DNA of 64,000 nucleotides. It comes from Pseudidiomarina terrestris. GTDB taxonomy: Bacteria; Pseudomonadota; Gammaproteobacteria; Enterobacterales; Alteromonadaceae. The position numbers and the translations under genes are program-made. Shown piece after piece: positions 1 to 64,000 of this stretch (position 1 is its first letter; every line of letters begins with the position of its first letter). The DNA is taken from positions 124,001 through 188,000 of the forward strand of contig NZ_JAGGJF010000003.1 of assembly GCF_030466405.1 (NCBI RefSeq), given 5' to 3'. The notes under the pieces were generated by a model that worked only from the letters and a program-made list of their open reading frames with translations, had not been told where the DNA came from and ran no database searches.

Positions 1-1
1 G

Positions 2-1501
2 TTGATCATCACCGCGGTTTTGACTCAGGTCGCGACCCGACAGATTGAGGAACAGGTAGGTACCAGTCTGGCCCACGTCGCCGAACAAATGGCGCACCAA
101 CTGGAAGAGGGAATGTTCGAGCGCCTGCGGGACTTGCAAACAGCCGCCAAACTCATCGAAGTACCGGAAACGGGCGCGCAGCAAGAGCGGCTGGAACAAC
201 TGATTCAGGCGCTCTATTCCAGTTATGAGAATTACGCATGGTTGGGTATTACCTCAGCCGACGGCGAGGTCTTGATTAGCTCAAACAACGTTCTGGAAGG
301 CGCTGATGTTAGTGCCCGCCCCTGGTTTCAGGGCGCCATGCAGAATCCGTACTTTATTGGCGACGTCCACGGTGCGTTGCTACTGGAGAGCATTCTTAAC
401 CCTGATGGCGCGGAGCCATTGCGTTTCGTTGATGTTGCGGTGCCACTGAAACGTCCTGATGGCAGTATCTGGGGTGTCTTGGGTAGCCATTTGAATTGGG
501 CTTGGGTACAGGAACTCGAACGTGTGGCCAAGCGTGGCTTATTCGATTTGCCAGAAGCCGAGATTATTATTGTGAGCTCTGAAGGTCAGGTGCTGCTTGG
601 CCCAAAAGTTAACGATGACGGCCGGTTGCAACTGCGGCTCAGTGAGGCGGTAGCACGGCAGGGTCACGGCCTGCAGCAATGGCCAGACGGTGCAGAATAT
701 GTGGTCGGTTTAGCTGTTACCCGGGAGCGGCAGGCTTATAAAGGGCCAGAGTGGCAAGTCTGGGTACGCGAGCCAGCAACTGAGGCGTTTAAACCCGTGC
801 GCGAGTTGCGTTGGCAAGCGGTTTGGATTGGCTTAGCGGTTGCTCTTTGTTTTGCTGGTATTGGTTGGCTCAGCGCCGGACGTATCGCACGACCTTACGC
901 CGATATCAGCTCAAAGTTGGAGCACGAAGTCGCCAGTCGCACCGAGGAATTACGACGCACCAATGAGAAACTCGAACGGCTGGCAACCACCGATAGCTTA
1001 ACGGGTTTGTTAAATCGACGGGCGTTGATTAAGCAAGCAAAACAGCTGCGAAAGCGCGCTGATCGGCACGGGCAAAATATTGCCGTAGTGATGATAGATC
1101 TGGATAACTTTAAGAAAGTGAATGACAGTTATGGCCACAGTGTTGGCGATAAGGTTTTAAAAAAACTGGCGAAGCTGGCAGGGAAACTGGTTCGCGAGGT
1201 GGATATCGTCGCACGATCTGGCGGGGAAGAATTTACCCTGGTGCTCGACGGCAGCGATGAGAAAAATGCCAAAGCGGTGACGCAACGGCTCGCAAAACAG
1301 TTACGGGAAGCTGAATTCAGCGCTGATGGAGAAACATTTACCGTCACCCTGAGTGCGGGCGTGGCCAGTTGGTCCTCAGACCAGGAGTTCGAAATCGTCA
1401 TGGATAAGGCGGACGAGCTGCTTTACGAAGCGAAAGAAAAAGGCCGCGACTGTGTGGTCGCGGCCTTTGAATCTGAGTTGAACACCGAGGAAGCAGATTA
1501 A
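2..1501 (+). CDS. Membrane diguanylate cyclase with periplasmic sensor domain (5' partial)
   Basis: Makes cyclic di-GMP from GTP. The visible 499 residues begin inside what looks like a Cache-type periplasmic sensor (about 1-270). A single membrane helix follows near 272-292, then a short charged linker, then a GGDEF domain (about 330-490). The active-site motif is intact as GGEEF near residue 407. A product-inhibition RxxD site (REVD) sits the canonical five residues before it, so the enzyme is probably active and feedback-controlled. The frame is open to the window edge, and the first membrane helix and true start must lie to the left. Its stop codon overlaps the typA stop on the other strand. 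Confidence 0.88.
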   Translation: MIITAVLTQVATRQIEEQVGTSLAHVAEQMAHQLEEGMFERLRDLQTAAKLIEVPETGAQQERLEQLIQALYSSYENYAWLGITSADGEVLISSNNVLEGADVSARPWFQGAMQNPYFIGDVHGALLLESILNPDGAEPLRFVDVAVPLKRPDGSIWGVLGSHLNWAWVQELERVAKRGLFDLPEAEIIIVSSEGQVLLGPKVNDDGRLQLRLSEAVARQGHGLQQWPDGAEYVVGLAVTRERQAYKGPEWQVWVREPATEAFKPVRELRWQAVWIGLAVALCFAGIGWLSAGRIARPYADISSKLEHEVASRTEELRRTNEKLERLATTDSLTGLLNRRALIKQAKQLRKRADRHGQNIAVVMIDLDNFKKVNDSYGHSVGDKVLKKLAKLAGKLVREVDIVARSGGEEFTLVLDGSDEKNAKAVTQRLAKQLREAEFSADGETFTVTLSAGVASWSSDQEFEIVMDKADELLYEAKEKGRDCVVAAFESELNTEEAD

Positions 1502-3342
1502 GCTTCTTTGCTGCGCCCAGCACGCTTACGATCGTTCTCAGTCAGCAAACGTTTACGGATACGAATCGATTTTGGCGTGATTTCGACCAGCTCATCGTCA
1601 TCGATAAACTCAAGCGCTTGCTCAAGGGTCAGACGAATCGGTGGTGACAAGGTCAAGGCATCATCGGTACCTGAAGCACGTACGTTGGTCAGCTGCTTAC
1701 CTTTCAAACAGTTCACCGTCAAATCGTTGCCACGGTTGTGGACACCAATGATTTGGCCTTCGTAAACTTCATCGCCGTGTGAGGCCATCAGTTTGCCGCG
1801 CTCTTGCAGGTTAAACAAAGCATAGGTCAGTGCTTTACCGGTCGCGTTGGAGATCAACACACCATTCATACGCTGGCCAATCTTGCCACCTTTATGCGGA
1901 CCATAGTGGTCAAAGGTTTTGTACATCAGGCCTGAGCCTGATGTCAGTGTCATAAACTCTGTCTGGAAGCCAATCAAACCACGGCTTGGAACCATAAAGT
2001 CGATGCGCACGCGACCTTTACCATCTGGCGTCATGTTGGACATTTCAGCTTTACGGATACCCAGTTTTTCCATTACCGAACCCTGATGGATTTCTTCAAT
2101 ATCAACGGTCAGGTTTTCGAAAGGTTCAAGGGTAACGCCGTCTTCTTCTTTGATGATAACTTCCGGACGTGAAACGGCCAGTTCAAAACCTTCACGACGC
2201 ATGTTCTCGATCAAAATACCTAAGTGTAATTCACCACGGCCCGAGACGCGGAAGCGATCCGGATTGTCGGTTTCTTCAACACGCAAGGCAACGTTGTGCA
2301 TAAGCTCGTGTTGCAGGCGCTCAAGGATTTGACGCGAGGTAACGAATTTACCTTCTTTACCAGCAAACGGCGAGGTATTGACCTGGAAGGTCATGGTCAC
2401 AGTTGGCTCGTCAACAGTCAGCGGAGGCAGAGCTTCAGCACTACCGGTCGCACAAATGGTGTCTGAAATTTTCAGTTCGCCTAGGCCAGTAAAGGCAACG
2501 ATGTCGCCAGCGCTGGCGCCTTCAGTTTCGATACGGTCCAAACCAAGGTAACCGAAAACTTTACCTACTTTGCCGCTACGCTGTGAGCCATCAGCACCAA
2601 TAATGGTAACTTGTTGGTTCACTTTCAACGTGCCGCGCTTGATACGACCGATACCGATAATGCCCAGGTAGCTGGAGTAATCGAGCTGCGAAACCTGCAT
2701 CTGCAATGGACCGTCACGGTTCGCTTCAGGCGCTGCAACACGTTCGATAATCGTTTCGAACAATGGTGTCATGTCTGAGCTGGCATCCGCTGGATCCAGC
2801 GTTGCAAAGCCATTTAATGCTGACGCATAAACAATTGGGAAATCCAATTGCTCGTCGCTGGCGCCAAGGTTATCAAACAGGTCGAAAACCTGATCCACGG
2901 CCCAGTCAGGACGTGCACCCGGACGGTCAATTTTGTTGATAACAACAATGGGTTTCAAACCGTGCGAGAACGCTTTTTGCGTTACGAAACGCGTTTGCGG
3001 CATAGGACCGTCAACGGCGTCGACCAACAGCAATACTGAGTCGGCCATCGACAGTACGCGCTCAACCTCACCACCAAAGTCAGCGTGCCCTGGGGTATCA
3101 AGAATATTGATGCGGTAATCTTTGTAATCGATTGCGGTGTTCTTCGCCAAGATGGTGATGCCACGTTCTTTTTCCAGATCGTTGCTGTCCATTACGCGCT
3201 CTTCAGCGCCACCACGGCTTTCTAAAGTACCGGATTGCTGCAACAGCTTATCGACCAAAGTGGTTTTACCATGGTCAACGTGCGCGATGATCGCGATGTT
3301 GCGTAACTTACTGATTTCTGTGCTATTTAAAAACTTACTCAT
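1498..3342 (-). CDS. typA: Ribosome-associated GTPase TypA/BipA
   Basis: Translational GTPase of the EF-G-like family that binds ribosomes and supports 50S assembly and stress growth. Length (614 residues) is typical. G1 ([10 protein letters not shown]), G3 ([11 protein letters not shown]) and G4 (NKIDRP) motifs are all present near the N-terminus, followed by the EF-Tu-like beta barrel, EF-G-like domains and the BipA-specific C-terminal part. It starts at ATG. In many gammaproteobacteria typA lies near glnA; here the two are about 7 kb apart, separated by a c-di-GMP gene and an RND pump. Confidence 0.97.
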
Positions 3343-3445
3343 GAAGTAGATCTCAATGACAGGCCAAGCCTGTTGATTGGGGGGTGAAAAATGGGGTGGA
3401 TTATACAGGTTTTTTGTACAAATAGCAGACGAAATATAATTCCGG

Positions 3446-6154
3446 CTAATTATTTAAAAGTTTGAGCAGGTCAGGCAGTGGCATGGGCCGGGCAAAGTAG
3501 AATCCCTGCAGCCGTTGCACGCCCATGCCGGCAAATATTTGCAACTGAGCTTCAGTCTCAATACCTTCTACAACAACCTTCTTACCCAGATAGGCGCAGA
3601 GATCAATAATCCCTTTGACCACGGCCTGAAGTTCAGTGTCTTGCGTCAGGCCTGCGGTAAAGGCACGATCAATTTTAATGACGTCGGCAGGCAGCCGGTT
3701 GAGGTACGACAGGCTTGAAAAGCCCGTACCGAAATCATCAATGGCGACACAACAGCCTAAGTCCCGTAAAGCCTGCAGTGATGCGATGGTGGTCTTGCCT
3801 TCACCGACAAAAATTCCTTCAGTAAGCTCAAGCGCCAGATTATCCGGTGCAATCTGATGATGGGTTAAGCGGCTTTGCAGGAGCTTAGCAAAGTTATAGC
3901 GCTGCAGCTGCGGCGCGGAAACATTGACCGAAACCTGTAAGTCGCGTAGTTGTGGGTGCTCATGAATATCGCGCAGCACCAATTCCAGTACCTGCTCACC
4001 CAATGGGATGATTTGCCCGGTATTTTCCGCAATCGGAATGAATTCGGCGGGGGAGATAAAGTTGCCATCATCCTCACGCCAACGCACCAGACTCTCCACC
4101 GCAACGATGGCACGGGTCTGGGTGTCGTAAATGGGTTGGTAATGAACTTCCAGGCCGTTGCGATCAAGGGTAAGCTGCAATGCATTTCGCAATTGCACCT
4201 GGCGTTGGTAGTCCTGTGCCATTTGTTCGACAAAGTGGCAGGATAAATTGCCGCCTAGTTGCTTGGCCTCATTCATGGCGATTTCCGCATGCTGCATCAT
4301 GTTGGCCGCGTGGCGATCCTCGCCGTTACTGCGGACGGCTCCAACGCTGGCAGTCAGGTGCACCTCAATATTGTTAATATGATACGGCTTGCGCACCACC
4401 TCGATGAGTTGCTCGGCAATGACGTCGGCTTGCGGACTGGCCGAGCTTTCCAGATAAATCACAAATTCATCACCGCTAAAACGTGCTAACTGAGCGTTGC
4501 CTGGCGCAACTGTGCGGATACGGGCAGCGGTTTCCGCCAGAACCCGGTCACCCAGTCGGTGGCCGAGACTATCGTTAATGGGTTTAAAACCATCCAGATT
4601 TAGGAAGAATATCGCGCGGTGCAAGGCTGTGCTATCACGATCCCGCTGCTGCAGGTAGGCATTAAAGACATCGCGACGGAGTAAGCCGGTAATGTCATCG
4701 TGGCGTGCCAGATGACGCAGTTCATCTTGTTTTTCGCTCAGGCGCTGCGCGCTGTCTTCGGCCAGCGCATAGATAAGCACAAAGGCAAAGGTCAACCACA
4801 GCATTAACTGGTTCAACTGAGAACCGGTCTGGATCTGGGAATAATCACTTAACACACTGTAAAACCGAGCTTCACCGGCACCGGCAATCATTACGCTGTC
4901 AACAACGTGATGGGGAAAGCGTTGTATCAGCTGTTGTTCGGTTAGTATCTCATTTTTGTCATGCCCCATGGGTACCAGCAGGTCAGGCGCCAGTTGTAAA
5001 TAGGTGCGCATGTCTGAGAAAGGATCCAGGTACTCGGTATGAATGACGCGATTGGCGTCGAGTAACATCACCACCCGAACAAGTTCGCCGGCAGGATGAC
5101 GTACAGGAACGCCCTGCATAAAAATCGGATTGTCAGTGGTCAGCGAGGCTCCGCTGATGATGAGGTTGATGGAAAGGTCAATGGACTGTAACCACGCGTT
5201 AAAATCCGCCGATGACAGGAAGCCCCCGGCAAGGAAAGCGCTGCCGTAACCAACGGTTTCAATGGGCTGCAACTGCTCATTGTAAATGACAAAGCCACGA
5301 ATAATGGCGAAGTCTTGCTGATAGGCTTCGGTGTCTTTGCGCAATACCTTCTGAAAGGTTTCGTCGTCCTCAACCTGAAGCAAGCGTTCACGCATGCGCT
5401 CTGCCAATTTACGTTGCTCGCTAAGCGTGGACTCGATCATGCTGCCGGTCATGGTAATTCGCGACCGAGCCGCATCACTGGCGGTGGCTAAGTCACTCAA
5501 GGTCAGTGCATACCAGACGCCGAAACCGGTTGCGGTCATCATAGCCAAGGTCACTATGGTGCGCTTGGACGTGCAATTACGATGCGTTGGGCCGTCACCG
5601 CGCCAATAGAGAATCGCCAGGGTCAGCGCGCCGAACAAAATCAAAATTGCGACCAGAGTTAAGGTCGGAAAACTCGCTTGCAGTGGGTCGAAGTTCGGCA
5701 GCAAGGGCAGCCCCCACAAACGTGCCTGTAAAAACACAAAAATAAGCAGGTCAAAAGCGACTACTGCGGGCCACAGGAAACGGGCGACCCGGCTGCCTGG
5801 GGGGAACAGGAACAGCGAGGCGGTGCTTGCCAGAGTTGCCAGAACCAATTCAATAGGAAGCGCCACCAGGCGTGCAGCAACAACGTAGTCGGCTATCCAT
5901 AGTAAGCCCGCCAGCAGCACTAGCAACGCAGCACCCAAAATTCGTGCCATCAGCACGTTGCGGTACAGAACGGCTACCAAACCACAGCCAATTAAGGTGC
6001 TTGCCACAGACATAGCACCAGGGATCAAGGCCATTAAAAGCTGGTCTTGATAGGCTAGAAATTCGACGATACCGACGAGGCCAATAATGATGAAAAAGCT
6101 AGCGACGGCAATAGCGAATTTAGTGGCTGCTGAACGACTAAATAAGGTATACAT
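3446..6154 (-). CDS. Integral-membrane GGDEF-EAL c-di-GMP protein
   Basis: A 902-residue c-di-GMP turnover protein. Residues 1-185 form about six membrane helices, then another helix and a periplasmic sensor loop (about 215-440), a further helix, a GGDEF domain (about 480-640) and an EAL domain (about 655-900). The GGDEF signature is SGDEF, an accepted active variant. The EAL signature reads ESL, but the downstream metal and catalytic motifs (ELTEG, IDDFGTGFSSL, IKID) are kept, so phosphodiesterase activity is plausible. The gene is divergent from the RND adaptor gene, with a 150-bp shared promoter region. Confidence 0.9.
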   Translation of the reverse strand: MYTLFSRSAATKFAIAVASFFIIIGLVGIVEFLAYQDQLLMALIPGAMSVASTLIGCGLVAVLYRNVLMARILGAALLVLLAGLLWIADYVVAARLVALPIELVLATLASTASLFLFPPGSRVARFLWPAVVAFDLLIFVFLQARLWGLPLLPNFDPLQASFPTLTLVAILILFGALTLAILYWRGDGPTHRNCTSKRTIVTLAMMTATGFGVWYALTLSDLATASDAARSRITMTGSMIESTLSEQRKLAERMRERLLQVEDDETFQKVLRKDTEAYQQDFAIIRGFVIYNEQLQPIETVGYGSAFLAGGFLSSADFNAWLQSIDLSINLIISGASLTTDNPIFMQGVPVRHPAGELVRVVMLLDANRVIHTEYLDPFSDMRTYLQLAPDLLVPMGHDKNEILTEQQLIQRFPHHVVDSVMIAGAGEARFYSVLSDYSQIQTGSQLNQLMLWLTFAFVLIYALAEDSAQRLSEKQDELRHLARHDDITGLLRRDVFNAYLQQRDRDSTALHRAIFFLNLDGFKPINDSLGHRLGDRVLAETAARIRTVAPGNAQLARFSGDEFVIYLESSASPQADVIAEQLIEVVRKPYHINNIEVHLTASVGAVRSNGEDRHAANMMQHAEIAMNEAKQLGGNLSCHFVEQMAQDYQRQVQLRNALQLTLDRNGLEVHYQPIYDTQTRAIVAVESLVRWREDDGNFISPAEFIPIAENTGQIIPLGEQVLELVLRDIHEHPQLRDLQVSVNVSAPQLQRYNFAKLLQSRLTHHQIAPDNLALELTEGIFVGEGKTTIASLQALRDLGCCVAIDDFGTGFSSLSYLNRLPADVIKIDRAFTAGLTQDTELQAVVKGIIDLCAYLGKKVVVEGIETEAQLQIFAGMGVQRLQGFYFARPMPLPDLLKLLNN

Positions 6155-6304
6155 GAGCTTTTCTTATAGGGTTGTTAAGGCAAAACTAGCACAGGATTCA
6201 GGGCTTGGGAATCGTTAGCAGCAAACAAACCTCACGCCGAGCTGGATCTTTAATTTAGAACATCCTAAAATAAGGCCATATGAAATTGGGTTGAGGATAA
6301 CTAA

Positions 6305-7291
6305 ATGAATAACTTAGCGCGCACGGGCCTGCTGGCCATCATCGCGGTCGCCGTTGGTTTGGCAGCGATAACACCCTTACAGGCTGAACCGGCACTGACC
6401 AAGGGATCAGCAACCGCCACCGAGCAACGACTTGCTGACTATCTGCAGTTGCAGGGGGTGGTCGAGGCCACGAACGCGGCCACCGTCTCGGCGCAGGTGT
6501 CCGGACGGGTTGAGCGGGTGTTGGTTGAGGTGGGTGATGAGGTTCCCGCTGGCGCGACTATTGTGACGATCACCTCCGTTGAACAGTACCAGCTGCTCAG
6601 TCAGGCTCAGTCGCAGTTCGCTGCCGCCAAAGCGAATCTTCTGGCTGCTCAGCAAGAGTATGACCGCGTGGAACGCTTGGTTACGCAAAACCTGTTACCT
6701 AAAGCCGAAGAAGATCGGGTGAAAGCCGCACTGGATACCGCTAAAGCGCAGCAAAAGAGCGCCGCCGCCGCGGTTGCCCGCGCCCAGGAGCAACTGTCCT
6801 ATACGGAAGTCAAAGCGCCTTACGGGGGGCTGGTCAGTGAACGTCTGGTCGAGCCGGGTGAACTGGTGCAGCCGGGTACGCCGCTGCTGAGCGGTTTCGA
6901 CCCTGAACAACTGCGTATTCATGTGGATATCCCCGCTACCTATGCGAGTGCTGCGGCAGAGTATCAGTGGGCGCGCGTGGCCGGCGTCGAACCGGTGGAT
7001 TTTCAGGTGTTCCCAACGGCACATCAACAATCGGGCACCCAGCGCATTCGCCTGAACCTGCCGGCCAATACCGGCTTTTTGCCGGGCCAATGGCAGAGCG
7101 TGCAGGTGCAGGTGGCCGAACATCAGGGCATTGTTGTGCCGGCCAAAGCGCTGTACCGGCAGGGTGAGATGACATTAGTCAAACTTGCTGATGGCAGTTG
7201 GCGTGCGGTACGCACGGGCGATACCTACGGTGATCAGGTTGAAATTGTCGCTGGTTTAGCAGCCGGTGAGGTGGTCCAGTATGGCAACTAA
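6305..7291 (+). CDS. RND efflux periplasmic adaptor (membrane fusion protein)
   Basis: Periplasmic adaptor linking an inner-membrane RND pump to an outer-membrane channel. It has an N-terminal signal peptide ending near PLQA (about residue 27), a biotinyl/lipoyl-like half with VSAQVSGRVERVLVEVGDEV, a coiled-coil hairpin (about 85-160) and a second lipoyl half with KAPYGGLVSERLVEPGELV. The length (328 residues) is on the short side for the family. The stop overlaps the start of the pump gene by 11 bp, so the two are translationally coupled. No outer-membrane factor gene is nearby; a TolC-type partner encoded elsewhere is likely. Confidence 0.92.
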   Translation: MNNLARTGLLAIIAVAVGLAAITPLQAEPALTKGSATATEQRLADYLQLQGVVEATNAATVSAQVSGRVERVLVEVGDEVPAGATIVTITSVEQYQLLSQAQSQFAAAKANLLAAQQEYDRVERLVTQNLLPKAEEDRVKAALDTAKAQQKSAAAAVARAQEQLSYTEVKAPYGGLVSERLVEPGELVQPGTPLLSGFDPEQLRIHVDIPATYASAAAEYQWARVAGVEPVDFQVFPTAHQQSGTQRIRLNLPANTGFLPGQWQSVQVQVAEHQGIVVPAKALYRQGEMTLVKLADGSWRAVRTGDTYGDQVEIVAGLAAGEVVQYGN

Positions 7292-10200
7292 GATGGGCAT
7301 CGCCGGACGTCTCGCGGCCTGGGGTGAGCGCTCTCAAATCACGCCGTTGCTGGCGCTATTTGGCCTGCTGCTGGGACTGATGGCAGCCATGATCACGCCG
7401 CGGGAAGAAGAGCCACAAATTGACGTCACCATGGCGGATGTCATGGTGGCCTTTCCTGGCGCGCGCGCCGAACAAGTTGAGCAACAGCTGACTACACCAC
7501 TGGAGCAACATTTTTCCCGCATGCAGGGCATTGAGCATATCTATTCAATGTCACAAGCCGGACAAGCACTGGTCACGGTGCAGTTTGCCGTGGGGATTCC
7601 CCGCGATCAGGCACTGGTGGAGTTGTTTGATACCCTGGCCGCCTGGCAACGAGAGCATCCGCAGACCAGCCAGCCCCTGGTGAAAGCCCGTGGTATTGAT
7701 GATGTGCCTATTCTGGGGCTGACCCTGACCTCAACGGAGCTGGATTTAAAAGCCGTTGCCGATACCTTACGCGCGCCCCTGCAAAACGTTGCCGGTGTGC
7801 GTGATATCGAGGTCATTGGCGCCGAGCCCGAGCAGCTAAGTGTCACCCTGGATAATGCCGCGCTGGCGAAAGTCGGGCTCGATATTTCCCGGGTCGCGCA
7901 AGCGCTGGCCAGTCAGAATGTCAGTGCGCAGGCGGGCTACCGACTGGCGCAAAATCGTCAGGTGGCAGTGCAGGCCGGTGGTTTTATTGCCAGCGCACAA
8001 GAATTACGCGAGCTGATTGTGGCTGTGGTTGATGGTCGCCCGGTGCGCTTACAGCAGGTGGCTGAAGTCAGCAGCGGCGGCAACCGGCCCTCACGTTACG
8101 TCTGGTCCCGCTCCAAAAACGGCGAGGCGCAGCCCGCGGTCACCATGACGGTGACCAAAAAAGCTGGCGAGAATGCCGTCGATGTGGCGGCGCGGGTGCT
8201 GGATCGTTTAGCGACGCTCGAGCAGCAATGGCTGCCGCCAGCGCTGCAGGTTGAGGTGACCCGTAATTACGGCCAAACCGCAGACGACAAAGCCAGCAAG
8301 CTGATCCAAAAGTTGATCTTTGCCACCATTTCAGTGGTCGCGCTGGTGCTTTTCACGCTGGGTAAACGCGAAGCTGTGGTAGTAGGGAGTGCTGTGGTGC
8401 TGACGCTGGCGACGACGTTGTTCGCGTCCTGGGCCTGGGGCTTCACCCTGAACCGGGTATCGTTGTTCGCGCTGATTTTTTCTATTGGTATTCTGGTCGA
8501 TGATGCCATTGTGGTGGTCGAAAATATCCATCGTCATCTGGCGCTGGGCAAGTCCCTCAAAGAGGCCATTCCCCCGGCCGTCGACGAGGTGGGCGGACCA
8601 ACCATACTGGCAACCTTTACGGTTATCGCAGCGTTGCTGCCGATGGCATTTGTCAGCGGCCTGATGGGACCGTACATGAGCCCGATCCCGATCAACGCCT
8701 CGATGGGAATGCTGCTGTCGCTGCTTATCGCATTAACGGTCACGCCCTGGCTGGCGCGGCATGTGTTGCGCGATCCCGCTCCTCCTGGGCAGAGCGCTCA
8801 TGGCCAGCCAGAGTCTGACCACCAGTCGCCGGCAGACAGCCGCTTACAACGGCTGTTCACAGCGGTGATGCAGCCGCTACTAGAGAGCCGTAAGCGCCGT
8901 TACTTGATGGGCTTTGCTCTGATCGCACTGATTATTGCCGTGCTAGGCCTGGCCGTGGTGCAGGCAGTGGTGATGAAAATGCTGCCCTTTGATGACAAGA
9001 GTGAAATTAAGCTGGTGCTGGACATGCCAGAAGATACCAGCCTGGAGCGGACGAATGCAGTACTGCTGCAGCTTGCGCAAAAGCTCGACGAAGTACCCGA
9101 AGTCACGGCGACGCAGATCTACGCCGGGACCGCCTCGCCGATTGGCTTTAACGGCCTGGTGCGGCAGTACTATTTACGCAGCGCCGCCTATCAGGGCGAT
9201 ATTCAGGTGACCCTGGCGGCGAAAGGTGAGCGTGAGCGGGCCAGCCATGAGGTAGCTCTGGCACTGCGGCCATTGCTTACACCTATTGTGACTGCCGCCG
9301 GCGGCCAGCTGAAAGTGGTGGAAGTGCCCCCGGGCCCACCGGTGCTGGCGCCTATTGTTGCTGAGGTGTATGGCCCCTCGGCCGCCGAACGAGAGGCCGC
9401 GGCCCGGCATGTGCAGCAGCAGTTGCAACAAACTGACGGTGTGGTGGATGTCGATACCACCCTGGTGGCTGCAGGTACCGAAGAGATCTGGCAAATCAAT
9501 TATGCCCGCGCTACCCAGCTAGGTGTCCGGCCGCAGCAGGCCACGCAGGCCTTGCAAACGGCTTTGCATGGCTTGCCGGTGACCTATGTGGCAGTGCCGG
9601 ATCAATTGCAACCGGTGCCGGTACAGCTGTATCTGCCAGCTGCCTGGCAGGGGCAACTGGCCCAGCTTGAGAGCCTCACCGTGACCAGCGAGCAGGGCGC
9701 TAGTGTGCCGCTGACCGCCTTCATTGAGCGGGTTGAAGTGCCACTGCAGCAGCCTCGCTTGCACAAAGACTTGCGCCCGGTGGTCTATGTGACCGCGGAC
9801 ATGGCCGGTGAACTCGATTCGCCTTTGTATGGCTTATTCGCTGCCGCAGGGACCATTGATCTGCCGCAGAGCTACATCACTCAGCCCAGTGAGTGGGATC
9901 AGGCCGCGGTCAAATGGGATGGCGAATGGCAAATCACCTATGAAACCTTCCGTGATATGGGGCTTGCCTACGCGGTCGGGCTGTTGCTGATCTACCTGCT
10001 GGTGGTCGGCCACTTTGGCAGCTACGGTACACCGCTGGTGATCATGGCGCCGATTCCGCTGACCCTGATTGGCATCATGCCGGGGCATGCGCTGCTCGGC
10101 GCGCAGTTTACCGCGACCTCGATGATCGGCATGATTGCGCTGGCCGGTATTATTGTTCGCAACTCAATTCTGCTGGTCGATTTTGTCCGCGAAGCAGTGG

Positions 10201-10439
10201 CCGCCGGCAAGCCGTTGAACGAGGCGGTCATTACCGCCGCGGCCGTGCGCACCCAGCCGATTGTACTGACTGCTATTGCCGCCATGATGGGCGCCTTCTT
10301 TATTCTCGATGATCCCATCTTTAATGGCCTCGCGGTGAGCTTGATTTTCGGTATCGCGGTGTCGACGGTACTGACGCTGATCGTGATCCCACTGCTGTAT
10401 GCATCACTGCTGAAACGGCGTCTGGCAAAACAAAGCTAG
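7281..10439 (+). CDS. RND-family efflux permease (AcrB/MdtBC-like)
   Basis: Proton-driven inner-membrane exporter of about 1052 residues, normal for the family. The first membrane helix is followed by a large periplasmic loop. The TM4 region carries the proton-relay Asp pair in GILVDDAIVVVENIHRHLALG, and a second half repeats the architecture. The C-terminal helices include AGIIVRNSILLVDFVREA. I chose ATG 7281; an upstream GTG at 7266 would extend further into the adaptor gene. It forms an operon with the adaptor. Substrate cannot be told from sequence. Confidence 0.93.
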   Translation: MATKMGIAGRLAAWGERSQITPLLALFGLLLGLMAAMITPREEEPQIDVTMADVMVAFPGARAEQVEQQLTTPLEQHFSRMQGIEHIYSMSQAGQALVTVQFAVGIPRDQALVELFDTLAAWQREHPQTSQPLVKARGIDDVPILGLTLTSTELDLKAVADTLRAPLQNVAGVRDIEVIGAEPEQLSVTLDNAALAKVGLDISRVAQALASQNVSAQAGYRLAQNRQVAVQAGGFIASAQELRELIVAVVDGRPVRLQQVAEVSSGGNRPSRYVWSRSKNGEAQPAVTMTVTKKAGENAVDVAARVLDRLATLEQQWLPPALQVEVTRNYGQTADDKASKLIQKLIFATISVVALVLFTLGKREAVVVGSAVVLTLATTLFASWAWGFTLNRVSLFALIFSIGILVDDAIVVVENIHRHLALGKSLKEAIPPAVDEVGGPTILATFTVIAALLPMAFVSGLMGPYMSPIPINASMGMLLSLLIALTVTPWLARHVLRDPAPPGQSAHGQPESDHQSPADSRLQRLFTAVMQPLLESRKRRYLMGFALIALIIAVLGLAVVQAVVMKMLPFDDKSEIKLVLDMPEDTSLERTNAVLLQLAQKLDEVPEVTATQIYAGTASPIGFNGLVRQYYLRSAAYQGDIQVTLAAKGERERASHEVALALRPLLTPIVTAAGGQLKVVEVPPGPPVLAPIVAEVYGPSAAEREAAARHVQQQLQQTDGVVDVDTTLVAAGTEEIWQINYARATQLGVRPQQATQALQTALHGLPVTYVAVPDQLQPVPVQLYLPAAWQGQLAQLESLTVTSEQGASVPLTAFIERVEVPLQQPRLHKDLRPVVYVTADMAGELDSPLYGLFAAAGTIDLPQSYITQPSEWDQAAVKWDGEWQITYETFRDMGLAYAVGLLLIYLLVVGHFGSYGTPLVIMAPIPLTLIGIMPGHALLGAQFTATSMIGMIALAGIIVRNSILLVDFVREAVAAGKPLNEAVITAAAVRTQPIVLTAIAAMMGAFFILDDPIFNGLAVSLIFGIAVSTVLTLIVIPLLYASLLKRRLAKQS

Positions 10440-10472
10440 ACCCACCCCCGGTTTCAGCACTAAATCAACAGC

Positions 10473-10489
10473 TGCACTGTTCTAGTGCA
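10473..10489. promoter_or_regulatory. NtrC-binding site 1 upstream of glnA
   Basis: TGCACTGTTCTAGTGCA is a 17-bp dyad matching the NtrC consensus (TGCAC-N5-TGGTGCA type) at 15 or more informative positions. It is centred at 10,481, about 150 bp upstream of the sigma-54 promoter, a typical enhancer distance. Confidence 0.82.
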
Positions 10490-10495
10490 GCTTTT

Positions 10496-10512
10496 TGCAC
10501 TACAATGGTGCA
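10496..10512. promoter_or_regulatory. NtrC-binding site 2 upstream of glnA
   Basis: TGCACTACAATGGTGCA is a near-perfect NtrC box centred at 10,504, 23 bp (about two helical turns) from site 1. Paired sites on one DNA face are what NtrC dimers need to oligomerise and activate glnA. Confidence 0.88.
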
Positions 10513-10605
10513 AAAGTTAATGAAAGACCCGTCTGAGCCGCTACGCTAACCGGCACCCTTCACGGACGTAGAGTTAAGTGCCTGAATTAACGGGATAATT
10601 TAGAA

Positions 10606-10622
10606 TTGGCATGGCGATTGCA
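10606..10622 (+). promoter_or_regulatory. Sigma-54 (-24/-12) promoter of glnA
   Basis: TTGGCATGGCGATTGCA matches the RpoN consensus TGGCACG-N4-TTGCA, with the invariant GG (10,608-10,609) and GC (10,620-10,621) exactly 12 bp apart. The predicted transcription start is near 10,633, about 53 bp upstream of the glnA ATG. Together with the two NtrC boxes this is a full nitrogen-regulated promoter. Confidence 0.88.
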
Positions 10623-10685
10623 ATCTTTTTGGCCAGACGAACTATACTTTTTTGTTAACTGACATTCGCGATTCCGGAGGAACAC

Positions 10686-12098
10686 ATGTCGACACCACAA
10701 GACGTAATGAAGTTTATTGAAGAAAACGAAGTCAAATTCGTAGATATGCGCTTTACAGATACCAAAGGTAAAGAGCAGCACGTCACCATCCCGGTGTCGC
10801 AGATCGACGAAGACTTCTTCCAGGACGGTAAAATGTTCGATGGTTCTTCAATCAGCGGTTGGAAAGGTATTAACGAATCCGACATGGTGTTGATGCCAGA
10901 CTGCGGCTCAGTGGTGCTGGACCCGTTCACTGACGAAATGACCATGAACGTGGTCTGTGACATCCTTGAGCCAGACACGATGCAAGGTTACGACCGTGAC
11001 CCGCGCTCGATCGCACGCCGCGCTGAAGCTTATCTGCAAAGCGCAGGTATTGCGGATACTGCATTCTTTGGCCCGGAGCCAGAATTCTTCCTGTTCAACG
11101 ACGTACGTTTCCACACGGACATGAGCGGCTCGTTCTACAAAATTGAAGCCGACGAAGCCAAGTGGAGCTCAGGTAAAGAGTACTCTGAAGGCAACATGGC
11201 ACACCGTCCAAGCGTGAAAGGCGGTTACTTCCCGGTACCACCAGTGGATTCTGCACACGACATCCGCAGCACCATGAGCACCGTAATGGAAGACATGGGC
11301 TTAGTGGTTGAAGCGCACCACCACGAAGTAGCAACCGCTGGTCAGAACGAAGTCGCCACCCGCTTCAACACCTTGACCAAAAAAGCGGATGAAATCCAGG
11401 TTTATAAGTATGTGGTGCATAACGTAGCGCACTCTTACGGTATGACCGCAACCTTTATGCCGAAGCCACTGGTGGGCGATAACGGTTCTGGTATGCACGT
11501 ACACATGTCACTGGCAAAAGACGGTAAGAACCTGTTTGCCGGCGACAAGTACGGCGGCCTGAGCGAAACTGCACTGTACTACATTGGCGGTATCATCAAG
11601 CATGCCCGTGCTATCAACGCGTTCGCAAACCCGGCCACCAACTCGTACAAGCGCCTGGTACCTGGTTTTGAAGCACCCGTGATGCTGGCTTACTCAGCGC
11701 GTAACCGCTCAGCTTCGATTCGTATTCCACTGGTTTCAAATGCCAAGGGCCGTCGTATTGAAGTACGTTTCCCTGACCCGGCAGCGAACCCGTACCTGTG
11801 CTTTAGCGCACTGCTGATGGCGGGCCTTGACGGTATCAAGAACAAGATCCACCCTGGCGACGCCATGGACAAAGACTTGTACGACCTGCCAGCGGAAGAA
11901 GCGAAAGAAATTCCGACGGTATGTCATTCATTGGAAATGGCATTGGAAGCACTGGATAAAGACCGTGACTTCCTGAAACAGGGCGGCGTTATGAGCGACG
12001 AAATGATTGATGCGTACATTGCGCTCAAGCAAAAAGAAGTCATGACCCTGAAGATGACCACACATCCAATTGAATTTGATCTGTACTACAGTGTCTAA
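10686..12098 (+). CDS. glnA: Glutamine synthetase, type I
   Basis: Joins ammonia to glutamate using ATP; the central nitrogen-assimilation enzyme, acting as a cytosolic dodecamer. At 470 residues it has the GSI-beta length. Signatures: DGSSI near residue 51, GPEPEFFLF near 128, NGSGMHVH near 265, and the adenylylation tyrosine in [10 protein letters not shown] near 398, so control by GlnE-type adenylylation is expected. A strong GGAGG ribosome site precedes the ATG. Expression should be NtrC/sigma-54 dependent from the promoter at 10,606. Confidence 0.98.
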
Positions 12099-12145
12099 TT
12101 CACAGGTTGTGATGACCCACTAAATCTCTCTAAGGAGGCGAAGCG

Positions 12146-12727
12146 ATGCAACCGTTCTTACGCACTTTACTAGCCGTACTAACGTTCGTGAGCCTCCTGT
12201 TGGTGGGCACAGACAGCGAAGCTCAGGTTTATCGTAAAGTATTAGAAGACGGCACCGTGATCTACACCGATCAGAAGCAAGAAGGTGCCGAACGTATCAA
12301 CATCAATACCGTCACCAGCGATTTTGCGCCAGTGACGCGTACCCAAACTGAAACCTCTGACGACGAAGCCAGCGATGCTGAGCAACAGGTCGAGGCCAGT
12401 GTCGAAATTGTCAGCCCCGAACATGAAGCCACCGTCCGCGACAATCGTGGCCGGATGAATGTGGCATGGGCGGAAAGCGTACGTAATGTTCGTGGTCGCG
12501 TCAGCTTCAAGCTCTTCGTCGACAACCAAGTGGCCTACGAAGGTCCTGCCTCCGGGGTTAGTCTGGAAGGATTAAACCGCGGCGAGCATCGCCTGCAGGT
12601 ACGTATGTACAGTGAGCAGGGCGCAGAGCTGGCACGTTCTGACACCACAGTGATCTATATGCATCAGGCTAGTATTTACAATCCAGCCCTGAATAACAAC
12701 GCGGGTGGCACGAGTGGCCAAAACTGA
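12146..12727 (+). CDS. DUF4124-domain exported protein
   Basis: A 193-residue protein with an N-terminal signal peptide (cleavage after about residue 27, near SEAQ) and a DUF4124 motif (VYRKVLEDGTVIYTDQKQEGAE). An acidic linker follows, then an immunoglobulin-like beta domain (about 90-175) resembling penicillin-binding-protein or fibronectin-type modules. It has a strong AAGGAGG ribosome site. Proteins of this kind commonly sit between glnA and glnL in marine gammaproteobacteria; the function is unknown. No terminator separates it from glnA, and its 3' end overlaps the start of glnL. Confidence 0.88.
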   Translation: MQPFLRTLLAVLTFVSLLLVGTDSEAQVYRKVLEDGTVIYTDQKQEGAERININTVTSDFAPVTRTQTETSDDEASDAEQQVEASVEIVSPEHEATVRDNRGRMNVAWAESVRNVRGRVSFKLFVDNQVAYEGPASGVSLEGLNRGEHRLQVRMYSEQGAELARSDTTVIYMHQASIYNPALNNNAGGTSGQN

Positions 12728-13829
12728 TTGCACCAATGTGGTGCAACCAGATTGGGATCAGCTGCTCACCGGTATTGTGCAGCTCGATGAGCAGCTGCAT
12801 ATTCGCTACATGAACGCTGCGGCCGAGACCATGCTCGATGGTAGTCGCAAACGCTTACTTGGTACCCCTTTATTCAGTCTGTTCAGTTACAGCTCACTGG
12901 AACCCGAAGTGTTACGTCAGGCGTTACGTGATCAGCAAAGCGTTTCCGATAGCGACGTTACCTGGATTTTCCATGATGGCCAGCGCGTCACCGTCGAGTT
13001 TGTGGCCCAACCCCTGACCCGGAAAAGTGATACGGGACAGGTACTGGTTGAATTGCGTCAGGTGGACCAAATCCGTCGCATCAACCAGGAAAACTCGCAG
13101 CAGCAACAGTTACAGGCGGCCCATAGTATTGTCCGCGGGCTGGCGCACGAGATTAAAAATCCCCTTGGCGGCCTGCGCGGCGCAGCGCAGCTGCTGGCGG
13201 GCGAACTCGAAGATAAACAGCTGCACGATTACACCGATTTAATTATCAGTCAGGCCGATCGGCTGCGCAATCTGGTTGATCGCATGCTCGGCTCGCACGA
13301 ATTGCCCGAGCGCACCGCGACCAATGTACATGAAATTATCGAGCGGGTGATTGCCGTGGCGCAACTGAGCGCCCCTCCGAACATTAGCTTCCGGCGTGAT
13401 TACGATCCCAGTTTGCCGGAACTGACCATGGCCGCTGACGGCATTGAACAGGCGCTACTGAATGTCGTAATGAACGCCAGTGAAGCCATTGCCGATGACG
13501 CTGCCCAGACTGGTGGAGAGGTCATCGTGCGCACCCGTGTGCTGCATCAGCAGACGCTGTACGGGCAGCGCTACCGGCGCTGTGCCGTGATTGAGGTACA
13601 GGACAATGGTCCGGGCGTGCCAGCGCAACTGAAAGACACGCTATTTTACCCCATGGTCAGTGGTCGTGCCGGCGGCACCGGGCTTGGTCTGGCCATCACC
13701 CAGAACGTGGTGCACCAGCATGCCGGCAAAATAGAAGTTTTATCCGAGCCGCACTGTACGCGGTTCCTGTTGTATTTACCTTACATTGAGACGCGTTACA
13801 GTAACGGAGCAACCCATGTCACAAAGTGA
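12705..13829 (+). CDS. glnL: Nitrogen regulation sensor kinase NtrB
   Basis: Cytosolic two-component kinase/phosphatase that controls NtrC according to PII (nitrogen) signals. A PAS domain (about 15-120) is followed by the phosphorylated histidine in LAHEIKNPLGG (about residue 147) and the ATPase motifs DNGPGVP (about 299) and GGTGLGLAI (about 323). No membrane segment, as expected. The start is uncertain: no ATG fits. GTG 12,705 gives the longest form, while GTG at 12,714, 12,738 or 12,741 would also keep the PAS domain. The last start would place the NtrC box immediately upstream of, or over, the initiation region. Confidence 0.94.
   Translation: MARVAKTDCTNVVQPDWDQLLTGIVQLDEQLHIRYMNAAAETMLDGSRKRLLGTPLFSLFSYSSLEPEVLRQALRDQQSVSDSDVTWIFHDGQRVTVEFVAQPLTRKSDTGQVLVELRQVDQIRRINQENSQQQQLQAAHSIVRGLAHEIKNPLGGLRGAAQLLAGELEDKQLHDYTDLIISQADRLRNLVDRMLGSHELPERTATNVHEIIERVIAVAQLSAPPNISFRRDYDPSLPELTMAADGIEQALLNVVMNASEAIADDAAQTGGEVIVRTRVLHQQTLYGQRYRRCAVIEVQDNGPGVPAQLKDTLFYPMVSGRAGGTGLGLAITQNVVHQHAGKIEVLSEPHCTRFLLYLPYIETRYSNGATHVTK
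12729..12745. promoter_or_regulatory. NtrC-binding site at the 5' end of glnL
   Basis: TGCACCAATGTGGTGCA matches the NtrC consensus fully. In enteric bacteria a comparable site overlaps the glnL promoter and lets NtrC repress the internal transcript. Here it lies just after the DUF4124 stop and inside the longest glnL frame, which suggests the same autoregulation, by inference. Confidence 0.85.
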
Positions 13830-15219
13830 GCAGCCGGTCTGGGTACTTGATGATGACAGCTCGATCCGCTGGGTGCTGGAGCGGGCGTTGCAGCGGGCCG
13901 ACATTGACAGTCGCAGCTTCGCCGACGCCGCGAGTTTGTATGAAGCGCTGGAGCAGAGCCAGCCCCAGGTGCTGTTAACAGATATTCGGATGCCCGGCGA
14001 TGATGGCCTGGCGGTGCTGCAGTACGTGCAGGATAAGTTTCCGCAATTGCGGGTGGTGGTGATGACCGCGCACTCCGATTTAGACTCCGCCGTCAGTGCC
14101 TTTCAGGGCGGTGCCTTCGAATACTTAGCTAAACCTTTTGATCTCGATGAAGTGTTGCGGACCTTGCGTCGCGCCATGCAGGCTCCGCAGCAAAAGTCAT
14201 CCACAGAAGGGGCAGCCCCTGCCGGATTAGTCGGCGCGGCCCCCGCCATGCAGGATGTGTTTCGTGCCATCGGGCGGTTGTCGCAATCCAGCGCCACGGT
14301 GTTGCTGACCGGAGCCTCGGGGACAGGTAAAGAACTGGTCGCCCGTGCCCTGCACGAACACAGTCCACGTAAAGGTAAGCCCTTTATTGCATTGAACATG
14401 GCGGCGATCCCCGGTGATTTGATTGAGTCTGAGTTATTTGGCCATGAAAAAGGTGCCTTTACCGGCGCCACCCAGCGCCGCCGCGGGCGTTTTGAACAGG
14501 CAGACGGCGGCACGCTGTTTTTAGATGAGATCGGTGATATGCCCCTGGCCGTGCAAACCCGTCTGTTGCGGGTACTGGCGGAAGGGCAGTTTTACCCAGT
14601 GGGCAGCTATGAGTCGGTGCGCGTCAATGTACGCATCATCGCCGCGACCCATCAGCAGCTGGAACAGCGCGTCGAAGAGCGCAGTTTCCGTGAAGATTTG
14701 TTTCACCGGCTGAACGTGATCCGCCTGCAATTACCCACTCTGGCCGAGCGTCGCAGCGATATTCCGCAACTGGCTCAGCACTTTTTGCAAAAAGCCGCTG
14801 AGGAGCTCAATGCCGAGCCCAAGCAACTGACCGCCGCCGCTGAGGCACGCTTGCAAGATGCCGACTGGCCGGGCAATGTCCGCCAGCTCGAAAATACCTG
14901 CCGCTGGCTGACGGTGATGGCACCCGGGCGCTGGGTCGATGTTGCGGATTTACCCGCAGACATCAGTTCAGTACCGGCAGTCAATGCAACAGAGGCGACC
15001 GCAGACGACTGGGAAGCTGCCGTACGCAGCTATTTGCAACAGCGCCTGGACAATGATGAAAACGACATTCTGACGCAGCTGACCGAGACTATCGAACGGA
15101 TGGCGATCGATCTCGCGCTTACCAGTACCAATGGCCATAAACAGCGGGCTGCAGAAAAATTAGGCTGGGGTCGAAACACCCTTACCCGGAAGCTCAAAGA
15201 GTTGGTAAAAGAAACGTAA
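13816..15219 (+). CDS. glnG: Nitrogen regulation response regulator NtrC
   Basis: Sigma-54 enhancer-binding activator phosphorylated by NtrB. Receiver domain 1-120 with phospho-acceptor near residue 56 (LLTDIRMPG). The AAA+ domain has Walker A (GASGTGKE, about 166-173), the sigma-54 contact GAFTGA (about 213) and Walker B. The C-terminal Fis-type HTH is at about 430-465. Start ATG 13,816 has GGAG upstream and begins the receiver correctly (MSQSEQPVWVLDDD). It overlaps glnL by 14 bp. It should bind the three NtrC boxes in this window. Confidence 0.97.
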   Translation: MSQSEQPVWVLDDDSSIRWVLERALQRADIDSRSFADAASLYEALEQSQPQVLLTDIRMPGDDGLAVLQYVQDKFPQLRVVVMTAHSDLDSAVSAFQGGAFEYLAKPFDLDEVLRTLRRAMQAPQQKSSTEGAAPAGLVGAAPAMQDVFRAIGRLSQSSATVLLTGASGTGKELVARALHEHSPRKGKPFIALNMAAIPGDLIESELFGHEKGAFTGATQRRRGRFEQADGGTLFLDEIGDMPLAVQTRLLRVLAEGQFYPVGSYESVRVNVRIIAATHQQLEQRVEERSFREDLFHRLNVIRLQLPTLAERRSDIPQLAQHFLQKAAEELNAEPKQLTAAAEARLQDADWPGNVRQLENTCRWLTVMAPGRWVDVADLPADISSVPAVNATEATADDWEAAVRSYLQQRLDNDENDILTQLTETIERMAIDLALTSTNGHKQRAAEKLGWGRNTLTRKLKELVKET

Positions 15220-15220
15220 A
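15205..15220 (+). promoter_or_regulatory. Candidate CpxR box upstream of cpxR
   Basis: Two GTAAA repeats in the same direction, starting at 15,205 and 15,216. The CpxR consensus is GTAAA-N5-GTAAA; here the spacer is 6. The pair overlaps the glnG stop and lies 75 bp upstream of cpxR. Further single copies (TTTAC, GTAAA) occur at about 15,244 and 15,262. Autoregulation of cpxRA is known in E. coli; the spacing difference keeps this tentative. Confidence 0.4.
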
Positions 15221-15294
15221 TACACTATCTATTTAAGTACGTCTTTACATAATGCTTAGTCTGTAAAGCTAACAATAACAACACAGGGACACTT

Positions 15295-15972
15295 ATGAGC
15301 AAATTGCTACTTGTTGATGACGATGCTGAACTGAGCAGTATGTTGGAGCAGATCCTCACCAAGGAAGGTTTTCAATTAACGCTCGCAGCAGACGGGGAAA
15401 CCGGTCTGGAACGCGCGTTAAGCGGGTCTTACGACCTGATATTGCTCGATGTTATGTTGCCCGGAATCGATGGTTTTCAGTTGCTGCAACGACTGCGCCA
15501 ACAAGCGCGCAACACCCCGGTACTGATGCTGACCGCGCGTGGTGACGACGATGATCGGGTGGCGGGACTGGAGCTAGGGGCCGACGATTACCTGCCCAAG
15601 CCGTTTTATCCGCGTGAGCTGGTGGCCCGAATCAAAGCCTTGCTGCGCCGCACTCCGGCAACCAGTGTACGACAGGAAGCCACAGAATTTGCTGGTTTCT
15701 ATGTCGATCCGACCCATAATAAAGTCACCTGCGATGGCACCGAGCTGGAGCTGACCCCAACGGAATTTGATATCCTGCGCACGCTGGTCCGTGGCGCCGG
15801 TGAAGTGATCAGCAAAGACCAGCTATCTGTGGCAGCGCTGGGTCGCTCGCTGGCCCCTTTTGATCGCAGCCTGGATGTTCATATCAGTAATATCCGCAAG
15901 AAACTTCCAAGCGAGCCGGAGCGTATTCAGACCGTACGTGGCCGTGGTTATCGCATTCTGCATAAGTCTTAA
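15295..15972 (+). CDS. cpxR: Envelope stress response regulator CpxR
   Basis: OmpR-family transcription factor of the envelope-stress two-component system. A receiver domain (1-120) has the phospho-acceptor near residue 52 (LLDVMLPG), the conserved Lys in DDYLPKPFYPREL, and a winged-helix DNA-binding domain (about 130-222) with LTPTEFDIL. The stretch LAPFDRSLDVHISNIRKKLP closely follows E. coli CpxR, which supports this name over other OmpR-type regulators. The kinase gene follows after 17 bp. Confidence 0.9.
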   Translation: MSKLLLVDDDAELSSMLEQILTKEGFQLTLAADGETGLERALSGSYDLILLDVMLPGIDGFQLLQRLRQQARNTPVLMLTARGDDDDRVAGLELGADDYLPKPFYPRELVARIKALLRRTPATSVRQEATEFAGFYVDPTHNKVTCDGTELELTPTEFDILRTLVRGAGEVISKDQLSVAALGRSLAPFDRSLDVHISNIRKKLPSEPERIQTVRGRGYRILHKS

Positions 15973-15989
15973 CTCAGGGCACTTTTTAA

Positions 15990-17369
15990 ATGCGTTGGTA
16001 CCACTCGCTCTCACTGCGACTATTGTTGCTGTTTTGGGTGCTACTGTTCGCAGTGGCCAGCAGTGGTTACCTGCTGGCCTTGTGGTTTAGCAAACCCATT
16101 GCGCCTGAGCCGGTGCCGACCGCAGTGCAGGAGTCACTGGCACCACTGCTGTCAGAGGTAGCGACTTTTCGGTCGCTGACGCCGGGTCGTCTGCTGGCCG
16201 GCGACTATCGGGTGGCGGCAAGCCTGGCCCCCTCAGGCAAGGAGCGGCTGCAACTGGATCGCACTCTGGGCATGAATTACCGTGCCACCCTGATGCGTCA
16301 ACTCGAAGCCGAGCAACCGCAACAGCTGCCGCTGGGCAACCTGATGTTGCTCGGTCCCTTCCAGCTGGAAGACTATCGGATTCTGATCACGCGTCCCATT
16401 ACCCCCGGCGAACGTCAGGAGCAAGTGCTGACTGAACGCGAGACCCAGCGGGTGCAAACCCTGGCATTGCTGGTCGGAAGTTTGGCGATCTCAATTTTAC
16501 TTGGTGCCTGGCTGGTGATGCCGCTGCGGCGTCTGACCCAAGCCACCCGCGAAATTGCTAAAGGCAGCGAGAACCCAGATTTACGACGGTTACCCAAACG
16601 TAATGATGAGCTGGGCGAGCTGGCGCGGGCGCTGGCGACCACCGCCTATGATCTGGCCGTATCCCGCGATGCTCAGCGGCGCTTATTGTCGGACGTCTCC
16701 CATGAGCTGCGCTCGCCGCTGGCGCGGATGCAAGTGGCATTGATGCTTAGTCAGGAGCAGGATTCGCCGGAGCAACAAGCCAATCACATCGACCAGCTGG
16801 GGCGTGATCTGGAGCGACTCAGCACGATTATTGAGCGCATTCTGTCGTTGTCACGGCTGGAAAACGGCTTGGTGCAGCTGCAAACCGAGCAGGTGGACAT
16901 CCGTCGTCTGGCGACGCAGCTGATCAAAGACTTACGTTATGTGAACGCCAGTCAGGGTCAGCGCGTACAATTTCAGGGCGATGGCGTATGGCCGGTCAGC
17001 GAAAGCGATCCCGAGTTACTGCGGCTGGTGATCGAGAATCTGGTGCGCAACGCTTTGCAGTACAGCGATGACGATGTCGAAATCAGTTGTCAGACAACCA
17101 GCAATGACTACACTATTATCATTCGCGATCACGGACCAGGCGTTCCGGATGATCAACTCAGTCAGTTGTTTACGCCCTTCTACCGTGCCGATCTCTCCCG
17201 CAACCATAAAGCCGGTGTGGGCCTGGGAATGGCGCTCAGTTTGCGCGCCGCAGCAGTATTAGGTGGCACCATCAGCGCACGCAATCACCCTGAAGGGGGC
17301 CTGGAAGTGGCAGTGAATTTGCCGCTATCAGAGCCGGGAAATGGTACTGAGCAGAACGGTAAAAGCTAG
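15990..17369 (+). CDS. cpxA: Envelope stress sensor kinase CpxA
   Basis: Inner-membrane sensor kinase/phosphatase. TM1 (about 8-30), a periplasmic sensor (about 31-150), TM2 (about 155-177), HAMP (to about 230), HisKA with the phospho-His near residue 238 (VSHELRSPLARMQ) and an HATPase domain with NLVRNALQYS, DHGPGVP and GVGLGMALS. Pairs with CpxR upstream. The last bases and pldB are separated by only 26 bp, so pldB may be co-transcribed. Confidence 0.9.
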   Translation: MRWYHSLSLRLLLLFWVLLFAVASSGYLLALWFSKPIAPEPVPTAVQESLAPLLSEVATFRSLTPGRLLAGDYRVAASLAPSGKERLQLDRTLGMNYRATLMRQLEAEQPQQLPLGNLMLLGPFQLEDYRILITRPITPGERQEQVLTERETQRVQTLALLVGSLAISILLGAWLVMPLRRLTQATREIAKGSENPDLRRLPKRNDELGELARALATTAYDLAVSRDAQRRLLSDVSHELRSPLARMQVALMLSQEQDSPEQQANHIDQLGRDLERLSTIIERILSLSRLENGLVQLQTEQVDIRRLATQLIKDLRYVNASQGQRVQFQGDGVWPVSESDPELLRLVIENLVRNALQYSDDDVEISCQTTSNDYTIIIRDHGPGVPDDQLSQLFTPFYRADLSRNHKAGVGLGMALSLRAAAVLGGTISARNHPEGGLEVAVNLPLSEPGNGTEQNGKS

Positions 17370-17395
17370 GCAAGTCACCGCTCAGGAGCACAGCA

Positions 17396-18415
17396 GTGCA
17401 TGACGATAATAAAACAGCGTGGCAGTCGTTCTATGACGATACGGTCATGCCGTACTGGTATAAATATGCCGAACAGCGCTATCTAAAGCGTCCGCATGAG
17501 ATCAACTTATGCTATTACCTGGTCTGCCCACCTGATGCAAAAGCGTTGGTGCTGATCAGCCCGGGCCGCATTGAAGGTGCCATTAAATACCCGGAGCTGG
17601 TGTGGGAGCTCGGCCAGCAAGGCTACGCCGTGGCCATTCTTGATCACCGCGGACAGGGCTTTTCCGATCGTTTGACTCCCAACCCACACAACGGCCATGT
17701 GCATCACTTCGATGATTTTGTCGATGACTTCGCCGGCTTTGTGCGGGCGACGGAACAACAGCTGCTGGAGCATTACGGCAAGCCTTTGCCGCTGTATCTG
17801 ATCGCCCACTCGATGGGCGGCGCCATCGCGGCACTGTATCTGGCGCGTTACCCGCATGAGGTGAAAGCGGCGGTGCTGTCATCGCCCATGTTCGGAATTC
17901 AGACCGGTTGGATCCCGCACTGGCTGGCCGTGGCCATCACCCGCACCGGAGCCGCGTTGAACCAGCTTATCGCTCCGCAAACACCCTGGTATTTTCCCGG
18001 AACTGGCGACTATGTGGAAACACCCTTTGCCAAAAATGAGCTGTCGCATAGCGAAGCACGCTACCAGACCTTTCGTGCACATTACCGTGAGCATCCGGAA
18101 GTACAATTAGGTGGGCCCACCTTTCGCTGGATCGCTGAAGCGCTGAGTGCGGCGCGACGCGCCATTGGCGAGGCCGGGGATATTCATATTCCGGTGCTGG
18201 TGGTGCAGGCCGGCGGTGATACGGTCGTGGACGCCGCGGCGCAGCGCGAATTTGTCTGTGCACTCTCCCATCCGCAGAGCCAGGTGATGGTGGTCGCTGA
18301 CGCCAAGCACGAGATCTTTATTGAAAGTGACGCCTACCGCGAGCCTGTGGTCAATCGCTTGTTGAGCTGGTTCGCCGGCGAGCGGGCACCACAGAAAGTG
18401 GATCCATGTGAATAA
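17396..18415 (+). CDS. pldB: Alpha/beta hydrolase, probable lysophospholipase L2
   Basis: Hydrolyses lysophospholipids, based on similarity to PldB (serine aminopeptidase S33/monoacylglycerol-lipase type fold). The nucleophile elbow is AHSMGGAIA, with Ser near residue 139. The catalytic Asp and His fit the region of GGDTVVD and AKHEIFIESD. Start GTG 17,396 has CAGGAG eight bases upstream. The 3' end overlaps the convergent fieF gene by 65 bp, an unusually long coding overlap. Confidence 0.85.
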   Translation: MHDDNKTAWQSFYDDTVMPYWYKYAEQRYLKRPHEINLCYYLVCPPDAKALVLISPGRIEGAIKYPELVWELGQQGYAVAILDHRGQGFSDRLTPNPHNGHVHHFDDFVDDFAGFVRATEQQLLEHYGKPLPLYLIAHSMGGAIAALYLARYPHEVKAAVLSSPMFGIQTGWIPHWLAVAITRTGAALNQLIAPQTPWYFPGTGDYVETPFAKNELSHSEARYQTFRAHYREHPEVQLGGPTFRWIAEALSAARRAIGEAGDIHIPVLVVQAGGDTVVDAAAQREFVCALSHPQSQVMVVADAKHEIFIESDAYREPVVNRLLSWFAGERAPQKVDPCE

Positions 18416-19292
18416 TCACATCGGTCTCGGGAAACAGCTCGTGTAGTTCGCGTTCGGCGCCATCGGCAATATCGTGGGCTTCGCGCAATGATAAATCATC
18501 GTCTAACTCAACGTGGCATTGGATAAAGCGCATCGGGCCGGAAGCGCGGGTGCGCAGATCGTGCCAACCATGAATGCCCTTGGTCGACTTTAGCACCGCC
18601 ACGATTTTGTCTTTGTCCGGCTCCGGTAACTCCCGATCCATTAGCCCCTGAAAGGCTTCCCAGCCAATGCGAATGGCGCCATAGGCCAGATAAATGGCAA
18701 TTAAAATGGCAAACAAACTGTCCGCCCAGTACCAGCCATAAGCGCTTAATCCCAAAGCGACAATAACCGCACTATTGAGCAACAAGTCCGATTGAAAATG
18801 CAGGTGATCGGCGGCGATGGCCTTGGACTCGGTATGCTTGACGGCAACCCGCTGCAACACCACTAACGCCAGGGTCAGGGCAATGGCGAAAATCGACACG
18901 TAGATACCCAGGGTGGGTTTGCTCACACTTTCGCCTTGCCACCACTGCTGTGCGCTGTGCACCAGTAGTAGTAAGGCAGAGCCGGTGATCAGTGCCGACT
19001 GCACCAGCGCCGCCAGCGATTCGGCTTTGCCGTGGCCAAAGCGATGCTCGTGGTCGGCGGGTTGCAGGGCATAACGAACCGAGAAAAAGGTAAACAGCGA
19101 CGCCAGCGTATCGAGCATGGAGTCGGTGGCCGAGGCCAGCATACTTGAGGCATCGGTGCTGATCCAGGCCCAGAGCTTCACAATCACCAGGGTCAGAGCG
19201 ACGCTGACCGACGCGCGGGTGGCAAGCTTGACCCAGAAACCATAATCGCGGGTTTTACCCATCGGCGGCTGGGTGTGCTTTGGCTCTATCAC
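18351..19292 (-). CDS. fieF: Cation diffusion facilitator FieF (zinc/iron efflux)
   Basis: Inner-membrane metal/proton antiporter, 313 residues with six helices and a cytosolic C-terminal domain. The transport-site motif in TM2 (ATDSMLDTL), the matching HRFGHGKAESLAALVQ loop and TM5 HLHFQSDLLLNS are present, and the C-terminal domain has the metal-binding HxxDDDLSLREAHDIAD pattern seen in YiiP. Start GTG 19,292 follows a GGAGG that lies inside the end of trmL; stop and start are directly adjacent, so the two genes are an operon. Confidence 0.93.
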   Translation of the reverse strand: MIEPKHTQPPMGKTRDYGFWVKLATRASVSVALTLVIVKLWAWISTDASSMLASATDSMLDTLASLFTFFSVRYALQPADHEHRFGHGKAESLAALVQSALITGSALLLLVHSAQQWWQGESVSKPTLGIYVSIFAIALTLALVVLQRVAVKHTESKAIAADHLHFQSDLLLNSAVIVALGLSAYGWYWADSLFAILIAIYLAYGAIRIGWEAFQGLMDRELPEPDKDKIVAVLKSTKGIHGWHDLRTRASGPMRFIQCHVELDDDLSLREAHDIADGAERELHELFPETDVIIHMDPLSVVPARRRTSSTSD

Positions 19293-19757
19293 CTAATCAC
19301 CTCCGGCGAAATCATGTTGGCGCCAGGCCTCGTAGCTGATGATGGCCACCGCATTGGCTAAGTTTAGTGAGCGATTGTTGGGCATCATCGGAATACGAAT
19401 GCGGTGCTCACTATCAAACTGGGCCATCACGTCATCGGGCAGGCCACTGGTTTCCGAACCAAACAACAGAACCGACTCGTCCGCATAACTGGCATCGGTA
19501 TAGCTGCGACTGCCTTTGGTGGTACAGGCAAACATCGGGCGGGCGCCCATCGCTGCTTTGAAGGTGGCAAAGTCGGGATAACGCTTCACATTACTTAAAT
19601 CATGGTAATCGAGGCCAGCGCGGCGCAGCTTCTTCTCTTCAAAGTCAAAACCCAGCGGTTCAATCAGGTGCAGCTGGCAGCCATTATTGGCGCTCAGACG
19701 AATGATATTGCCGGTATTGGCCGGCATCACCGGCGTGTGTAAAGCAATGTGAAACAT
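19293..19757 (-). CDS. trmL: tRNA (cytidine/uridine-34 2'-O)-methyltransferase TrmL
   Basis: SPOUT-fold enzyme that 2'-O-methylates the wobble base of leucine tRNAs using S-adenosylmethionine. Length (154 residues) matches the family. Diagnostic stretches are [15 protein letters not shown] at the start, [11 protein letters not shown] in the knot, and [18 protein letters not shown] near the end. First gene of a trmL-fieF pair. Confidence 0.95.
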
Positions 19758-19797
19758 GCAACAGCGTCCTTGTAAGGGTTCTTCAGCAGCCGCTCGG

Positions 19798-21252
19798 TTA
19801 TCTGGCGGCGCGCACCGGATTGGGTTCAGGTGGCAGATTAAGATGCAGATAACCCCGCCGAATCATTTCCTCGGTATAGATGTCGCGAATGGCACCCGAG
19901 GTGACCAGTTCGCGAAATTGCGCATCAAACCAGTCACGCAAACGAAAGCCGCGCGGCGTCTTCTGAAATGCCACGTGTACGGGCAGCGCGTCGCGTAATT
20001 TTACCATGCTATAGGGAGAATTGGTCCAGTCCGGCACATTCTCGAGGTAACCTACCACTGCCCCCATACGGCCCATATCCAGCATGGCGAAGCAATCCAG
20101 GTGGCTGTCAGCAGAGTAGTAGCTTAAATCCGGCGACAGCATTTGCTCATATTCGTAGCCGGCGACATGACACACGGGGCGCTGCAACGTACCCGCCTCG
20201 ACCGCTTGCATGTCTTCGGCAGTGGCGGTGAACACGTACAGCGGGTTGTCAAAATCCAGATGATTGCGCGAGACAATGGTATTTTCAGGTGTCTGCTGAC
20301 CTAAGGCCCCGACCAGTGCATCGAACTTGTTGTCGTCCAGCCCACGGTAGGCACGACTAAAGGTATTGGCATGCAGGTCAAGCTCGGAGGCCACGGGGGC
20401 GAAAACCTGCTCCATCACCTGCCAGTAGGCGCCTGAACCATCGGCTTCGGTGTATTCTGGCCACAGACCTGCGGACAAACGCACAGGACCGAGCTCCGGG
20501 CTTTCGTCAAAGCCGAGAGTGGTGCGAATTTGCGCGTTATTTTCCTGTAGGATCTCCAGTATCCGGCCGCTGTCGAGCATGTCCTCTAGAATCGCCTCCA
20601 GTTGCGGCACCAAAAAGGCGTACTGCTGATGCAGGAAGTGATAGCCAGTATTGCGCTTATAGGGCACGAAGATGGTGTAGTCGTTGATGGAAGCGAGCTG
20701 TTCGGCTTCAAAGTCATTCAGCAAAATGGCATCGACGCGGTCGTTGTCATACAGCAGTTCAAGCTGGGCGATATCCACCGCCTGAATGCTGGGCATGTCG
20801 ATGGCGCGGTCTTGCAGAACCTCTTCTACGGACTGCGTGCCCGCGATGTACGCGAAACTATCGATGTTATTAAAGCCACACAGACCGCACTCGCGACGAT
20901 CGGCGACCATCACCACTTCGGAATCAAACAGTGGAAAGTCGACCCGGACCAGGTTGGTGTACTCATCATGCAAGCGTGGGATCCGACCCAGTTCGCCGGC
21001 AATACGGCCCTTGTTGGCCTCGGTTAAGCTACGATTGCGCGGCATCGCCTCAAAGCGCAGCTTAATGCCCAGGCGAGCGTAGGCTTCAGTGAATAGCTGC
21101 ACCACAAAATTTGCCGTTGGCGAGGGATCCGCAGCACGGAAGATAAGCTCATCAGGCATCTTGTGTGGGTCATCTTGCGCCGTGAGCTGGGGGCTGTAGA
21201 ACGCGCAGGTGGCGGCCAGAAAAATAACGATGGCAAAGCGAGAATAGTGCAA
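19798..21252 (-). CDS. Exported tandem solute-binding (PBP2-like) protein
   Basis: A 484-residue secreted protein with a signal peptide (about 1-25) and two successive periplasmic-binding-protein type 2 folds (about 35-245 and 255-470), as in SBP_bac_3-like proteins. The first half has the [24 protein letters not shown] opening typical of amino-acid-binding relatives; the second half repeats the layout. There is no ABC permease or ATPase next to it, so uptake cannot be claimed; it could be a sensor-like orphan. Start TTG 21,252 is the only one that keeps the signal peptide. Divergent from the cyanophycinase-like gene. Confidence 0.75.
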
Positions 21253-21399
21253 CTTTACGGCCTCTACAGGGGTCTATTAAGTACGATCGTACGTGCAACG
21301 ATGCAGAGCACGGCATATGACAAAGAGTATAGCAGCTCGGTTGCTGATGAAAAGGTGTTACAATGCCGCGCACAACGCAAGTCAGTTAGGAGTAAGTAC

Positions 21400-23085
21400 A
21401 TGCGGACATCTATTTTAACCACTTGTCTGGCGCTGGTTGCCGGGGTAAGTGCCAGTCTTTCTTCGGGCGCAACAAGTGCTCAGGAACAAAGCGACAGTGA
21501 TTTTTTCCCGTTCATCGCCATCGGTGAGCCGCTCGAGGTGTGCTCGAGCATGGCATGGCAGCGTTGTAACGAGACTGATTGGATCGATACCGACGCCATG
21601 CGTTCGGATCGCTATGTCAATCTGAGCTCGGCCTACGTCGAGCGCTTACTGGATGATAAAAACTGGACGCCGATGCGTCGGGATGTGCGCGATGACTTGC
21701 GCGAAGCCCTGGATCTGCTGCATCAGCGCATGAAGCAGGACGTGATCTCTGAACGCGTGTTTCTGGAAGAGTTTACCCGCCGGGCCACACGCTACATGTA
21801 CGATCAGCTGTCCGAGCGCGAATGGAACATGATCATTGATTATCTCGAAATGCGCGTGCCAGATGATGTCAGCTATGGCGTGAATCTGGCGGCCACCAAG
21901 GACGGCGTGCAGCCGGAGTTGCTGCGTCACGTCGTGTCGCAAGCACGCAAAGTGAGCGCTGGCGAGACGCCCCATGTACTGGTACTTACCGCAGGCCAGC
22001 GCGACAGTCTGGATAAGGTCAATTATTACCTGCAGAGCTTTGCCGCAGCCGGTGCGGATGCCTCATGGCTGCCACTGGATGCTGCCGTATTAGCGGCACG
22101 TGGCGCAGACGCTTGTGAAGAGTTAGATGATTACCGGGAAACGGTGATGGATAGTTACCGCCGGGATATCGTGCATGCCGACCTGCATCTGCGTCAGCTG
22201 GCTTTCTGTGAGGCCGATGACGCCGTAGACGCGGTGCGTAGTGCCGACGCTATCTATATTGCCGACGGCTCGCCGGATCTGTTGCGGCCGTTGTTTGTCA
22301 CGCAACTGAATGAGCCGAACAGCTTCGCCATTGGCATCGCAGAACGTGTTGCCGAAGAGCAGCTGGTGGTCGCCGCGGCCGGTGCAGCGGTGAACGTGAT
22401 GACCAGTAAAGCCATGATTTCAGCAGGCACCAGCCGTGAAGCCTTAAAAGATGGCGCCCACTCGGCGCGGATGCCGGGCTACGGTTGTGGTAAAGACGAT
22501 ACCTGTCCGCGCGGCTTAAATGAAAACAGCACCACTTATCATCCACTCGGTGGCGCCGGCCTATTCCGCTGGGCGACACTGGATAACCAGGTGGGTGAGG
22601 AAGGTCGCCATGGACGTTTGTTGCGCGTGGCCGCGACGAATCGAGTGCCGATGGCCGTGGGAATTGACGCGTCGACGGCGCTGTTGGTGAACCTGAAATC
22701 AGGCGACTTTAAAGTGGTCGGTGAGCGTGGTGTGTTTTTTGCCCTGGGTGCGCAGCAGAATGAACGCGCGGTCGCGGCCAGCTTTCATTATCTGATGGCA
22801 GGCGCAACGGGTACCCTGAGTGGCAACGAGCTGACCAACGTCGAGCTGGCCGATAGCGCCAAAGTAGTGCAAGAAGACCCAACCACCAACTTCCTCGATG
22901 GCCGCGGCATGTACGATGCCTTGCGCTTATTGTGTAACGAGCGTGAGAGCATTGAAGTGAAGCAGGAGCAGTTCGTGCTGACCTTACTCGGTGGCGAGAG
23001 TGTGACCACGCAAAAAGCCGGTGCTGAGTGTCAGGTCATGAACGCGCGCATTGGCATGCAATACGCGCCGTCCAAATCGTTCTAA
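21400..23085 (+). CDS. Exported cyanophycinase-like (S51 fold) protein, nucleophile apparently lost
   Basis: A 561-residue protein with a signal peptide (about 1-30). An N-terminal helical region is followed by a cyanophycinase/peptidase-S51-like fold: HVLVLTAGQRDS, AIYIADGSPDLLRPLF and LVVAAAGAAVNVM. Active cyanophycinases have GTSAGA at the last of these; here the two key positions read Ala-Ala (codons near 22,372), so the catalytic Ser is missing. A downstream family block (GRHGRLLRVA, GIDASTALLV) remains. Start ATG 21,400 follows TTAGGAGT and begins the signal peptide. It could be a pseudoenzyme or use another residue. Confidence 0.75.
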   Translation: MRTSILTTCLALVAGVSASLSSGATSAQEQSDSDFFPFIAIGEPLEVCSSMAWQRCNETDWIDTDAMRSDRYVNLSSAYVERLLDDKNWTPMRRDVRDDLREALDLLHQRMKQDVISERVFLEEFTRRATRYMYDQLSEREWNMIIDYLEMRVPDDVSYGVNLAATKDGVQPELLRHVVSQARKVSAGETPHVLVLTAGQRDSLDKVNYYLQSFAAAGADASWLPLDAAVLAARGADACEELDDYRETVMDSYRRDIVHADLHLRQLAFCEADDAVDAVRSADAIYIADGSPDLLRPLFVTQLNEPNSFAIGIAERVAEEQLVVAAAGAAVNVMTSKAMISAGTSREALKDGAHSARMPGYGCGKDDTCPRGLNENSTTYHPLGGAGLFRWATLDNQVGEEGRHGRLLRVAATNRVPMAVGIDASTALLVNLKSGDFKVVGERGVFFALGAQQNERAVAASFHYLMAGATGTLSGNELTNVELADSAKVVQEDPTTNFLDGRGMYDALRLLCNERESIEVKQEQFVLTLLGGESVTTQKAGAECQVMNARIGMQYAPSKSF

Positions 23086-23094
23086 GATGCGTGC

Positions 23095-23739
23095 TTAACG
23101 TACACCGTATTTAGCGCGATACGCCGTAACAGCCTCGAGATGCTCAGCCAGCTCGGGGCTTTTTTCTAGGTAGCTGATGACATTGTTTAGCTTAACGATA
23201 CTGATCACCTTGGTATTAAAATCCTGCTCAACTTCCTGAATGGCACTGAGTTCGCCCTGGCCTTTTTCCTGGCGATCCAGCGCAATCAACACGCCGGCGA
23301 GTTCGGCATTGTTGGCGCTGACGATGTCCATGGATTCACGGATGGCGGTGCCAGCGGTGATCACATCATCCACCAACATGACTTTGCCGGACAGTGGAGA
23401 GCCCACCAGATTACCGCCTTCGCCGTGGTCTTTCTTTTCTTTACGGTTGAAGCAGTAAGGCACATCTTTCTGGTAGCCATCGTACAGGGCAATGGCCGCC
23501 GCGGTGGCAATGGGAATGCCTTTGTAAGCCGGGCCGAAGAGCACATCATAGTCGACTGTGCTGTCCTGCAACGCGGCAGCATAAAAGCGGCCGAGCTTGG
23601 CGAGGTCTGAGCCATGATTGAACAGGCCCGCATTAAAGAAATAGGGGCTGGTGCGCCCGGATTTCAGGGTAAATTCACCGAATTTCAGCACGCCACGGGA
23701 AATGGCGAACTCAATAAAGTCTTTTTGGTAGTCTTTCAT
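23095..23739 (-). CDS. pyrE: Orotate phosphoribosyltransferase
   Basis: Converts orotate and PRPP to OMP in pyrimidine synthesis. The 214-residue length is typical. It shows FNAGLFN and [11 protein letters not shown] substrate regions, the flexible loop [13 protein letters not shown] and the PRPP-binding motif [13 protein letters not shown]. Last gene of an rph-pyrE unit, as in E. coli. The 38-bp leader holds three near-repeats of an AGAGGCA-like block. Its stop is 9 bp from the stop of the convergent gene at 23,085. Confidence 0.97.
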
Positions 23740-23777
23740 TCGTGCCTCTTATGCCTCTCTTATGCCTCTTATACAAG

Positions 23778-24491
23778 TTATGCCAGCGCTTGCTTTTGCA
23801 GGTCCATAAGTTCGCGGATGGCGTGACGCGCCAGTTCCAGCATTTCATTCATTTCATCGAACGAGAAAGGTTCGCCTTCGGCGGTGCCCTGAACTTCGAT
23901 CAGTTTACCGGCTTCGGTCATGACTACGTTCATGTCGGTTTCAGCTTTGGAGTCTTCCGGGTAGTCCAGATCGGCAACGGGGTGGCCGTTGTACATGCCA
24001 ACGGAAATTGCTGCGACCAGACCTTTCAGCGGGTTGGTTTTCACCATGCCCTGCTTACGCATCCAGTTCAATGCATCGACCAGCGCCACGCAGGCACCGG
24101 TGATAGATGCAGTGCGGGTACCGCCATCGGCCTGCAACACATCACAGTCGATGGTAATGCTGTTCTCACCCAGTGCCGCAAGATCAACGCAGGAGCGCAG
24201 TGAGCGACCGATGAGACGCTGGATCTCGACCGTACGACCGCCTTGTTTGCCGCGTGCGGCCTCGCGATCCATTCGCGTGTGCGTGGAGCGTGGCAGCATG
24301 CCGTACTCTGCAGTGACCCAGCCCTGGCCTTTGCCCTTAAGGAACCGTGGCACACCTTTCACCACGCTGGCGGTGCACAACACCTTAGTGTCACCGAATT
24401 CAATCAGCACTGAACCTTCGGCGTGACAGGTGTAGTTGCGGGTAATGGTCACCGGACGAATTTGCTGGGCAGTACGACCACTTGGACGCAT
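23778..24491 (-). CDS. rph: Ribonuclease PH
   Basis: Phosphorolytic 3'-5' exoribonuclease that trims tRNA 3' ends. 237 residues, full length, with [16 protein letters not shown] at the start, [17 protein letters not shown], the RNA-contact block [16 protein letters not shown], and the phosphate-site region [17 protein letters not shown]. Unlike E. coli K-12, it is not frameshifted. Transcribed together with pyrE. Confidence 0.97.
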
Positions 24492-24545
24492 AGGCTGGCT
24501 CCTTTAACTGGGAATAAGCTGTAAGTAATTTGGGCGGCGATTATA

Positions 24546-24893
24546 TCAGATGTGGATTTGAAATTCTGTTGCTACTGCTATTGGCCTTACAGACTTCTCA
24601 TGCTTTTCCATTTTCACTAAGCCGTAATGTGACATGGTTTTCAACGAGCGCGAGAGATTGCTGGGTGCGCGGCCTGAGAGTGTAGCTAGTTCTTTCAATG
24701 ACTGAGGTTCTTTATCAGCGATCATTTTAAGCAATTCGCGATTTTGATCAGACAAAACCTCGGCAAGCGATCGAATTGAGGGAAACCACACTCGCGGTTC
24801 ATCTTCGGTTGGCTTAACTTCGCCCTTTGCAATAGCAATGAGACGTGCACGAATTTCAAGCTGTGGTTTAACACCAATATGTAGGATTGACAT
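24546..24893 (-). CDS. HVO_A0114-type winged-helix regulator (probable orphan antitoxin)
   Basis: A 115-residue DNA-binding protein with the family pattern RVWFPSIRSLAEVLSDQNRELLKMI, SLKELATLSGRAPSNLSRSLKTM (winged HTH) and YGLVKMEK. Homologues act as antitoxins paired with an upstream TumE-type (DUF6516) toxin. Here no toxin gene remains; only a 22-codon frame overlaps its start (TAATG), a spacing that suggests former coupling. It lies between rph and yicC, just outside the genomic island. Confidence 0.75.
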   Translation of the reverse strand: MSILHIGVKPQLEIRARLIAIAKGEVKPTEDEPRVWFPSIRSLAEVLSDQNRELLKMIADKEPQSLKELATLSGRAPSNLSRSLKTMSHYGLVKMEKHEKSVRPIAVATEFQIHI

Positions 24894-24961
24894 TAATGCA
24901 TCTCCTTTATGAACGCGTCAGCCAAATCCAACAACGTATCTAGAGTATAATCCACATCCAT
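24893..24961 (-). CDS. 22-codon ORF coupled to the orphan antitoxin gene; possible partner-gene remnant
   Basis: Starts at ATG 24,961, with an AGGTG-like ribosome site, and its TAA shares one base with the next ATG. The peptide is acidic (MDVDYTLDTLLDLADAFIKE...). The frame is closed by a stop about 11 codons upstream. It may be the 3' remnant of a toxin or a very small regulatory peptide. I do not recognise it; real expression is unproven. Confidence 0.3.
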   Translation of the reverse strand: MDVDYTLDTLLDLADAFIKEMH

Positions 24962-25132
24962 GCGAATATCACCTGATGATAATTATTTATAACTGATCCA
25001 TTCAATCACTTTTGCAGAGAAACACCGAACGTCAAACTTTATAGGTCTTTTGCTAATGTTGTTGCGAGCTAAATTTTGCCTTGCGCCAAACAATGCTAAA
25101 CTAGCGTCAATTCAAGTTAAGAGAGCATTATT

Positions 25133-25996
25133 ATGATCCAAAGCATGACCGGATACGCGCGCCACGAACTGAAAGCCGAATGGGGAACAGCGACGTGGGA
25201 ACTGCGATCAGTGAATCAACGTTTTTTAGAAACCTACTTCCGTTTGCCTGAGCAGTTCCGTTCGATGGAGAACATGCTACGTGAGAAGCTGCGCAAGCAA
25301 TTGCAGCGCGGCAAAGTCGAGTGCAACCTGCGCCTCAATATCGAACAGAAAGTCGAGGGCGGCTTGCAGCTGAACGAAGAGCTGGCGAAAAGCGTGATCT
25401 CCAGTGCCAACTGGGTGTCCAACCAAAGCTCATCGTCTTACCTGAACCCGCTCGACGTGCTGCGCTGGCCAGGTGTGGTTGCGCAAAGCGAGGACGACGT
25501 GGATGCGATTCAGGCGGACGTCATGGCCGCCTTTGATACAGCCGTTGCTGAATTTATCGATAATCGCGCCAGCGAAGGTAAAGCGCTGGAGCGTCTTATT
25601 GAAGAGCGTCTGGAAGGTGTCTCTGAACAATCTGCTTTCGTGCGTAAGCGTATGCCAGAAGTGCTCGAGTGGCAACGTGAGCGCTTACTCACTCGTTTAG
25701 AAGATGCCAAGGTTGAACTTGACCCGCAGCGTCTGGAAAGCGAAATGGTGATGCTGGCGCAAAAAACCGATGTCGCTGAAGAGCTCGACCGTCTCGACAC
25801 CCACGTCGTCGAAACTCGCAAAATCCTGCGCAAAGGCGGAGCCTGCGGCCGTCGCCTCGACTTCATGATGCAAGAGTTCAACCGCGAAGCCAACACCCTT
25901 GGCTCCAAGTCCATCAACACCGACATCACCACCGCCGCCGTCGAACTGAAAGTGCTGATTGAGCAGATGCGGGAGCAGATACAGAACATCGAGTGA
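25133..25996 (+). CDS. yicC: YicC/YloC-family endoribonuclease
   Basis: A 287-residue conserved protein of a family shown to be an endoribonuclease acting on RNA hairpins and sRNAs. It has MTGYARHE, WELRSVNQRFLE, the central RGKVECNLRLNIEQ, and the C-terminal GACGRRLDFMMQEFNREANTLGSKS. The 3' end is the known integration site of some mobilisable genomic islands of Vibrionaceae and relatives. Here the next 16.6 kb are foreign-looking and end in a copy of the yicC 3' end. Confidence 0.95.
   Translation: MIQSMTGYARHELKAEWGTATWELRSVNQRFLETYFRLPEQFRSMENMLREKLRKQLQRGKVECNLRLNIEQKVEGGLQLNEELAKSVISSANWVSNQSSSSYLNPLDVLRWPGVVAQSEDDVDAIQADVMAAFDTAVAEFIDNRASEGKALERLIEERLEGVSEQSAFVRKRMPEVLEWQRERLLTRLEDAKVELDPQRLESEMVMLAQKTDVAEELDRLDTHVVETRKILRKGGACGRRLDFMMQEFNREANTLGSKSINTDITTAAVELKVLIEQMREQIQNIE
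25976..25996 (+). repeat. attL (3' end of yicC)
   Basis: The last 21 bases of yicC including the stop. Shares CAGAT plus the 11-bp core CAGAACATCGA (one base between) with the copy at 42,604; 18 of 21 positions agree. The reading frame of yicC is intact, as expected for an att site at a gene end. Confidence 0.75.
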
Positions 25997-26101
25997 TGTA
26001 CTGACCGGCGGGGTGACCTTATAAATCAGTAGGATACCAGGGAACAGTTGACTTAAAATACCCCAAGTTCACTAGCGTAAACAGTCCAGTTGGATACAAT
26101 T

Positions 26102-27250
26102 ATGTATTCAACTGGAGTTCTCACTTCATGTTTCTACGTTCGCCACTTGCCACAGATTGCTGGTAAGAATGTCGGAAAAGCGTGGTTAATGTGGCCCGGT
26201 AAATCATTCAAGCCCGATGGCATTGGCTTTTACCCCAAGCCCGAGAAGTGCCTTGCGAGCGTATTTAATACCTATACCGCCTCGCATGTGGTGCCGTTAC
26301 CGGGTAGCTGCGAGCCGTACCTGAATCATTTGAAACACGTGATATGTGCAGGCGATGAACGAGCCTACCACTATCTCATTCAGTTTATGGCGCACCTTCT
26401 GCAAAAGCCGGACGAGAAACCAACTACAGCGATTTTATTACGCTCGGTAGAGGGAACGGGGAAAGGAACTATGGTGAAGCCTTTGTTGGCGATGGTAGGC
26501 GCTCAGGGAGCACATATAAACGGGCATCATCACATCACCGGCCAATTCAATAGCGTAATAGCCAACAAGCTGCTGATATTTGCTGACGAAGTAGACCTTT
26601 CATCGAGCCAAGTAGCTGACAAGCTCAAGGCGCTCATTAGCGAACCCATTGTGCAATTGGAACGCAAAGGACTCGAACCGATAGCGATACCCAACTATGC
26701 CCGGTTGATATTTGCCAGTAACCGCGATTTCGTGCTGAAAGCTGGCTTAAAAGAACGGCGTTACTTGGTGTTGGAGCCTTCGGCTGAATACGCACAAGAC
26801 CAGCGCTATTTCAGTAAGCTGCACCAGTGGTTAGAAAATGGCGGAACGTCGTTTCTGATGGATTACTTGTTAAAGCTCGATATTAGCGCGTTCAACCCAT
26901 ACAAAGCACCGACCACATCCGCACTAATGGAGCAAAAGCTGCAAGCCATGCCGTTGATATACCAGTATGCGTATCAGAACCTAAGCAGTGAGGCACCCTT
27001 TGCAGGCCGAGCACGAATCTTGTCGACCGATGCCATCAATGACTTTATGCACTGGTGTGAGAACCACAATCATGATGTGAGTTATGGCAGTGCCAGCAGC
27101 TCGGTGGGCAAGCTGTTCAAAGAGATCGCAGACCAAGTTCATGGCCGGTCAGATCGAGGTGGCCGGTATTTTGAACTCGGTAGTGTTGATGGTATGCGCG
27201 AGCGATTTGCAGGACTTATCGGAGCTGAACCACATGACCTCTTCGACTAG
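26102..27250 (+). CDS. Truncated DUF5906-type primase-helicase of a phage/satellite
   Basis: Matches the C-terminal helicase part of large phage or satellite primase-helicases. It has a LNHLKHVICAGDERAYHYLI block, Walker A (SVEGTGKGT), Walker B (LLIFADEVD), a sensor-like NYARLIFASN and ERRYLVLEPS. Full family members carry a long N-terminal primase part that is missing here: an in-frame stop lies at 26,078-26,080 and homology begins about residue 25. No good ribosome site is seen. It is likely a non-functional relic of the element that entered at yicC. Confidence 0.75.
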   Translation: MYSTGVLTSCFYVRHLPQIAGKNVGKAWLMWPGKSFKPDGIGFYPKPEKCLASVFNTYTASHVVPLPGSCEPYLNHLKHVICAGDERAYHYLIQFMAHLLQKPDEKPTTAILLRSVEGTGKGTMVKPLLAMVGAQGAHINGHHHITGQFNSVIANKLLIFADEVDLSSSQVADKLKALISEPIVQLERKGLEPIAIPNYARLIFASNRDFVLKAGLKERRYLVLEPSAEYAQDQRYFSKLHQWLENGGTSFLMDYLLKLDISAFNPYKAPTTSALMEQKLQAMPLIYQYAYQNLSSEAPFAGRARILSTDAINDFMHWCENHNHDVSYGSASSSVGKLFKEIADQVHGRSDRGGRYFELGSVDGMRERFAGLIGAEPHDLFD

Positions 27251-27408
27251 TTGACTAGTGCGCGTTATTGATAATGATGTAGTTGGAACACCAATACCTG
27301 GAACGCTGCATCGTTTGAGGTAACGCGTTTTTTCTAAACCCTTCAAACGATAGTAATACTCCTAGATCTCGGTGTTCGTGAACGCATACGCAAAGAAGGA
27401 GAACAAAT

Positions 27409-27645
27409 ATGCCGCACATTTTAGAGATGTCAGAAGAGCACATCGAAAATCATTTAAGAATGACAGGTCAAACCCGAGAGGAGCTCGAAGCGAGGTTCAA
27501 ATCCGAGCGTGAAAGAGACATGCGAGAAGGCTTTGATGAATCAGATTGGGTGCAGGACTGTGATCCAAGCCAGCGAGACAAATTCACTATGCCGATTGCA
27601 TTTGAAATCGTCGGTGATGACAACGAACAAGAGAACAAAGAGTAA
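27409..27645 (+). CDS. Small acidic hypothetical protein
   Basis: 78 residues, very rich in Glu and Asp, mostly helical by composition, no membrane segment. A good AAGGAG ribosome site lies seven bases before ATG 27,409. The leader contains an inverted repeat (ATCGTTTGA at 27,310 and TCAAACGAT at 27,343) that may be an operator. Followed after 25 bp by a lipoprotein gene. Family not recognised. Confidence 0.6.
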   Translation: MPHILEMSEEHIENHLRMTGQTREELEARFKSERERDMREGFDESDWVQDCDPSQRDKFTMPIAFEIVGDDNEQENKE

Positions 27646-27670
27646 AAGAAAGTTAATACGGAGAACGCTC

Positions 27671-28183
27671 ATGAGAAAAACAATGATAACAATGACTCTA
27701 GCCACTCTTCTAACCGCATGTTCAACCACTTCTGGAACAGGACCCGATATATACACAAGTGGATTTGATAACAGCACATTAGTCGAAATTGCCCCTCATG
27801 GTGCGGCTTGCACGACCGCCTGTCTTGGATTGGGAGCACAATGGAACGAGGCGCACGGAGATGAAGCCTTTCTGATTGTGGCCAACTTTATGGACTTGGT
27901 GGCTATTCTGGACGCCCAACTAAACATTGACGGTAAAATTGTAGATCTTGAGTCAGCGGACCTGCTTACTGGTCAAGAAACTAACTCAGGCGTTCGAACA
28001 TCGACAAAAGGGTTTCGCACAAACCTTGAAACGATTGAAGCGATAATCAATGCCAAGCGCGTGTGGTTGCGGATCGAAACACCAACCGGAACGCGAGAAG
28101 ACCGCATTATTGATGCTTCCGGTGATAGTACGGCCTATCATGCTATGAAGCGTTTTATAAGCGCTGTAAAAAGTGCTGATTGA
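27671..28183 (+). CDS. Small exported lipoprotein
   Basis: 170 residues. The N-terminus (MRKTMITMTLATLLTACSTT) is a lipoprotein signal with lipobox LTAC, Cys near residue 17, so the product should be anchored to the outer or inner membrane. The rest is soluble and has no family I recognise; it contains a Cys pair (CTTAC) near residue 50. Start ATG 27,671 is chosen over an earlier TTG because it begins the signal peptide. A hairpin terminator follows. Confidence 0.7.
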   Translation: MRKTMITMTLATLLTACSTTSGTGPDIYTSGFDNSTLVEIAPHGAACTTACLGLGAQWNEAHGDEAFLIVANFMDLVAILDAQLNIDGKIVDLESADLLTGQETNSGVRTSTKGFRTNLETIEAIINAKRVWLRIETPTGTREDRIIDASGDSTAYHAMKRFISAVKSAD

Positions 28184-28221
28184 GGAGTCCCACCTCTACC
28201 ACAAGCACTGGTTTTGATAAG

Positions 28222-28251
28222 AAAGCACTCTTCCGTTGGGGAGGGTGCTTT
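28222..28251 (+). terminator. Rho-independent-like terminator
   Basis: Stem formed by AAAGCACTCTTCC and GGGAGGGTGCTTT around a GTTG loop, 38 bp after the lipoprotein stop. The U run is short (TTTCTC), so strength is uncertain, but it cleanly separates the lipoprotein unit from the defence operon. Confidence 0.6.
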
Positions 28252-28432
28252 CTCACTTAAAACCTACCGTACCCATCTAGTAGCTAATAAAATACGGGAC
28301 TTTGCTCATCTGGTATAGGTGGGCACCGTTCGTTATGAGATTTTACTAAGTATCCTTTGATGCGAAGATCGCTGCTCCTTTGGTTGGTCGTATTCTCTCG
28401 ACTTAATAAGCACTTGTGACACATTAATCAGT

Positions 28433-28452
28433 AATGTAATCTGCAGTACATT
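28433..28452. promoter_or_regulatory. Candidate operator upstream of the RHH/defence operon
   Basis: Inverted arms AATGTA and TACATT flank an ATCTGCAG centre, 25 bp before the RHH start. Short dyads at such a place are typical targets of ribbon-helix-helix autorepressors. Binding by the RHH protein encoded next is an inference. Confidence 0.35.
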
Positions 28453-28477
28453 TGCAAACATTTATCGGGATAGTGTG

Positions 28478-28675
28478 ATGGCTTCCACAAAGACAGCAAC
28501 TCTCACGATTCGGGTCGAGCCGGACATAAAAGAAGCACTTCGTATAGCTGCGCGAGAAGAGCACCGCTCTATTGCGAATATGCTTGAAGTTCTCATACGA
28601 GAGCATTGTGAAAAAAATAGCATTGCCATCGGAAAATCGACGACAAAAGAACAACCTAGGGAGCGTTCGGAATGA
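28478..28675 (+). CDS. Ribbon-helix-helix protein, first gene of the defence operon
   Basis: 65 residues. A CopG/Arc-like RHH fold is suggested by TATLTIRVEPDIKEALRIAA (beta strand then helix) and REEHRSIANMLEVLIREH (second helix). Probably a DNA-binding dimer that represses the operon. Start ATG 28,478 is preferred over GTG 28,475. The stop overlaps the ATPase start (ATGA), so expression is coupled. Confidence 0.75.
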   Translation: MASTKTATLTIRVEPDIKEALRIAAREEHRSIANMLEVLIREHCEKNSIAIGKSTTKEQPRERSE

Positions 28676-31600
28676 TAAAAACGGTAAAGCAATCCTGTCG
28701 TTTTAACCCTGTTATTCAAGACTACAGAATGAGCCAGGGCATAGAAAACCTTGCAGATTTAATTACTGATGAGGGAGATGGTCAGGAGTTCTTTTCACGA
28801 AATTACGTGACTCACGGTATGGAGCAGCTTTTTAGAGAGGGTATGCTTCGCCTTTCTGGTAAGTCTGATCAAGCCGTGTTTGAACTGAACCAAGCGATGG
28901 GTGGCGGTAAAACGCACATGATGATCGCGCTTGGATTGCTAGCTAAACACGCACATTTGCGTCCTAACGTGCTTTCTGAGGATATAAACGGCCGGCTCGA
29001 CTTTGGCAACGCGCGAATCGCGGCGTTCAACGGTCGTAATTTTCCAGATAACTATATTTGGGGGGACATAGCCACTCAACTTGGTGCTGGAGAAAAAATA
29101 AAAGACCACTGGGTAAACGGACCAAAAGCAGTTGATCAGAAGAAATGGAAGGAAATCATCGGTGACGAGCCGACGTTAATTATGATCGACGAATTGCCTC
29201 CATATCTTGATAACGCTACTACGCAGCAACTGGGGTCTGGAACGTTGGCAAATATGGTTGTTTACAGCCTAAGTTCATTGATGAGCGCTGCCTTAGAACT
29301 TCCTAAATGCTGTATCGTTATTGCGAACCTTTCAGGAAGTTATGGGGCACAGACGAAAGCTCTGAAAGAAGCAATTTCCAATCTTCAGCAGGAAACGCGA
29401 CGTCAAGCAATGACGATAACACCGGTACAGTTATCTGGTAACGAAATATACCAAATACTGAAAAAGCGCTTAATCGATGAACTTCCTGATGAGCAAACAA
29501 TAAATGACATTGCTGAGGAATATGCTCAGCAGATAAAGAAAGCCGAAGATGGTGGCTACATCATTGCATCAAGTATTGAGCAAATAACCGAACAGGTTAG
29601 AGAAACGTACCCATTTCACCCATCATTTAAGCATCTAGTTGCGTTATTCAAAGAAAATGAAGGTTTTCGACAAACTCGAGGGCTAATGCAATTTACTGCG
29701 CGCCTTCTAAAGAGTGTTGAGCAACGAGATGCCGATGATGTGTTTCTTATTGGCGCGCAACACCTGGATCTTAATGATGAACAAGTGAAAGATGAGATTG
29801 AAAGAATTTCTCCACGTCTCGTACCTGCTATAACCAGAGATATTGCAGATAAAGGTGATGCAATCGCAGAGAATATCGACTCCGAGTTGGGAGCCGATTC
29901 AGCACGCCAACTAATGACGTTATTGCTCACGTCATCATTATCCCGAGCTGTAGGTGGTCGAATTGGTTTATCCGAGAGTGAAATCATTGAATTTTTGGCG
30001 GCTCCGCAGCGCAAGGCAGACGAGTTTTTAACGGCACTGCAAAAACTTAAGGAACAAGCTTGGTACCTTCATCGTGAAGATGAACGCTATTTCGTTAAAG
30101 AAACGGAAAACCTTTCTCGCCAAATTGAGAGAAATGCTCGAGAGATTCCGCAACCAAAAATCGATAGTGCGCTTATCAACAGATTATCTGGAATTCTTCA
30201 ACCTACGCGTAAAAACGCTTATCAAGATGTTCAGGTTCTCCCAAGACTTGATGATTTGAAGTTAAGTGGGCCGAGGGTACTTATTGTTGTGAAACCTGAT
30301 GGTAAAGTCCCTCCTAATGAACTTCAAAATTTCTTTGAATTTCAATTAGAAAAAAACAACTTCCTCGTTCTGACTGGGCAGGACAGTACATTTGCTGATG
30401 CTGTTGAGGACAGATTGAGAGAATTATACGCAATAGAGCAAATAGAGCGACGGTTGAAGCCTGGCGACACATTATTTGAAGAAGCTCGCGATCGAAGGGA
30501 AGAGGCTGAGGGACGCTTCATAAAAGCATTGTCTGCTGCTTACAACACCTTGTTGTTCCCAGGAGTAGAAGAAATGGACGGCTCTGATCGTTTATTAAAA
30601 GTTACCATTGATAATGGGCTAAGAGTCGGAGATGGTGATCAATCCGCAGAAGCCCAAATTGAAGCTTTACTGAGTAGTCCGAGAGCGAATTATAAACTGG
30701 TGCTGGATTTAAAAAACGACTTTACGACATACTTTGCAATGGCTGAGGCTGAACTATGGGCCGGCGGGGCTGGTAACAGAAGAATGCCATGGAAAGACGT
30801 GGTAAGCCGAGCTAAAACAAACCCTGGCTGGCCGTGGATGCCTGGTAGCAGCGGAATGGACACGCTTCGAGCGGAGGCAATGAAGCAGGACCGTTGGAGA
30901 ATGGGTGAAGACGGGTACATTGAAAAAGGGCCATTCCCAAAAGAGAAGACGACAGTTAACGTCTCTTTGATGCAAGTTAAGCCTGAAACGGGTGAAGCTA
31001 TAATAAGTCTGACCCCTCGGAACGCCGGTGAGAGTCCAGTAGTTTATTACTCGACCTCGCAAAACGTCTCAACCGCAGATAAGAAAGTTGAAGAACTTGA
31101 AAACTTCGTTACGACAGAGGGAACCCTTTATTTTTATGTAGTTGATCCTTCGGGCAAATTTGAGCCAGGCCAGCCAACACGCTGGACAGCTGAATTGAAG
31201 ATAAGACATCAAGTCGAACCTCATGGTGACAAGCGAAAAGTTAGCTTGCAGTGCACCCCCAAGGGGGATATGTATTACACCCTAGATGGCTCCAATCCTA
31301 AAGACGGTATTAAGTACGAAGGAGCCTTTGAGATTGGTTCTGAAGCGGCACGGTTGTTGGTTTTCGCGAAGTCAGGAGAAGCGACAAAGACCGTAGATTT
31401 TCAGATTCCGAATAGTGGTGATAGAGAGGTTCAAATTGATGACGCGAAACCTGCACGTCTCTCGGCGGCCAAGCGAGTTTCTATGGACAACACGCAACAA
31501 GTGTTCGCCGTTATCAATAAATTTAAAGATCAACCCAAAATTCAGTTTAAAGGTGTCCGCATCGAAATCGGTGAGGGCGAGAATACAGTCGCTATTCGCT

Positions 31601-31797
31601 TTGGCGAACGTAAAATTACAGCAGCAATTATCGAGTCTACTGTGAACAGCTTGAGAGATGTTCTTGAGGAGCAAGATGCAAACGTTACAGTAGCAGTCAA
31701 AGACGGAGTCGAATTCGAAACCGGATTCGAAGCCAAAGAATTCGCTAAAACTCTGGGTTTAGAGTTACGACCTGGCGACATCATACAAGATGATTAA
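28672..31797 (+). CDS. DUF499-family AAA+ ATPase of a helicase-methylase-ATPase defence system
   Basis: A 1041-residue ATPase. Walker A is AMGGGKTHMM (about 76-84), typical of DUF499, and Walker B is LIMIDELPPY (about 169-178); an arginine-finger region and a long alpha-helical middle follow. The C-terminal third has a chitobiase-C-terminal-like beta repeat (CTPKGDMYYTLDGSNPKDG, near 865), which could bind DNA or a partner. DUF499 proteins are found with DUF3780, DUF1156 and PLD-helicase genes in defence islands, as here. The mechanism is not known from sequence; it probably powers sensing or remodelling of foreign DNA. Confidence 0.85.
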   Translation: MIKTVKQSCRFNPVIQDYRMSQGIENLADLITDEGDGQEFFSRNYVTHGMEQLFREGMLRLSGKSDQAVFELNQAMGGGKTHMMIALGLLAKHAHLRPNVLSEDINGRLDFGNARIAAFNGRNFPDNYIWGDIATQLGAGEKIKDHWVNGPKAVDQKKWKEIIGDEPTLIMIDELPPYLDNATTQQLGSGTLANMVVYSLSSLMSAALELPKCCIVIANLSGSYGAQTKALKEAISNLQQETRRQAMTITPVQLSGNEIYQILKKRLIDELPDEQTINDIAEEYAQQIKKAEDGGYIIASSIEQITEQVRETYPFHPSFKHLVALFKENEGFRQTRGLMQFTARLLKSVEQRDADDVFLIGAQHLDLNDEQVKDEIERISPRLVPAITRDIADKGDAIAENIDSELGADSARQLMTLLLTSSLSRAVGGRIGLSESEIIEFLAAPQRKADEFLTALQKLKEQAWYLHREDERYFVKETENLSRQIERNAREIPQPKIDSALINRLSGILQPTRKNAYQDVQVLPRLDDLKLSGPRVLIVVKPDGKVPPNELQNFFEFQLEKNNFLVLTGQDSTFADAVEDRLRELYAIEQIERRLKPGDTLFEEARDRREEAEGRFIKALSAAYNTLLFPGVEEMDGSDRLLKVTIDNGLRVGDGDQSAEAQIEALLSSPRANYKLVLDLKNDFTTYFAMAEAELWAGGAGNRRMPWKDVVSRAKTNPGWPWMPGSSGMDTLRAEAMKQDRWRMGEDGYIEKGPFPKEKTTVNVSLMQVKPETGEAIISLTPRNAGESPVVYYSTSQNVSTADKKVEELENFVTTEGTLYFYVVDPSGKFEPGQPTRWTAELKIRHQVEPHGDKRKVSLQCTPKGDMYYTLDGSNPKDGIKYEGAFEIGSEAARLLVFAKSGEATKTVDFQIPNSGDREVQIDDAKPARLSAAKRVSMDNTQQVFAVINKFKDQPKIQFKGVRIEIGEGENTVAIRFGERKITAAIIESTVNSLRDVLEEQDANVTVAVKDGVEFETGFEAKEFAKTLGLELRPGDIIQDD

Positions 31798-31815
31798 CCC
31801 TATAAAGGGATTAAA

Positions 31816-32886
31816 ATGAGAAGCGGTAATAAAGCAAGTGCAGGTGTGACAGTGCGTATCGGTACACTAGGATTCGGTGTGCCAACTACAAGCGATCCAC
31901 ATCACTTCAAAGTAGTTATTCCAAAAGCAAACTCTGGAAAAGTCCTCATCAGTGAACATCTTGGCTTACAGGCCCAAAGTGACGAGGTTGCGGTAATAGA
32001 GCGTGTGCTTTTAGAACGTTCACGTTGGACAGCAATTCGTGCTGAAGTGCAGCGAGCATTTAACACTCGATTGAAGGGAAATGGATTACCATCTAGCACT
32101 TGGAAGGTTGGAGAGAACCCTGTTGATCGATTGCTCGGTAAAGAACTTTGCGTTTTAGCTTGGGCAATTGAAACCATGGATGTTGAGAATATTCCAGTTG
32201 CTATCCGAAATTGGCTAGCACTGCGTCAAGAAGAGCGTTGGTGGTTATTTGGAATGACGGCTAAAACTTCGGGAGGGGCAGAAGACCGTGATGTGGGGTG
32301 GCGAATCGCATTGCGTCATGCCCTGGGTGATATTGTTCAGACAGACCAGCTTGAGAGTGAAAGCAGTAAGCTCCCAAGTGAGCTAGAGAAACTACCCAAA
32401 CCACACTCGAACGCAGAAGCACAACCGGTTGATGAGAAGCAATTACCGCTCAGCGAAACTAGCGATGAAGATTCACAAAGAGAAAGTCACCCTGATGCAC
32501 CGGTACTCGATGAGTCAAATAACGATCAATCACAAACAGAAGAAACTTTGTTTTTATTTGAAGCGAAGAAAGCGAAGGCAGTTGGGCTTCCTGTCGGTGA
32601 GATGAGTAACCCCGAATTTCTTGTAAAAAAAGGCTCTACAGCAAATATTGCACAAGCCAAATCATTGCGTCCAGCGATTAGAGAGCTCCGTCAAAAACTA
32701 TTGGAGGAGGGAACTCTTGAAAAGCAAGGAGAGGTTTATTCTTTTATTCACGAACATTTATTTAAAAGTCCTAGTGCTGCAGCATGTGTAATTGCTGGTA
32801 ACCCAAGGAGTGGTATGGATGCATGGCGAGATATGCAAGGGCGTAGTCTCAAAGAGTTAGGTTACGGTAAAAAGGTTAATGTGTAA
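31816..32886 (+). CDS. DUF3780-family defence protein
   Basis: 356 residues. The N-terminal domain has the family opening GFGVPTTSDPHHFKVVIPKA, then EVQRAFNTRLKG and the block WLALRQEERWWLFGMTAKTSGG. A Ser/Glu-rich linker (about 185-245) separates a C-terminal alpha domain (about 260-350). No catalytic motif is recognised. It lies 18 bp after the ATPase gene and always occurs in this gene set, so it is probably a structural or specificity subunit. Confidence 0.82.
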   Translation: MRSGNKASAGVTVRIGTLGFGVPTTSDPHHFKVVIPKANSGKVLISEHLGLQAQSDEVAVIERVLLERSRWTAIRAEVQRAFNTRLKGNGLPSSTWKVGENPVDRLLGKELCVLAWAIETMDVENIPVAIRNWLALRQEERWWLFGMTAKTSGGAEDRDVGWRIALRHALGDIVQTDQLESESSKLPSELEKLPKPHSNAEAQPVDEKQLPLSETSDEDSQRESHPDAPVLDESNNDQSQTEETLFLFEAKKAKAVGLPVGEMSNPEFLVKKGSTANIAQAKSLRPAIRELRQKLLEEGTLEKQGEVYSFIHEHLFKSPSAAACVIAGNPRSGMDAWRDMQGRSLKELGYGKKVNV

Positions 32887-32973
32887 GCCAGAAAGTATAG
32901 TTTCTCACGAAGTTAAAAGTGGTAGTGATAGAAGCGACTGCCTTACAGGGCACTTATTTGGAGCGAAGTTCTC

Positions 32974-35900
32974 ATGGAAAATTTGACCCCGTTTCGTTTA
33001 AAGGATGAGCCTGCTCTGATAGAAGCGGTTTTTCCGGCACAAAAAATATCATACGAAGCTCAAGCTGAGCGAAAAGCTGTTGCTGCACAGACTTTGACTG
33101 GCTTGGGTTCGTACTGGAAAGGGCGTAAACCACTGATTCTTGTGCGAGCAATAATTCTTGGCTCCCTTCTACCGCAAACAGATGATCGTAAAAAAGATCT
33201 CGAAATTTTTGAAATGCTAATGGGATTTGATAACGTTAGTTTAGCCAAAAGAGCTCTAATAAGTAATACAATTAGGCCGGCTCAGATTGCTCAAACAATA
33301 TCTCTATCAAACCCCTGGAAATATTTTTCTCATAATATTTCCAAAGAGGATCCGAAATATCCAGAAGTAAGAGATTCATGCCTTCCCATTAAGTCAGATA
33401 ATGTTGCGTTTAAGTTAAAATGGCAGCGAGGAATGGATGAAAGTGATAAGGTAAAAATTATTTCTCTTTATTTAGAGACTCTTTCGACTTATGAGGAAAA
33501 AGCCAGTTTATGCAAACGCCCAGAAGAAGTTAATCAAGAGTGGTTGAGCTCTCATATCTGGGACGGAGTTAATAACCATTTATCTTTTATTGGAGTTTCA
33601 GCAACCTCTATTAACTCATTGGTTGAACAGTTAGGAATACTTAGATTCGGACATAGACCTCAAGTCGGAGATGCTTTCTGTGGAGGGGGCTCAATTCCTT
33701 TCGAAGCGGCTAGAGTTGGCTGTCATGCATATGCATCGGATTTAAATCCCATAGCATGTATGCTGACTTGGGGTGCATTTAATATTGTTGGTGGGGAATT
33801 AACTGTCCGAGAAGAGATTGAGCAAGTACAACAAAATATAAACGAGAGGATTGATCAGAAAATTAAAGCGCTGGGCATTGAAAATAATGAAAATGGCGAT
33901 AGAGCAAAAGCCTATTTGTACTGCGTTGAAGTTACCTGTCCGGAGACAGGCTGGAAAGTCCCCTTATCTCCTAGTTGGGTTATCTCACCGAAGCAGAAAA
34001 CAATAGCAATACTTGAGCCTGATTATGAAACTAAAAGCTTTAAAATAATTGTTGAAAGTGGCGTTTCTAACCAAGCTCTTCGAGAAGCTGAAAAAGGAAC
34101 CGTTCAATCATCGAATATGGTTTTTTCTCTTGATGGAAAAACTTACCGTACGCCTATAAAAACTTTACGAGGGGATTACCGAACTCCCGAAGGGATATCA
34201 GCTAATAAACTTCGAAAGTGGGGTGTTTTGGATTTTAAGCCTCGTGAAGATGATATCTTTAGAGAGCGTTTATATGCGATACAATGGATCAAGAAAGAAT
34301 CTGTGAATTCACCAAGACAGTCATACTTCTTTACTGGAGTGAGTCCGGCTGATCTAGAGCTCGAAAAAGCTGTAGATGCACTAATCAAAGAAAACATAGA
34401 GAATTGGCAAGTAGCTGGACTTGTTTCAAATATGGAAATTGAAACGGGATACAATACCGAGCAACCGATCCGAGAGCGTGGCTGGACTCATTGGCATCAC
34501 CTGTATAATCCGAGGCAGCTTTTATTGATGGCGATGGCCAAAAAAGAATGGCTAAGCTCACCTTTTCCCCAGTTCGGAATGTTAAATATTGCAAAAATGG
34601 CTGACTTTAATGCTCGTTTGAGTCGGTGGAAGCCCAGTCAAGGCGGTGGGCTTGGTGGGCCGGTGGGTGTTTTCTCTAATCAAGCATTGAACACATTCTT
34701 TAACTATGCAACTCGCTCTTGGGCTGGGTATGGTGCGAGCTCTTTCAAGATAGCTGAACAGCCTCTAGGTTCGGACATCCAGCGAAAAGTATTTTCTGTT
34801 TCTGCAACTGAACCCAAGGCTACGTGCGACTTTTGGATCACGGATCCACCTTATGCTGATGCGGTCAATTATCATGAAATAACTGAATTTTTTATTGCTT
34901 GGTTAAGGAAAAATCCGCCGGCTCCCTTTGACGAATGGACATGGGATTCGAGACGTGCTCTGGCTATAAAGGGGAATGGCGATGAGTTTCGACGCAGTAT
35001 GTCAGAAGCTTATTCAGCTCTCAGAGCTAACATGCCAGACAACGGTATGCAATGCGTAATGTTTACTCATCAGGACACCCGAGTATGGTCGGACATGATA
35101 GGAATCTTTTGGTCCGCAGGGCTTCAAGTAATTGGGGCTTGGTATATAGCAACGGAAACAACTTCAGAGCTCAAGAAAGGCGGGTACGTTCAGGGCACAG
35201 TGATCCTGATGCTTCGTAAACGGCCGGAGTCGGAAAAGTCAGGTTTTAAACAACGTCTACTTCCAGCAGTTCGCGCAGAAGTAGAACAGCAAATTCGAAC
35301 GATGTTGAATTTGAATACTGAAATCGAATCGATGGTAGGCGAGTCTGTTTTTAATGACTCTGATCTTCAAATGGCAGGCTATGCCGCAGCACTCAAGGTC
35401 TTGACGTCATATACTCATATAGGCGGTGAGGATGTTCGGGGCTTTGCTTTGCGCCCACGCCAGAAAGGAGAAGTGACAGTTGTTGATGAGATTGTTCAAC
35501 AGGCAGCTGAAGCAGCAAATAGTTTGCTTGTTCCCGATGGGCTCCAGGCAGGAACATGGCAGAAATTATCAGGTATTCAGCGTTTTTATTTAAGGATGAT
35601 GGACATAGAAACAACCGGGGCATCTAAATTAGACAACTATCAGAACTTTGCTAAAGCTTTCCGTGTTGAGGATTATACCCGAGTTATGAGTAGCCTGGTT
35701 GCAAATAAAGCAAAGCTTAAAGAAATTTCCGAATTCTCGTCTCGTGATTTAGCGGATTCAACAGAGATCGGAGCGACGTGGTTGGGTTCAATTATAATTG
35801 CAATTCAACAGTTGCAAGCAGATGTTGAGCCTCAAGTTGCAATAATCCAGTTGAGAAATGATTTGCCCGATTTTCTTGAGGCTCGCCCGGTGCTGCTCGA

Positions 35901-36003
35901 TATTTTGCAATTTATTGAACGCAAAGCGCCGGAGCAAAAAACGCGCGATGCAGCTGAAGTTCTGGGGTCGCGATTCAAGAATATGAGAGCCATCGGTGAT
36001 TAA
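32974..36003 (+). CDS. DUF1156-type DNA methyltransferase (amino-methylating)
   Basis: A 1009-residue SAM-dependent DNA methylase. The N-terminal DUF1156 part has YWKGRKPLILVRAIILGSLLP (near 48-70). The SAM-binding motif is GDAFCGGGSIPFEA (about 231-244) and the catalytic motif is DPPY (about 625) in ITDPPYADAVNYHEI, so it should methylate adenine N6 or cytosine N4. It presumably marks host DNA so that the helicase/ATPase act only on unmodified invaders. Start ATG 32,974 has TTTGGAG upstream; the 87-bp gap before it is the largest in the operon. Confidence 0.87.
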   Translation: MENLTPFRLKDEPALIEAVFPAQKISYEAQAERKAVAAQTLTGLGSYWKGRKPLILVRAIILGSLLPQTDDRKKDLEIFEMLMGFDNVSLAKRALISNTIRPAQIAQTISLSNPWKYFSHNISKEDPKYPEVRDSCLPIKSDNVAFKLKWQRGMDESDKVKIISLYLETLSTYEEKASLCKRPEEVNQEWLSSHIWDGVNNHLSFIGVSATSINSLVEQLGILRFGHRPQVGDAFCGGGSIPFEAARVGCHAYASDLNPIACMLTWGAFNIVGGELTVREEIEQVQQNINERIDQKIKALGIENNENGDRAKAYLYCVEVTCPETGWKVPLSPSWVISPKQKTIAILEPDYETKSFKIIVESGVSNQALREAEKGTVQSSNMVFSLDGKTYRTPIKTLRGDYRTPEGISANKLRKWGVLDFKPREDDIFRERLYAIQWIKKESVNSPRQSYFFTGVSPADLELEKAVDALIKENIENWQVAGLVSNMEIETGYNTEQPIRERGWTHWHHLYNPRQLLLMAMAKKEWLSSPFPQFGMLNIAKMADFNARLSRWKPSQGGGLGGPVGVFSNQALNTFFNYATRSWAGYGASSFKIAEQPLGSDIQRKVFSVSATEPKATCDFWITDPPYADAVNYHEITEFFIAWLRKNPPAPFDEWTWDSRRALAIKGNGDEFRRSMSEAYSALRANMPDNGMQCVMFTHQDTRVWSDMIGIFWSAGLQVIGAWYIATETTSELKKGGYVQGTVILMLRKRPESEKSGFKQRLLPAVRAEVEQQIRTMLNLNTEIESMVGESVFNDSDLQMAGYAAALKVLTSYTHIGGEDVRGFALRPRQKGEVTVVDEIVQQAAEAANSLLVPDGLQAGTWQKLSGIQRFYLRMMDIETTGASKLDNYQNFAKAFRVEDYTRVMSSLVANKAKLKEISEFSSRDLADSTEIGATWLGSIIIAIQQLQADVEPQVAIIQLRNDLPDFLEARPVLLDILQFIERKAPEQKTRDAAEVLGSRFKNMRAIGD

Positions 36004-36036
36004 ATATCGCCTAGCAACGGAGTTGCGTAATTAATT

Positions 36037-38787
36037 ATGACTATCAGACGCTTTTCATCACGAACGCACCGATTAGACTCAACATTTTTGCTCGAGCAGT
36101 TGAAAGGTGCGCGAAGCTACAAACGAATTGCGGGTTACTTTACAAGTTCGCTATTTGAAGTTGCTAATGAGCTCATTGAATCAATTCCTGATGTGAAGAT
36201 TGTCTGTAATGTAGATATCCATCCTGATGATTTGAAAGTCGCTCAGTTACGAGAGGCGAAAATGATTGGGCGCTGGAACGAAAGAGATGTAGAGGCCGAA
36301 AGCCTATTAAATCGCGAACGATATCGGCGTTTAGATAGTTTCCTCGCAAAACACGGCCAGGTTATTCGTGTTGCGCCGGATAGTGTGTGCGGTTTTCTTC
36401 ATGGTAAAGCGGGCGTAATTGAGTTAGCTAGCGGTAAAAAAATTGGCTTTATGGGGTCAATGAATGAAACCAGCAGTGGCTGGCAGCGACACTATGAAAT
36501 TCTTTGGGAGGATGAATCTCCGGAAGGCGTAGCTTGGATCGAGGAGGAATTTGAATTCTTATGGAATGCGGCTAAGCCCATGCCACAAGCCGTTATCAAA
36601 GAAGTGAAGCGCCGAGGACACCGACATGAAGTTTCATTTGATGATATTGAGGACGAGGAAGATTTAGCTCCAGCGGCGCTGATTGAGTCACCGCTATATC
36701 GGCAAGGTTTTTCTCTTCAACCATGGCAACAAGGTTTCGTTACTGAGTGTATCCGTCACTATAAAAATAACGGAATTGTTAGACTTCTAATTGCGGACGA
36801 GGTTGGCTTAGGAAAGACACTTTCGATGGCAACAGCTGCTTTGTCACTTTGTTTATTGAGTGATAAAGAGAGTAAGAAAAGAAAACCGGTCATTATTTTT
36901 GCACCCGCTACGCTATGTGAGCAATGGCAAACAGAGATGATCGACAAGCTGGGTATTCCATGCGCTCGCTGGCACACTCAGAAGAAAGCGTGGATAGATC
37001 CAGATGAACGGATCATCTCGCCTCAGGGACAAGAACATATTGCAAAGTGTCCGCTCCGTGTCGGCATAGTATCAACGGGTTTAATGCTTCGAGACTCTCT
37101 TGAGAAGCAGTATTTACTCGGCTTACGTTACGGTGTCGCAATTTTAGACGAGGCCCATAAAGCACGAAGTCGACAAGGTTTTGGTAAAGACGCTGGGACC
37201 TTTAATGAGTTACTCTCATTTATGCGTGAAATTGCCGCTCGCTCCGAACATGTAATTTTAGGAACGGCGACCCCAATCCAAACTCGACCAGAAGATCTCT
37301 GGGATTTGATGGGAATTCTTCATCAGGGAGATGGTCGTTTTGTTCTTGGTAATGAGTTATCCAAATGGCATCGACCAAAAGACGTACTTCCTATTTTATC
37401 GGGCATTGAAAGAGTTACAGAGCCGAGTTTCGCATGGGAGTTATTACGCTCTCCTCTACCGGTCGTAAATTCCACAAACGATCCAAATGCCCGGCGTTTA
37501 TTTAGTGCCATAAGACAGGATCTTGGTTTAGCCGATCGGAATGATAAATGGGATATCCGCAATTCTCTATCAGACTGTTCAGATGACACGCTGGACTATC
37601 TCGAAGATGAGCTTCACCGTGATATTGCTGGGGCAAGCTTTTTTCAGCGAGAAAATCCATTTATACGCCACATTGTTCTGCGTAAACGCACCACATTAGA
37701 GGATGCGGGACTTTTAGCTGCAATCGCGGTTGATGTTCATCCGAATCCTGAATTTGCTAAAGAGCTTCACCGCTTTAACAGTCTTTTTGAAGGCAAAGCG
37801 CTCCGCACAACAGAAAACTTCCGACAAGCATATTCGGAAGCACAAAGCTTTAGCAAGGCCCTTTCAAACACTGGCAAAGGCGGCGGGTTCATGAAGAACC
37901 TGATGGAGCAAAGAATTTGTTCTAGTATTGCCGCTGGTCTCAATACTGCTCGAATGTTACTAGAGGGTAGAACGATAGAGGAAGAAAACGATGATGGAAT
38001 TATTGAGCTAAAAGCATCGAGTCCTGAAGAAATAGCTGTACTCGAAAGAATGATAGAACGCCTTGAAAATATTGAAGAAGATCCAAAGCTCAATGCTGTT
38101 ATCCATTATCTTGAAAAAGAGAATTGGCTTAAACATGGTGTGATCATATTCAGTCAGTACTACGATACAGCGAAGTGGGTAGCCGACTCTTTGGCAAGTC
38201 GATACAAAGATCGGGCAGTTGGTTTGTATGCTGGTGCTGGCAGAAGTCGCCTATATCAAAATGGTGATAGTGTTTCGATTGAAAGGGAAACATTGAAAAA
38301 AATGGTTGCCGAGCACCAATTAGAAATTATGGTTGCAACCGATGCTGCTTGTGAAGGCTTGAACTTACAAACTCTCGGAACCTTGATAAACATAGATCTT
38401 CCCTGGAACCCTACTCGTTTAGAACAGCGAATTGGTCGCATCAAAAGGTTTGGGCAAGTTCGCGAAAAAGTTGACATGTTGAATCTTGTGAACGAACAGA
38501 CTGTCGATGAGAAAGTGTACGATAAGCTCTCTGAGCGCATGCAAGACCGCTATAACTTGTTCGGCTCTCTGCCAGACACTATTAGAGATGAATGGATAGA
38601 AGATATTGAGCACATGGGCGAGAAAATGGACGAGTACATTAACGCTCAAAAGCAGGCTAATGGCTTTGATCTGCGTTACACAGAGACAATGGCTCCTTCT
38701 GAAAAAGACTGGCGAGATTGCGCAAATGTGCTCTCTAGAAGAGACTTTACCGAGTTAATGATGACCGGTTGGAGTGGTGGTGAATAG
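36037..38787 (+). CDS. Superfamily 2 helicase with N-terminal phospholipase D-like domain
   Basis: A 916-residue SNF2/RapA-like helicase. The N-terminal PLD-like domain has one HxK site (HGKAGVIEL, about 122) and GSMNETSSGW (about 139), which in relatives is a nuclease. Helicase motif I is ADEVGLGKT (about 253), motif II DEAH (about 370), motif III GTATP, and motifs V-VI ATDAACEGLNLQT and QRIGRIKRFGQ (about 796). Last gene of the defence operon, 33 bp after the methylase. Likely the effector that tracks along and cuts or unwinds unmodified DNA. Confidence 0.88.
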   Translation: MTIRRFSSRTHRLDSTFLLEQLKGARSYKRIAGYFTSSLFEVANELIESIPDVKIVCNVDIHPDDLKVAQLREAKMIGRWNERDVEAESLLNRERYRRLDSFLAKHGQVIRVAPDSVCGFLHGKAGVIELASGKKIGFMGSMNETSSGWQRHYEILWEDESPEGVAWIEEEFEFLWNAAKPMPQAVIKEVKRRGHRHEVSFDDIEDEEDLAPAALIESPLYRQGFSLQPWQQGFVTECIRHYKNNGIVRLLIADEVGLGKTLSMATAALSLCLLSDKESKKRKPVIIFAPATLCEQWQTEMIDKLGIPCARWHTQKKAWIDPDERIISPQGQEHIAKCPLRVGIVSTGLMLRDSLEKQYLLGLRYGVAILDEAHKARSRQGFGKDAGTFNELLSFMREIAARSEHVILGTATPIQTRPEDLWDLMGILHQGDGRFVLGNELSKWHRPKDVLPILSGIERVTEPSFAWELLRSPLPVVNSTNDPNARRLFSAIRQDLGLADRNDKWDIRNSLSDCSDDTLDYLEDELHRDIAGASFFQRENPFIRHIVLRKRTTLEDAGLLAAIAVDVHPNPEFAKELHRFNSLFEGKALRTTENFRQAYSEAQSFSKALSNTGKGGGFMKNLMEQRICSSIAAGLNTARMLLEGRTIEEENDDGIIELKASSPEEIAVLERMIERLENIEEDPKLNAVIHYLEKENWLKHGVIIFSQYYDTAKWVADSLASRYKDRAVGLYAGAGRSRLYQNGDSVSIERETLKKMVAEHQLEIMVATDAACEGLNLQTLGTLINIDLPWNPTRLEQRIGRIKRFGQVREKVDMLNLVNEQTVDEKVYDKLSERMQDRYNLFGSLPDTIRDEWIEDIEHMGEKMDEYINAQKQANGFDLRYTETMAPSEKDWRDCANVLSRRDFTELMMTGWSGGE

Positions 38788-38948
38788 TGAATTGAAACAA
38801 TGTGTTTTTTATAGCACTAACTCCAGACTTTTCAGCCCCGTCGGCATCACCATTAAAGAATAATGATGTTGAGTCTCAAGCAGAGCTACTAGCGATTAGC
38901 TATTTAACTTGAAATCTTTTAACTTATAAGTAAAATGAGCTACCCTTA

Positions 38949-39323
38949 ATGGCGCAGACAAGGCAAATTCTTCAAGCTAACGATAATGTTCAAGACTCCT
39001 TGAGCGAAGCTATGAGACATGTCCCTGCACACATGCGGACCAAGGTAGCCCTTAAGTTTCAAGCGTTGTTTGAGATGTATCAAGAAGGAACTGACTGGCG
39101 AGTTCCAGCGCAATGCAATGTTGAGGGAGAGCTTGAGGACCGGCGGAAATTTTTGGCGGTCAAGGTACAACAAGTTCGCTGTTACGGTTGGTACCACCGT
39201 GGAAATTTTGTGATTAGTCACTATATCTATAAGAAACAGCAGAAGCTGTCGAAAGCTGATACAAGAGCAGTGCAAGAAAACTACAGAGCGTGGTTGCAAA
39301 CAATTGGAGAAGATAATGAGTAA
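38949..39323 (+). CDS. HigB/RelE-type toxin of a toxin-antitoxin-chaperone module
   Basis: 124 residues. The C-terminal half has the HigB/RelE-like fold pattern (RRKFLAVKVQQVRCYGWYHRGNFVISHYIYKKQQKLSKADTRAV reads as beta strands then the KKxxK-type helix). It should be an mRNA interferase that cuts during translation. A promoter-like TTGAAA-N16-TAAAAT lies at 38,909-38,936, close enough to ATG 38,949 that the mRNA may have almost no leader, and no ribosome site is visible. The stop overlaps the antitoxin start. Confidence 0.78.
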   Translation: MAQTRQILQANDNVQDSLSEAMRHVPAHMRTKVALKFQALFEMYQEGTDWRVPAQCNVEGELEDRRKFLAVKVQQVRCYGWYHRGNFVISHYIYKKQQKLSKADTRAVQENYRAWLQTIGEDNE

Positions 39324-39732
39324 ATTTGACTTTCAGAACGCCTTTTCAGAGTGGACTGACACTGAGAACGAGCAGGAGAAAGCGTGTAAAGTTGCTCAAG
39401 AGAAAGCAATCTACCGCATCGCAAATGAGATTTATCATGCTATGAAAGAGGCCGAGATCAGTAACTCCCAGCTTGCCGAGTTAGTTGGTAAGAAGCCTGC
39501 ATTCATTACTCGAGTTTTCAAAGGTGATCACAACATGACTGTTCGCACAATGGCGAGCCTTGCTTTTGCATTAGGAAAAGAAGTGCATTTCGACCTGCGT
39601 GATCGTGCAACTGAAGGATACAGCTGGGAAAACGTCCAAGTGAACATCGGCGATAATGTTGTTGATTTCCCGAATCACCTCCACACCAGCCGACGTGTTG
39701 ATGTTGATGAATGCGAATATCAAGCAGTTTGA
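39316..39732 (+). CDS. HigA-type XRE antitoxin with chaperone-addiction tail
   Basis: 138 residues. A helix-turn-helix is visible at ISNSQLAELVGKKPAFITRVFKGDHNMTVRTMASL (about 48-82). A C-terminal extension of about 40 residues (YSWENVQVNIGDNVVDF...) goes beyond the usual HigA end. In known three-gene systems this tail (ChAD) makes the antitoxin unstable until a SecB-like chaperone binds. Start ATG 39,316 has GGAG seven bases upstream; TTG 39,304 is less likely. It overlaps the toxin gene by 8 bp and should repress the operon. Confidence 0.8.
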   Translation: MSKFDFQNAFSEWTDTENEQEKACKVAQEKAIYRIANEIYHAMKEAEISNSQLAELVGKKPAFITRVFKGDHNMTVRTMASLAFALGKEVHFDLRDRATEGYSWENVQVNIGDNVVDFPNHLHTSRRVDVDECEYQAV

Positions 39733-39742
39733 GGCTCAATAA

Positions 39743-40213
39743 ATGAACGAAGCATTGATTCAGCCAGCAGTCGACAACCTCAGCATAGAGAAAGTTGACT
39801 TGCTAACAGCCCGAGTTGACTGCGATGAGGTATTCTCATTTAGCAAACCCAAGCCAAATTGTAATGTAAAAGTTGGTCGTGGTTTGGTCAGCTTTTCTGT
39901 GTTGGAGCCTGGTGAAGGCGAGGAAGGTAACCCGAAGTATGTTGCCTACGTTTATCAATGTGGCCTTAAGTTCGAGCCGAAAGAAGTCGATGCGGAAGCG
40001 TCAGATAGTGATTGCACAACACTTCTTATCGAAGCTCGTTTCAGCGCTATTTATGTGATGAAAGACGACGTAAACGAAGACTCTTTGCGCGAGTTTGGAC
40101 GTTTTAACGTTCCTTACCATGTATGGCCATATTGGCGTGAATACGCGCAATCAACACTGTCACGCATGGGCGTTGAGCCTGTGCCTATTCCCGTATATCG
40201 ACTCCGCAAATAA
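39743..40213 (+). CDS. SecB-like chaperone of the toxin-antitoxin-chaperone module
   Basis: 156 residues with a SecB fold signature. Beta strands in the first 110 residues are followed by FGRFNVPYHVWPYWREYAQSTLSRMGVEPVPIPVYR, which matches the SecB pattern of a WPY-RE helix and an RMG turn. SecB-like proteins placed directly after higBA protect the antitoxin's C-terminal tail, making the toxin responsive to protein-export stress or phage. The gene order toxin-antitoxin-SecB and a 10-bp gap support this role. Confidence 0.75.
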   Translation: MNEALIQPAVDNLSIEKVDLLTARVDCDEVFSFSKPKPNCNVKVGRGLVSFSVLEPGEGEEGNPKYVAYVYQCGLKFEPKEVDAEASDSDCTTLLIEARFSAIYVMKDDVNEDSLREFGRFNVPYHVWPYWREYAQSTLSRMGVEPVPIPVYRLRK

Positions 40214-40475
40214 ATTTCAAACGAACCATATAGTCTAAAATTTGATCAACCGAATAAGGTGATGTAAAGTCACCTTACGAATTAAAAGCGTCGCCAAGGA
40301 TATGAGGTAAAGCGCAGTTTGAATTCCCCGCTCAGATAGTTTTCCTCAAGGAAAGAGCCCACCAGTTCAAGTTTCCTCGACTGCATCTGTCTTTGATAAT
40401 GCGCAGAAGTATTATGCGGTTTCGTCTAGTGAATACGAAAAATAAGATATTAATTTACCAGTGAGATAATAAAGT

Positions 40476-41063
40476 ATGTCTTTCGATGATTTGTTGACTG
40501 ATACGGTAAGTTTGCTGAAGCAAGATGGAAAAAAAGTAGACGGAATAAAAGCTAGCGTTCAGAAAGGGAAAATTTTTATTCAACGCTCTGACCTGGTAAT
40601 TGAACCGGATGATTTGATTCGAAGACGGATGAGTAATGGTGCGGAAGAAACCTATAAGGTTATTGACCCTGGTTTTCATGAAGCATTTCATGATATCCCC
40701 GCAGGCTACCAAATAGATGTTCGCAAATTAGGTGTACCGGAAGCGGCAAGTGCGGTTCAAAACATAACTTACAATATCTCGGGCGTAAACAACCGTATAA
40801 ATCAAAATTCAACAGACAACTCGATTAACAGCGCAGTTATATATCCTGAAGTTAAAAGTCACATTGATGCTTTAAGAGAAGAAATTCGGCGACAAAAAAT
40901 TCCCGAAGAAGAAAAGGTTTCGGCTAATGAAATTATTGATGCGGTCGAGACCCAGTTTGAAAGCGGAGTCCCCAATAAAACCGTAATAAAAACGTTACTG
41001 TCAGCACTACCAAATGCGGCAAGCATTGCGTCTATTGGCTCATTTATTATTTCTTGCTTATAG
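40476..41063 (+). CDS. Unknown protein, first gene of the terminal island cassette
   Basis: 195 residues, not assigned to a named family. Residues 1-80 look like a small beta-rich domain (GKIFIQRSDLVIEPDDLIRRRM). A segment of Asn/Ser-rich beta strand follows (NITYNISGVNNRINQNSTDNS), a motif I associate with proteins of defence islands. The C-terminal helix pair includes IDALREEI and a hydrophobic end (ALPNAASIASIGSFIISCL) that could be a membrane anchor. It is 9 bp from the next gene, with a 262-bp leader containing no recognised element. Confidence 0.65.
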   Translation: MSFDDLLTDTVSLLKQDGKKVDGIKASVQKGKIFIQRSDLVIEPDDLIRRRMSNGAEETYKVIDPGFHEAFHDIPAGYQIDVRKLGVPEAASAVQNITYNISGVNNRINQNSTDNSINSAVIYPEVKSHIDALREEIRRQKIPEEEKVSANEIIDAVETQFESGVPNKTVIKTLLSALPNAASIASIGSFIISCL

Positions 41064-41072
41064 GAGTCACCA

Positions 41073-41441
41073 ATGAAACTTGAACAATTTGTCGAAGAAA
41101 GTTTGAAACAAATAATTACTGGTGTTCTCAAAGCTAAGGAGTATGGCGAAAAGAACGGAGCGTACGTCAATCCTGTGAATGCAGCATTTAATAGCAATAG
41201 TGAGAACGTTATTTATTGTACAGAAACAGGAATACCTCTTCAGCAAGTGGCGTTTGATGTAGCAGTAACGGTTACCAGTTCGCAATCTGAATTTAGTGAT
41301 AGTCAAGCAGAAATAGGCGACATAACCGTGTCGGGCTCAACGTCCGAAAGCAATTCATCTAACAGTTCTGCGAGTCGAATAAAGTTCCTAGTACCGGTGC
41401 GTCTACCTACTTCCGGTAAACAGGATAGTGATCATTGGTAA
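41073..41441 (+). CDS. Unknown protein, resembles the trypsin-co-occurring (trypco) domain group
   Basis: 122 residues. The N-terminus (MKLEQFVEESLKQIITGVLKAKEYGEKNG) is an amphipathic helix, then NPVNAAF, QQVAFDVAVTVTSS and a final RIKFLVPVRLP strand separated by a Ser-rich loop. The helix-strand-loop-strand pattern resembles small domains reported alongside proteases in bacterial conflict systems. That resemblance is from memory and weak. A TAGGAG ribosome site precedes the start. Confidence 0.6.
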   Translation: MKLEQFVEESLKQIITGVLKAKEYGEKNGAYVNPVNAAFNSNSENVIYCTETGIPLQQVAFDVAVTVTSSQSEFSDSQAEIGDITVSGSTSESNSSNSSASRIKFLVPVRLPTSGKQDSDHW

Positions 41442-41465
41442 TCTGAAAAACAGGTAAATTCTCTG

Positions 41466-42038
41466 ATGGAACTAAAATTTGACCTTAAGGAGCTTGATGG
41501 CACCGACGTTAGCGAAGAAAAATTAGAGTCGATACGAATATCTCTGAATCTCTCCGATAAAGATGACCTTGAGCCAACGCTTACCAAGCTCGCCAACGCT
41601 GGCTTGGCAGAATACTTGGAAATGCTTGCTGGGAAAGGTATGCCCAATCGGGCCGACGAAGCGAAGCAGGACAGACTACTTTACTTGATAAAGAAAGTTT
41701 TTTCTCCGAGGTTGCCATCTGAAGATGATATTTCGATTATGTTTCAGCTGACTACAACACAGTCGAGAACATTATTGAGGAACACGCTTTCAAGGTATCG
41801 GATAAAATTAAGGGATGAACTGCACACGACTTTAGATGAGATATTTAAAACGGCAGTTTCTGGAAAGAACGGGTGGGATATTACTATTCCGTCTGAGGTC
41901 TTAGTTGAGCAGTTTAATTTAATTGTTGCTAAAGAGGGAGCTGAATACAACCCTATCCGAAAGCAGTCTGTGGGAAGTAAAAAATATTTTATGACCGGTG
42001 ATACACATGTCGCCCTAGGAAATCATTTTGGAAGCTGA
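41466..42038 (+). CDS. Unknown alpha-helical protein of the terminal island cassette
   Basis: 190 residues, mostly helical. The middle section (FSPRLPSEDDISIMFQLTTTQSRTLLRNTLSRYRIKL) could form a helix-turn-helix, and the C-terminus ends in GDTHVALGNHFGS. No family recognised. It begins 24 bp after the previous gene and overlaps the following membrane-protein gene by 11-14 bp, so it is an operon member. Confidence 0.65.
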   Translation: MELKFDLKELDGTDVSEEKLESIRISLNLSDKDDLEPTLTKLANAGLAEYLEMLAGKGMPNRADEAKQDRLLYLIKKVFSPRLPSEDDISIMFQLTTTQSRTLLRNTLSRYRIKLRDELHTTLDEIFKTAVSGKNGWDITIPSEVLVEQFNLIVAKEGAEYNPIRKQSVGSKKYFMTGDTHVALGNHFGS

Positions 42039-42420
42039 TGTTTTAAACTCAATTTCTGCTCTCAGTGTTATTTTTGGTGTCGCAGTTTTTCACCTTGGCG
42101 CCTCATCAAAAAAAATTTTAGCCGCTTTAGAATTGGATATTCCTGCGAAAACACTGAGATTAGAACGAATGCAAAGTCGTAAGGAAGTCCTTGTGGCTCT
42201 TCTGATCGGAGCTTTTCCAAACTTTATGATGTTGTCAGCGATATTCATCGTGATGCTTCCGAGTATGATCCGATATATTAGAATTTACGAATTCAATTTG
42301 TTTGCTTTTAGCTTTATGGTTACGTTGTTCCAAATTCTTGGATTTATCGTGATGTTTTATGTAGTGATATCTTTCGCGAACATTCTAAAACTTAGTAAAA
42401 AATGGCTAGAATTATTGTAA
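42028..42420 (+). CDS. Small integral membrane protein, last gene of the island cassette
   Basis: 130 residues with about three membrane helices (near 9-25, 52-76 and 90-115) and a short charged segment between the first two (LERMQSRKE). No family recognised. The start is non-standard: TTG 42,028 or ATT 42,025, with AGGA just upstream at 42,017-42,020, inside the preceding gene. A membrane protein coupled to three soluble genes in a defence island invites comparison with membrane-acting effectors, by inference only. Confidence 0.65.
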   Translation: MEADVLNSISALSVIFGVAVFHLGASSKKILAALELDIPAKTLRLERMQSRKEVLVALLIGAFPNFMMLSAIFIVMLPSMIRYIRIYEFNLFAFSFMVTLFQILGFIVMFYVVISFANILKLSKKWLELL

Positions 42421-42603
42421 GAAGGGCATAAGTTGGGGTGCGACGAGAGATAAACGGTGCTCTTCCGTTGCTGTAGTCGAGCTATTTATTTGCTATGTCT
42501 AAGATCCAACTGGATCCAAAAATGGATCCTAAACTCAAAAAACGCCACAAACAAACAAGGCAACCATTTGTTTCATAAGAAAATAATATTCACATCATCG
42601 ATT

Positions 42604-42624
42604 CAGATCCAGAACATCGAATAA
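42604..42624 (+). repeat. attR (copy of the yicC 3' end)
   Basis: Matches the yicC terminus at 25,976-25,996 at 18 of 21 positions, including the unbroken core CAGAACATCGA and a stop-like TAA in the same place. Flanking bases on either side do not match, which marks the edges of the repeat. It lies just after the last island gene. Confidence 0.7.
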
Positions 42625-42706
42625 CCTGGCCGTTCGTTGGCCACCAGACTGCAACACGCCTGACGGCACACTTGGTAACCCATGTGGTGACCGCAGGTGA
42701 CCTATT

Positions 42707-42735
42707 GGTGGCCCGTACTTCCGGTACGGGCCACC
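42707..42735. repeat. Perfect 12-bp inverted repeat (hairpin)
   Basis: GGTGGCCCGTAC and its exact reverse complement GTACGGGCCACC flank a 5-base loop (TTCCG). Very GC-rich in an AT-rich setting. No T run follows on either strand, so it is not a typical terminator. It could be a structured RNA element, a protein site or a recombination accessory site. Confidence 0.7.
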
Positions 42736-42996
42736 CCTCCGCTCCCACCAAAACTCAACTCAAAATTAACTCCACGCTGGCTATACCGACATGTGAAATT
42801 AGGAAATCCGCATTCTTTCTGCTATAACATTTAAACAGAAGGTTTTAAACCATGCACAAATACGGTAACTACCTTATTTAATATTAAAAAAGTATCTCAA
42901 TATTAGTTATTTGCGCAGTGTTCGCGTCTTCATTAATCGATGCAATTTACGCCTCGTTATAAGCCTAACAACTTACTTTTTAGGATTTAAACCACC

Positions 42997-44373
42997 ATGT
43001 CTGATTTAATTGATAACATTATTTCATCATTAAAATCAGGACCGATGTCCGCGGCTGAGCTAGCGCGGCGCCTTCGCGTGGATGCAACTACTGTTAGCCG
43101 ACGACTAAATGCTCTGGGTTCGGGAGTAATTAAGGCAGGGGAGGGTCGCTCGACACGGTGGTATTTAAGGCGTCAATTGCCAATGACTTCAGATATAACC
43201 ATGTTACCCGTTTATCGTGTCGATGCGCATGGCAAAGCGACTCAAATTTCACGTCTTCACATTGTGCATCCGACCAATAGCTATCTAGAGGAGTACTTTC
43301 GTAAAGATGAGACTAGCGGTGAGCAAAAGTCTGAATGGCATTTTTATGAGTCTCTACCATGGTGGCTTACTGATATGCGAGCACAAGGCTTTCTAGGACG
43401 CTCGTTTGCTCAACAACTGAGAGCTCAGGGGCAGCCGCTTGATTCCGATCCGAATAGATGGACAGAGGACACCGCGCTTGCGGTTTTAGCCATGTTCCCC
43501 CAGGACCAAATCGGGAACCTCTTGGTGGGCGATGGTGCTTACGAGCGTTGGTTACAAACAAATCCGAACCCTACGATGACTGACAACGAAGCCGGTAAAC
43601 GCGCGGAAGCGATCGCTCGCGGCGAACACTTTGACTCTTCAGCAAAGGGTGAACAGCCCAAATTTACCGCTCGTTTGCCGGAAGGCAACTGTATCGTTAA
43701 GTTCTCGGGCCAAGTAACACAACTTGATATTGATTCAGCCGCGAATCGATGGGCGGATCTACTTCACGCGGAGAGTCTTGCAGCGAAAGCACTGAACGCT
43801 ATCGTTCCGAATATCGCTGCGCCTAGTCGTAGCTTTGTCGTCAACGGTCGAACGTTATTGGCTTGTGAGCGTTTTGATAGAACTCCAGAGGGCGGCCGTC
43901 GTGGCGTTATCTCCTGGACCAGTTTGGATCTAGAGTTTGTCGGGCAAGCCAGTGAGCCGTGGCCCGTCATTGCTGATGCGCTGTATCATAAGGGCATCAT
44001 CATTGAAGCTGCAGTGGTCAACTGCAAAGTGGCTTGGGCATTTGGTCAGCTGATCGCTAATTCAGATATGCACCTTGGAAACGTTTCAAGCATCAATCAA
44101 TCGGGCAGACCTTATGTGCTGTCACCGATATACGATATGCTGCCCATGCATTACTCCCCCAAAAGCAATGGTGACCTGCCAACAGAGCCGTACACCATTC
44201 GGCTTCATCGAAGTGTTCCGCGCATCTGCTGGGAAAGCGCCTATTCAGCGGCAAATGTTTTTTGGCGAAGCGTTCTGGAAAGCTCAGTGATAAGTCAGCA
44301 CTTTAAAGAATTAGCCGAGCAACAATTCAAAGTCGTGGATGAATTTGCGGAAACGATAAGGAACATGGATTAG
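42997..44373 (+). CDS. yjjJ: HipA-like Ser/Thr kinase toxin YjjJ (HipH)
   Basis: 458 residues. Unlike classic HipA, it begins with a winged helix-turn-helix (SAAELARRLRVDATTVSRRLNAL, about 17-40), the mark of YjjJ. The HipA kinase core follows, with a Lys in the substrate-binding strand (NCIVKFSG, near 228) and the catalytic motif NSDMHLGN (about 354), then LSPIYDMLPM as the metal-binding DFG-like segment. No separate HipB gene is adjacent; the built-in HTH may replace it. YjjJ/HipH in E. coli has been reported to be toxic and to affect DNA. It lies immediately outside attR. Confidence 0.87.
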   Translation: MSDLIDNIISSLKSGPMSAAELARRLRVDATTVSRRLNALGSGVIKAGEGRSTRWYLRRQLPMTSDITMLPVYRVDAHGKATQISRLHIVHPTNSYLEEYFRKDETSGEQKSEWHFYESLPWWLTDMRAQGFLGRSFAQQLRAQGQPLDSDPNRWTEDTALAVLAMFPQDQIGNLLVGDGAYERWLQTNPNPTMTDNEAGKRAEAIARGEHFDSSAKGEQPKFTARLPEGNCIVKFSGQVTQLDIDSAANRWADLLHAESLAAKALNAIVPNIAAPSRSFVVNGRTLLACERFDRTPEGGRRGVISWTSLDLEFVGQASEPWPVIADALYHKGIIIEAAVVNCKVAWAFGQLIANSDMHLGNVSSINQSGRPYVLSPIYDMLPMHYSPKSNGDLPTEPYTIRLHRSVPRICWESAYSAANVFWRSVLESSVISQHFKELAEQQFKVVDEFAETIRNMD

Positions 44374-44438
44374 CCTTATCATGCCTGGCCGCGAAAACCG
44401 CTTCAGCCTGCACACGCATGCAGACTGAGCATTGTGAT

Positions 44439-44630
44439 CTAGTCTTTGGTGTTATTTTTACAGCTTTTATGGCGGCTAAATAAAACCAGACTGATCGAAA
44501 TCATAGCAAAGCCGATGCTAGCAAAGACGGGGGCAAGATTACTGTCTTCCGTCGTGTAGAAGGCTCCAGCAATAATCAGAAATAAAACGCCTGATAAAAA
44601 ATAGAGGTAAATAAATTTTACGTTGTTCAT
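44439..44630 (-). CDS. Small two-helix membrane protein
   Basis: 63 residues: two membrane segments (about 5-25 and 34-52) and a basic tail (FSRHKSCKNNTKD). A clear AAGGA ribosome site lies seven bases before the ATG. No family recognised. Convergent with yjjJ. Confidence 0.55.
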   Translation of the reverse strand: MNNVKFIYLYFLSGVLFLIIAGAFYTTEDSNLAPVFASIGFAMISISLVLFSRHKSCKNNTKD

Positions 44631-44869
44631 CTTATTTTCCTTTGGTAACTCTGCGTATTTGACGAAAGTCTTAACGCAAGTCGTAACGCATAAATAGTGC
44701 GCGCGATCTAATTCTCTTGCAAGGTAGTCACGATACCATCAAACGTTCTGTTGACTATTCGCGGTACCCCAAGTTTCACCGCCGGTACTATAAACGGACT
44801 GGACAGTGTCTATAGTCTCATAATAGCCTGCACATAAGGTGCTAACCCCGTAATCAAGGACACAACGTC

Positions 44870-45166
44870 ATGCGCAAAACCGACAAAAAGTTAGAGCGTG
44901 ATATCGTCCGCGAGCTGACCGCTGTCTGTGAAGCGGCGAAACGGACTTGCAGCGGTTTTGAGTGGCTTACTCACACCGTTGACTATACGAGGTTCCCTGA
45001 AAGCTTGCGGGTGACTTTGGTGTTTAATGAAACTGTGAACGAAAAAACCATGCTAGGTGAATTTAAATCGCTGATCCCAAAGGTCCAGTTTGCGCTTGAG
45101 CCGATGGTCGGTGGCGAGCTAGCTGCGGCACAAATCGAGGCCCGGCGCGAACACCGCATAAATTAG
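44870..45166 (+). CDS. Conserved small hypothetical protein
   Basis: 98 residues. The opening MRKTDKKLERDIVRELTAVCE and the stretch FEWLTHTVDYTRFPESLRVTLVF are shared by a widespread family in marine gammaproteobacteria, sometimes misnamed as a Fis-type regulator; no HTH is visible here. Function unknown. It is preceded by a 239-bp spacer with no recognised element. Confidence 0.7.
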   Translation: MRKTDKKLERDIVRELTAVCEAAKRTCSGFEWLTHTVDYTRFPESLRVTLVFNETVNEKTMLGEFKSLIPKVQFALEPMVGGELAAAQIEARREHRIN

Positions 45167-45294
45167 TATCTCGCCTGGCGCGATTTGGAGGTTCAGGTAT
45201 TCGCTGAAGGTTGCAGATCAAAGATCCCAGAATGGTTTTTGACCTCCGTTAAAACTCACCTAGACTTATTGCATGAGTAAAAAAGGAGGGCGTT

Positions 45295-46272
45295 ATGGCA
45301 GGTCTGGTGAATGGCGAATGGGTAAAGGGCGATATTGCTGACAGCGAAACAAAAAGCGGTTCTTTTGAACGCGAAGACACTCAGTTTCGCAACTGGATCA
45401 AGCCGCCGGTCGAGTCGGGGCGCTATCAACTTTTTGTGTCGTACACCTGCCCGTGGGCTTCTCGCACGCTGATTTTCCGCAAGCTCAAAGGTCTGGAAGA
45501 GCACATTTTGCTCTCGATTGCCGAACCAGCCATGGGCGAAGAGGGCTGGCAGTATGATAAGCCTCAGGATGCCGGAAAGCATTTACCCGAGGTTCACCAT
45601 CACCATCAACTTTATACCGCGACAGATCCTGACTACACCGGCAAGGTGTCGGTTCCGGTACTGTGGGATCGTAAAGAAGGGTGCATCGTCAATAACGAAT
45701 CGGCGGATATCATCCGTATCCTCAACAGCGCTTTTGACGATCTCACCGGCAATGATTTCGATTTTTACCCGGAGTCGTTGCGCGACGAAATTGATGCCTG
45801 GAACGATCTCATCTACCCGAAACTGAACAATGGCGTTTACCGCGCAGGTTTTGCCAAAGAGCAGGCTGCTTACAACGAGGCCGTAAGCGAGGTATTCGAA
45901 GCGCTGGATCGTATCGAGTCGCACCTGGCCAGCCATCGCTATCTTGCCGGCGCTTACCTGACCGAGGCCGACTGGCGACTTTTCGTCACCTTGGTGCGCT
46001 TTGATGCCGCCTACCATGGTGTCTTTAAATGCAACATCCGGCGCATCGAAGACTACCCGCATCTGTCGAACTATCTCCGCGAGCTGTATCAGTGGCCAGG
46101 CGTGAGCGACACGGTCAACCTTGAACATATTAAGAAGGGCTATTACTCGATCAAAGCTGTCAATCCGACCTGCATCGTGCCCATGGGTCCGGAGCTGGAC
46201 TTCGAGCGCGCGCATGATCGTGAACGCCTACCTGGAAAAGGCATTTATCAAGGCACAGGTGCTCGGAAGTAA
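45295..46272 (+). CDS. yqjG: Glutathionyl-hydroquinone reductase (YqjG family)
   Basis: Xi-class glutathione transferase that reduces glutathionyl-hydroquinones with GSH. 325 residues, typical length. The catalytic Cys is in the YTCPWASRTLIFRKLKGLE block (about 50). The glutathione-binding residues are in VPVLWDRKEGCIVNNESADIIRIL, and the all-helical C-terminal domain has TEADWRLFVTLVRFD and the family ending region NPTCIVPMGPE. A strong GGAGGG ribosome site precedes ATG. Next gene is an SDR 43 bp away, probably one transcript. Confidence 0.92.
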   Translation: MAGLVNGEWVKGDIADSETKSGSFEREDTQFRNWIKPPVESGRYQLFVSYTCPWASRTLIFRKLKGLEEHILLSIAEPAMGEEGWQYDKPQDAGKHLPEVHHHHQLYTATDPDYTGKVSVPVLWDRKEGCIVNNESADIIRILNSAFDDLTGNDFDFYPESLRDEIDAWNDLIYPKLNNGVYRAGFAKEQAAYNEAVSEVFEALDRIESHLASHRYLAGAYLTEADWRLFVTLVRFDAAYHGVFKCNIRRIEDYPHLSNYLRELYQWPGVSDTVNLEHIKKGYYSIKAVNPTCIVPMGPELDFERAHDRERLPGKGIYQGTGARK

Positions 46273-46315
46273 AGCGCCATTTGTCCTACATATAAACGAA
46301 AGAAGGAGAGAATTG

Positions 46316-47110
46316 ATGCAGATCGACCTAAGTGGAAAACGTGCGATCGTGACCGGCTCTACCGGCGGAATTGGCCTTGCCATCGTCGAGGGTCTGGCGC
46401 GGGCTGGCGCTGAAGTGATCATCAATGGGCGCAAGCAGCGAACTGTAGATGCGGCCATTGAAGCCGTGAAAGAAAACGTACCCGATGCACGTCTGTCAGG
46501 CGTTGTCGCCGACCTTTCCAGTGCCGAGGGTACGCAGAAGCTGATTTACGCCGTTCCCGATGTCGATATCCTCATCAACAATCTGGGCATTTACGGTGAG
46601 ACTCCGTTCTTTGAGCTTGAAGACGATGCCTGGGAGGAGATGTTTCAGGTGAATGTGATGAGCGGTGTACGCCTGTCGCGGCACTACGCGAAGGGCATGC
46701 GCGAGCGTGGCTGGGGTCGCATTCAGTTTATCTCGAGTGAGTCGGCACTCAATATTCCCACTGCGATGATGCACTACGGCGTCAGCAAAGCGGCATTACA
46801 AGGGCTCTCGCGTGGTCTGGCCAAGGTGTTGGCGGAGACCGGCGTCACCGTTAACAGTATTCTGCCTGGCCCCACGCGCACCGAAGGGGTACAAGAAATG
46901 CTGGAGCAACAAGCTGAAGAGCGCGGCGTCTCCGTCGACGAGATGGAGAGCTTATTTCTGAAAGAGAATCGCCCCTCAAGCTTGATTCAGCGCCTGGCGA
47001 CGCCCGAAGAGGTCGCCAACCTCAGCGTTTATACCGCTTCGTTGCAGGCGAGTGCCACCACCGGAGCCGCGCTGCGCGTCGAAGGCGGTATCGTCGAGAG
47101 CATCGGCTGA
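46316..47110 (+). CDS. Short-chain dehydrogenase/reductase
   Basis: NAD(P)-dependent oxidoreductase with a Rossmann fold, 264 residues. The cofactor motif is TGSTGGIG (about 13-20), the structural motif NNLG, and the catalytic set is Ser in ISSESA and YGVSK. ATG 46,316 with AAGGAGAG upstream is the real start; the open frame further up is shadow. Substrate unknown. It probably shares a transcript with yqjG, which hints at quinone or aldehyde detoxification. Confidence 0.9.
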   Translation: MQIDLSGKRAIVTGSTGGIGLAIVEGLARAGAEVIINGRKQRTVDAAIEAVKENVPDARLSGVVADLSSAEGTQKLIYAVPDVDILINNLGIYGETPFFELEDDAWEEMFQVNVMSGVRLSRHYAKGMRERGWGRIQFISSESALNIPTAMMHYGVSKAALQGLSRGLAKVLAETGVTVNSILPGPTRTEGVQEMLEQQAEERGVSVDEMESLFLKENRPSSLIQRLATPEEVANLSVYTASLQASATTGAALRVEGGIVESIG

Positions 47111-47470
47111 TTAATTTGCCTTAAATTAGCTCCGAAAGCTACATGGAACAATGCGGGAGCGGAGGTGAGGTCGCATAGGGCGGCGGTGAGAATTTAGGTG
47201 TTTTAGTTTGTCTATTCGACTTAGTACGTAAGCACGTTTGTGTACTGCTTAACCGATGCTTAGATCTAGACTTGGAGTATATGATCAGAGCTTATTATTG
47301 TGTTCGCTTTAACTCAGATCGCCTGCAACTCTTTAGGAGGCAACCGGAGTGCCTGATATATTTTAGATGTTAATATTGCGTAATATTTATTTGTGGTTTA
47401 ATGTTCGACGCTGTGAATGTAATTACTACAGACATATAAGTCGCTATATCAATACAATCGGAGAATATGT
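47111..47470. other. 360-bp intergenic stretch without a recognised feature
   Basis: AT-rich after about 47,270. No convincing coding frame, tRNA or strong terminator was seen. It contains TTTAGGAGGCAACCGG near 47,332, a Shine-Dalgarno-like run not followed by a usable frame. Confidence 0.5.
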
Positions 47471-47830
47471 ATGAAAGCACTAGCAATAATAGCTCTCGTG
47501 TTCGGTGGACTCTCTATCTTCATCCCGGTCGGAGGGGTATTCATTGCCATGCTTTGTAGCGTATTGGCTTTAATATCTTTTCGATCTCAGCCAACCTTGT
47601 CGGGGATAACGTTCGGAATAAATATCATTAACACAGCGCTTTTGAGTCCGAGCATCGTATTAAGTGATGCAGCATCATCGGGAGCATTTGATACGGCCCG
47701 ACATATAACGGAATCTCCAACCGAAACTGGAGAACTATATTGGGCGTACGTAGGCTTTCACATTGTTTTACTAGTTATTGCTGGTGCATGGCGCTTGACG
47801 AGAGGCGCTCCTGAAACGGCGAATTTTTGA
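47471..47830 (+). CDS. Small hypothetical membrane protein
   Basis: 119 residues with four predicted membrane segments (about 3-22, 25-40, 45-65 and 88-108). A GGAG ribosome site lies nine bases before ATG. Rich in Ile, Leu and Ser, no family recognised. Followed after 50 bp by a NERD gene. Confidence 0.65.
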   Translation: MKALAIIALVFGGLSIFIPVGGVFIAMLCSVLALISFRSQPTLSGITFGINIINTALLSPSIVLSDAASSGAFDTARHITESPTETGELYWAYVGFHIVLLVIAGAWRLTRGAPETANF

Positions 47831-47880
47831 AGCAGCGTGGGGTGAGACGCAACTGATCAATCACTTTTGGATGATTGTAG

Positions 47881-48657
47881 ATGTTTAAAAATTCAAGGGT
47901 TAAAAAGTCCCCATTAAAGTCTAAGCCACTGCGCAATCCTGGCGAGTCATTAGAGAAACGGTTAGCCGACATCCTTTTGGACGATGTACTTTTCTTTTGG
48001 ATGGTAGCTATGGTCGCCGTTGCCTTGGCCGTAACTGAATGGAGTCGTTGGTATTTTGACACTGCGCCGAATCCAATTTTAGTGTCGGTAATCGCTTCGG
48101 TGGTGGTTGCGATTGCTGCCTGGAAGATTATCCGTGGGTTACGTGCTGCGAAAACCGTAAAACTTGGTATTGCTGGCGAAAAAGCGGTGGGACAATTTCT
48201 TGAACGGCTTCGCGTACAGGGCGCCCAGGTATTTCACGACGTTGAGGGAGAGAGTTTCAATCTCGATCACGTAGTGATTCACCGTTCAGGCATCTACGTC
48301 ATCGAGACCAAAACGATGTCCAAACCGGAAAAAGGAAAGCCAGAATTGGAGTTCGATGGTATTCAAATAAAGTATCGCGGGAAGCCGATCAAAGGCGACC
48401 CGGTAACACAAGTGAATGCCGCCAGTTACTGGCTAGGTGAGTTGCTCAGCGAGTCGACCGGTCGTAAACTTCCGGTTCGCGGTGTCGTGGTCTATCCGGG
48501 CTGGTACATCAATAGCCCCGATACCCGACGAACCAAGGTCTGGGTATTAAATCCAAAAGCGTTGCCGACTTTTATCGAAAGCCAACCTAGTCAGTTTGAG
48601 CCAGAAGACGTCCACCTTTATGCTTATCACCTGAGTCGATTTATACGCACCCTATGA
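47881..48657 (+). CDS. NERD-domain (nuclease-related) membrane protein
   Basis: 258 residues. Two membrane helices (about 37-55 and 62-82) precede a NERD domain (about 98-215) with the nuclease-like core GIAGEKAVGQFLERL, FNLDHVVIHRSGIYVIETKT (the D...ExK catalytic set of the PD-(D/E)xK-like fold) and PVRGVVVYPGWY. NERD proteins are thought to act on DNA; the biological role is unknown. The start ATG has no clear ribosome site. Confidence 0.85.
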   Translation: MFKNSRVKKSPLKSKPLRNPGESLEKRLADILLDDVLFFWMVAMVAVALAVTEWSRWYFDTAPNPILVSVIASVVVAIAAWKIIRGLRAAKTVKLGIAGEKAVGQFLERLRVQGAQVFHDVEGESFNLDHVVIHRSGIYVIETKTMSKPEKGKPELEFDGIQIKYRGKPIKGDPVTQVNAASYWLGELLSESTGRKLPVRGVVVYPGWYINSPDTRRTKVWVLNPKALPTFIESQPSQFEPEDVHLYAYHLSRFIRTL

Positions 48658-48726
48658 ATCAGTGAAGGTTGGACTGGAACATGAGCTGTGACGGTTAAGT
48701 AACTTAGCTGACTCCGGATAAGGTTA

Positions 48727-48768
48727 TCAAAACCCACTTTGGTGAAGATTGAGCAAGGTGACACTGTA
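48727..48768 (+). pseudogene. Remnant of an XRE-family helix-turn-helix gene
   Basis: In frame this reads SKPTLVKIEQGDT, 12 of 13 residues identical to SKPTLVKIEKGDT in the intact XRE gene at 49,509-49,547. Most codons differ at the third base, so this is an old paralogue, not a recent copy. A stop lies in frame at 48,709-48,711, and the sequence runs on into the leader of the SRAP gene, where homology stops. Confidence 0.6.
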
Positions 48769-48807
48769 ATTCCCCGAAAAGCGGAATTACCATCCCAAGG
48801 AGTAGTC

Positions 48808-49383
48808 ATGTGCGGAAGGTTAGACATTAACGATCACCAATTGACGCGGTTTGTCAGCGAGCAGCTGGGGCTCAACTTCACCACGCAAACCAATCATGAT
48901 CTGCGGCCGACGCAGCAGGTGGAGATTGTTGCATATGAACAAGAGCTACAGCAGCTGAGTTCTACCTGGGGCATTCAGCCGCAATGGGCGAAGCGGCCGT
49001 TAATTAATGCTCAGGCAGAGACTGCCGCGACCAAGCCTACCTTCAAAGCGGCGTTCAAGCTGCATCGCTGCGTCGTTCCCTGCAGCGGTTGGTACGAATG
49101 GAAAGCCGAAGAGGGGCAGTCGAAAAAGACCAAGTACCTTTTTACCCATCCTGATGAGCAGCCCTTTTACATGGCAGGGCTTTATTTCCCGATGACCGAT
49201 GGCGAAAACCGCCTGGTGACCCTAACCACAGCGCCAACGCCGCAATGCCTGGAGTACCACCACCGCATGCCACTGTTGGTGCGCCCGGATGAAGTGACGT
49301 TCTGGCTGACCAGCAATGCCGAGGCGCTCGACCCGCTTTTACACGCCCCTCAAGATATACCGCTGAGTATCCACAAAAGTTAA
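48808..49383 (+). CDS. yedK: SRAP/HMCES-type abasic-site protein (YedK-like)
   Basis: Forms a covalent thiazolidine link to abasic sites in single-stranded DNA, shielding them during replication. Cys2 after the initiator Met (MCGRLD) is the reactive residue, so ATG 48,808 (AAGGAG upstream) must be the start. Conserved Asn in WAKRPLINAQAET, Glu in CSGWYEW and His in EYHHRMP are present. 191 residues, slightly short for the family. An XRE gene follows 17 bp downstream. Confidence 0.92.
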   Translation: MCGRLDINDHQLTRFVSEQLGLNFTTQTNHDLRPTQQVEIVAYEQELQQLSSTWGIQPQWAKRPLINAQAETAATKPTFKAAFKLHRCVVPCSGWYEWKAEEGQSKKTKYLFTHPDEQPFYMAGLYFPMTDGENRLVTLTTAPTPQCLEYHHRMPLLVRPDEVTFWLTSNAEALDPLLHAPQDIPLSIHKS

Positions 49384-49400
49384 TTTAAATTAACCTATGG

Positions 49401-49649
49401 GTGGATTTATCCGAGCGTTTTTCACCTAAGCAATTGGCGGAGGCCATCACCGCCAAGCGTACCAGCATGAAACTCAAACTTACTGATGTGGCCGAAGCGC
49501 TCACTCTATCAAAACCTACGCTAGTCAAAATTGAGAAAGGCGATACCAACGTAAAACTCGCGACCGTGTTGAAGGTGATGGAGTATTTGGGGGTGTCGTT
49601 TAGCATTGTTTCCGATGAGCTCACCACTCAGCGCGCAAGAACTTGGTAA
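49401..49649 (+). CDS. XRE-family HTH protein (HipB-like)
   Basis: 82 residues. The helix-turn-helix is LKLTDVAEALTLSKPTLVKIEKGDTNVKLATVLKVMEYLG (about 28-66), as in HipB-type antitoxins. The start is GTG 49,401 with no strong ribosome site; it may be translated by coupling from the SRAP gene. No HipA or other toxin gene follows; the next gene is a DUF4143 ATPase behind palindromic sites, which this protein might control. Confidence 0.72.
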   Translation: MDLSERFSPKQLAEAITAKRTSMKLKLTDVAEALTLSKPTLVKIEKGDTNVKLATVLKVMEYLGVSFSIVSDELTTQRARTW

Positions 49650-49736
49650 AAACTGGCTCGCGTTAAAGAGATGGGCGAGCCCATTAATGACCACCAGCTG
49701 ATACGGTTTTGTGCGGATACAAGCACCGTAAAATCA

Positions 49737-49784
49737 TTTTTATGCGCATAAAAAAGTAGCATTTGCTGTTTTAATGCGCATAAT
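49737..49784. promoter_or_regulatory. Two palindromic operator-like sites upstream of the DUF4143 ATPase
   Basis: Site 1, TTTTTATGCGCATAAAAA (49,737-49,754), is a perfect 18-bp palindrome. Site 2 shares the core ATGCGCAT at 49,774-49,781, 32 bp (three helical turns) further on. Both lie within 100 bp of the ATPase start. Such twin sites usually bind a dimeric repressor, perhaps the XRE protein upstream. Confidence 0.6.
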
Positions 49785-49833
49785 AATGTAAAGTTTGTCG
49801 TGTTTTCGACACAATCTACCCGCTGAGGCCGCC

Positions 49834-51153
49834 ATGGAACGAAGTTTATTGAGCCAATTACACCAATGGAAAGCCAAACCAAATCGTAAGCCGTTGTTGA
49901 TTGACGGTGCGCGGCAGACCGGCAAAACATACTTGCTGCAAGAGCTGTTTGGCAAAACCTTTGCGAGCGTGTTGCGAGTGGACTTCTTAGAATCGCCGGA
50001 CATGGCACAGGCATTTGCCGACTCACTGACACCGTCAGATGTGCTTACTAATATTGAATTGCTCTCGGGCAAGACTTTCAATCCTGAAACTGACCTTCTT
50101 ATTCTCGATGAAATTGGGGAGTGCGAGCGAGCGGTTACGTCGCTAAAGTATTTTGCGGAGAAAGCACCGCACATGTATGTCGCAGCCAGTGGCTCTAACA
50201 TTGGCTTACTCAACAGCTTCCCCGTGGGCAAGGTTCAGCACCATAACCTACAACCACTTTCGTTTCGCGAGTTTTTGGCGGCGGCGAATGAACCCGCTTT
50301 GCTGAAGGCATTCGATGCGCAGGTCAATTCCTCAGCGGCCCATGTCAAGCTGATGGAAAAGCTCACTGACTACTATTTTACGGGGGGTATGCCTGAAGCT
50401 GTGTATAAATGGTTTCAATTGGCCGACAGGAGCATTCTGGAACGTGTAGACGCGGTTCATCAAATTCAGAGTGACTTAATCGCGGGCTATTTACGCGACT
50501 TTGGTAAGTATTCGGGCAAAGTCGACGCTGGCTTAATTGAAGCGGTATTTAATGCAGTACCTTCGCAGCTTTCTGGGGTGATGGACGAATCGGTAAAGCG
50601 CTTTAAGTTTAAGCACGTGCATGAGCGTAAATCACGGTATCAGGAGCTCGAAAGCGCTATCTCCTGGTTGGAAAAATGCCGCTTGGTGATCAAAAATTAT
50701 CCGATTGAAGGCAGGCCGCGTAGCCCGCTTGGCGCTTATAAAAAAGAAAATAGGGTTAAACTATTCTTAATGGACGTCGGTTTACTGAATCATATGCTGG
50801 GGGTGAGTTACCGGGAAATTAAGCAGCAAGGTTACGAATACAAAGGATATGTTGCAGAGAACTTCGTGCAGCAGGAGCTCGCCGCCTTAGGTATCGAGCC
50901 GACTTTTTCCTGGTACGATGCGCGCGCTGAGATAGAGTTTATTGCCACCGATAGAGAAGGCAATATTATTCCAATAGAAGTAAAAAGCGGCACGCGTACG
51001 AGAGCCCGTTCGTTGCAGTCCTACATTCAAAAATGTGCTCCTATCAAAACAATCAAGCTAGCCGGTACTCGAGGTTCAGGACCGCTTGAGCAAACTCATT
51101 TTGTCTATCCGCTTTATTATACCGAGCACGCAGTGCGGATTCATTTGTTGTGA
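49834..51153 (+). CDS. AAA-family ATPase with DUF4143 C-terminal domain
   Basis: 439 residues. The ATPase domain has Walker A (GARQTGKTYLL, about 24-33) and Walker B (LLILDEIGE, about 88-96). The C-terminal DUF4143 domain has a PD-(D/E)xK-like nuclease pattern (AEIEFIATD...IIPIEVKSG, about 370-392). Function is not established for the family; members are common in variable regions. ATG 49,834 is chosen over TTG 49,795. Convergent overlap of 13 bp with rlmA. Confidence 0.87.
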   Translation: MERSLLSQLHQWKAKPNRKPLLIDGARQTGKTYLLQELFGKTFASVLRVDFLESPDMAQAFADSLTPSDVLTNIELLSGKTFNPETDLLILDEIGECERAVTSLKYFAEKAPHMYVAASGSNIGLLNSFPVGKVQHHNLQPLSFREFLAAANEPALLKAFDAQVNSSAAHVKLMEKLTDYYFTGGMPEAVYKWFQLADRSILERVDAVHQIQSDLIAGYLRDFGKYSGKVDAGLIEAVFNAVPSQLSGVMDESVKRFKFKHVHERKSRYQELESAISWLEKCRLVIKNYPIEGRPRSPLGAYKKENRVKLFLMDVGLLNHMLGVSYREIKQQGYEYKGYVAENFVQQELAALGIEPTFSWYDARAEIEFIATDREGNIIPIEVKSGTRTRARSLQSYIQKCAPIKTIKLAGTRGSGPLEQTHFVYPLYYTEHAVRIHLL

Positions 51154-51995
51154 GCGGGGCAAAACTCCCGGACCCATACATCGATAGTAAGCGATAACTC
51201 ACTTAATGCCTCGGCGCGGTCACGGCCTTCATTGCTGGCGCGATAAAGGTGTGGCGTCATGGTCAGCAGGTTATGAATCGCTGCCTGGGTGGGCAGGGTT
51301 ACCGAAAAGGTGATACGCTGCTCAGACTTGAGCTGCCAGTCATCAAGAGAGACCGGTAGTTGATATGGTTTGGTCTTAACTTCAGCATAAATAACCTGTT
51401 TGAGTTCGCGCAGATGATCCGCTGCGGGGTCGACCATCACCAATCGGCCGCCTGGCTTCAGTACGCGTTGAAATTCGCCGCTGACCGGAAAGCCAAACAC
51501 ACATAACAGCGTATCAATGCTGTTCGCAGCGACTGGGATCTGGCTATTCGAGGCCACCATCCAGGTGACACGCTTGTCTTGTTTGGCTGCTGCCAGGGTG
51601 GCCCACTTGGAGATATCGAGAGCAGCAACCTCAAGCTCATGTTCAGAGTGCTCTGCAGCATCCAGCAACTGCCGCAAATAGTAGCCTTCGCCACAACCGG
51701 CATCTAACACTGTCATAGACCTGGAACGCAACACCGTGGCCGCGAGTGCATCGGCCAACGGCTGATAAAATCCGCCCGCCAGAAAATCTGCCCGCGCCTG
51801 CACCATGGTTTTGCTGTCACCTGGGTCCTTAGAGCGCTTATTCTGCACCGGCAACAGGTTCACGTAGCCTTGTTTGGCTACATCGAAGCTATGACCCTTG
51901 CCGCAGCGCCAGGTTTTATCGGCAAGCGTCAGCGGCTCGCCATCGAGTGGGCAGCACAGGTGCATGAAAGGGCGTATTAATGAATTCGTCGTCAT
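51141..51995 (-). CDS. rlmA: 23S rRNA (guanine-745 N1)-methyltransferase
   Basis: SAM-dependent methylase for G745 of 23S rRNA, affecting ribosome function and antibiotic response. 284 residues. An N-terminal zinc-binding module has paired cysteines and a His (LCCPLDG...WRCGKGHSFDVAKQGYVNLLPVQ), and the SAM motif is VLDAGCGEGYYL (about 94-105). The end overlaps the DUF4143 gene. Confidence 0.92.
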   Translation of the reverse strand: MTTNSLIRPFMHLCCPLDGEPLTLADKTWRCGKGHSFDVAKQGYVNLLPVQNKRSKDPGDSKTMVQARADFLAGGFYQPLADALAATVLRSRSMTVLDAGCGEGYYLRQLLDAAEHSEHELEVAALDISKWATLAAAKQDKRVTWMVASNSQIPVAANSIDTLLCVFGFPVSGEFQRVLKPGGRLVMVDPAADHLRELKQVIYAEVKTKPYQLPVSLDDWQLKSEQRITFSVTLPTQAAIHNLLTMTPHLYRASNEGRDRAEALSELSLTIDVWVREFCPAHNK

Positions 51996-52200
51996 GCGCC
52001 TATTGTATGGCAGTTTGCCTGAAAGGTCAGGCGCTAACTGGTGCGGTCGGGAGCTAGATAAGCACTAATTACATGTAATCCGCTCCTTAAAAATTGCGCT
52101 ACGAGCCAAAACTATCTATTATTCAAATCATGTTATGAGCCGAATAGTTTTTTCATTCGACTCACTGAGATACACTTTTGCTGTGAGGAGTGAGCAAATT

Positions 52201-53310
52201 ATGCATCCCGAGTGGCTCTGGCAACACCCTGGTTGGCCGGATTTTACCTGGCGTAATGCAGAGGTGCAGCCGCTTTTACGTAATGCACATGAGCGTGTAG
52301 GCTTACTCAAAGGCAAGATGTCTCTCGTGGCTGACGATGATGAATTTGGCCTCGACACCTTGCTCGCCAATATCGTCGCGTCTTCGGCAATTGAGAGTGA
52401 GCAGGTTGATGTCTACGGCGTGAGGTCATCACTGGCGCGTCAACTCGGTCTGACGGATCAGCAGCCGGTTGCAGTATCTGCGCAAAGCGAAGGGCTCGCG
52501 AACCTGATGCGCGATGCTGTCACCAATTGGCAACAACCACTAACGAAGAACACATTAATGCAGTGGCATGCATGGTTGTTTCAAGGTCATGATTCTCTGT
52601 TGCAAAAGGTCATCCCAGGAAGGTTGCGTGGCGACGCGCCGATGCAAATTGTGTCAGGCCCGCTGACACGCCCCAAAGTGCATTTTGAAGCACCACCGCG
52701 CAAGCGCATCGATAAAGAACTCAAAACATTTATTGCTTGGTTCAATCAGTCACAGCAAGACCAGACTCTCGACCCCCTGTTACGGGCTGCAGTGACGCAT
52801 TTGTGGTTTGTGACCATTCATCCATTCGAAGATGGTAATGGACGGATTACCCGCGCGCTTACCGATCGCGCACTGACGCAGGCAGACCAGCAAGGTATTC
52901 GATTATTCGCCATGTCCGAGGCGATTCTCGCGCACCGTGCAGAGTATTATAAGAGATTAGAAGCAACCCAGAAGAATGACCTGGACATCACTTCATGGCT
53001 AGTGTGGTTCTGCGAAACTTTAATTGCAGCTATAGAGCTTGCTTTGGCGAAAATTGAACGCACGCTTACGAAAGCTAAATTCTGGGCAAAGCACTCCGAA
53101 ACACCTCTTAACGAGGCACAGCGAAAAATTTTAAACCGTCTGCTTGATGGCGATTTTTCTCAGGGTCTCAGTGCAACTCACTATCAACGTGTGACATCGG
53201 TGAGTAAAGCTACCGCGACCCGGCATTTGACGGAGTTGCTGGAGCAGCAAATGCTCGAAAAATTGCCGGGCGGCGGGCGTAGCACGCGCTATCGAATTGC
53301 ACGCCACTGA
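52201..53310 (+). CDS. Fic-family protein with DUF4172 N-terminus and HTH C-terminus
   Basis: A probable AMP-transferase, 369 residues. The N-terminus MHPEWLWQHPGWPDFTW fits DUF4172 proteins, so ATG 52,201 (GAGGAG upstream) is preferred over TTG 52,135. An alpha-inhibition helix of the class II type, SSAIESEQVD (about 62-71), has Ser where Gly/Asn is usual after the Glu. The catalytic Fic motif HPFEDGNGRITR is complete (about 207-218). A C-terminal winged HTH (LSATHYQRVTSVSKATATRHLTELLEQQML) suggests DNA binding or autoregulation. Confidence 0.9.
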   Translation: MHPEWLWQHPGWPDFTWRNAEVQPLLRNAHERVGLLKGKMSLVADDDEFGLDTLLANIVASSAIESEQVDVYGVRSSLARQLGLTDQQPVAVSAQSEGLANLMRDAVTNWQQPLTKNTLMQWHAWLFQGHDSLLQKVIPGRLRGDAPMQIVSGPLTRPKVHFEAPPRKRIDKELKTFIAWFNQSQQDQTLDPLLRAAVTHLWFVTIHPFEDGNGRITRALTDRALTQADQQGIRLFAMSEAILAHRAEYYKRLEATQKNDLDITSWLVWFCETLIAAIELALAKIERTLTKAKFWAKHSETPLNEAQRKILNRLLDGDFSQGLSATHYQRVTSVSKATATRHLTELLEQQMLEKLPGGGRSTRYRIARH

Positions 53311-53358
53311 CATAAAAACAAGCCGTCTTAAGTTTCTGTCGCGCCGTCAGCGTGAAAT

Positions 53359-54393
53359 CTAGGCCAACAACAACGCCACGCCGCCAAGGTAAAGCACAAT
53401 AATCAGCACACTCTCCAGGCCTATGCCGGCCGGACCTTTGCGCTCGCGGCGCAGCAGGCCCATCATTAAAATTGCGGTCATCAGTAGTGTCAGGCAGACC
53501 CACATCAAGGTGCTGTCGGTGATGGTGTGGTAGATAGAACCCTCGCGATAGGCAATATCAGAAGCTGCCGTGAACAGGGTGTCAAAGGCATTGCCGCCGA
53601 TGATGCCACCGACCGCGAGCGTCAGGGCGCCGCGGCGCACGGCCGCGATAGAGGTGACTAACTCCGGTGTCGAGGTGCTGATGGCGGTCAGTAAGATGCC
53701 CACCACCGTTTGCGTCATGCCCGTTCGTGAGGCAATCACTGTCGCCGCGGACTCGAGCAGGTAACCGGCCATGCCAAGAACCACAAAAAGCACCGCAAAC
53801 TCTGCGCTCAACCGTGCCATAGACGGCATCAAATCGACATCGTCGGGTTCGTCCTCACGGGTGTCATGGGTATGCTTCGGCCGCCACATAGGGGCCTCGT
53901 GCGCGTTTTGCACCATGCGCAGTCCGACCACATAAGAGATAAAAAGCAGCGGTGTGACCGGATGCACACCCCACAGCGTGACAGAAGGTAACAAGGGCGC
54001 CAGCAGTATGAACGCAAGCAGAATCATTAGCAGCGCGTTTTGCATCATGTTGGGCACAGAGGCCGCGGCATGCTCGAGATTGGCATGCCGGTAGGAGATA
54101 TCCGCCAGTGCCAGGAAGAAGGTCTGCACGGCGATACCGCCCAGTGCATTACTGACCGCCAGCTCAGCGTTGCCATTCCAGGCGGCAGTGACCGACAGTA
54201 CCGAGCCGCCAATCGACGTGGTTGCGCCAAGCAAAATTGCGCCTGCGGCTGCCTCACCAATCCCAGTGCGGTCCGCCAGCTGGTCAACGATGCGGGTGAT
54301 GCGCGTGCCCGCCACGCCAATGACTAGCGCGAGCAGCACAAATACCACAATTCCTTGGGTTAAGGTCCAGCCAGAGGGATCCAGCAACTGCAC
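53359..54393 (-). CDS. Sodium/calcium exchanger-like (CaCA family) transporter
   Basis: 344 residues, about ten membrane helices. The second alpha repeat is well kept (TSTPELVTSIAAVRRGALTLAVGGIIGGNAFDTLF). The first is degenerate: the usual TSxPE reads TSIGG and the GSN motif is lost, so classic Ca2+/Na+ exchange is doubtful. A cytosolic acidic-His loop lies between the halves (HTHDTREDEPDDVD). GTG 54,393 with AAGGAG five bases upstream is the likelier start; ATG 54,408 is an alternative. Confidence 0.8.
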   Translation of the reverse strand: MQLLDPSGWTLTQGIVVFVLLALVIGVAGTRITRIVDQLADRTGIGEAAAGAILLGATTSIGGSVLSVTAAWNGNAELAVSNALGGIAVQTFFLALADISYRHANLEHAAASVPNMMQNALLMILLAFILLAPLLPSVTLWGVHPVTPLLFISYVVGLRMVQNAHEAPMWRPKHTHDTREDEPDDVDLMPSMARLSAEFAVLFVVLGMAGYLLESAATVIASRTGMTQTVVGILLTAISTSTPELVTSIAAVRRGALTLAVGGIIGGNAFDTLFTAASDIAYREGSIYHTITDSTLMWVCLTLLMTAILMMGLLRRERKGPAGIGLESVLIIVLYLGGVALLLA

Positions 54394-54556
54394 AGTTCTC
54401 CTTACCATTCACTGATGAATTGAGTATAGTCAGTCACCAGAGCGGATCAACGCCAGCCACGGTCACTTGCCTTAACTAGTGGCCCTGCTATCGTCCCTGC
54501 GTTGACATCCGCGGCCACAAGGGATATCAAAGATAAAAACCTACAGGAGATGACAT

Positions 54557-56425
54557 ATGTTTGAATACAAACGCATCGCGCTAGCAGTCTCGCTAGTGCT
54601 TATGACGAGCGCATGCTCAGAAGCCCCAAAAGAGAACGCCACCACCGCCGCGGAAACAACGCAAACCGCAGCCGCTGAGACAACTGCACAAGACACTCAG
54701 CAAACAGAATCGGAAAAAGCCAACGCGCTGTTTGAAGACATTTTCATGCAGGGTGTGATGCGCAGCCCGATGTTCCAGTCGTACCTGGGTATTAAACAAG
54801 ATCAGGACAAGTGGGACGATATCTCTGAAGAGCGTGCGCAGGAAGATTTAGCTCTGCAAAAAGAAAACCTCGCTAAGGTCATGGCCATTGATGAATCGAA
54901 GCTCAATGAGCAGACCCGCATCAGCTGGATGTTGATGAAGCAGCAGCTTGAGCAGGAAATCGAAGACTTCAAATGGCGCCATCACAACTACCCTGTGAAC
55001 CAGATGTTTGGCATGCACTCAAGCGTTGCCTCGTTGCTGATTAACCAGCACGGCATCAGCGACGTGGATGATGCAGAAGATTACATCGCACGTCTGAACG
55101 GTTTAACCGGTCTGTTTGACCAGCTTGGTGAAAACCTGCGCCTGCGCGCGGAAAAAGGCATTATCGCACCTAAGTTTGTTTACCCTTATGTGATCAGCGA
55201 CAGCAAGAACATCATCACTGGTGCTCCTTTTGATGACGGCGAAGCCAGTGCCTTGTGGGCAGATTTCACTAAAAAAGTGGATAACCTTGATATTGATGAC
55301 AGCCAGTACAATGAGCTGATGAGCGCGGCCGAAGCAGCCATGCTGCAGTCGGTCAAGCCAGCTTTTGAGAATCTGATTGCCGTGGTTGAAGAGATTGAAG
55401 AGCAAGCCACCACCAAAGACGGTGCCTGGAAACTGCCTGACGGTGAAGCCTTCTATAATAACGCTCTGAAGCGTACCACGACGACAGACTTAACGGCTGA
55501 TGAAATCCACGAGATTGGCTTAAGCGAAGTGGCACGGATCCACGACGAAATGCGCGTGATCATGGAAAAAGTCGGCTACGAAGGTACCCTGCAAGAGTTC
55601 TTCGTGTACATGCGTAACAACGAAGACTTCATCTACCCGTCAACGCCAGAAGGTCGTAAGCGCTACATGGATGAGGCTACCGCTTTCATCGACAGCATGC
55701 GCGGTCGTCTGGATGAGCTGTTCCTGACCAAACCTAAAGCCGATATGATCGTTAAAGCGGTTGAACCTTTCCGTGAGAAATCTGCCGGTAAAGCCTTCTA
55801 TCAGCAGCCGTCAATGGACGGTACCCGTCCAGGTATCTACTACGCGAACCTGTACGACATGGCGGCCATGCCGACCTATCAAATGGAAGCGCTGGCGTAC
55901 CATGAAGGTATTCCGGGTCACCACATGCAAATCGCGATTCAGCAAGAGCTGGAAGGTATCCCGTCGTTCCGTAAATTCGGCCGTTACACTGCCTACTCGG
56001 AAGGTTGGGGACTGTACACTGAGTTTCTGCCAAAAGAATACGGTTTCTATGAAGACCCTTACTCAGACTTCGGCCGTTTAGCGATGGAGCTATGGCGTGC
56101 AGTACGTCTGGTGGTCGACACCGGTATTCATGACAAGAAATGGACCCGTGAAGAAGGTATCGATTTCTACGTAACGAATACGCCAAACGCGAAATCTGAT
56201 GCAGTGAAGATGGTTGAGCGTCACATTGTTATGCCAAGCCAGGCAACTGCCTACAAAATTGGTATGAACAAGATCCTGGAGCTGCGGGAGAAAGCTAAAG
56301 CTGAGCTGGGCGACAAGTTCGATATTCGTGAATTCCACGACGTCGTACTCGAAAATGGTCCGGTACCGCTGAATATTCTTGAGCAGTTCGTTAATGAGTA
56401 TATTCAGGAAAAGAAAAACGCTTAA
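54557..56425 (+). CDS. DUF885-family lipoprotein, putative metallopeptidase
   Basis: 622 residues. A lipoprotein signal ends in MTSACS, and an Ala/Thr-rich linker (about 25-60) leads to a mostly helical DUF885 domain. The zinc-like motif HEGIPGHHMQIA (about 448-459) and a nearby Glu in YSEGWGLYTEFLPKE are the expected metal ligands. Homologues are exported peptidase-like proteins of unknown substrate. A CAGGAGATG ribosome site precedes ATG. Confidence 0.9.
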   Translation: MFEYKRIALAVSLVLMTSACSEAPKENATTAAETTQTAAAETTAQDTQQTESEKANALFEDIFMQGVMRSPMFQSYLGIKQDQDKWDDISEERAQEDLALQKENLAKVMAIDESKLNEQTRISWMLMKQQLEQEIEDFKWRHHNYPVNQMFGMHSSVASLLINQHGISDVDDAEDYIARLNGLTGLFDQLGENLRLRAEKGIIAPKFVYPYVISDSKNIITGAPFDDGEASALWADFTKKVDNLDIDDSQYNELMSAAEAAMLQSVKPAFENLIAVVEEIEEQATTKDGAWKLPDGEAFYNNALKRTTTTDLTADEIHEIGLSEVARIHDEMRVIMEKVGYEGTLQEFFVYMRNNEDFIYPSTPEGRKRYMDEATAFIDSMRGRLDELFLTKPKADMIVKAVEPFREKSAGKAFYQQPSMDGTRPGIYYANLYDMAAMPTYQMEALAYHEGIPGHHMQIAIQQELEGIPSFRKFGRYTAYSEGWGLYTEFLPKEYGFYEDPYSDFGRLAMELWRAVRLVVDTGIHDKKWTREEGIDFYVTNTPNAKSDAVKMVERHIVMPSQATAYKIGMNKILELREKAKAELGDKFDIREFHDVVLENGPVPLNILEQFVNEYIQEKKNA

Positions 56426-56449
56426 CAGCAATGTTTAGTTAAAACTGAG

Positions 56450-56489
56450 CCGGATGCCCGTCAACTCTGTTGGCGGGTTCCGGTCTTTT
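56450..56489 (+). terminator. Rho-independent terminator after the DUF885 gene
   Basis: A stem of about 14 pairs (CCGG...GCCCGTCAAC with GTTGGCGGG...CCGG) has a three-base TCT loop and ends in TCTTTT. It lies 25 bp past the stop and just before the ribosome site of the next gene, so it may double as an element limiting read-through into that gene. Confidence 0.65.
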
Positions 56490-56499
56490 GAGGATCATT

Positions 56500-56937
56500 A
56501 TGCCACTTGTCTACAGCTTTATTGTTTATCTGGCTCTTGCCGTTTTGCCCGCACAGGCTGATAGCCTTGCAGTCGAACGTGCCGGTCAGGTACACAGTTT
56601 CATGGCGGCCTTTAATGCCCACGACAGTGAGCGTATGGCTGAGCATGTGACGGACAACGTGGAGTGGTTATCTGTTAACGGCACCGAAATCGTCGTTGAA
56701 ACCCGTGGTAAAGCAAACCTGATAAGTGCCATGGACGCTTACTTTAAGTCCTGTTCCTCATGCCAGAGTGAATTGCTGGAAGTGATGGTTTCCGGCAGCC
56801 GTGTCAGCACTGTCGAACGTGCCACCTGGCAAAGCGAGACTGAGCAGGCGGTGCAAAATCGTGAGCAACGTAGCATTGCCGTGTACCAGTTTGCTGGTGA
56901 TTTGATTCAACGCGTCTATTATTTCCCCGCGGACTAG
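56500..56937 (+). CDS. Exported SnoaL/NTF2-like protein
   Basis: 145 residues with a signal peptide (about 1-19, ending PAQA) and an NTF2-like cone fold: AGQVHSFMAAFNAHDSERMAEHVTDNVEWLSVNG is the usual first helix and strand, and the last strands are SIAVYQFAGDLIQRVYYFPAD. Such folds bind small ligands or catalyse simple reactions; no function can be assigned. ATG 56,500 with TTGAGGA upstream starts the signal peptide. Confidence 0.8.
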   Translation: MPLVYSFIVYLALAVLPAQADSLAVERAGQVHSFMAAFNAHDSERMAEHVTDNVEWLSVNGTEIVVETRGKANLISAMDAYFKSCSSCQSELLEVMVSGSRVSTVERATWQSETEQAVQNREQRSIAVYQFAGDLIQRVYYFPAD

Positions 56938-57049
56938 CTTCTCACCGAGCAGCCGCCGATCTTTTACCTTCCTTTTCGCTGGTCACCTGTACATCGCCTA
57001 TGCATCGGTTATGCTTAAATGAACGCTTAGCTGTCATTTAGGGGATAGT

Positions 57050-57502
57050 ATGAACTTGTATTTACGTGGATTAGTACTGGCACTGGTTATTGTTCTTGCT
57101 GGTTGCGCATCGCCGACCACCACCAACATGATCGGCACTTCCCGCACACCGCTTCAGCCCGAGCAAGTGACGGTCTACACCCAGGAACCTGCATGTTTTG
57201 AACCTATCGCGCTGGTCACAGCCACCAGTGACATGTCCTTCACCTTTACCGATCAGGCACAGATGGACGTCGTGCTGGAGCGCTTACGTGAGGCCGCAGG
57301 CCGCGTTGGTGCCAACGGTGTGCTGTTACAACGTACCGGTGAAGAACGCGATGAGTCCGTACACGTGGGTACCGGCGTGGGCCGACAAAGTGGCAGCGTC
57401 GGCTTTGGCGTTAACATTGGCAAGTCGTTTGGGCTGATGGAGAAAACTGCTGAGGCTGCGGCTATTTGGGTGTCCGCCGACGCAGCCTGCGAAGAATTCT
57501 AA
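57050..57502 (+). CDS. Small lipoprotein
   Basis: 150 residues. The signal sequence ends in the lipobox LAGC (Cys near 19). The mature part is beta-rich with a helix (MDVVLERLREAAGRVGANGVLLQ) and resembles small stress-type lipoproteins of the YbjQ/Rcs type only loosely. A Gly-rich loop (VHVGTGVGRQSGSVGFGV) is notable. GGGG upstream of ATG may serve as ribosome site. Confidence 0.75.
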   Translation: MNLYLRGLVLALVIVLAGCASPTTTNMIGTSRTPLQPEQVTVYTQEPACFEPIALVTATSDMSFTFTDQAQMDVVLERLREAAGRVGANGVLLQRTGEERDESVHVGTGVGRQSGSVGFGVNIGKSFGLMEKTAEAAAIWVSADAACEEF

Positions 57503-57521
57503 GCTTGAGAGGAACACGACA

Positions 57522-57893
57522 ATGAATCTGGGTGCATTTTCAGTAAGTCTGGCAGTGAAAGATATCGCCGCTTCGCTGGCGTTCTATAAGAAGCTGGGGT
57601 TTGAGCCTATGGTCGATCACCGCGAACAAGGCTGGGCCATCGTCAAAAATGGCGAACACGTGATTGGTTTATTTCAGGGAATGTTCGACGAAAACATCCT
57701 CACCTTCAATCCAGGCTGGGATCAATCGGGACAGGAAACCGAAGACTTTACCGATATTCGCGAATTACATCGCCAGCTCGAGGATGCTGGCCTTGAGGTC
57801 AGCAATGCTAACCTTGATGGCCCCGACAGCCGCGGCAGCCTGACACTACGCGACCCTGACGGCAATGTGATATTGCTTGACCAGCATCGTTGA
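57522..57893 (+). CDS. VOC-superfamily (glyoxalase-like) protein
   Basis: 123 residues, a single vicinal-oxygen-chelate unit with two beta-alpha-beta-beta-beta repeats: FSVSLAVKDIAASLAFYKKLGFE at the start and LTLRDPDGNVILLDQ at the end. Metal ligands are not all clear. Probably a small dimeric lyase or resistance-type protein; substrate unknown. AGAGGAAC ribosome site; 20 bp after the lipoprotein gene. Confidence 0.85.
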   Translation: MNLGAFSVSLAVKDIAASLAFYKKLGFEPMVDHREQGWAIVKNGEHVIGLFQGMFDENILTFNPGWDQSGQETEDFTDIRELHRQLEDAGLEVSNANLDGPDSRGSLTLRDPDGNVILLDQHR

Positions 57894-57992
57894 GCTCAAC
57901 TTGAGATCCGCTGGGGCCGCTATAATTCTTCCCAATACGGGCATAGCGTGGTGTTGTGATCGCTGAAAAAGAAAGGCAACCTGACGCTTGAA

Positions 57993-59147
57993 TTACCTTA
58001 GGTTCTCGAAGTAAGTTTCTCGATGAGACGACATAAACGGTAGATGTTGTTCAGAAAGTTTCACCTGCATGTCTTTATTAATACCAAGAGCATGGAAATC
58101 GCCTAGTTGTTCTGAAACAAGTATGCGGCCTTTGTCACTGAAACTAATAAAGTGTAGATCAAAAGCTTTGTCTAAGTTTGGTATTAGTAGTAAACCATTG
58201 TATGGGTCAAGGCGCTCATCATTACTGCTTTTTGACCAAGGCTTAATGTGCGATGCCATTAATAACGAAATATTCGAATAACCGGTTAAGGCACAGCCTT
58301 GCCATTGAGCAATGAGACGTTCACGAAATCGGCCTTGTCCGCGACGAGCTTGTATTAACGTCGGCTTGGTGGTTTCGGCTATAGTTTCGTCTTTTTCGAT
58401 AACGGCAATATCATATTGCGCTTCTGCATCTGATAACTCGTCAAGGTACGCACGGTAAAGGTTCAAAGCAGCCGAATACATATGGTTGCCGCGCCTATTG
58501 TAGTCGACGAAATCCTTAACGCCCTGGGCTTTATTTATAAGGCGAGCGATCTCGAAATAATCGTCAATGGCTAATATATTTTGTTGCGTGAGATTAGCTT
58601 CATTAAACCAATTAGAGATCGATCCTTTTAAAGCACTACTATATTTTTTTATTGTCGAGTCTCCTTTCCCAATAGCACGGGCCCACTGCTCGAAACCCTC
58701 CTCATGAGTATCCAAATTCATCGCTAGCGCGGCACGCAGTGTTATCGCAGCAGTAGGATTTTTTATTAGTTCAAAGAGTTCTTCATCAAGATAGGCATAT
58801 TCGATCGTGTTGAATAAAGACGTTTGAGAAGGTGTCTTTATCGCATTATAAACAGCAACCGAATCTGACTTGAGTTGGTGATGCCAAAAGCTTGAGGAGC
58901 GTAAGTAAAAATATGGGTTCACCATATCAAGGTGATCAGAAGGGGACTTGCTCAGTCGCTCAAAGTGCCAGCTGAATCTATTTTTTAGGGTGTCATTAAA
59001 GTAGATAACGTTTCGATTAATTATGCCGTCCCCAATCAGATCGATAACTGCATACAGTAAGCACATCTTGTGAGGACTCACTGAGTTCCGAGAGCGATTG
59101 GGACGAACATCTTTAAACTGACTGACGTACCAGTCGAGATTTTTCAT
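57993..59147 (-). CDS. HNH endonuclease-domain protein
   Basis: 384 residues. The C-terminal HNH_2-type nuclease domain (about 270-345) has CALTG, ASHIKPW with the catalytic His, and NGLLLIPNLDKAFDLHFISF. The N-terminal 250 residues are mostly helical and unassigned, perhaps a DNA-recognition part; relatives occur as type IV-like or modification-dependent restriction enzymes. No methylase is adjacent. The gene is clearly AT-richer than its neighbours, suggesting transfer. Confidence 0.85.
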   Translation of the reverse strand: MKNLDWYVSQFKDVRPNRSRNSVSPHKMCLLYAVIDLIGDGIINRNVIYFNDTLKNRFSWHFERLSKSPSDHLDMVNPYFYLRSSSFWHHQLKSDSVAVYNAIKTPSQTSLFNTIEYAYLDEELFELIKNPTAAITLRAALAMNLDTHEEGFEQWARAIGKGDSTIKKYSSALKGSISNWFNEANLTQQNILAIDDYFEIARLINKAQGVKDFVDYNRRGNHMYSAALNLYRAYLDELSDAEAQYDIAVIEKDETIAETTKPTLIQARRGQGRFRERLIAQWQGCALTGYSNISLLMASHIKPWSKSSNDERLDPYNGLLLIPNLDKAFDLHFISFSDKGRILVSEQLGDFHALGINKDMQVKLSEQHLPFMSSHRETYFENLR

Positions 59148-59243
59148 GGTTCAACTCGCTCTCTCAATTATGATCCAAAGTTCAGGTTCATCTACTTTAT
59201 AGATCTAGTTAGCTATTTGTAAGAAAGAAAATTACGTAAGCTC

Positions 59244-59522
59244 TTACCCCCGCGACAACACCTTAATCAAGTGCCAGCCGAACTTGGTCTTCACCGGACC
59301 ATGAACTTCCAGGGTGGGTTTGCCGAAGACTACCTTATCGAAGGCTGGCACCATTTGTCCGCGACCAAACTCGCCTAAATCACCACCATTCTTGGCGGAG
59401 GGGCAGAGTGAGTGCTTACGTGCGAGCTCACCAAATTTTTTGCCAGCCGCCAGTTGCTTCTTTAAATCTTGGGCTTCGGCTTGAGTACTTACCAGAATGT
59501 GTAGGGCGTGAGCGCGTGCCAT
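59244..59522 (-). CDS. ppiC: Parvulin-type peptidyl-prolyl isomerase PpiC
   Basis: 92 residues, the minimal single-domain parvulin found in the cytosol of gammaproteobacteria. Signatures [49 protein letters not shown] and [15 protein letters not shown] are complete. The start is ATG 59,522, with GGAG upstream. Confidence 0.96.
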
Positions 59523-59557
59523 GATGACTATTCTCCAAAGTTTTGAGGTATTGAATT

Positions 59558-60355
59558 CTACCGCGAAATCCACTTATTACTAAGCCGCACCAGCCAGCTG
59601 GGCGAAATCTTGCTCGCCAGCGCCATGAGCTTGGTCTGGCGGCCGACATACCAGTGGATGCGGGAGCCTTTATAGTGTGCCATGCGATAGACGGTGGCGG
59701 CGACCATCTGTGGGGTCAGGCGTACGCCGAGACGACGCATGCTGTCGCCCTGCATGTCGGCGACCATGGCGGTTTTGACGAATAGCGGCATCACATCCAT
59801 GACCTTAATGCCTTGGTCGGCCCATTCCAGCTCCAGCGCTTCGGTGATGGCACGTACGGCAAATTTACTGGCTGAGTAGATGGCCAGCTTGGGTTGGCCA
59901 TAGATAGCACTGGCCGAGCTCATATTAATGACGCGGGCGGTGTTGGGGCCATCAACCGCAGCGGCCTCCAGATAGGGTCGTGCGAGGTAACAGCCGGCCA
60001 GTACGCCTTGCACGTTGACCTCAATCATCCGCTGCTGAGCCTCCAGGGAAATGGCCTCGAATAATCCGGAATAAAGAATCCCAGCATTATTGAACAAGAG
60101 GTTAAGCTTGCCCTCGTTATGCTGCGCAAAGTCAGCTAGCGCGTCTTGCCATGAGGTGTTTTCAGTCACATCCAGGACACCGGTAATAAGGCGTTCGCGC
60201 GCACTTTCAGCGACGTCGTTAGCCAGCTTGGCTAAGCCGTCCGTATCGCGATCGTAAGCCCCCACTTGCCACCCTGCCTCAAGAAAAAGCAGGGTGGTCG
60301 CGCGACCGATACCAGCTGCCGCGCCGGAAATGAAGATGCTGTTCCTGGTGTGCAT
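59558..60355 (-). CDS. Short-chain dehydrogenase
   Basis: 265 residues, Rossmann fold with cofactor motif [11 protein letters not shown] (about 9-19), NNAG, and catalytic Ser (NMSSASA) and YSASK. Basic C-terminus. Its ATG directly follows the stop of the large Mur-ligase-like gene (TAAATG), so both are one transcript; substrate unknown. Confidence 0.9.
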
Positions 60356-63300
60356 TTACAGGTTCTTCTTATCAGCGAACTTGCGTTTAAATAGTCGCAC
60401 CAACCAGTCGCCTTTTTGTGCTTTGTTTAACGCTGCCAGTTCGACTGTGGCGCGCTCCGTGCTAATGGTGTTCTTCAGCATAGCGTCGTAAATCGCGTTG
60501 GAGGTTTTGCGTCGCTTGATGGCGTTACCGGAATCCAGAAAGGCTTCAATGGTACGCAGCACTTTGTACTGCCAACCGCCACCAGCGGAGCTTTGCGAGA
60601 GGATTTTGGCGGTTTCTTCCTGCTGGCGCTTCAGCTGTTGCTCGATGATTCTGAGGTCGGCCTGAATGCTCTCCTGTTGACAGATTTGGCGCTCGCGCGC
60701 GATGGCAACGGTCGCTTCTACAAACTCAGCATCGAGTACGCCATATTCCTGCCAGGTTGCCAGCACCCGTGCCGCGGCCTGAATGTCAGTTAAGTCGCGG
60801 GATTCCCGCAGGGTTCTGGCGTTACTGTGAACCTTGTCCCAGGCCTGCCAGCGGTAGATGAAATCAAGTCCGGTGCCTTTAATGTTCTGCACGCCTATGA
60901 CACGTGCCTGCAGGCCCGGCGGGGTGGTGTCGATCAGGCACTGTACGGTCTCATTACCCGTTGAGTAATAGTTCTCCACCACCACCCAGCGTTCTTTAAA
61001 ACAGTTGAAGATATACTCGAGGGTGGTATCCACATCCTTGTCCGAGCTACGCAGCTGTTGCCAGTGCTGATATTCAGCATGCATTTGCATGGTCAGCTGG
61101 CGAATCGCGTCCAGTTGCTCGCGGTCCACATTATCGGAATCGGTCTGCTCTTGCAGACGTGCAAACGCGGCACTACTATCGGCCTCACTTTGCCACTGGG
61201 GCAGCGCTGTCAGTAACTCATCCACCAGCGCCTCACTGACGTTGATACCGCGCAGCGCGGCGCCGACCCGTTTGCTGATGTGGTCCACCTCAGTTGCAAT
61301 GCGAAAGCGTTTGCACAGCTGCCCCAGTTGCTGCTGCTGGTCTTCTTGTTGACCTTCTTTGAACTGAATGACAAAGCCTTGCCAGGCGTCGTTGATGTAG
61401 GTCTGCAAACCGTCAAGATTGTCGCCGATAAAGTAATACCGATCGGCCTGCATATCGCTGACCAGGATTTCCGCAAACACCTGTGAGCGCGCTACCCGAT
61501 CGGCGCGGTTATTCACCACGATGCCGGTCCAGACGTCAGGGGTCTCAACCAGGTTATGTTTATTGAATCCGGTGCGTTGCCAGTTGCTTAAGGCGCCTAA
61601 ACGCTCGTTGGCAGACATGCCGTTGACGAACTCGATGTTGCGCCCCTGCACTGGTACTGTCGGGTAGATTTTCAGCACACCCAGATCGGCAATGACGTTG
61701 TCGGCCATGGCTTTGACGGCAACGTCATTACGTACACCCAGACGTTTGGACATGGTTCGCACCAGCGCGATATTGTTCGGATGTTCGGCGTAAGGGAAAC
61801 GTTTGAGCACGTCTTCGGTGATCAGGCCAGAGTCGAGCCAGGTGACCGCGGTCAGGTTGGCCTGTTTGCGGTGTGCTTCGTCCTGCAGTAGCGGCAGCAT
61901 CGACTCTTCGGTGGTGTACACATCGCCTTTTTTGGCGATGAAGTTTTGCATCACAATCGGGATCTCGATTCCGGCCGGTCCCTGAATGTCTTCGTGGTCA
62001 GGGTAGCAGTTGGTGATGGTGGAAATATCGTCACGCATCCACTGGCTTTGCAGGATCTCAATGTAGCGCGGGGTCAGCCCCATGCACTCCCAGAGGAACA
62101 CATCGACATTGAGCTTGGAGGCAAACTTAGTTAAGAAGACTTGCTCCCAAATTGTTGCTTTGTCGTAGGGGCGGAACAGGAAGAGCTCCTTCATGGGCCG
62201 GCTGGCATTGCCGTACAGGAACATGGCTTCACAGCCGGTGGTCTTGGACAGCACACTTAAGCCGAGCTCGTTGAACACCGCTGCTTTGAGACGTTCAGTA
62301 CCCGATTTACCCCGGGTACCCCAGCCACCAATGACCAGTGGCAAGCGCTTACGATGGCGGCGCAGTTCCACCAACTGGCGGACATGGTTGGCAAAAAAGC
62401 CAACAAAGACCACCGAGGTGAAGGCCAGCAGTTGGGTGATGGTGTTCTGGTAGACCGAGTAGAAGTAGTTATAGACATCACTCATCGATGGCAAAGTGAA
62501 AGGCAGCGCCACCGCCGGGAAGAAACGTTTCACCCGCGGCTCGACCGGGTAGTTGTCGCCCTTGTTATCGGCATAACCGCGAATCGATAGCTTAAAGCCT
62601 AACTGAGACACCTTTTTCAAATAGGCATTTGGGGCAAAACTATCGCCCTCTTGCCAGTTGCGCAGGCGAGAGAACCTGGCAAACTGCAGCTGAATTTTCC
62701 AGCGTGCCCGCAGCCGTGCCAGCAGTGATTTAGGCGGTAACACTTCGGTGACGCCTTCACTGCTGTAAATACGCATCGGCGCAGTGGGCCAGCCCTGATC
62801 CAGACAGGAGATCAGCTGATCGACCAGCGGCAGATAGCTGCGTTCGCCTGCTTCTTCACTGATGTACACCGGCTCGCCCGGGACTTTGGTGATGCTCTGT
62901 TCGGCCACGATACGGCTGTTAAACTGCTCCAGTCCGTAATACACCCGACCTTTGGTGTGGCTGTGGTTCTGCCGTTTATCCGTGGCCGGTTTGCGCCATT
63001 CATGAATCATGCGCCACAGGCGCGGGCGGAAGCGGAAGCCGGACCAGATCTTGAGCTTTTTGCCTTGCGCACGCACATTAAAGCCAAAGCGTTTCGAGGC
63101 CATATAAGCCATTTGCCGGTACCAGGCTTCAGTGCGTTGGCGCGCATCGGCTTTTAGCGTCAGGCTGGCTTCCAGTGGCAGGCGCTCGAGGTTCTCGCGC
63201 TGTCTAGTATCAAATGCGGAGGCGCTGGTGTAAAAGAAGATGGCTTCCCGGCATTCTGCAGCCCAACGCCGCAAACGGGTGTCGTCATGATGATGGTTAA

Positions 63301-64000
63301 GCCAGGTCAGCTGGCTATCGATCTGGGCCAGGTGCTCTTCACTTACGTCCAGGCGCGGCAGGTAACGATGCAACAGCTGCGGTAACACATGGAAGACGGT
63401 GCGCAGTAAAAACACGTCATCGTCGTTGTTGAGGATGCTCAGCAGGCTCTCGACAATGCGGTCCAGTTGCTGTTGCGTCCAGTCTTTGCGCAATAGGGTC
63501 AGTAAAAACTGTGCTTTGACCTTATTCGATGACTCCGACTGCAATAGCCGCAGTCCCAGTCGCAGCGCAACCTGGGGCTCGACGTACTGGGTCGACTCGG
63601 CAAAACGCTGGCGCACATATTCAGAAGGTTCACTGCGAACGGCCCGCAAGGCATGGCGCAGCGCTTTTACTTTTAAGGGCACAAAGCGCAGCAGAGATTC
63701 CACCATCCGTGCTTTCAGGAAAATGTCAGCATCAGGCTCTTTGGCGTAAACATGCTGGAAAATGGTCAGGTACTGCGATGGCTGGGTGACCGCGATGAGG
63801 GTCATCATTTCTGCCCGCATCCAGATATGTTTTTCTTTATCCAGACAGGTGCGGTAGACGTACTGGATAGTATTACTGGGTACTAAGTCCCGAATAGCCG
63901 GGCGCATCTCCTGCAAGACCACGCGCAGGCCCCGACAGGCGGCGATGCGAATAGTTGCCTGCGCCTGATAACTGAGGCTCTGGGTCAGGGCTTCCGGCAG
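60356..64000 (-). CDS. Giant HEAT-like/Mur-ligase (CapB/PgsB-like) membrane protein, 5' partial
   Basis: At least 1214 residues are visible and the frame is open to the window edge; GTG 63,922 is probably not the true start. The first 250 visible residues look like alpha-alpha (HEAT-like) repeats. A long middle leads to one or two membrane helices, then a Mur-ligase-type ATP-binding domain like that of poly-gamma-glutamate synthase CapB (GGWGTRGKSGTERLKAA, about 530 from GTG 63,922; TNCYPDHEDIQGPAG; VNNRADRVARSQVF). A coiled C-terminal tail follows. It likely ligates an amino acid to a carboxylate, but the product is unknown. Operon with the SDR gene and probably ppiC. Confidence 0.8.
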   Translation of the reverse strand: MPEALTQSLSYQAQATIRIAACRGLRVVLQEMRPAIRDLVPSNTIQYVYRTCLDKEKHIWMRAEMMTLIAVTQPSQYLTIFQHVYAKEPDADIFLKARMVESLLRFVPLKVKALRHALRAVRSEPSEYVRQRFAESTQYVEPQVALRLGLRLLQSESSNKVKAQFLLTLLRKDWTQQQLDRIVESLLSILNNDDDVFLLRTVFHVLPQLLHRYLPRLDVSEEHLAQIDSQLTWLNHHHDDTRLRRWAAECREAIFFYTSASAFDTRQRENLERLPLEASLTLKADARQRTEAWYRQMAYMASKRFGFNVRAQGKKLKIWSGFRFRPRLWRMIHEWRKPATDKRQNHSHTKGRVYYGLEQFNSRIVAEQSITKVPGEPVYISEEAGERSYLPLVDQLISCLDQGWPTAPMRIYSSEGVTEVLPPKSLLARLRARWKIQLQFARFSRLRNWQEGDSFAPNAYLKKVSQLGFKLSIRGYADNKGDNYPVEPRVKRFFPAVALPFTLPSMSDVYNYFYSVYQNTITQLLAFTSVVFVGFFANHVRQLVELRRHRKRLPLVIGGWGTRGKSGTERLKAAVFNELGLSVLSKTTGCEAMFLYGNASRPMKELFLFRPYDKATIWEQVFLTKFASKLNVDVFLWECMGLTPRYIEILQSQWMRDDISTITNCYPDHEDIQGPAGIEIPIVMQNFIAKKGDVYTTEESMLPLLQDEAHRKQANLTAVTWLDSGLITEDVLKRFPYAEHPNNIALVRTMSKRLGVRNDVAVKAMADNVIADLGVLKIYPTVPVQGRNIEFVNGMSANERLGALSNWQRTGFNKHNLVETPDVWTGIVVNNRADRVARSQVFAEILVSDMQADRYYFIGDNLDGLQTYINDAWQGFVIQFKEGQQEDQQQQLGQLCKRFRIATEVDHISKRVGAALRGINVSEALVDELLTALPQWQSEADSSAAFARLQEQTDSDNVDREQLDAIRQLTMQMHAEYQHWQQLRSSDKDVDTTLEYIFNCFKERWVVVENYYSTGNETVQCLIDTTPPGLQARVIGVQNIKGTGLDFIYRWQAWDKVHSNARTLRESRDLTDIQAAARVLATWQEYGVLDAEFVEATVAIARERQICQQESIQADLRIIEQQLKRQQEETAKILSQSSAGGGWQYKVLRTIEAFLDSGNAIKRRKTSNAIYDAMLKNTISTERATVELAALNKAQKGDWLVRLFKRKFADKKNL

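What the first reader, a model, noticed from the sequence alone, without database searches (positions are those of the whole stretch)
25976..42624. Genomic island bordered by a copied yicC 3' end, with no integrase
The last 21 bases of yicC recur at 42,604-42,624 (18 of 21 identical, 11-bp core CAGAACATCGA), exactly where foreign-looking genes end. yicC is a known integration site for mobilisable islands. The usual integrase next to attL is absent; only a truncated primase-helicase remains. A defence island frozen in place, or one mobilised in trans, would follow.
Basis: partly seen in the sequence, partly recalled or inferred. Interest (0 to 1): 0.75.

Follow-up and report, generated by a model that had tools for sequence, protein, structure and literature searches.

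The report
Defence island stranded by integrase deletion
A 16.6-kb mobile DNA island carrying anti-virus genes sits at the end of a housekeeping gene in a bacterium and has lost the enzyme that moves it, which relatives still keep; this is a clear example of an already known kind of event.

Summary
The 3' end of yicC (25,976-25,996) recurs at 42,604-42,624 (18 of 21 bases; 0 of 1,000 shuffles). Aliidiomarina iranensis and G083 carry islands with the same left and right ends at yicC, each with a tyrosine integrase directly after yicC; A. iranensis also has an AlpA-type excisionase. The window lacks about 3.1 kb of that module, from just upstream of int to codon 65 of the helicase gene. The 30 best integrase loci from 295 family genomes all lie beside yicC. 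Empty sites exist: cleanly G015 for the A. iranensis and G014 flanks; less cleanly G007 for the window's flank. The cargo includes a complete DUF499/DUF3780/DUF1156/PLD-helicase system, published as 'Type-2 BR'. Best reading: a decayed yicC-specific island, frozen in place, CIME-like in anatomy. Mobilisation in trans is not excluded but has no positive support: no close yicC-type integrase, TraI_2 relaxase or MobI was found in this genome, and the left arm's TGGATCC boxes are gone. New member of a known kind.

The parts
25133..25996 (+). yicC, intact; its last 21 bp are the left att core
   Evidence: ORF 287 aa; 98% aa identity to G007 yicC
25976..25996 (+). left att core (attL), last codons of yicC
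   Evidence: 18/21 identical to 42,604-42,624
25997..26132 (.). left arm of the island, between yicC and the lost integrase gene
   Evidence: 26,020-26,132 is 80% identical to A. iranensis L026 6753-6868; the only match among the 25 yicC loci searched (G083, not in that set, matches too)
26132..26135 (.). deletion junction: about 3.1 kb present in A. iranensis (L026 about 6869-10000: int, DUF6387, AlpA, two small ORFs, first 64 residues of helicase) is missing
   Evidence: blastn and alignment; gene content
26135..27250 (+). truncated DUF5906 / P4-type helicase (residues 65-435 of the relative's protein; ORF reads from TTG 26,090)
   Evidence: 97% aa identity; Pfam DUF5906 2.4e-22
27509..28183 (+). 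backbone ORF of unknown function (weak entericidin-lipoprotein match), shared with the A. iranensis island
   Evidence: 68.5% aa identity over 27,479-28,171; NCBIfam below cut-off
28672..31797 (+). DUF499 AAA+ ATPase of the defence system
   Evidence: PADLOC DUF499, full length; NCBIfam DUF499_antiphage over cut-off
31816..32886 (+). DUF3780 protein with C-terminal DUF4357
32974..36003 (+). DUF1156 adenine methyltransferase
   Evidence: PADLOC full length; NCBIfam DUF1156_antiphage over cut-off
36037..38787 (+). PLD(HKD)-SNF2 helicase, putative nuclease-helicase effector
38949..40213 (+). three-gene cluster: small ORF (RelE-like by eye only), HTH protein, SecB-like protein; possible toxin-antitoxin-chaperone set
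   Evidence: HTH_3 2e-4, below cut-off; PADLOC PDC-M64B 3.5e-12 for the HTH protein; SecB 0.0016, below cut-off; weak match to SecB-like Rv1957 (E 0.32); no hit for the first ORF
40476..42420 (+). four cargo ORFs of unknown function
   Evidence: no family over cut-off in Pfam or NCBIfam (last ORF not scanned there); the first one matches phrog_16834 4.4e-58 and part of PADLOC PDC-M14B 9e-8
42505..42603 (.). right arm of the island, conserved in six yicC islands (this one included)
   Evidence: 77-82% identity over about 120 bp in G002, G012, G013, A. iranensis, G083
42511..42529 (.). paired TGGATCC boxes in the right arm, candidate integrase arm or excisionase site (inferred)
   Evidence: GGATCCAAAAATGGATCC identical in 4 of 6 islands, one base different in G012, only one box in G013
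42604..42624 (+). right att core (attR), the displaced original yicC 3' end
42997..44373 (+). HipA-family YjjJ-like gene outside the right repeat; separate acquisition, not counted in the island
   Evidence: NCBIfam YjjJ 3.6e-125; match in 4 of 26 genus genomes, own included, one of them short and weak

Best explanation
The 16.6 kb is a decayed genomic island of the family whose tyrosine integrase recombines into the 3' end of yicC. SHOWN by comparison: relatives with the same ends carry the integrase module between the left end and the helicase; about 3.1 kb covering it and the helicase's N-terminus is missing here; both 21-bp att cores remain; yicC is intact; cargo differs from island to island between conserved ends. 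INFERRED: the ancestor arrived by site-specific integration, recreating the yicC end on its left and pushing the original end to the right; a later internal deletion stranded it; it is now inherited vertically as a fixed defence locus. Its main cargo would mark the cell's DNA through the DUF1156 methyltransferase and attack unmarked invading DNA through the PLD-helicase, with DUF499 ATPase and DUF3780 as sensor or coupling parts (function as proposed in PMC12839542, not tested here). The island could move again only if integrase and excisionase came in from another yicC element.
For: Left end 80% identical to A. iranensis over 26,020-26,132 and right end 80% over about 120 bp; the shared helicase has dS 0.32 while yicC of the same pair has dS 2.7 (saturated), which points to horizontal transfer. 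Integrase and AlpA in A. iranensis by Pfam and PHROGs; G083 has the integrase at 97%, and the A. iranensis stretch with AlpA is 85% identical there (its AlpA was not scanned). 30 of 30 fetched best integrase loci are adjacent to yicC (lower-ranked hits not checked). Unoccupied site G015 aligns with the DNA right of the A. iranensis and G014 right repeats. G007 has yicC followed after about 0.1 kb by the gene that lies at 44,870 in the window. Four-gene defence set full length.
Against: The window's own right flank is not a clean empty-site match: 2.2 kb with a yjjJ-like gene separates the right repeat from the G007-syntenic gene, and only a REP-like stretch of about 60 bp aligns there. The truncated helicase shows no decay (dN/dS 0.04, no internal stop, three private residues in 259), so the deletion is either recent or the remaining protein is still used. 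Assembly error at the junction cannot be tested without reads.
Confidence: 0.86

Rival explanations
1. The island is a functional cis-mobilisable element: it keeps both att sites and is moved in trans, or by accretion, by integrases of other yicC elements that visit the population.
For: Both cores and most of both arms remain. Integrase-bearing yicC elements occur in genus-mates G014, G017, G024, and in split form in G009. Published yicC islands GISpuPO1 and GISspANA3 have 21-bp att sites and excise when excisionase is over-expressed (PMC8978831, passages read).
Against: No close yicC-type integrase, TraI_2 relaxase, MobI or AlpA match found in this genome. The left arm has lost both TGGATCC boxes seen upstream of int in A. 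iranensis and G083, one by the deletion and one by substitution. The genus-mates' intact integrases are only 40-42% identical to the A. iranensis one.
Confidence: 0.12
2. Chance repeat: the region is an ordinary chromosomal defence cluster and the 21-bp similarity is coincidence.
For: With three mismatches allowed over the whole window a second match is not very rare (11 of 100 shuffles).
Against: 0 of 1,000 shuffles at the observed identity; conserved arms at both ends in other genomes, with intact integrases there; unoccupied sites.
Confidence: 0.01
3. Assembly artefact: the integrase exists in the strain but was collapsed out of the assembly.
For: Draft genome of 14 contigs; the junction lies inside one contig but reads were not available.
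Against: The genome's only match to the A. iranensis integrase is distant (E 6.9e-18); no AlpA match (no positive control); an excised form would remove the whole island, not an internal 3.1 kb.
Confidence: 0.03

Closest known systems
yicC-targeting genomic islands GI21 / GISpuPO1 / GISspANA3 of Shewanella (PMC8978831; passages read)
   Same: 3' end of yicC as the site (GI21 itself now lies inside another island); 21-bp att sites reported for GISpuPO1 and GISspANA3; GI21 order integrase, hypothetical gene, AlpA excisionase at the left end and restriction-type cargo in the middle, as seen here in the A. iranensis relative
   Different: the window has lost integrase and AlpA; its HipA-like gene lies outside the right repeat, whereas GI21's hipAB lies next to attR inside; no sequence comparison with GI21 was made here
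CIME (cis-mobilisable element; definition in PMC5704250, passage read)
   Same: att sites kept, integration genes lost
   Different: the definition derives it from an ICE or IME; no conjugation or mobilisation gene was recognised in the intact relatives' islands, so the ancestor's class is unknown
MGIVflInd1-type and SGI1-like mobilisable islands at yicC (PMC8409611, PMC5704250; passages read)
   Same: integration at yicC 3' end
   Different: no MobI in this genome or in A. iranensis (G083 has one, far from its yicC island); SXT-type oriT and AcaCD sites were not searched for
DUF499-centred 'Type-2 BR' (BREX-related) system (PMC12839542, passages read); NCBIfam and PADLOC anti-phage DUF499/DUF1156/DUF3780 set
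   Same: all four genes, full length, in one block; an Fn3-associated domain near the C-terminus of DUF499 and a PLD (HKD) domain at the N-terminus of the helicase
   Different: DUF3780 here is fused to DUF4357; the passages read name fusions to ASCH/PUA and RAMA domains, and whether DUF4357 corresponds to one of these was not tested

Membership tests
yicC-specific integrase island | inserted at 3' end of yicC with direct repeat of the gene end | tested here: met
   18/21 repeat, unoccupied sites in relatives
yicC-specific integrase island | tyrosine integrase next to attL | tested here: not met
   absent; present in relatives with the same ends; filed as a decayed derivative, not as an active member
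yicC-specific integrase island | conserved end sequences shared with integrase-bearing members | tested here: met
   left and right arms 77-81% identical to A. iranensis and G083
CIME | attL and attR cores retained | tested here: met
CIME | integration genes lost | tested here: met
   about 3.1-kb deletion
CIME | derived from an ICE or IME (transfer genes or oriT in ancestor) | tested here: inconclusive
   MobI in 1 of 6 genomes, G083, far from yicC; the intact islands' cargo was read by eye, not scanned for relaxases; oriT not searched
CIME | can still be moved in cis or by accretion | not testable with these tools
   needs excision assay
Type-2 BR system | DUF499 ATPase, standalone DUF3780, DUF1156 N6-methyltransferase, HKD-helicase together | tested here: met
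Type-2 BR system | anti-phage activity | not testable with these tools
   needs phage challenge
SXT/R391-mobilised MGI | helper ICE or SXT-like oriT | tested here: inconclusive
   TraI_2 (PF07514) absent from own genome; oriT not searched

The most novel reading that the evidence does not exclude
In this genus yicC is a repository of integrase-less defence islands that share a conserved right arm. 0 of the 4 found (this one, G002, G012, G013) has an integrase, against 2 of 2 in Aliidiomarina. Loss of the integrase module while the right arm and defence cargo stay could be a recurrent, selected route by which mobile defence islands become fixed, or the islands could circulate on integrases borrowed from other yicC elements.
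Probability: 0.12. Interest if true: 0.5.

Novelty: new member of a known kind. Interest (0 to 1): 0.3.

Why it matters
It shows, with intact relatives for comparison, how a mobile defence island can become a fixed chromosomal defence locus: one internal deletion just inside the left arm removes integrase and excisionase but leaves the ends and the defence genes. The integrase-less islands in three genus-mates make it possible to ask whether such stranding is repeated and selected or just ordinary decay. By itself it is one more example of decay of an integrative element.

Tried and rejected
SXT/R391 helper: TraI_2 search of the own genome was empty (of 14 control genomes it rang in 3, over the cut-off in 2). 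MobI: none in the own genome (0 of 14 controls rang, but G083 did). Resident integrase acting on this site: the genome has four PF00589 hits. Two are taken as XerC and XerD by length (recalled naming, not tested); one domain hit (C11:8421-8924) lies about 0.8 kb from a tmRNA gene and so probably targets ssrA; the fourth (C7:517601) was not examined further. Plasmids: the A. iranensis integrase matches 1,546 plasmid records, none at 60% identity or more, best listed 39%; not followed.

Right-end-only islands: I first expected G002, G012 and G013 to keep the left arm too. They do not match it. G002 has native-looking DNA after yicC (similar to G003), so its history is more complicated and I do not use it as proof of one shared deletion. 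G001, G004 and G005 also have a second core-like match downstream of yicC with no integrase hit near it; in G005 the DNA from about 0.65 kb past that match aligns with the G014 and G015 flanks. I did not annotate these three and do not count them. G018 had no yicC match. In G010, G019, G006 and G009 the contig ends 306, 13, 4,747 and 2,585 bases after yicC, and elsewhere at most about 17.6 kb after yicC was read in the genus-mates, so the survey is incomplete.

Second island between 42,624 and 44,855 (yjjJ-like gene): no third att copy in the window, so a tandem element could not be shown. PDB sequence searches for the small toxin-like ORF and the SecB-like ORF gave nothing significant. Literature searches pairing yicC, Idiomarina and genomic island (8 of 40 papers listed) and yicC, defence island, hotspot, integrase (10 of 25 listed) showed no title that I recognised as describing this island; only the listings were seen for these, apart from the four papers whose passages I read (PMC8978831, PMC12839542, PMC8409611, PMC5704250). 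No structure prediction was run.
Full report
CONTEXT. The window is G000:C8:124001-188000 of a 2.63-Mb draft genome in 14 contigs. Genus-mate G002 has the contig length of Pseudidiomarina aquimaris SW15 contig 9, so the organism is taken to be a Pseudidiomarina (inference). The window holds no tRNA gene. GC per kb is 0.49-0.61 before 26 kb and 0.395-0.485 from 26 to 43 kb.

THE REPEAT. The last 21 bases of yicC, stop codon included (25,976-25,996), recur at 42,604-42,624 with 18 of 21 identical. On the + strand of 25,997-46,000, 0 of 1,000 dinucleotide shuffles reached 18 of 21, and 0 reached 16 of 17 for the inner block. With 3 mismatches allowed over the whole window the match is less impressive (11 of 100 shuffles had two or more). 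In the whole genome the degenerate core with up to one mismatch occurs three times: these two exactly, and one with a mismatch on another contig; the backwards control occurs once. The right copy reads like the yicC end of several genus-mates (CAGATCCAGAACATCGAATAA in G014, G003, G020 and G004), while the left copy has deviating letters, as expected if the element brought a new gene end and displaced the old one.

INTACT RELATIVES. A search with the truncated helicase found Aliidiomarina iranensis (L026) and P. aquimaris (L027). In A. iranensis yicC is followed by the same left arm (80% over about 116 bp), then a 396-aa tyrosine integrase (Phage_integrase 8e-23, Arm-DNA-bind_3), a DUF6387 protein, an AlpA protein (Phage_AlpA 2e-10; phrog_2790 'excisionase and transcriptional regulator'), two small ORFs and the 435-aa DUF5906 helicase. 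Its right end, about 120 bp ending in the att core at 22,075 of the joined stretch, is 80% identical to the window's. G083 has the same layout, with the integrase at 97% and its right core at 18,768. Neither island shares the window's defence cargo; both carry a type I restriction system (named by eye from the translations).

THE DELETION. Window 25,124-26,132 aligns with L026 5856-6868, and 26,135-28,279 with L026 10,001-12,146. About 3.13 kb is missing: integrase, DUF6387, AlpA, the small ORFs and the first 64 residues of the helicase. The helicase remnant is 97% identical over residues 65-435, with dN/dS 0.04 against A. iranensis, no stop, and three residues private to the window in the 259 codons shared by four sequences. 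So the deletion is recent, or the remnant is still under selection; the data do not separate these. Helicase dS (0.32) is far below yicC dS (2.7, saturated) for the same pair, so the island moved between the two genera after they parted.

SITE SPECIFICITY AND EMPTY SITES. Of 295 family genomes, 247 have some match to the A. iranensis integrase at E 0.001, many of them distant. Loci were fetched for the 30 best; all 30 contain yicC ending just upstream of the integrase, one of them (L059) with only the yicC 3' part matched. Lower-ranked hits were not checked. G015 has an unoccupied yicC end whose downstream DNA aligns with what follows the right repeat in A. iranensis and in G014: clean occupied/empty pairs. 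For the window, the nearest relative G007 (yicC 98% aa) has only about 0.1 kb between yicC and the gene that stands at 44,870 in the window. The match is imperfect because the window also has 2.2 kb with a YjjJ-like HipA gene there; only a REP-like stretch of about 60 bp aligns. That gene has a match in 4 of 26 genus genomes, own included, one of them short and weak.

GENUS PATTERN. Among the yicC loci of the genus (25 of 26 genomes have yicC; up to about 17.6 kb after it read in the genus-mates), the conserved right arm occurs in four: the window, G002, G012 and G013. A search of 196 family genomes with the right end gave matches in 11: own, G012, G013, A. iranensis and G083 over about 120 bases or more, and six others over 21-48 bases only; G002 is not among those hits. 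None of the four has an integrase near yicC by PF00589 or by two integrase queries. Their left ends differ, so the losses look separate; G002's left side looks native. Integrases sit beside yicC in G014, G017, G024 and, split, in G009. This is 0 of 4 against 2 of 2 in Aliidiomarina: suggestive, far too few to test.

CAN IT STILL MOVE? Against: no close yicC-type integrase (own-genome best E 6.9e-18), no TraI_2, no MobI, no AlpA match (no positive control). The right arm keeps a GGATCCAAAAATGGATCC block that is identical in the window, A. iranensis, G083 and G002, has one base changed in G012 and is reduced to one box in G013. The two TGGATCC boxes upstream of int in A. iranensis and G083 are gone from the window's left arm, one deleted and one altered. 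That these boxes bind integrase or excisionase is my inference. For: both cores are present, and published yicC islands with 21-bp sites excise when excisionase is over-expressed (PMC8978831, passages).

CARGO. The four-gene block 28,672-38,787 matches the PADLOC models over nearly their full length and NCBIfam anti-phage DUF499 and DUF1156 over cut-off (the other two genes were not scanned there). PMC12839542 (passages) describes this set as Type-2 BR, an RM-like system with an HKD-helicase effector. The DUF3780 protein has full-length match in 1 of 295 family genomes, the own one; nine others match only in the C-terminal region (query residues from about 242 on). Among 72,556 plasmid records 29 match it, none over 80% of its length, at best 70% identity over residues 17-177. 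Downstream lie an HTH protein, a weak SecB-like protein and unknown ORFs.

VERDICT. A yicC-specific genomic island stranded by an internal deletion, carrying a known type of defence system. It is like a CIME in anatomy, but CIME membership is only partly tested: the ancestor's transfer class is unknown and excision was not testable. New member of a known kind.

Noticed in passing
window 42997-44373: YjjJ-like HipA-family gene just outside the right att repeat, absent from the nearest relative; published island GI21 carries hipAB just inside its attR, so this may be a remnant of a second element.
   Followed up: partly
window 38949-40213: Possible toxin-antitoxin-chaperone set (HTH protein plus SecB-like protein, weak match to Rv1957).
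   Followed up: partly
window 47881-49376 against L028 2810-4280: Order of the SRAP-like gene (named by eye) and the NERD gene downstream of yicC is swapped between the window and G007, with extra genes before them in the window; the flank is generally fluid.
   Followed up: no
L037 2364-11773 (G013), L027 9569-19493 (G002), L046 2364-11840 (G012): Three other integrase-less yicC islands with different, partly restriction-type cargo (by eye) and the same right arm.
   Followed up: partly
L029 about 1195-1468 on its - strand (G014; positions 18533-18806 when turned so that yicC is +): C-terminal integrase fragment just right of the right att repeat, a trace of an older element at the same site.
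   Followed up: no
L087 (G000:C11) 8421-8924 and 9757-10116: Another integrase of the own genome beside the tmRNA gene, probably a separate ssrA-targeting element.
   Followed up: no
window 36353-36368 and 42618-42633: A 16-bp perfect inverted match between the PLD-helicase gene and the right att edge; may be chance.
   Followed up: no
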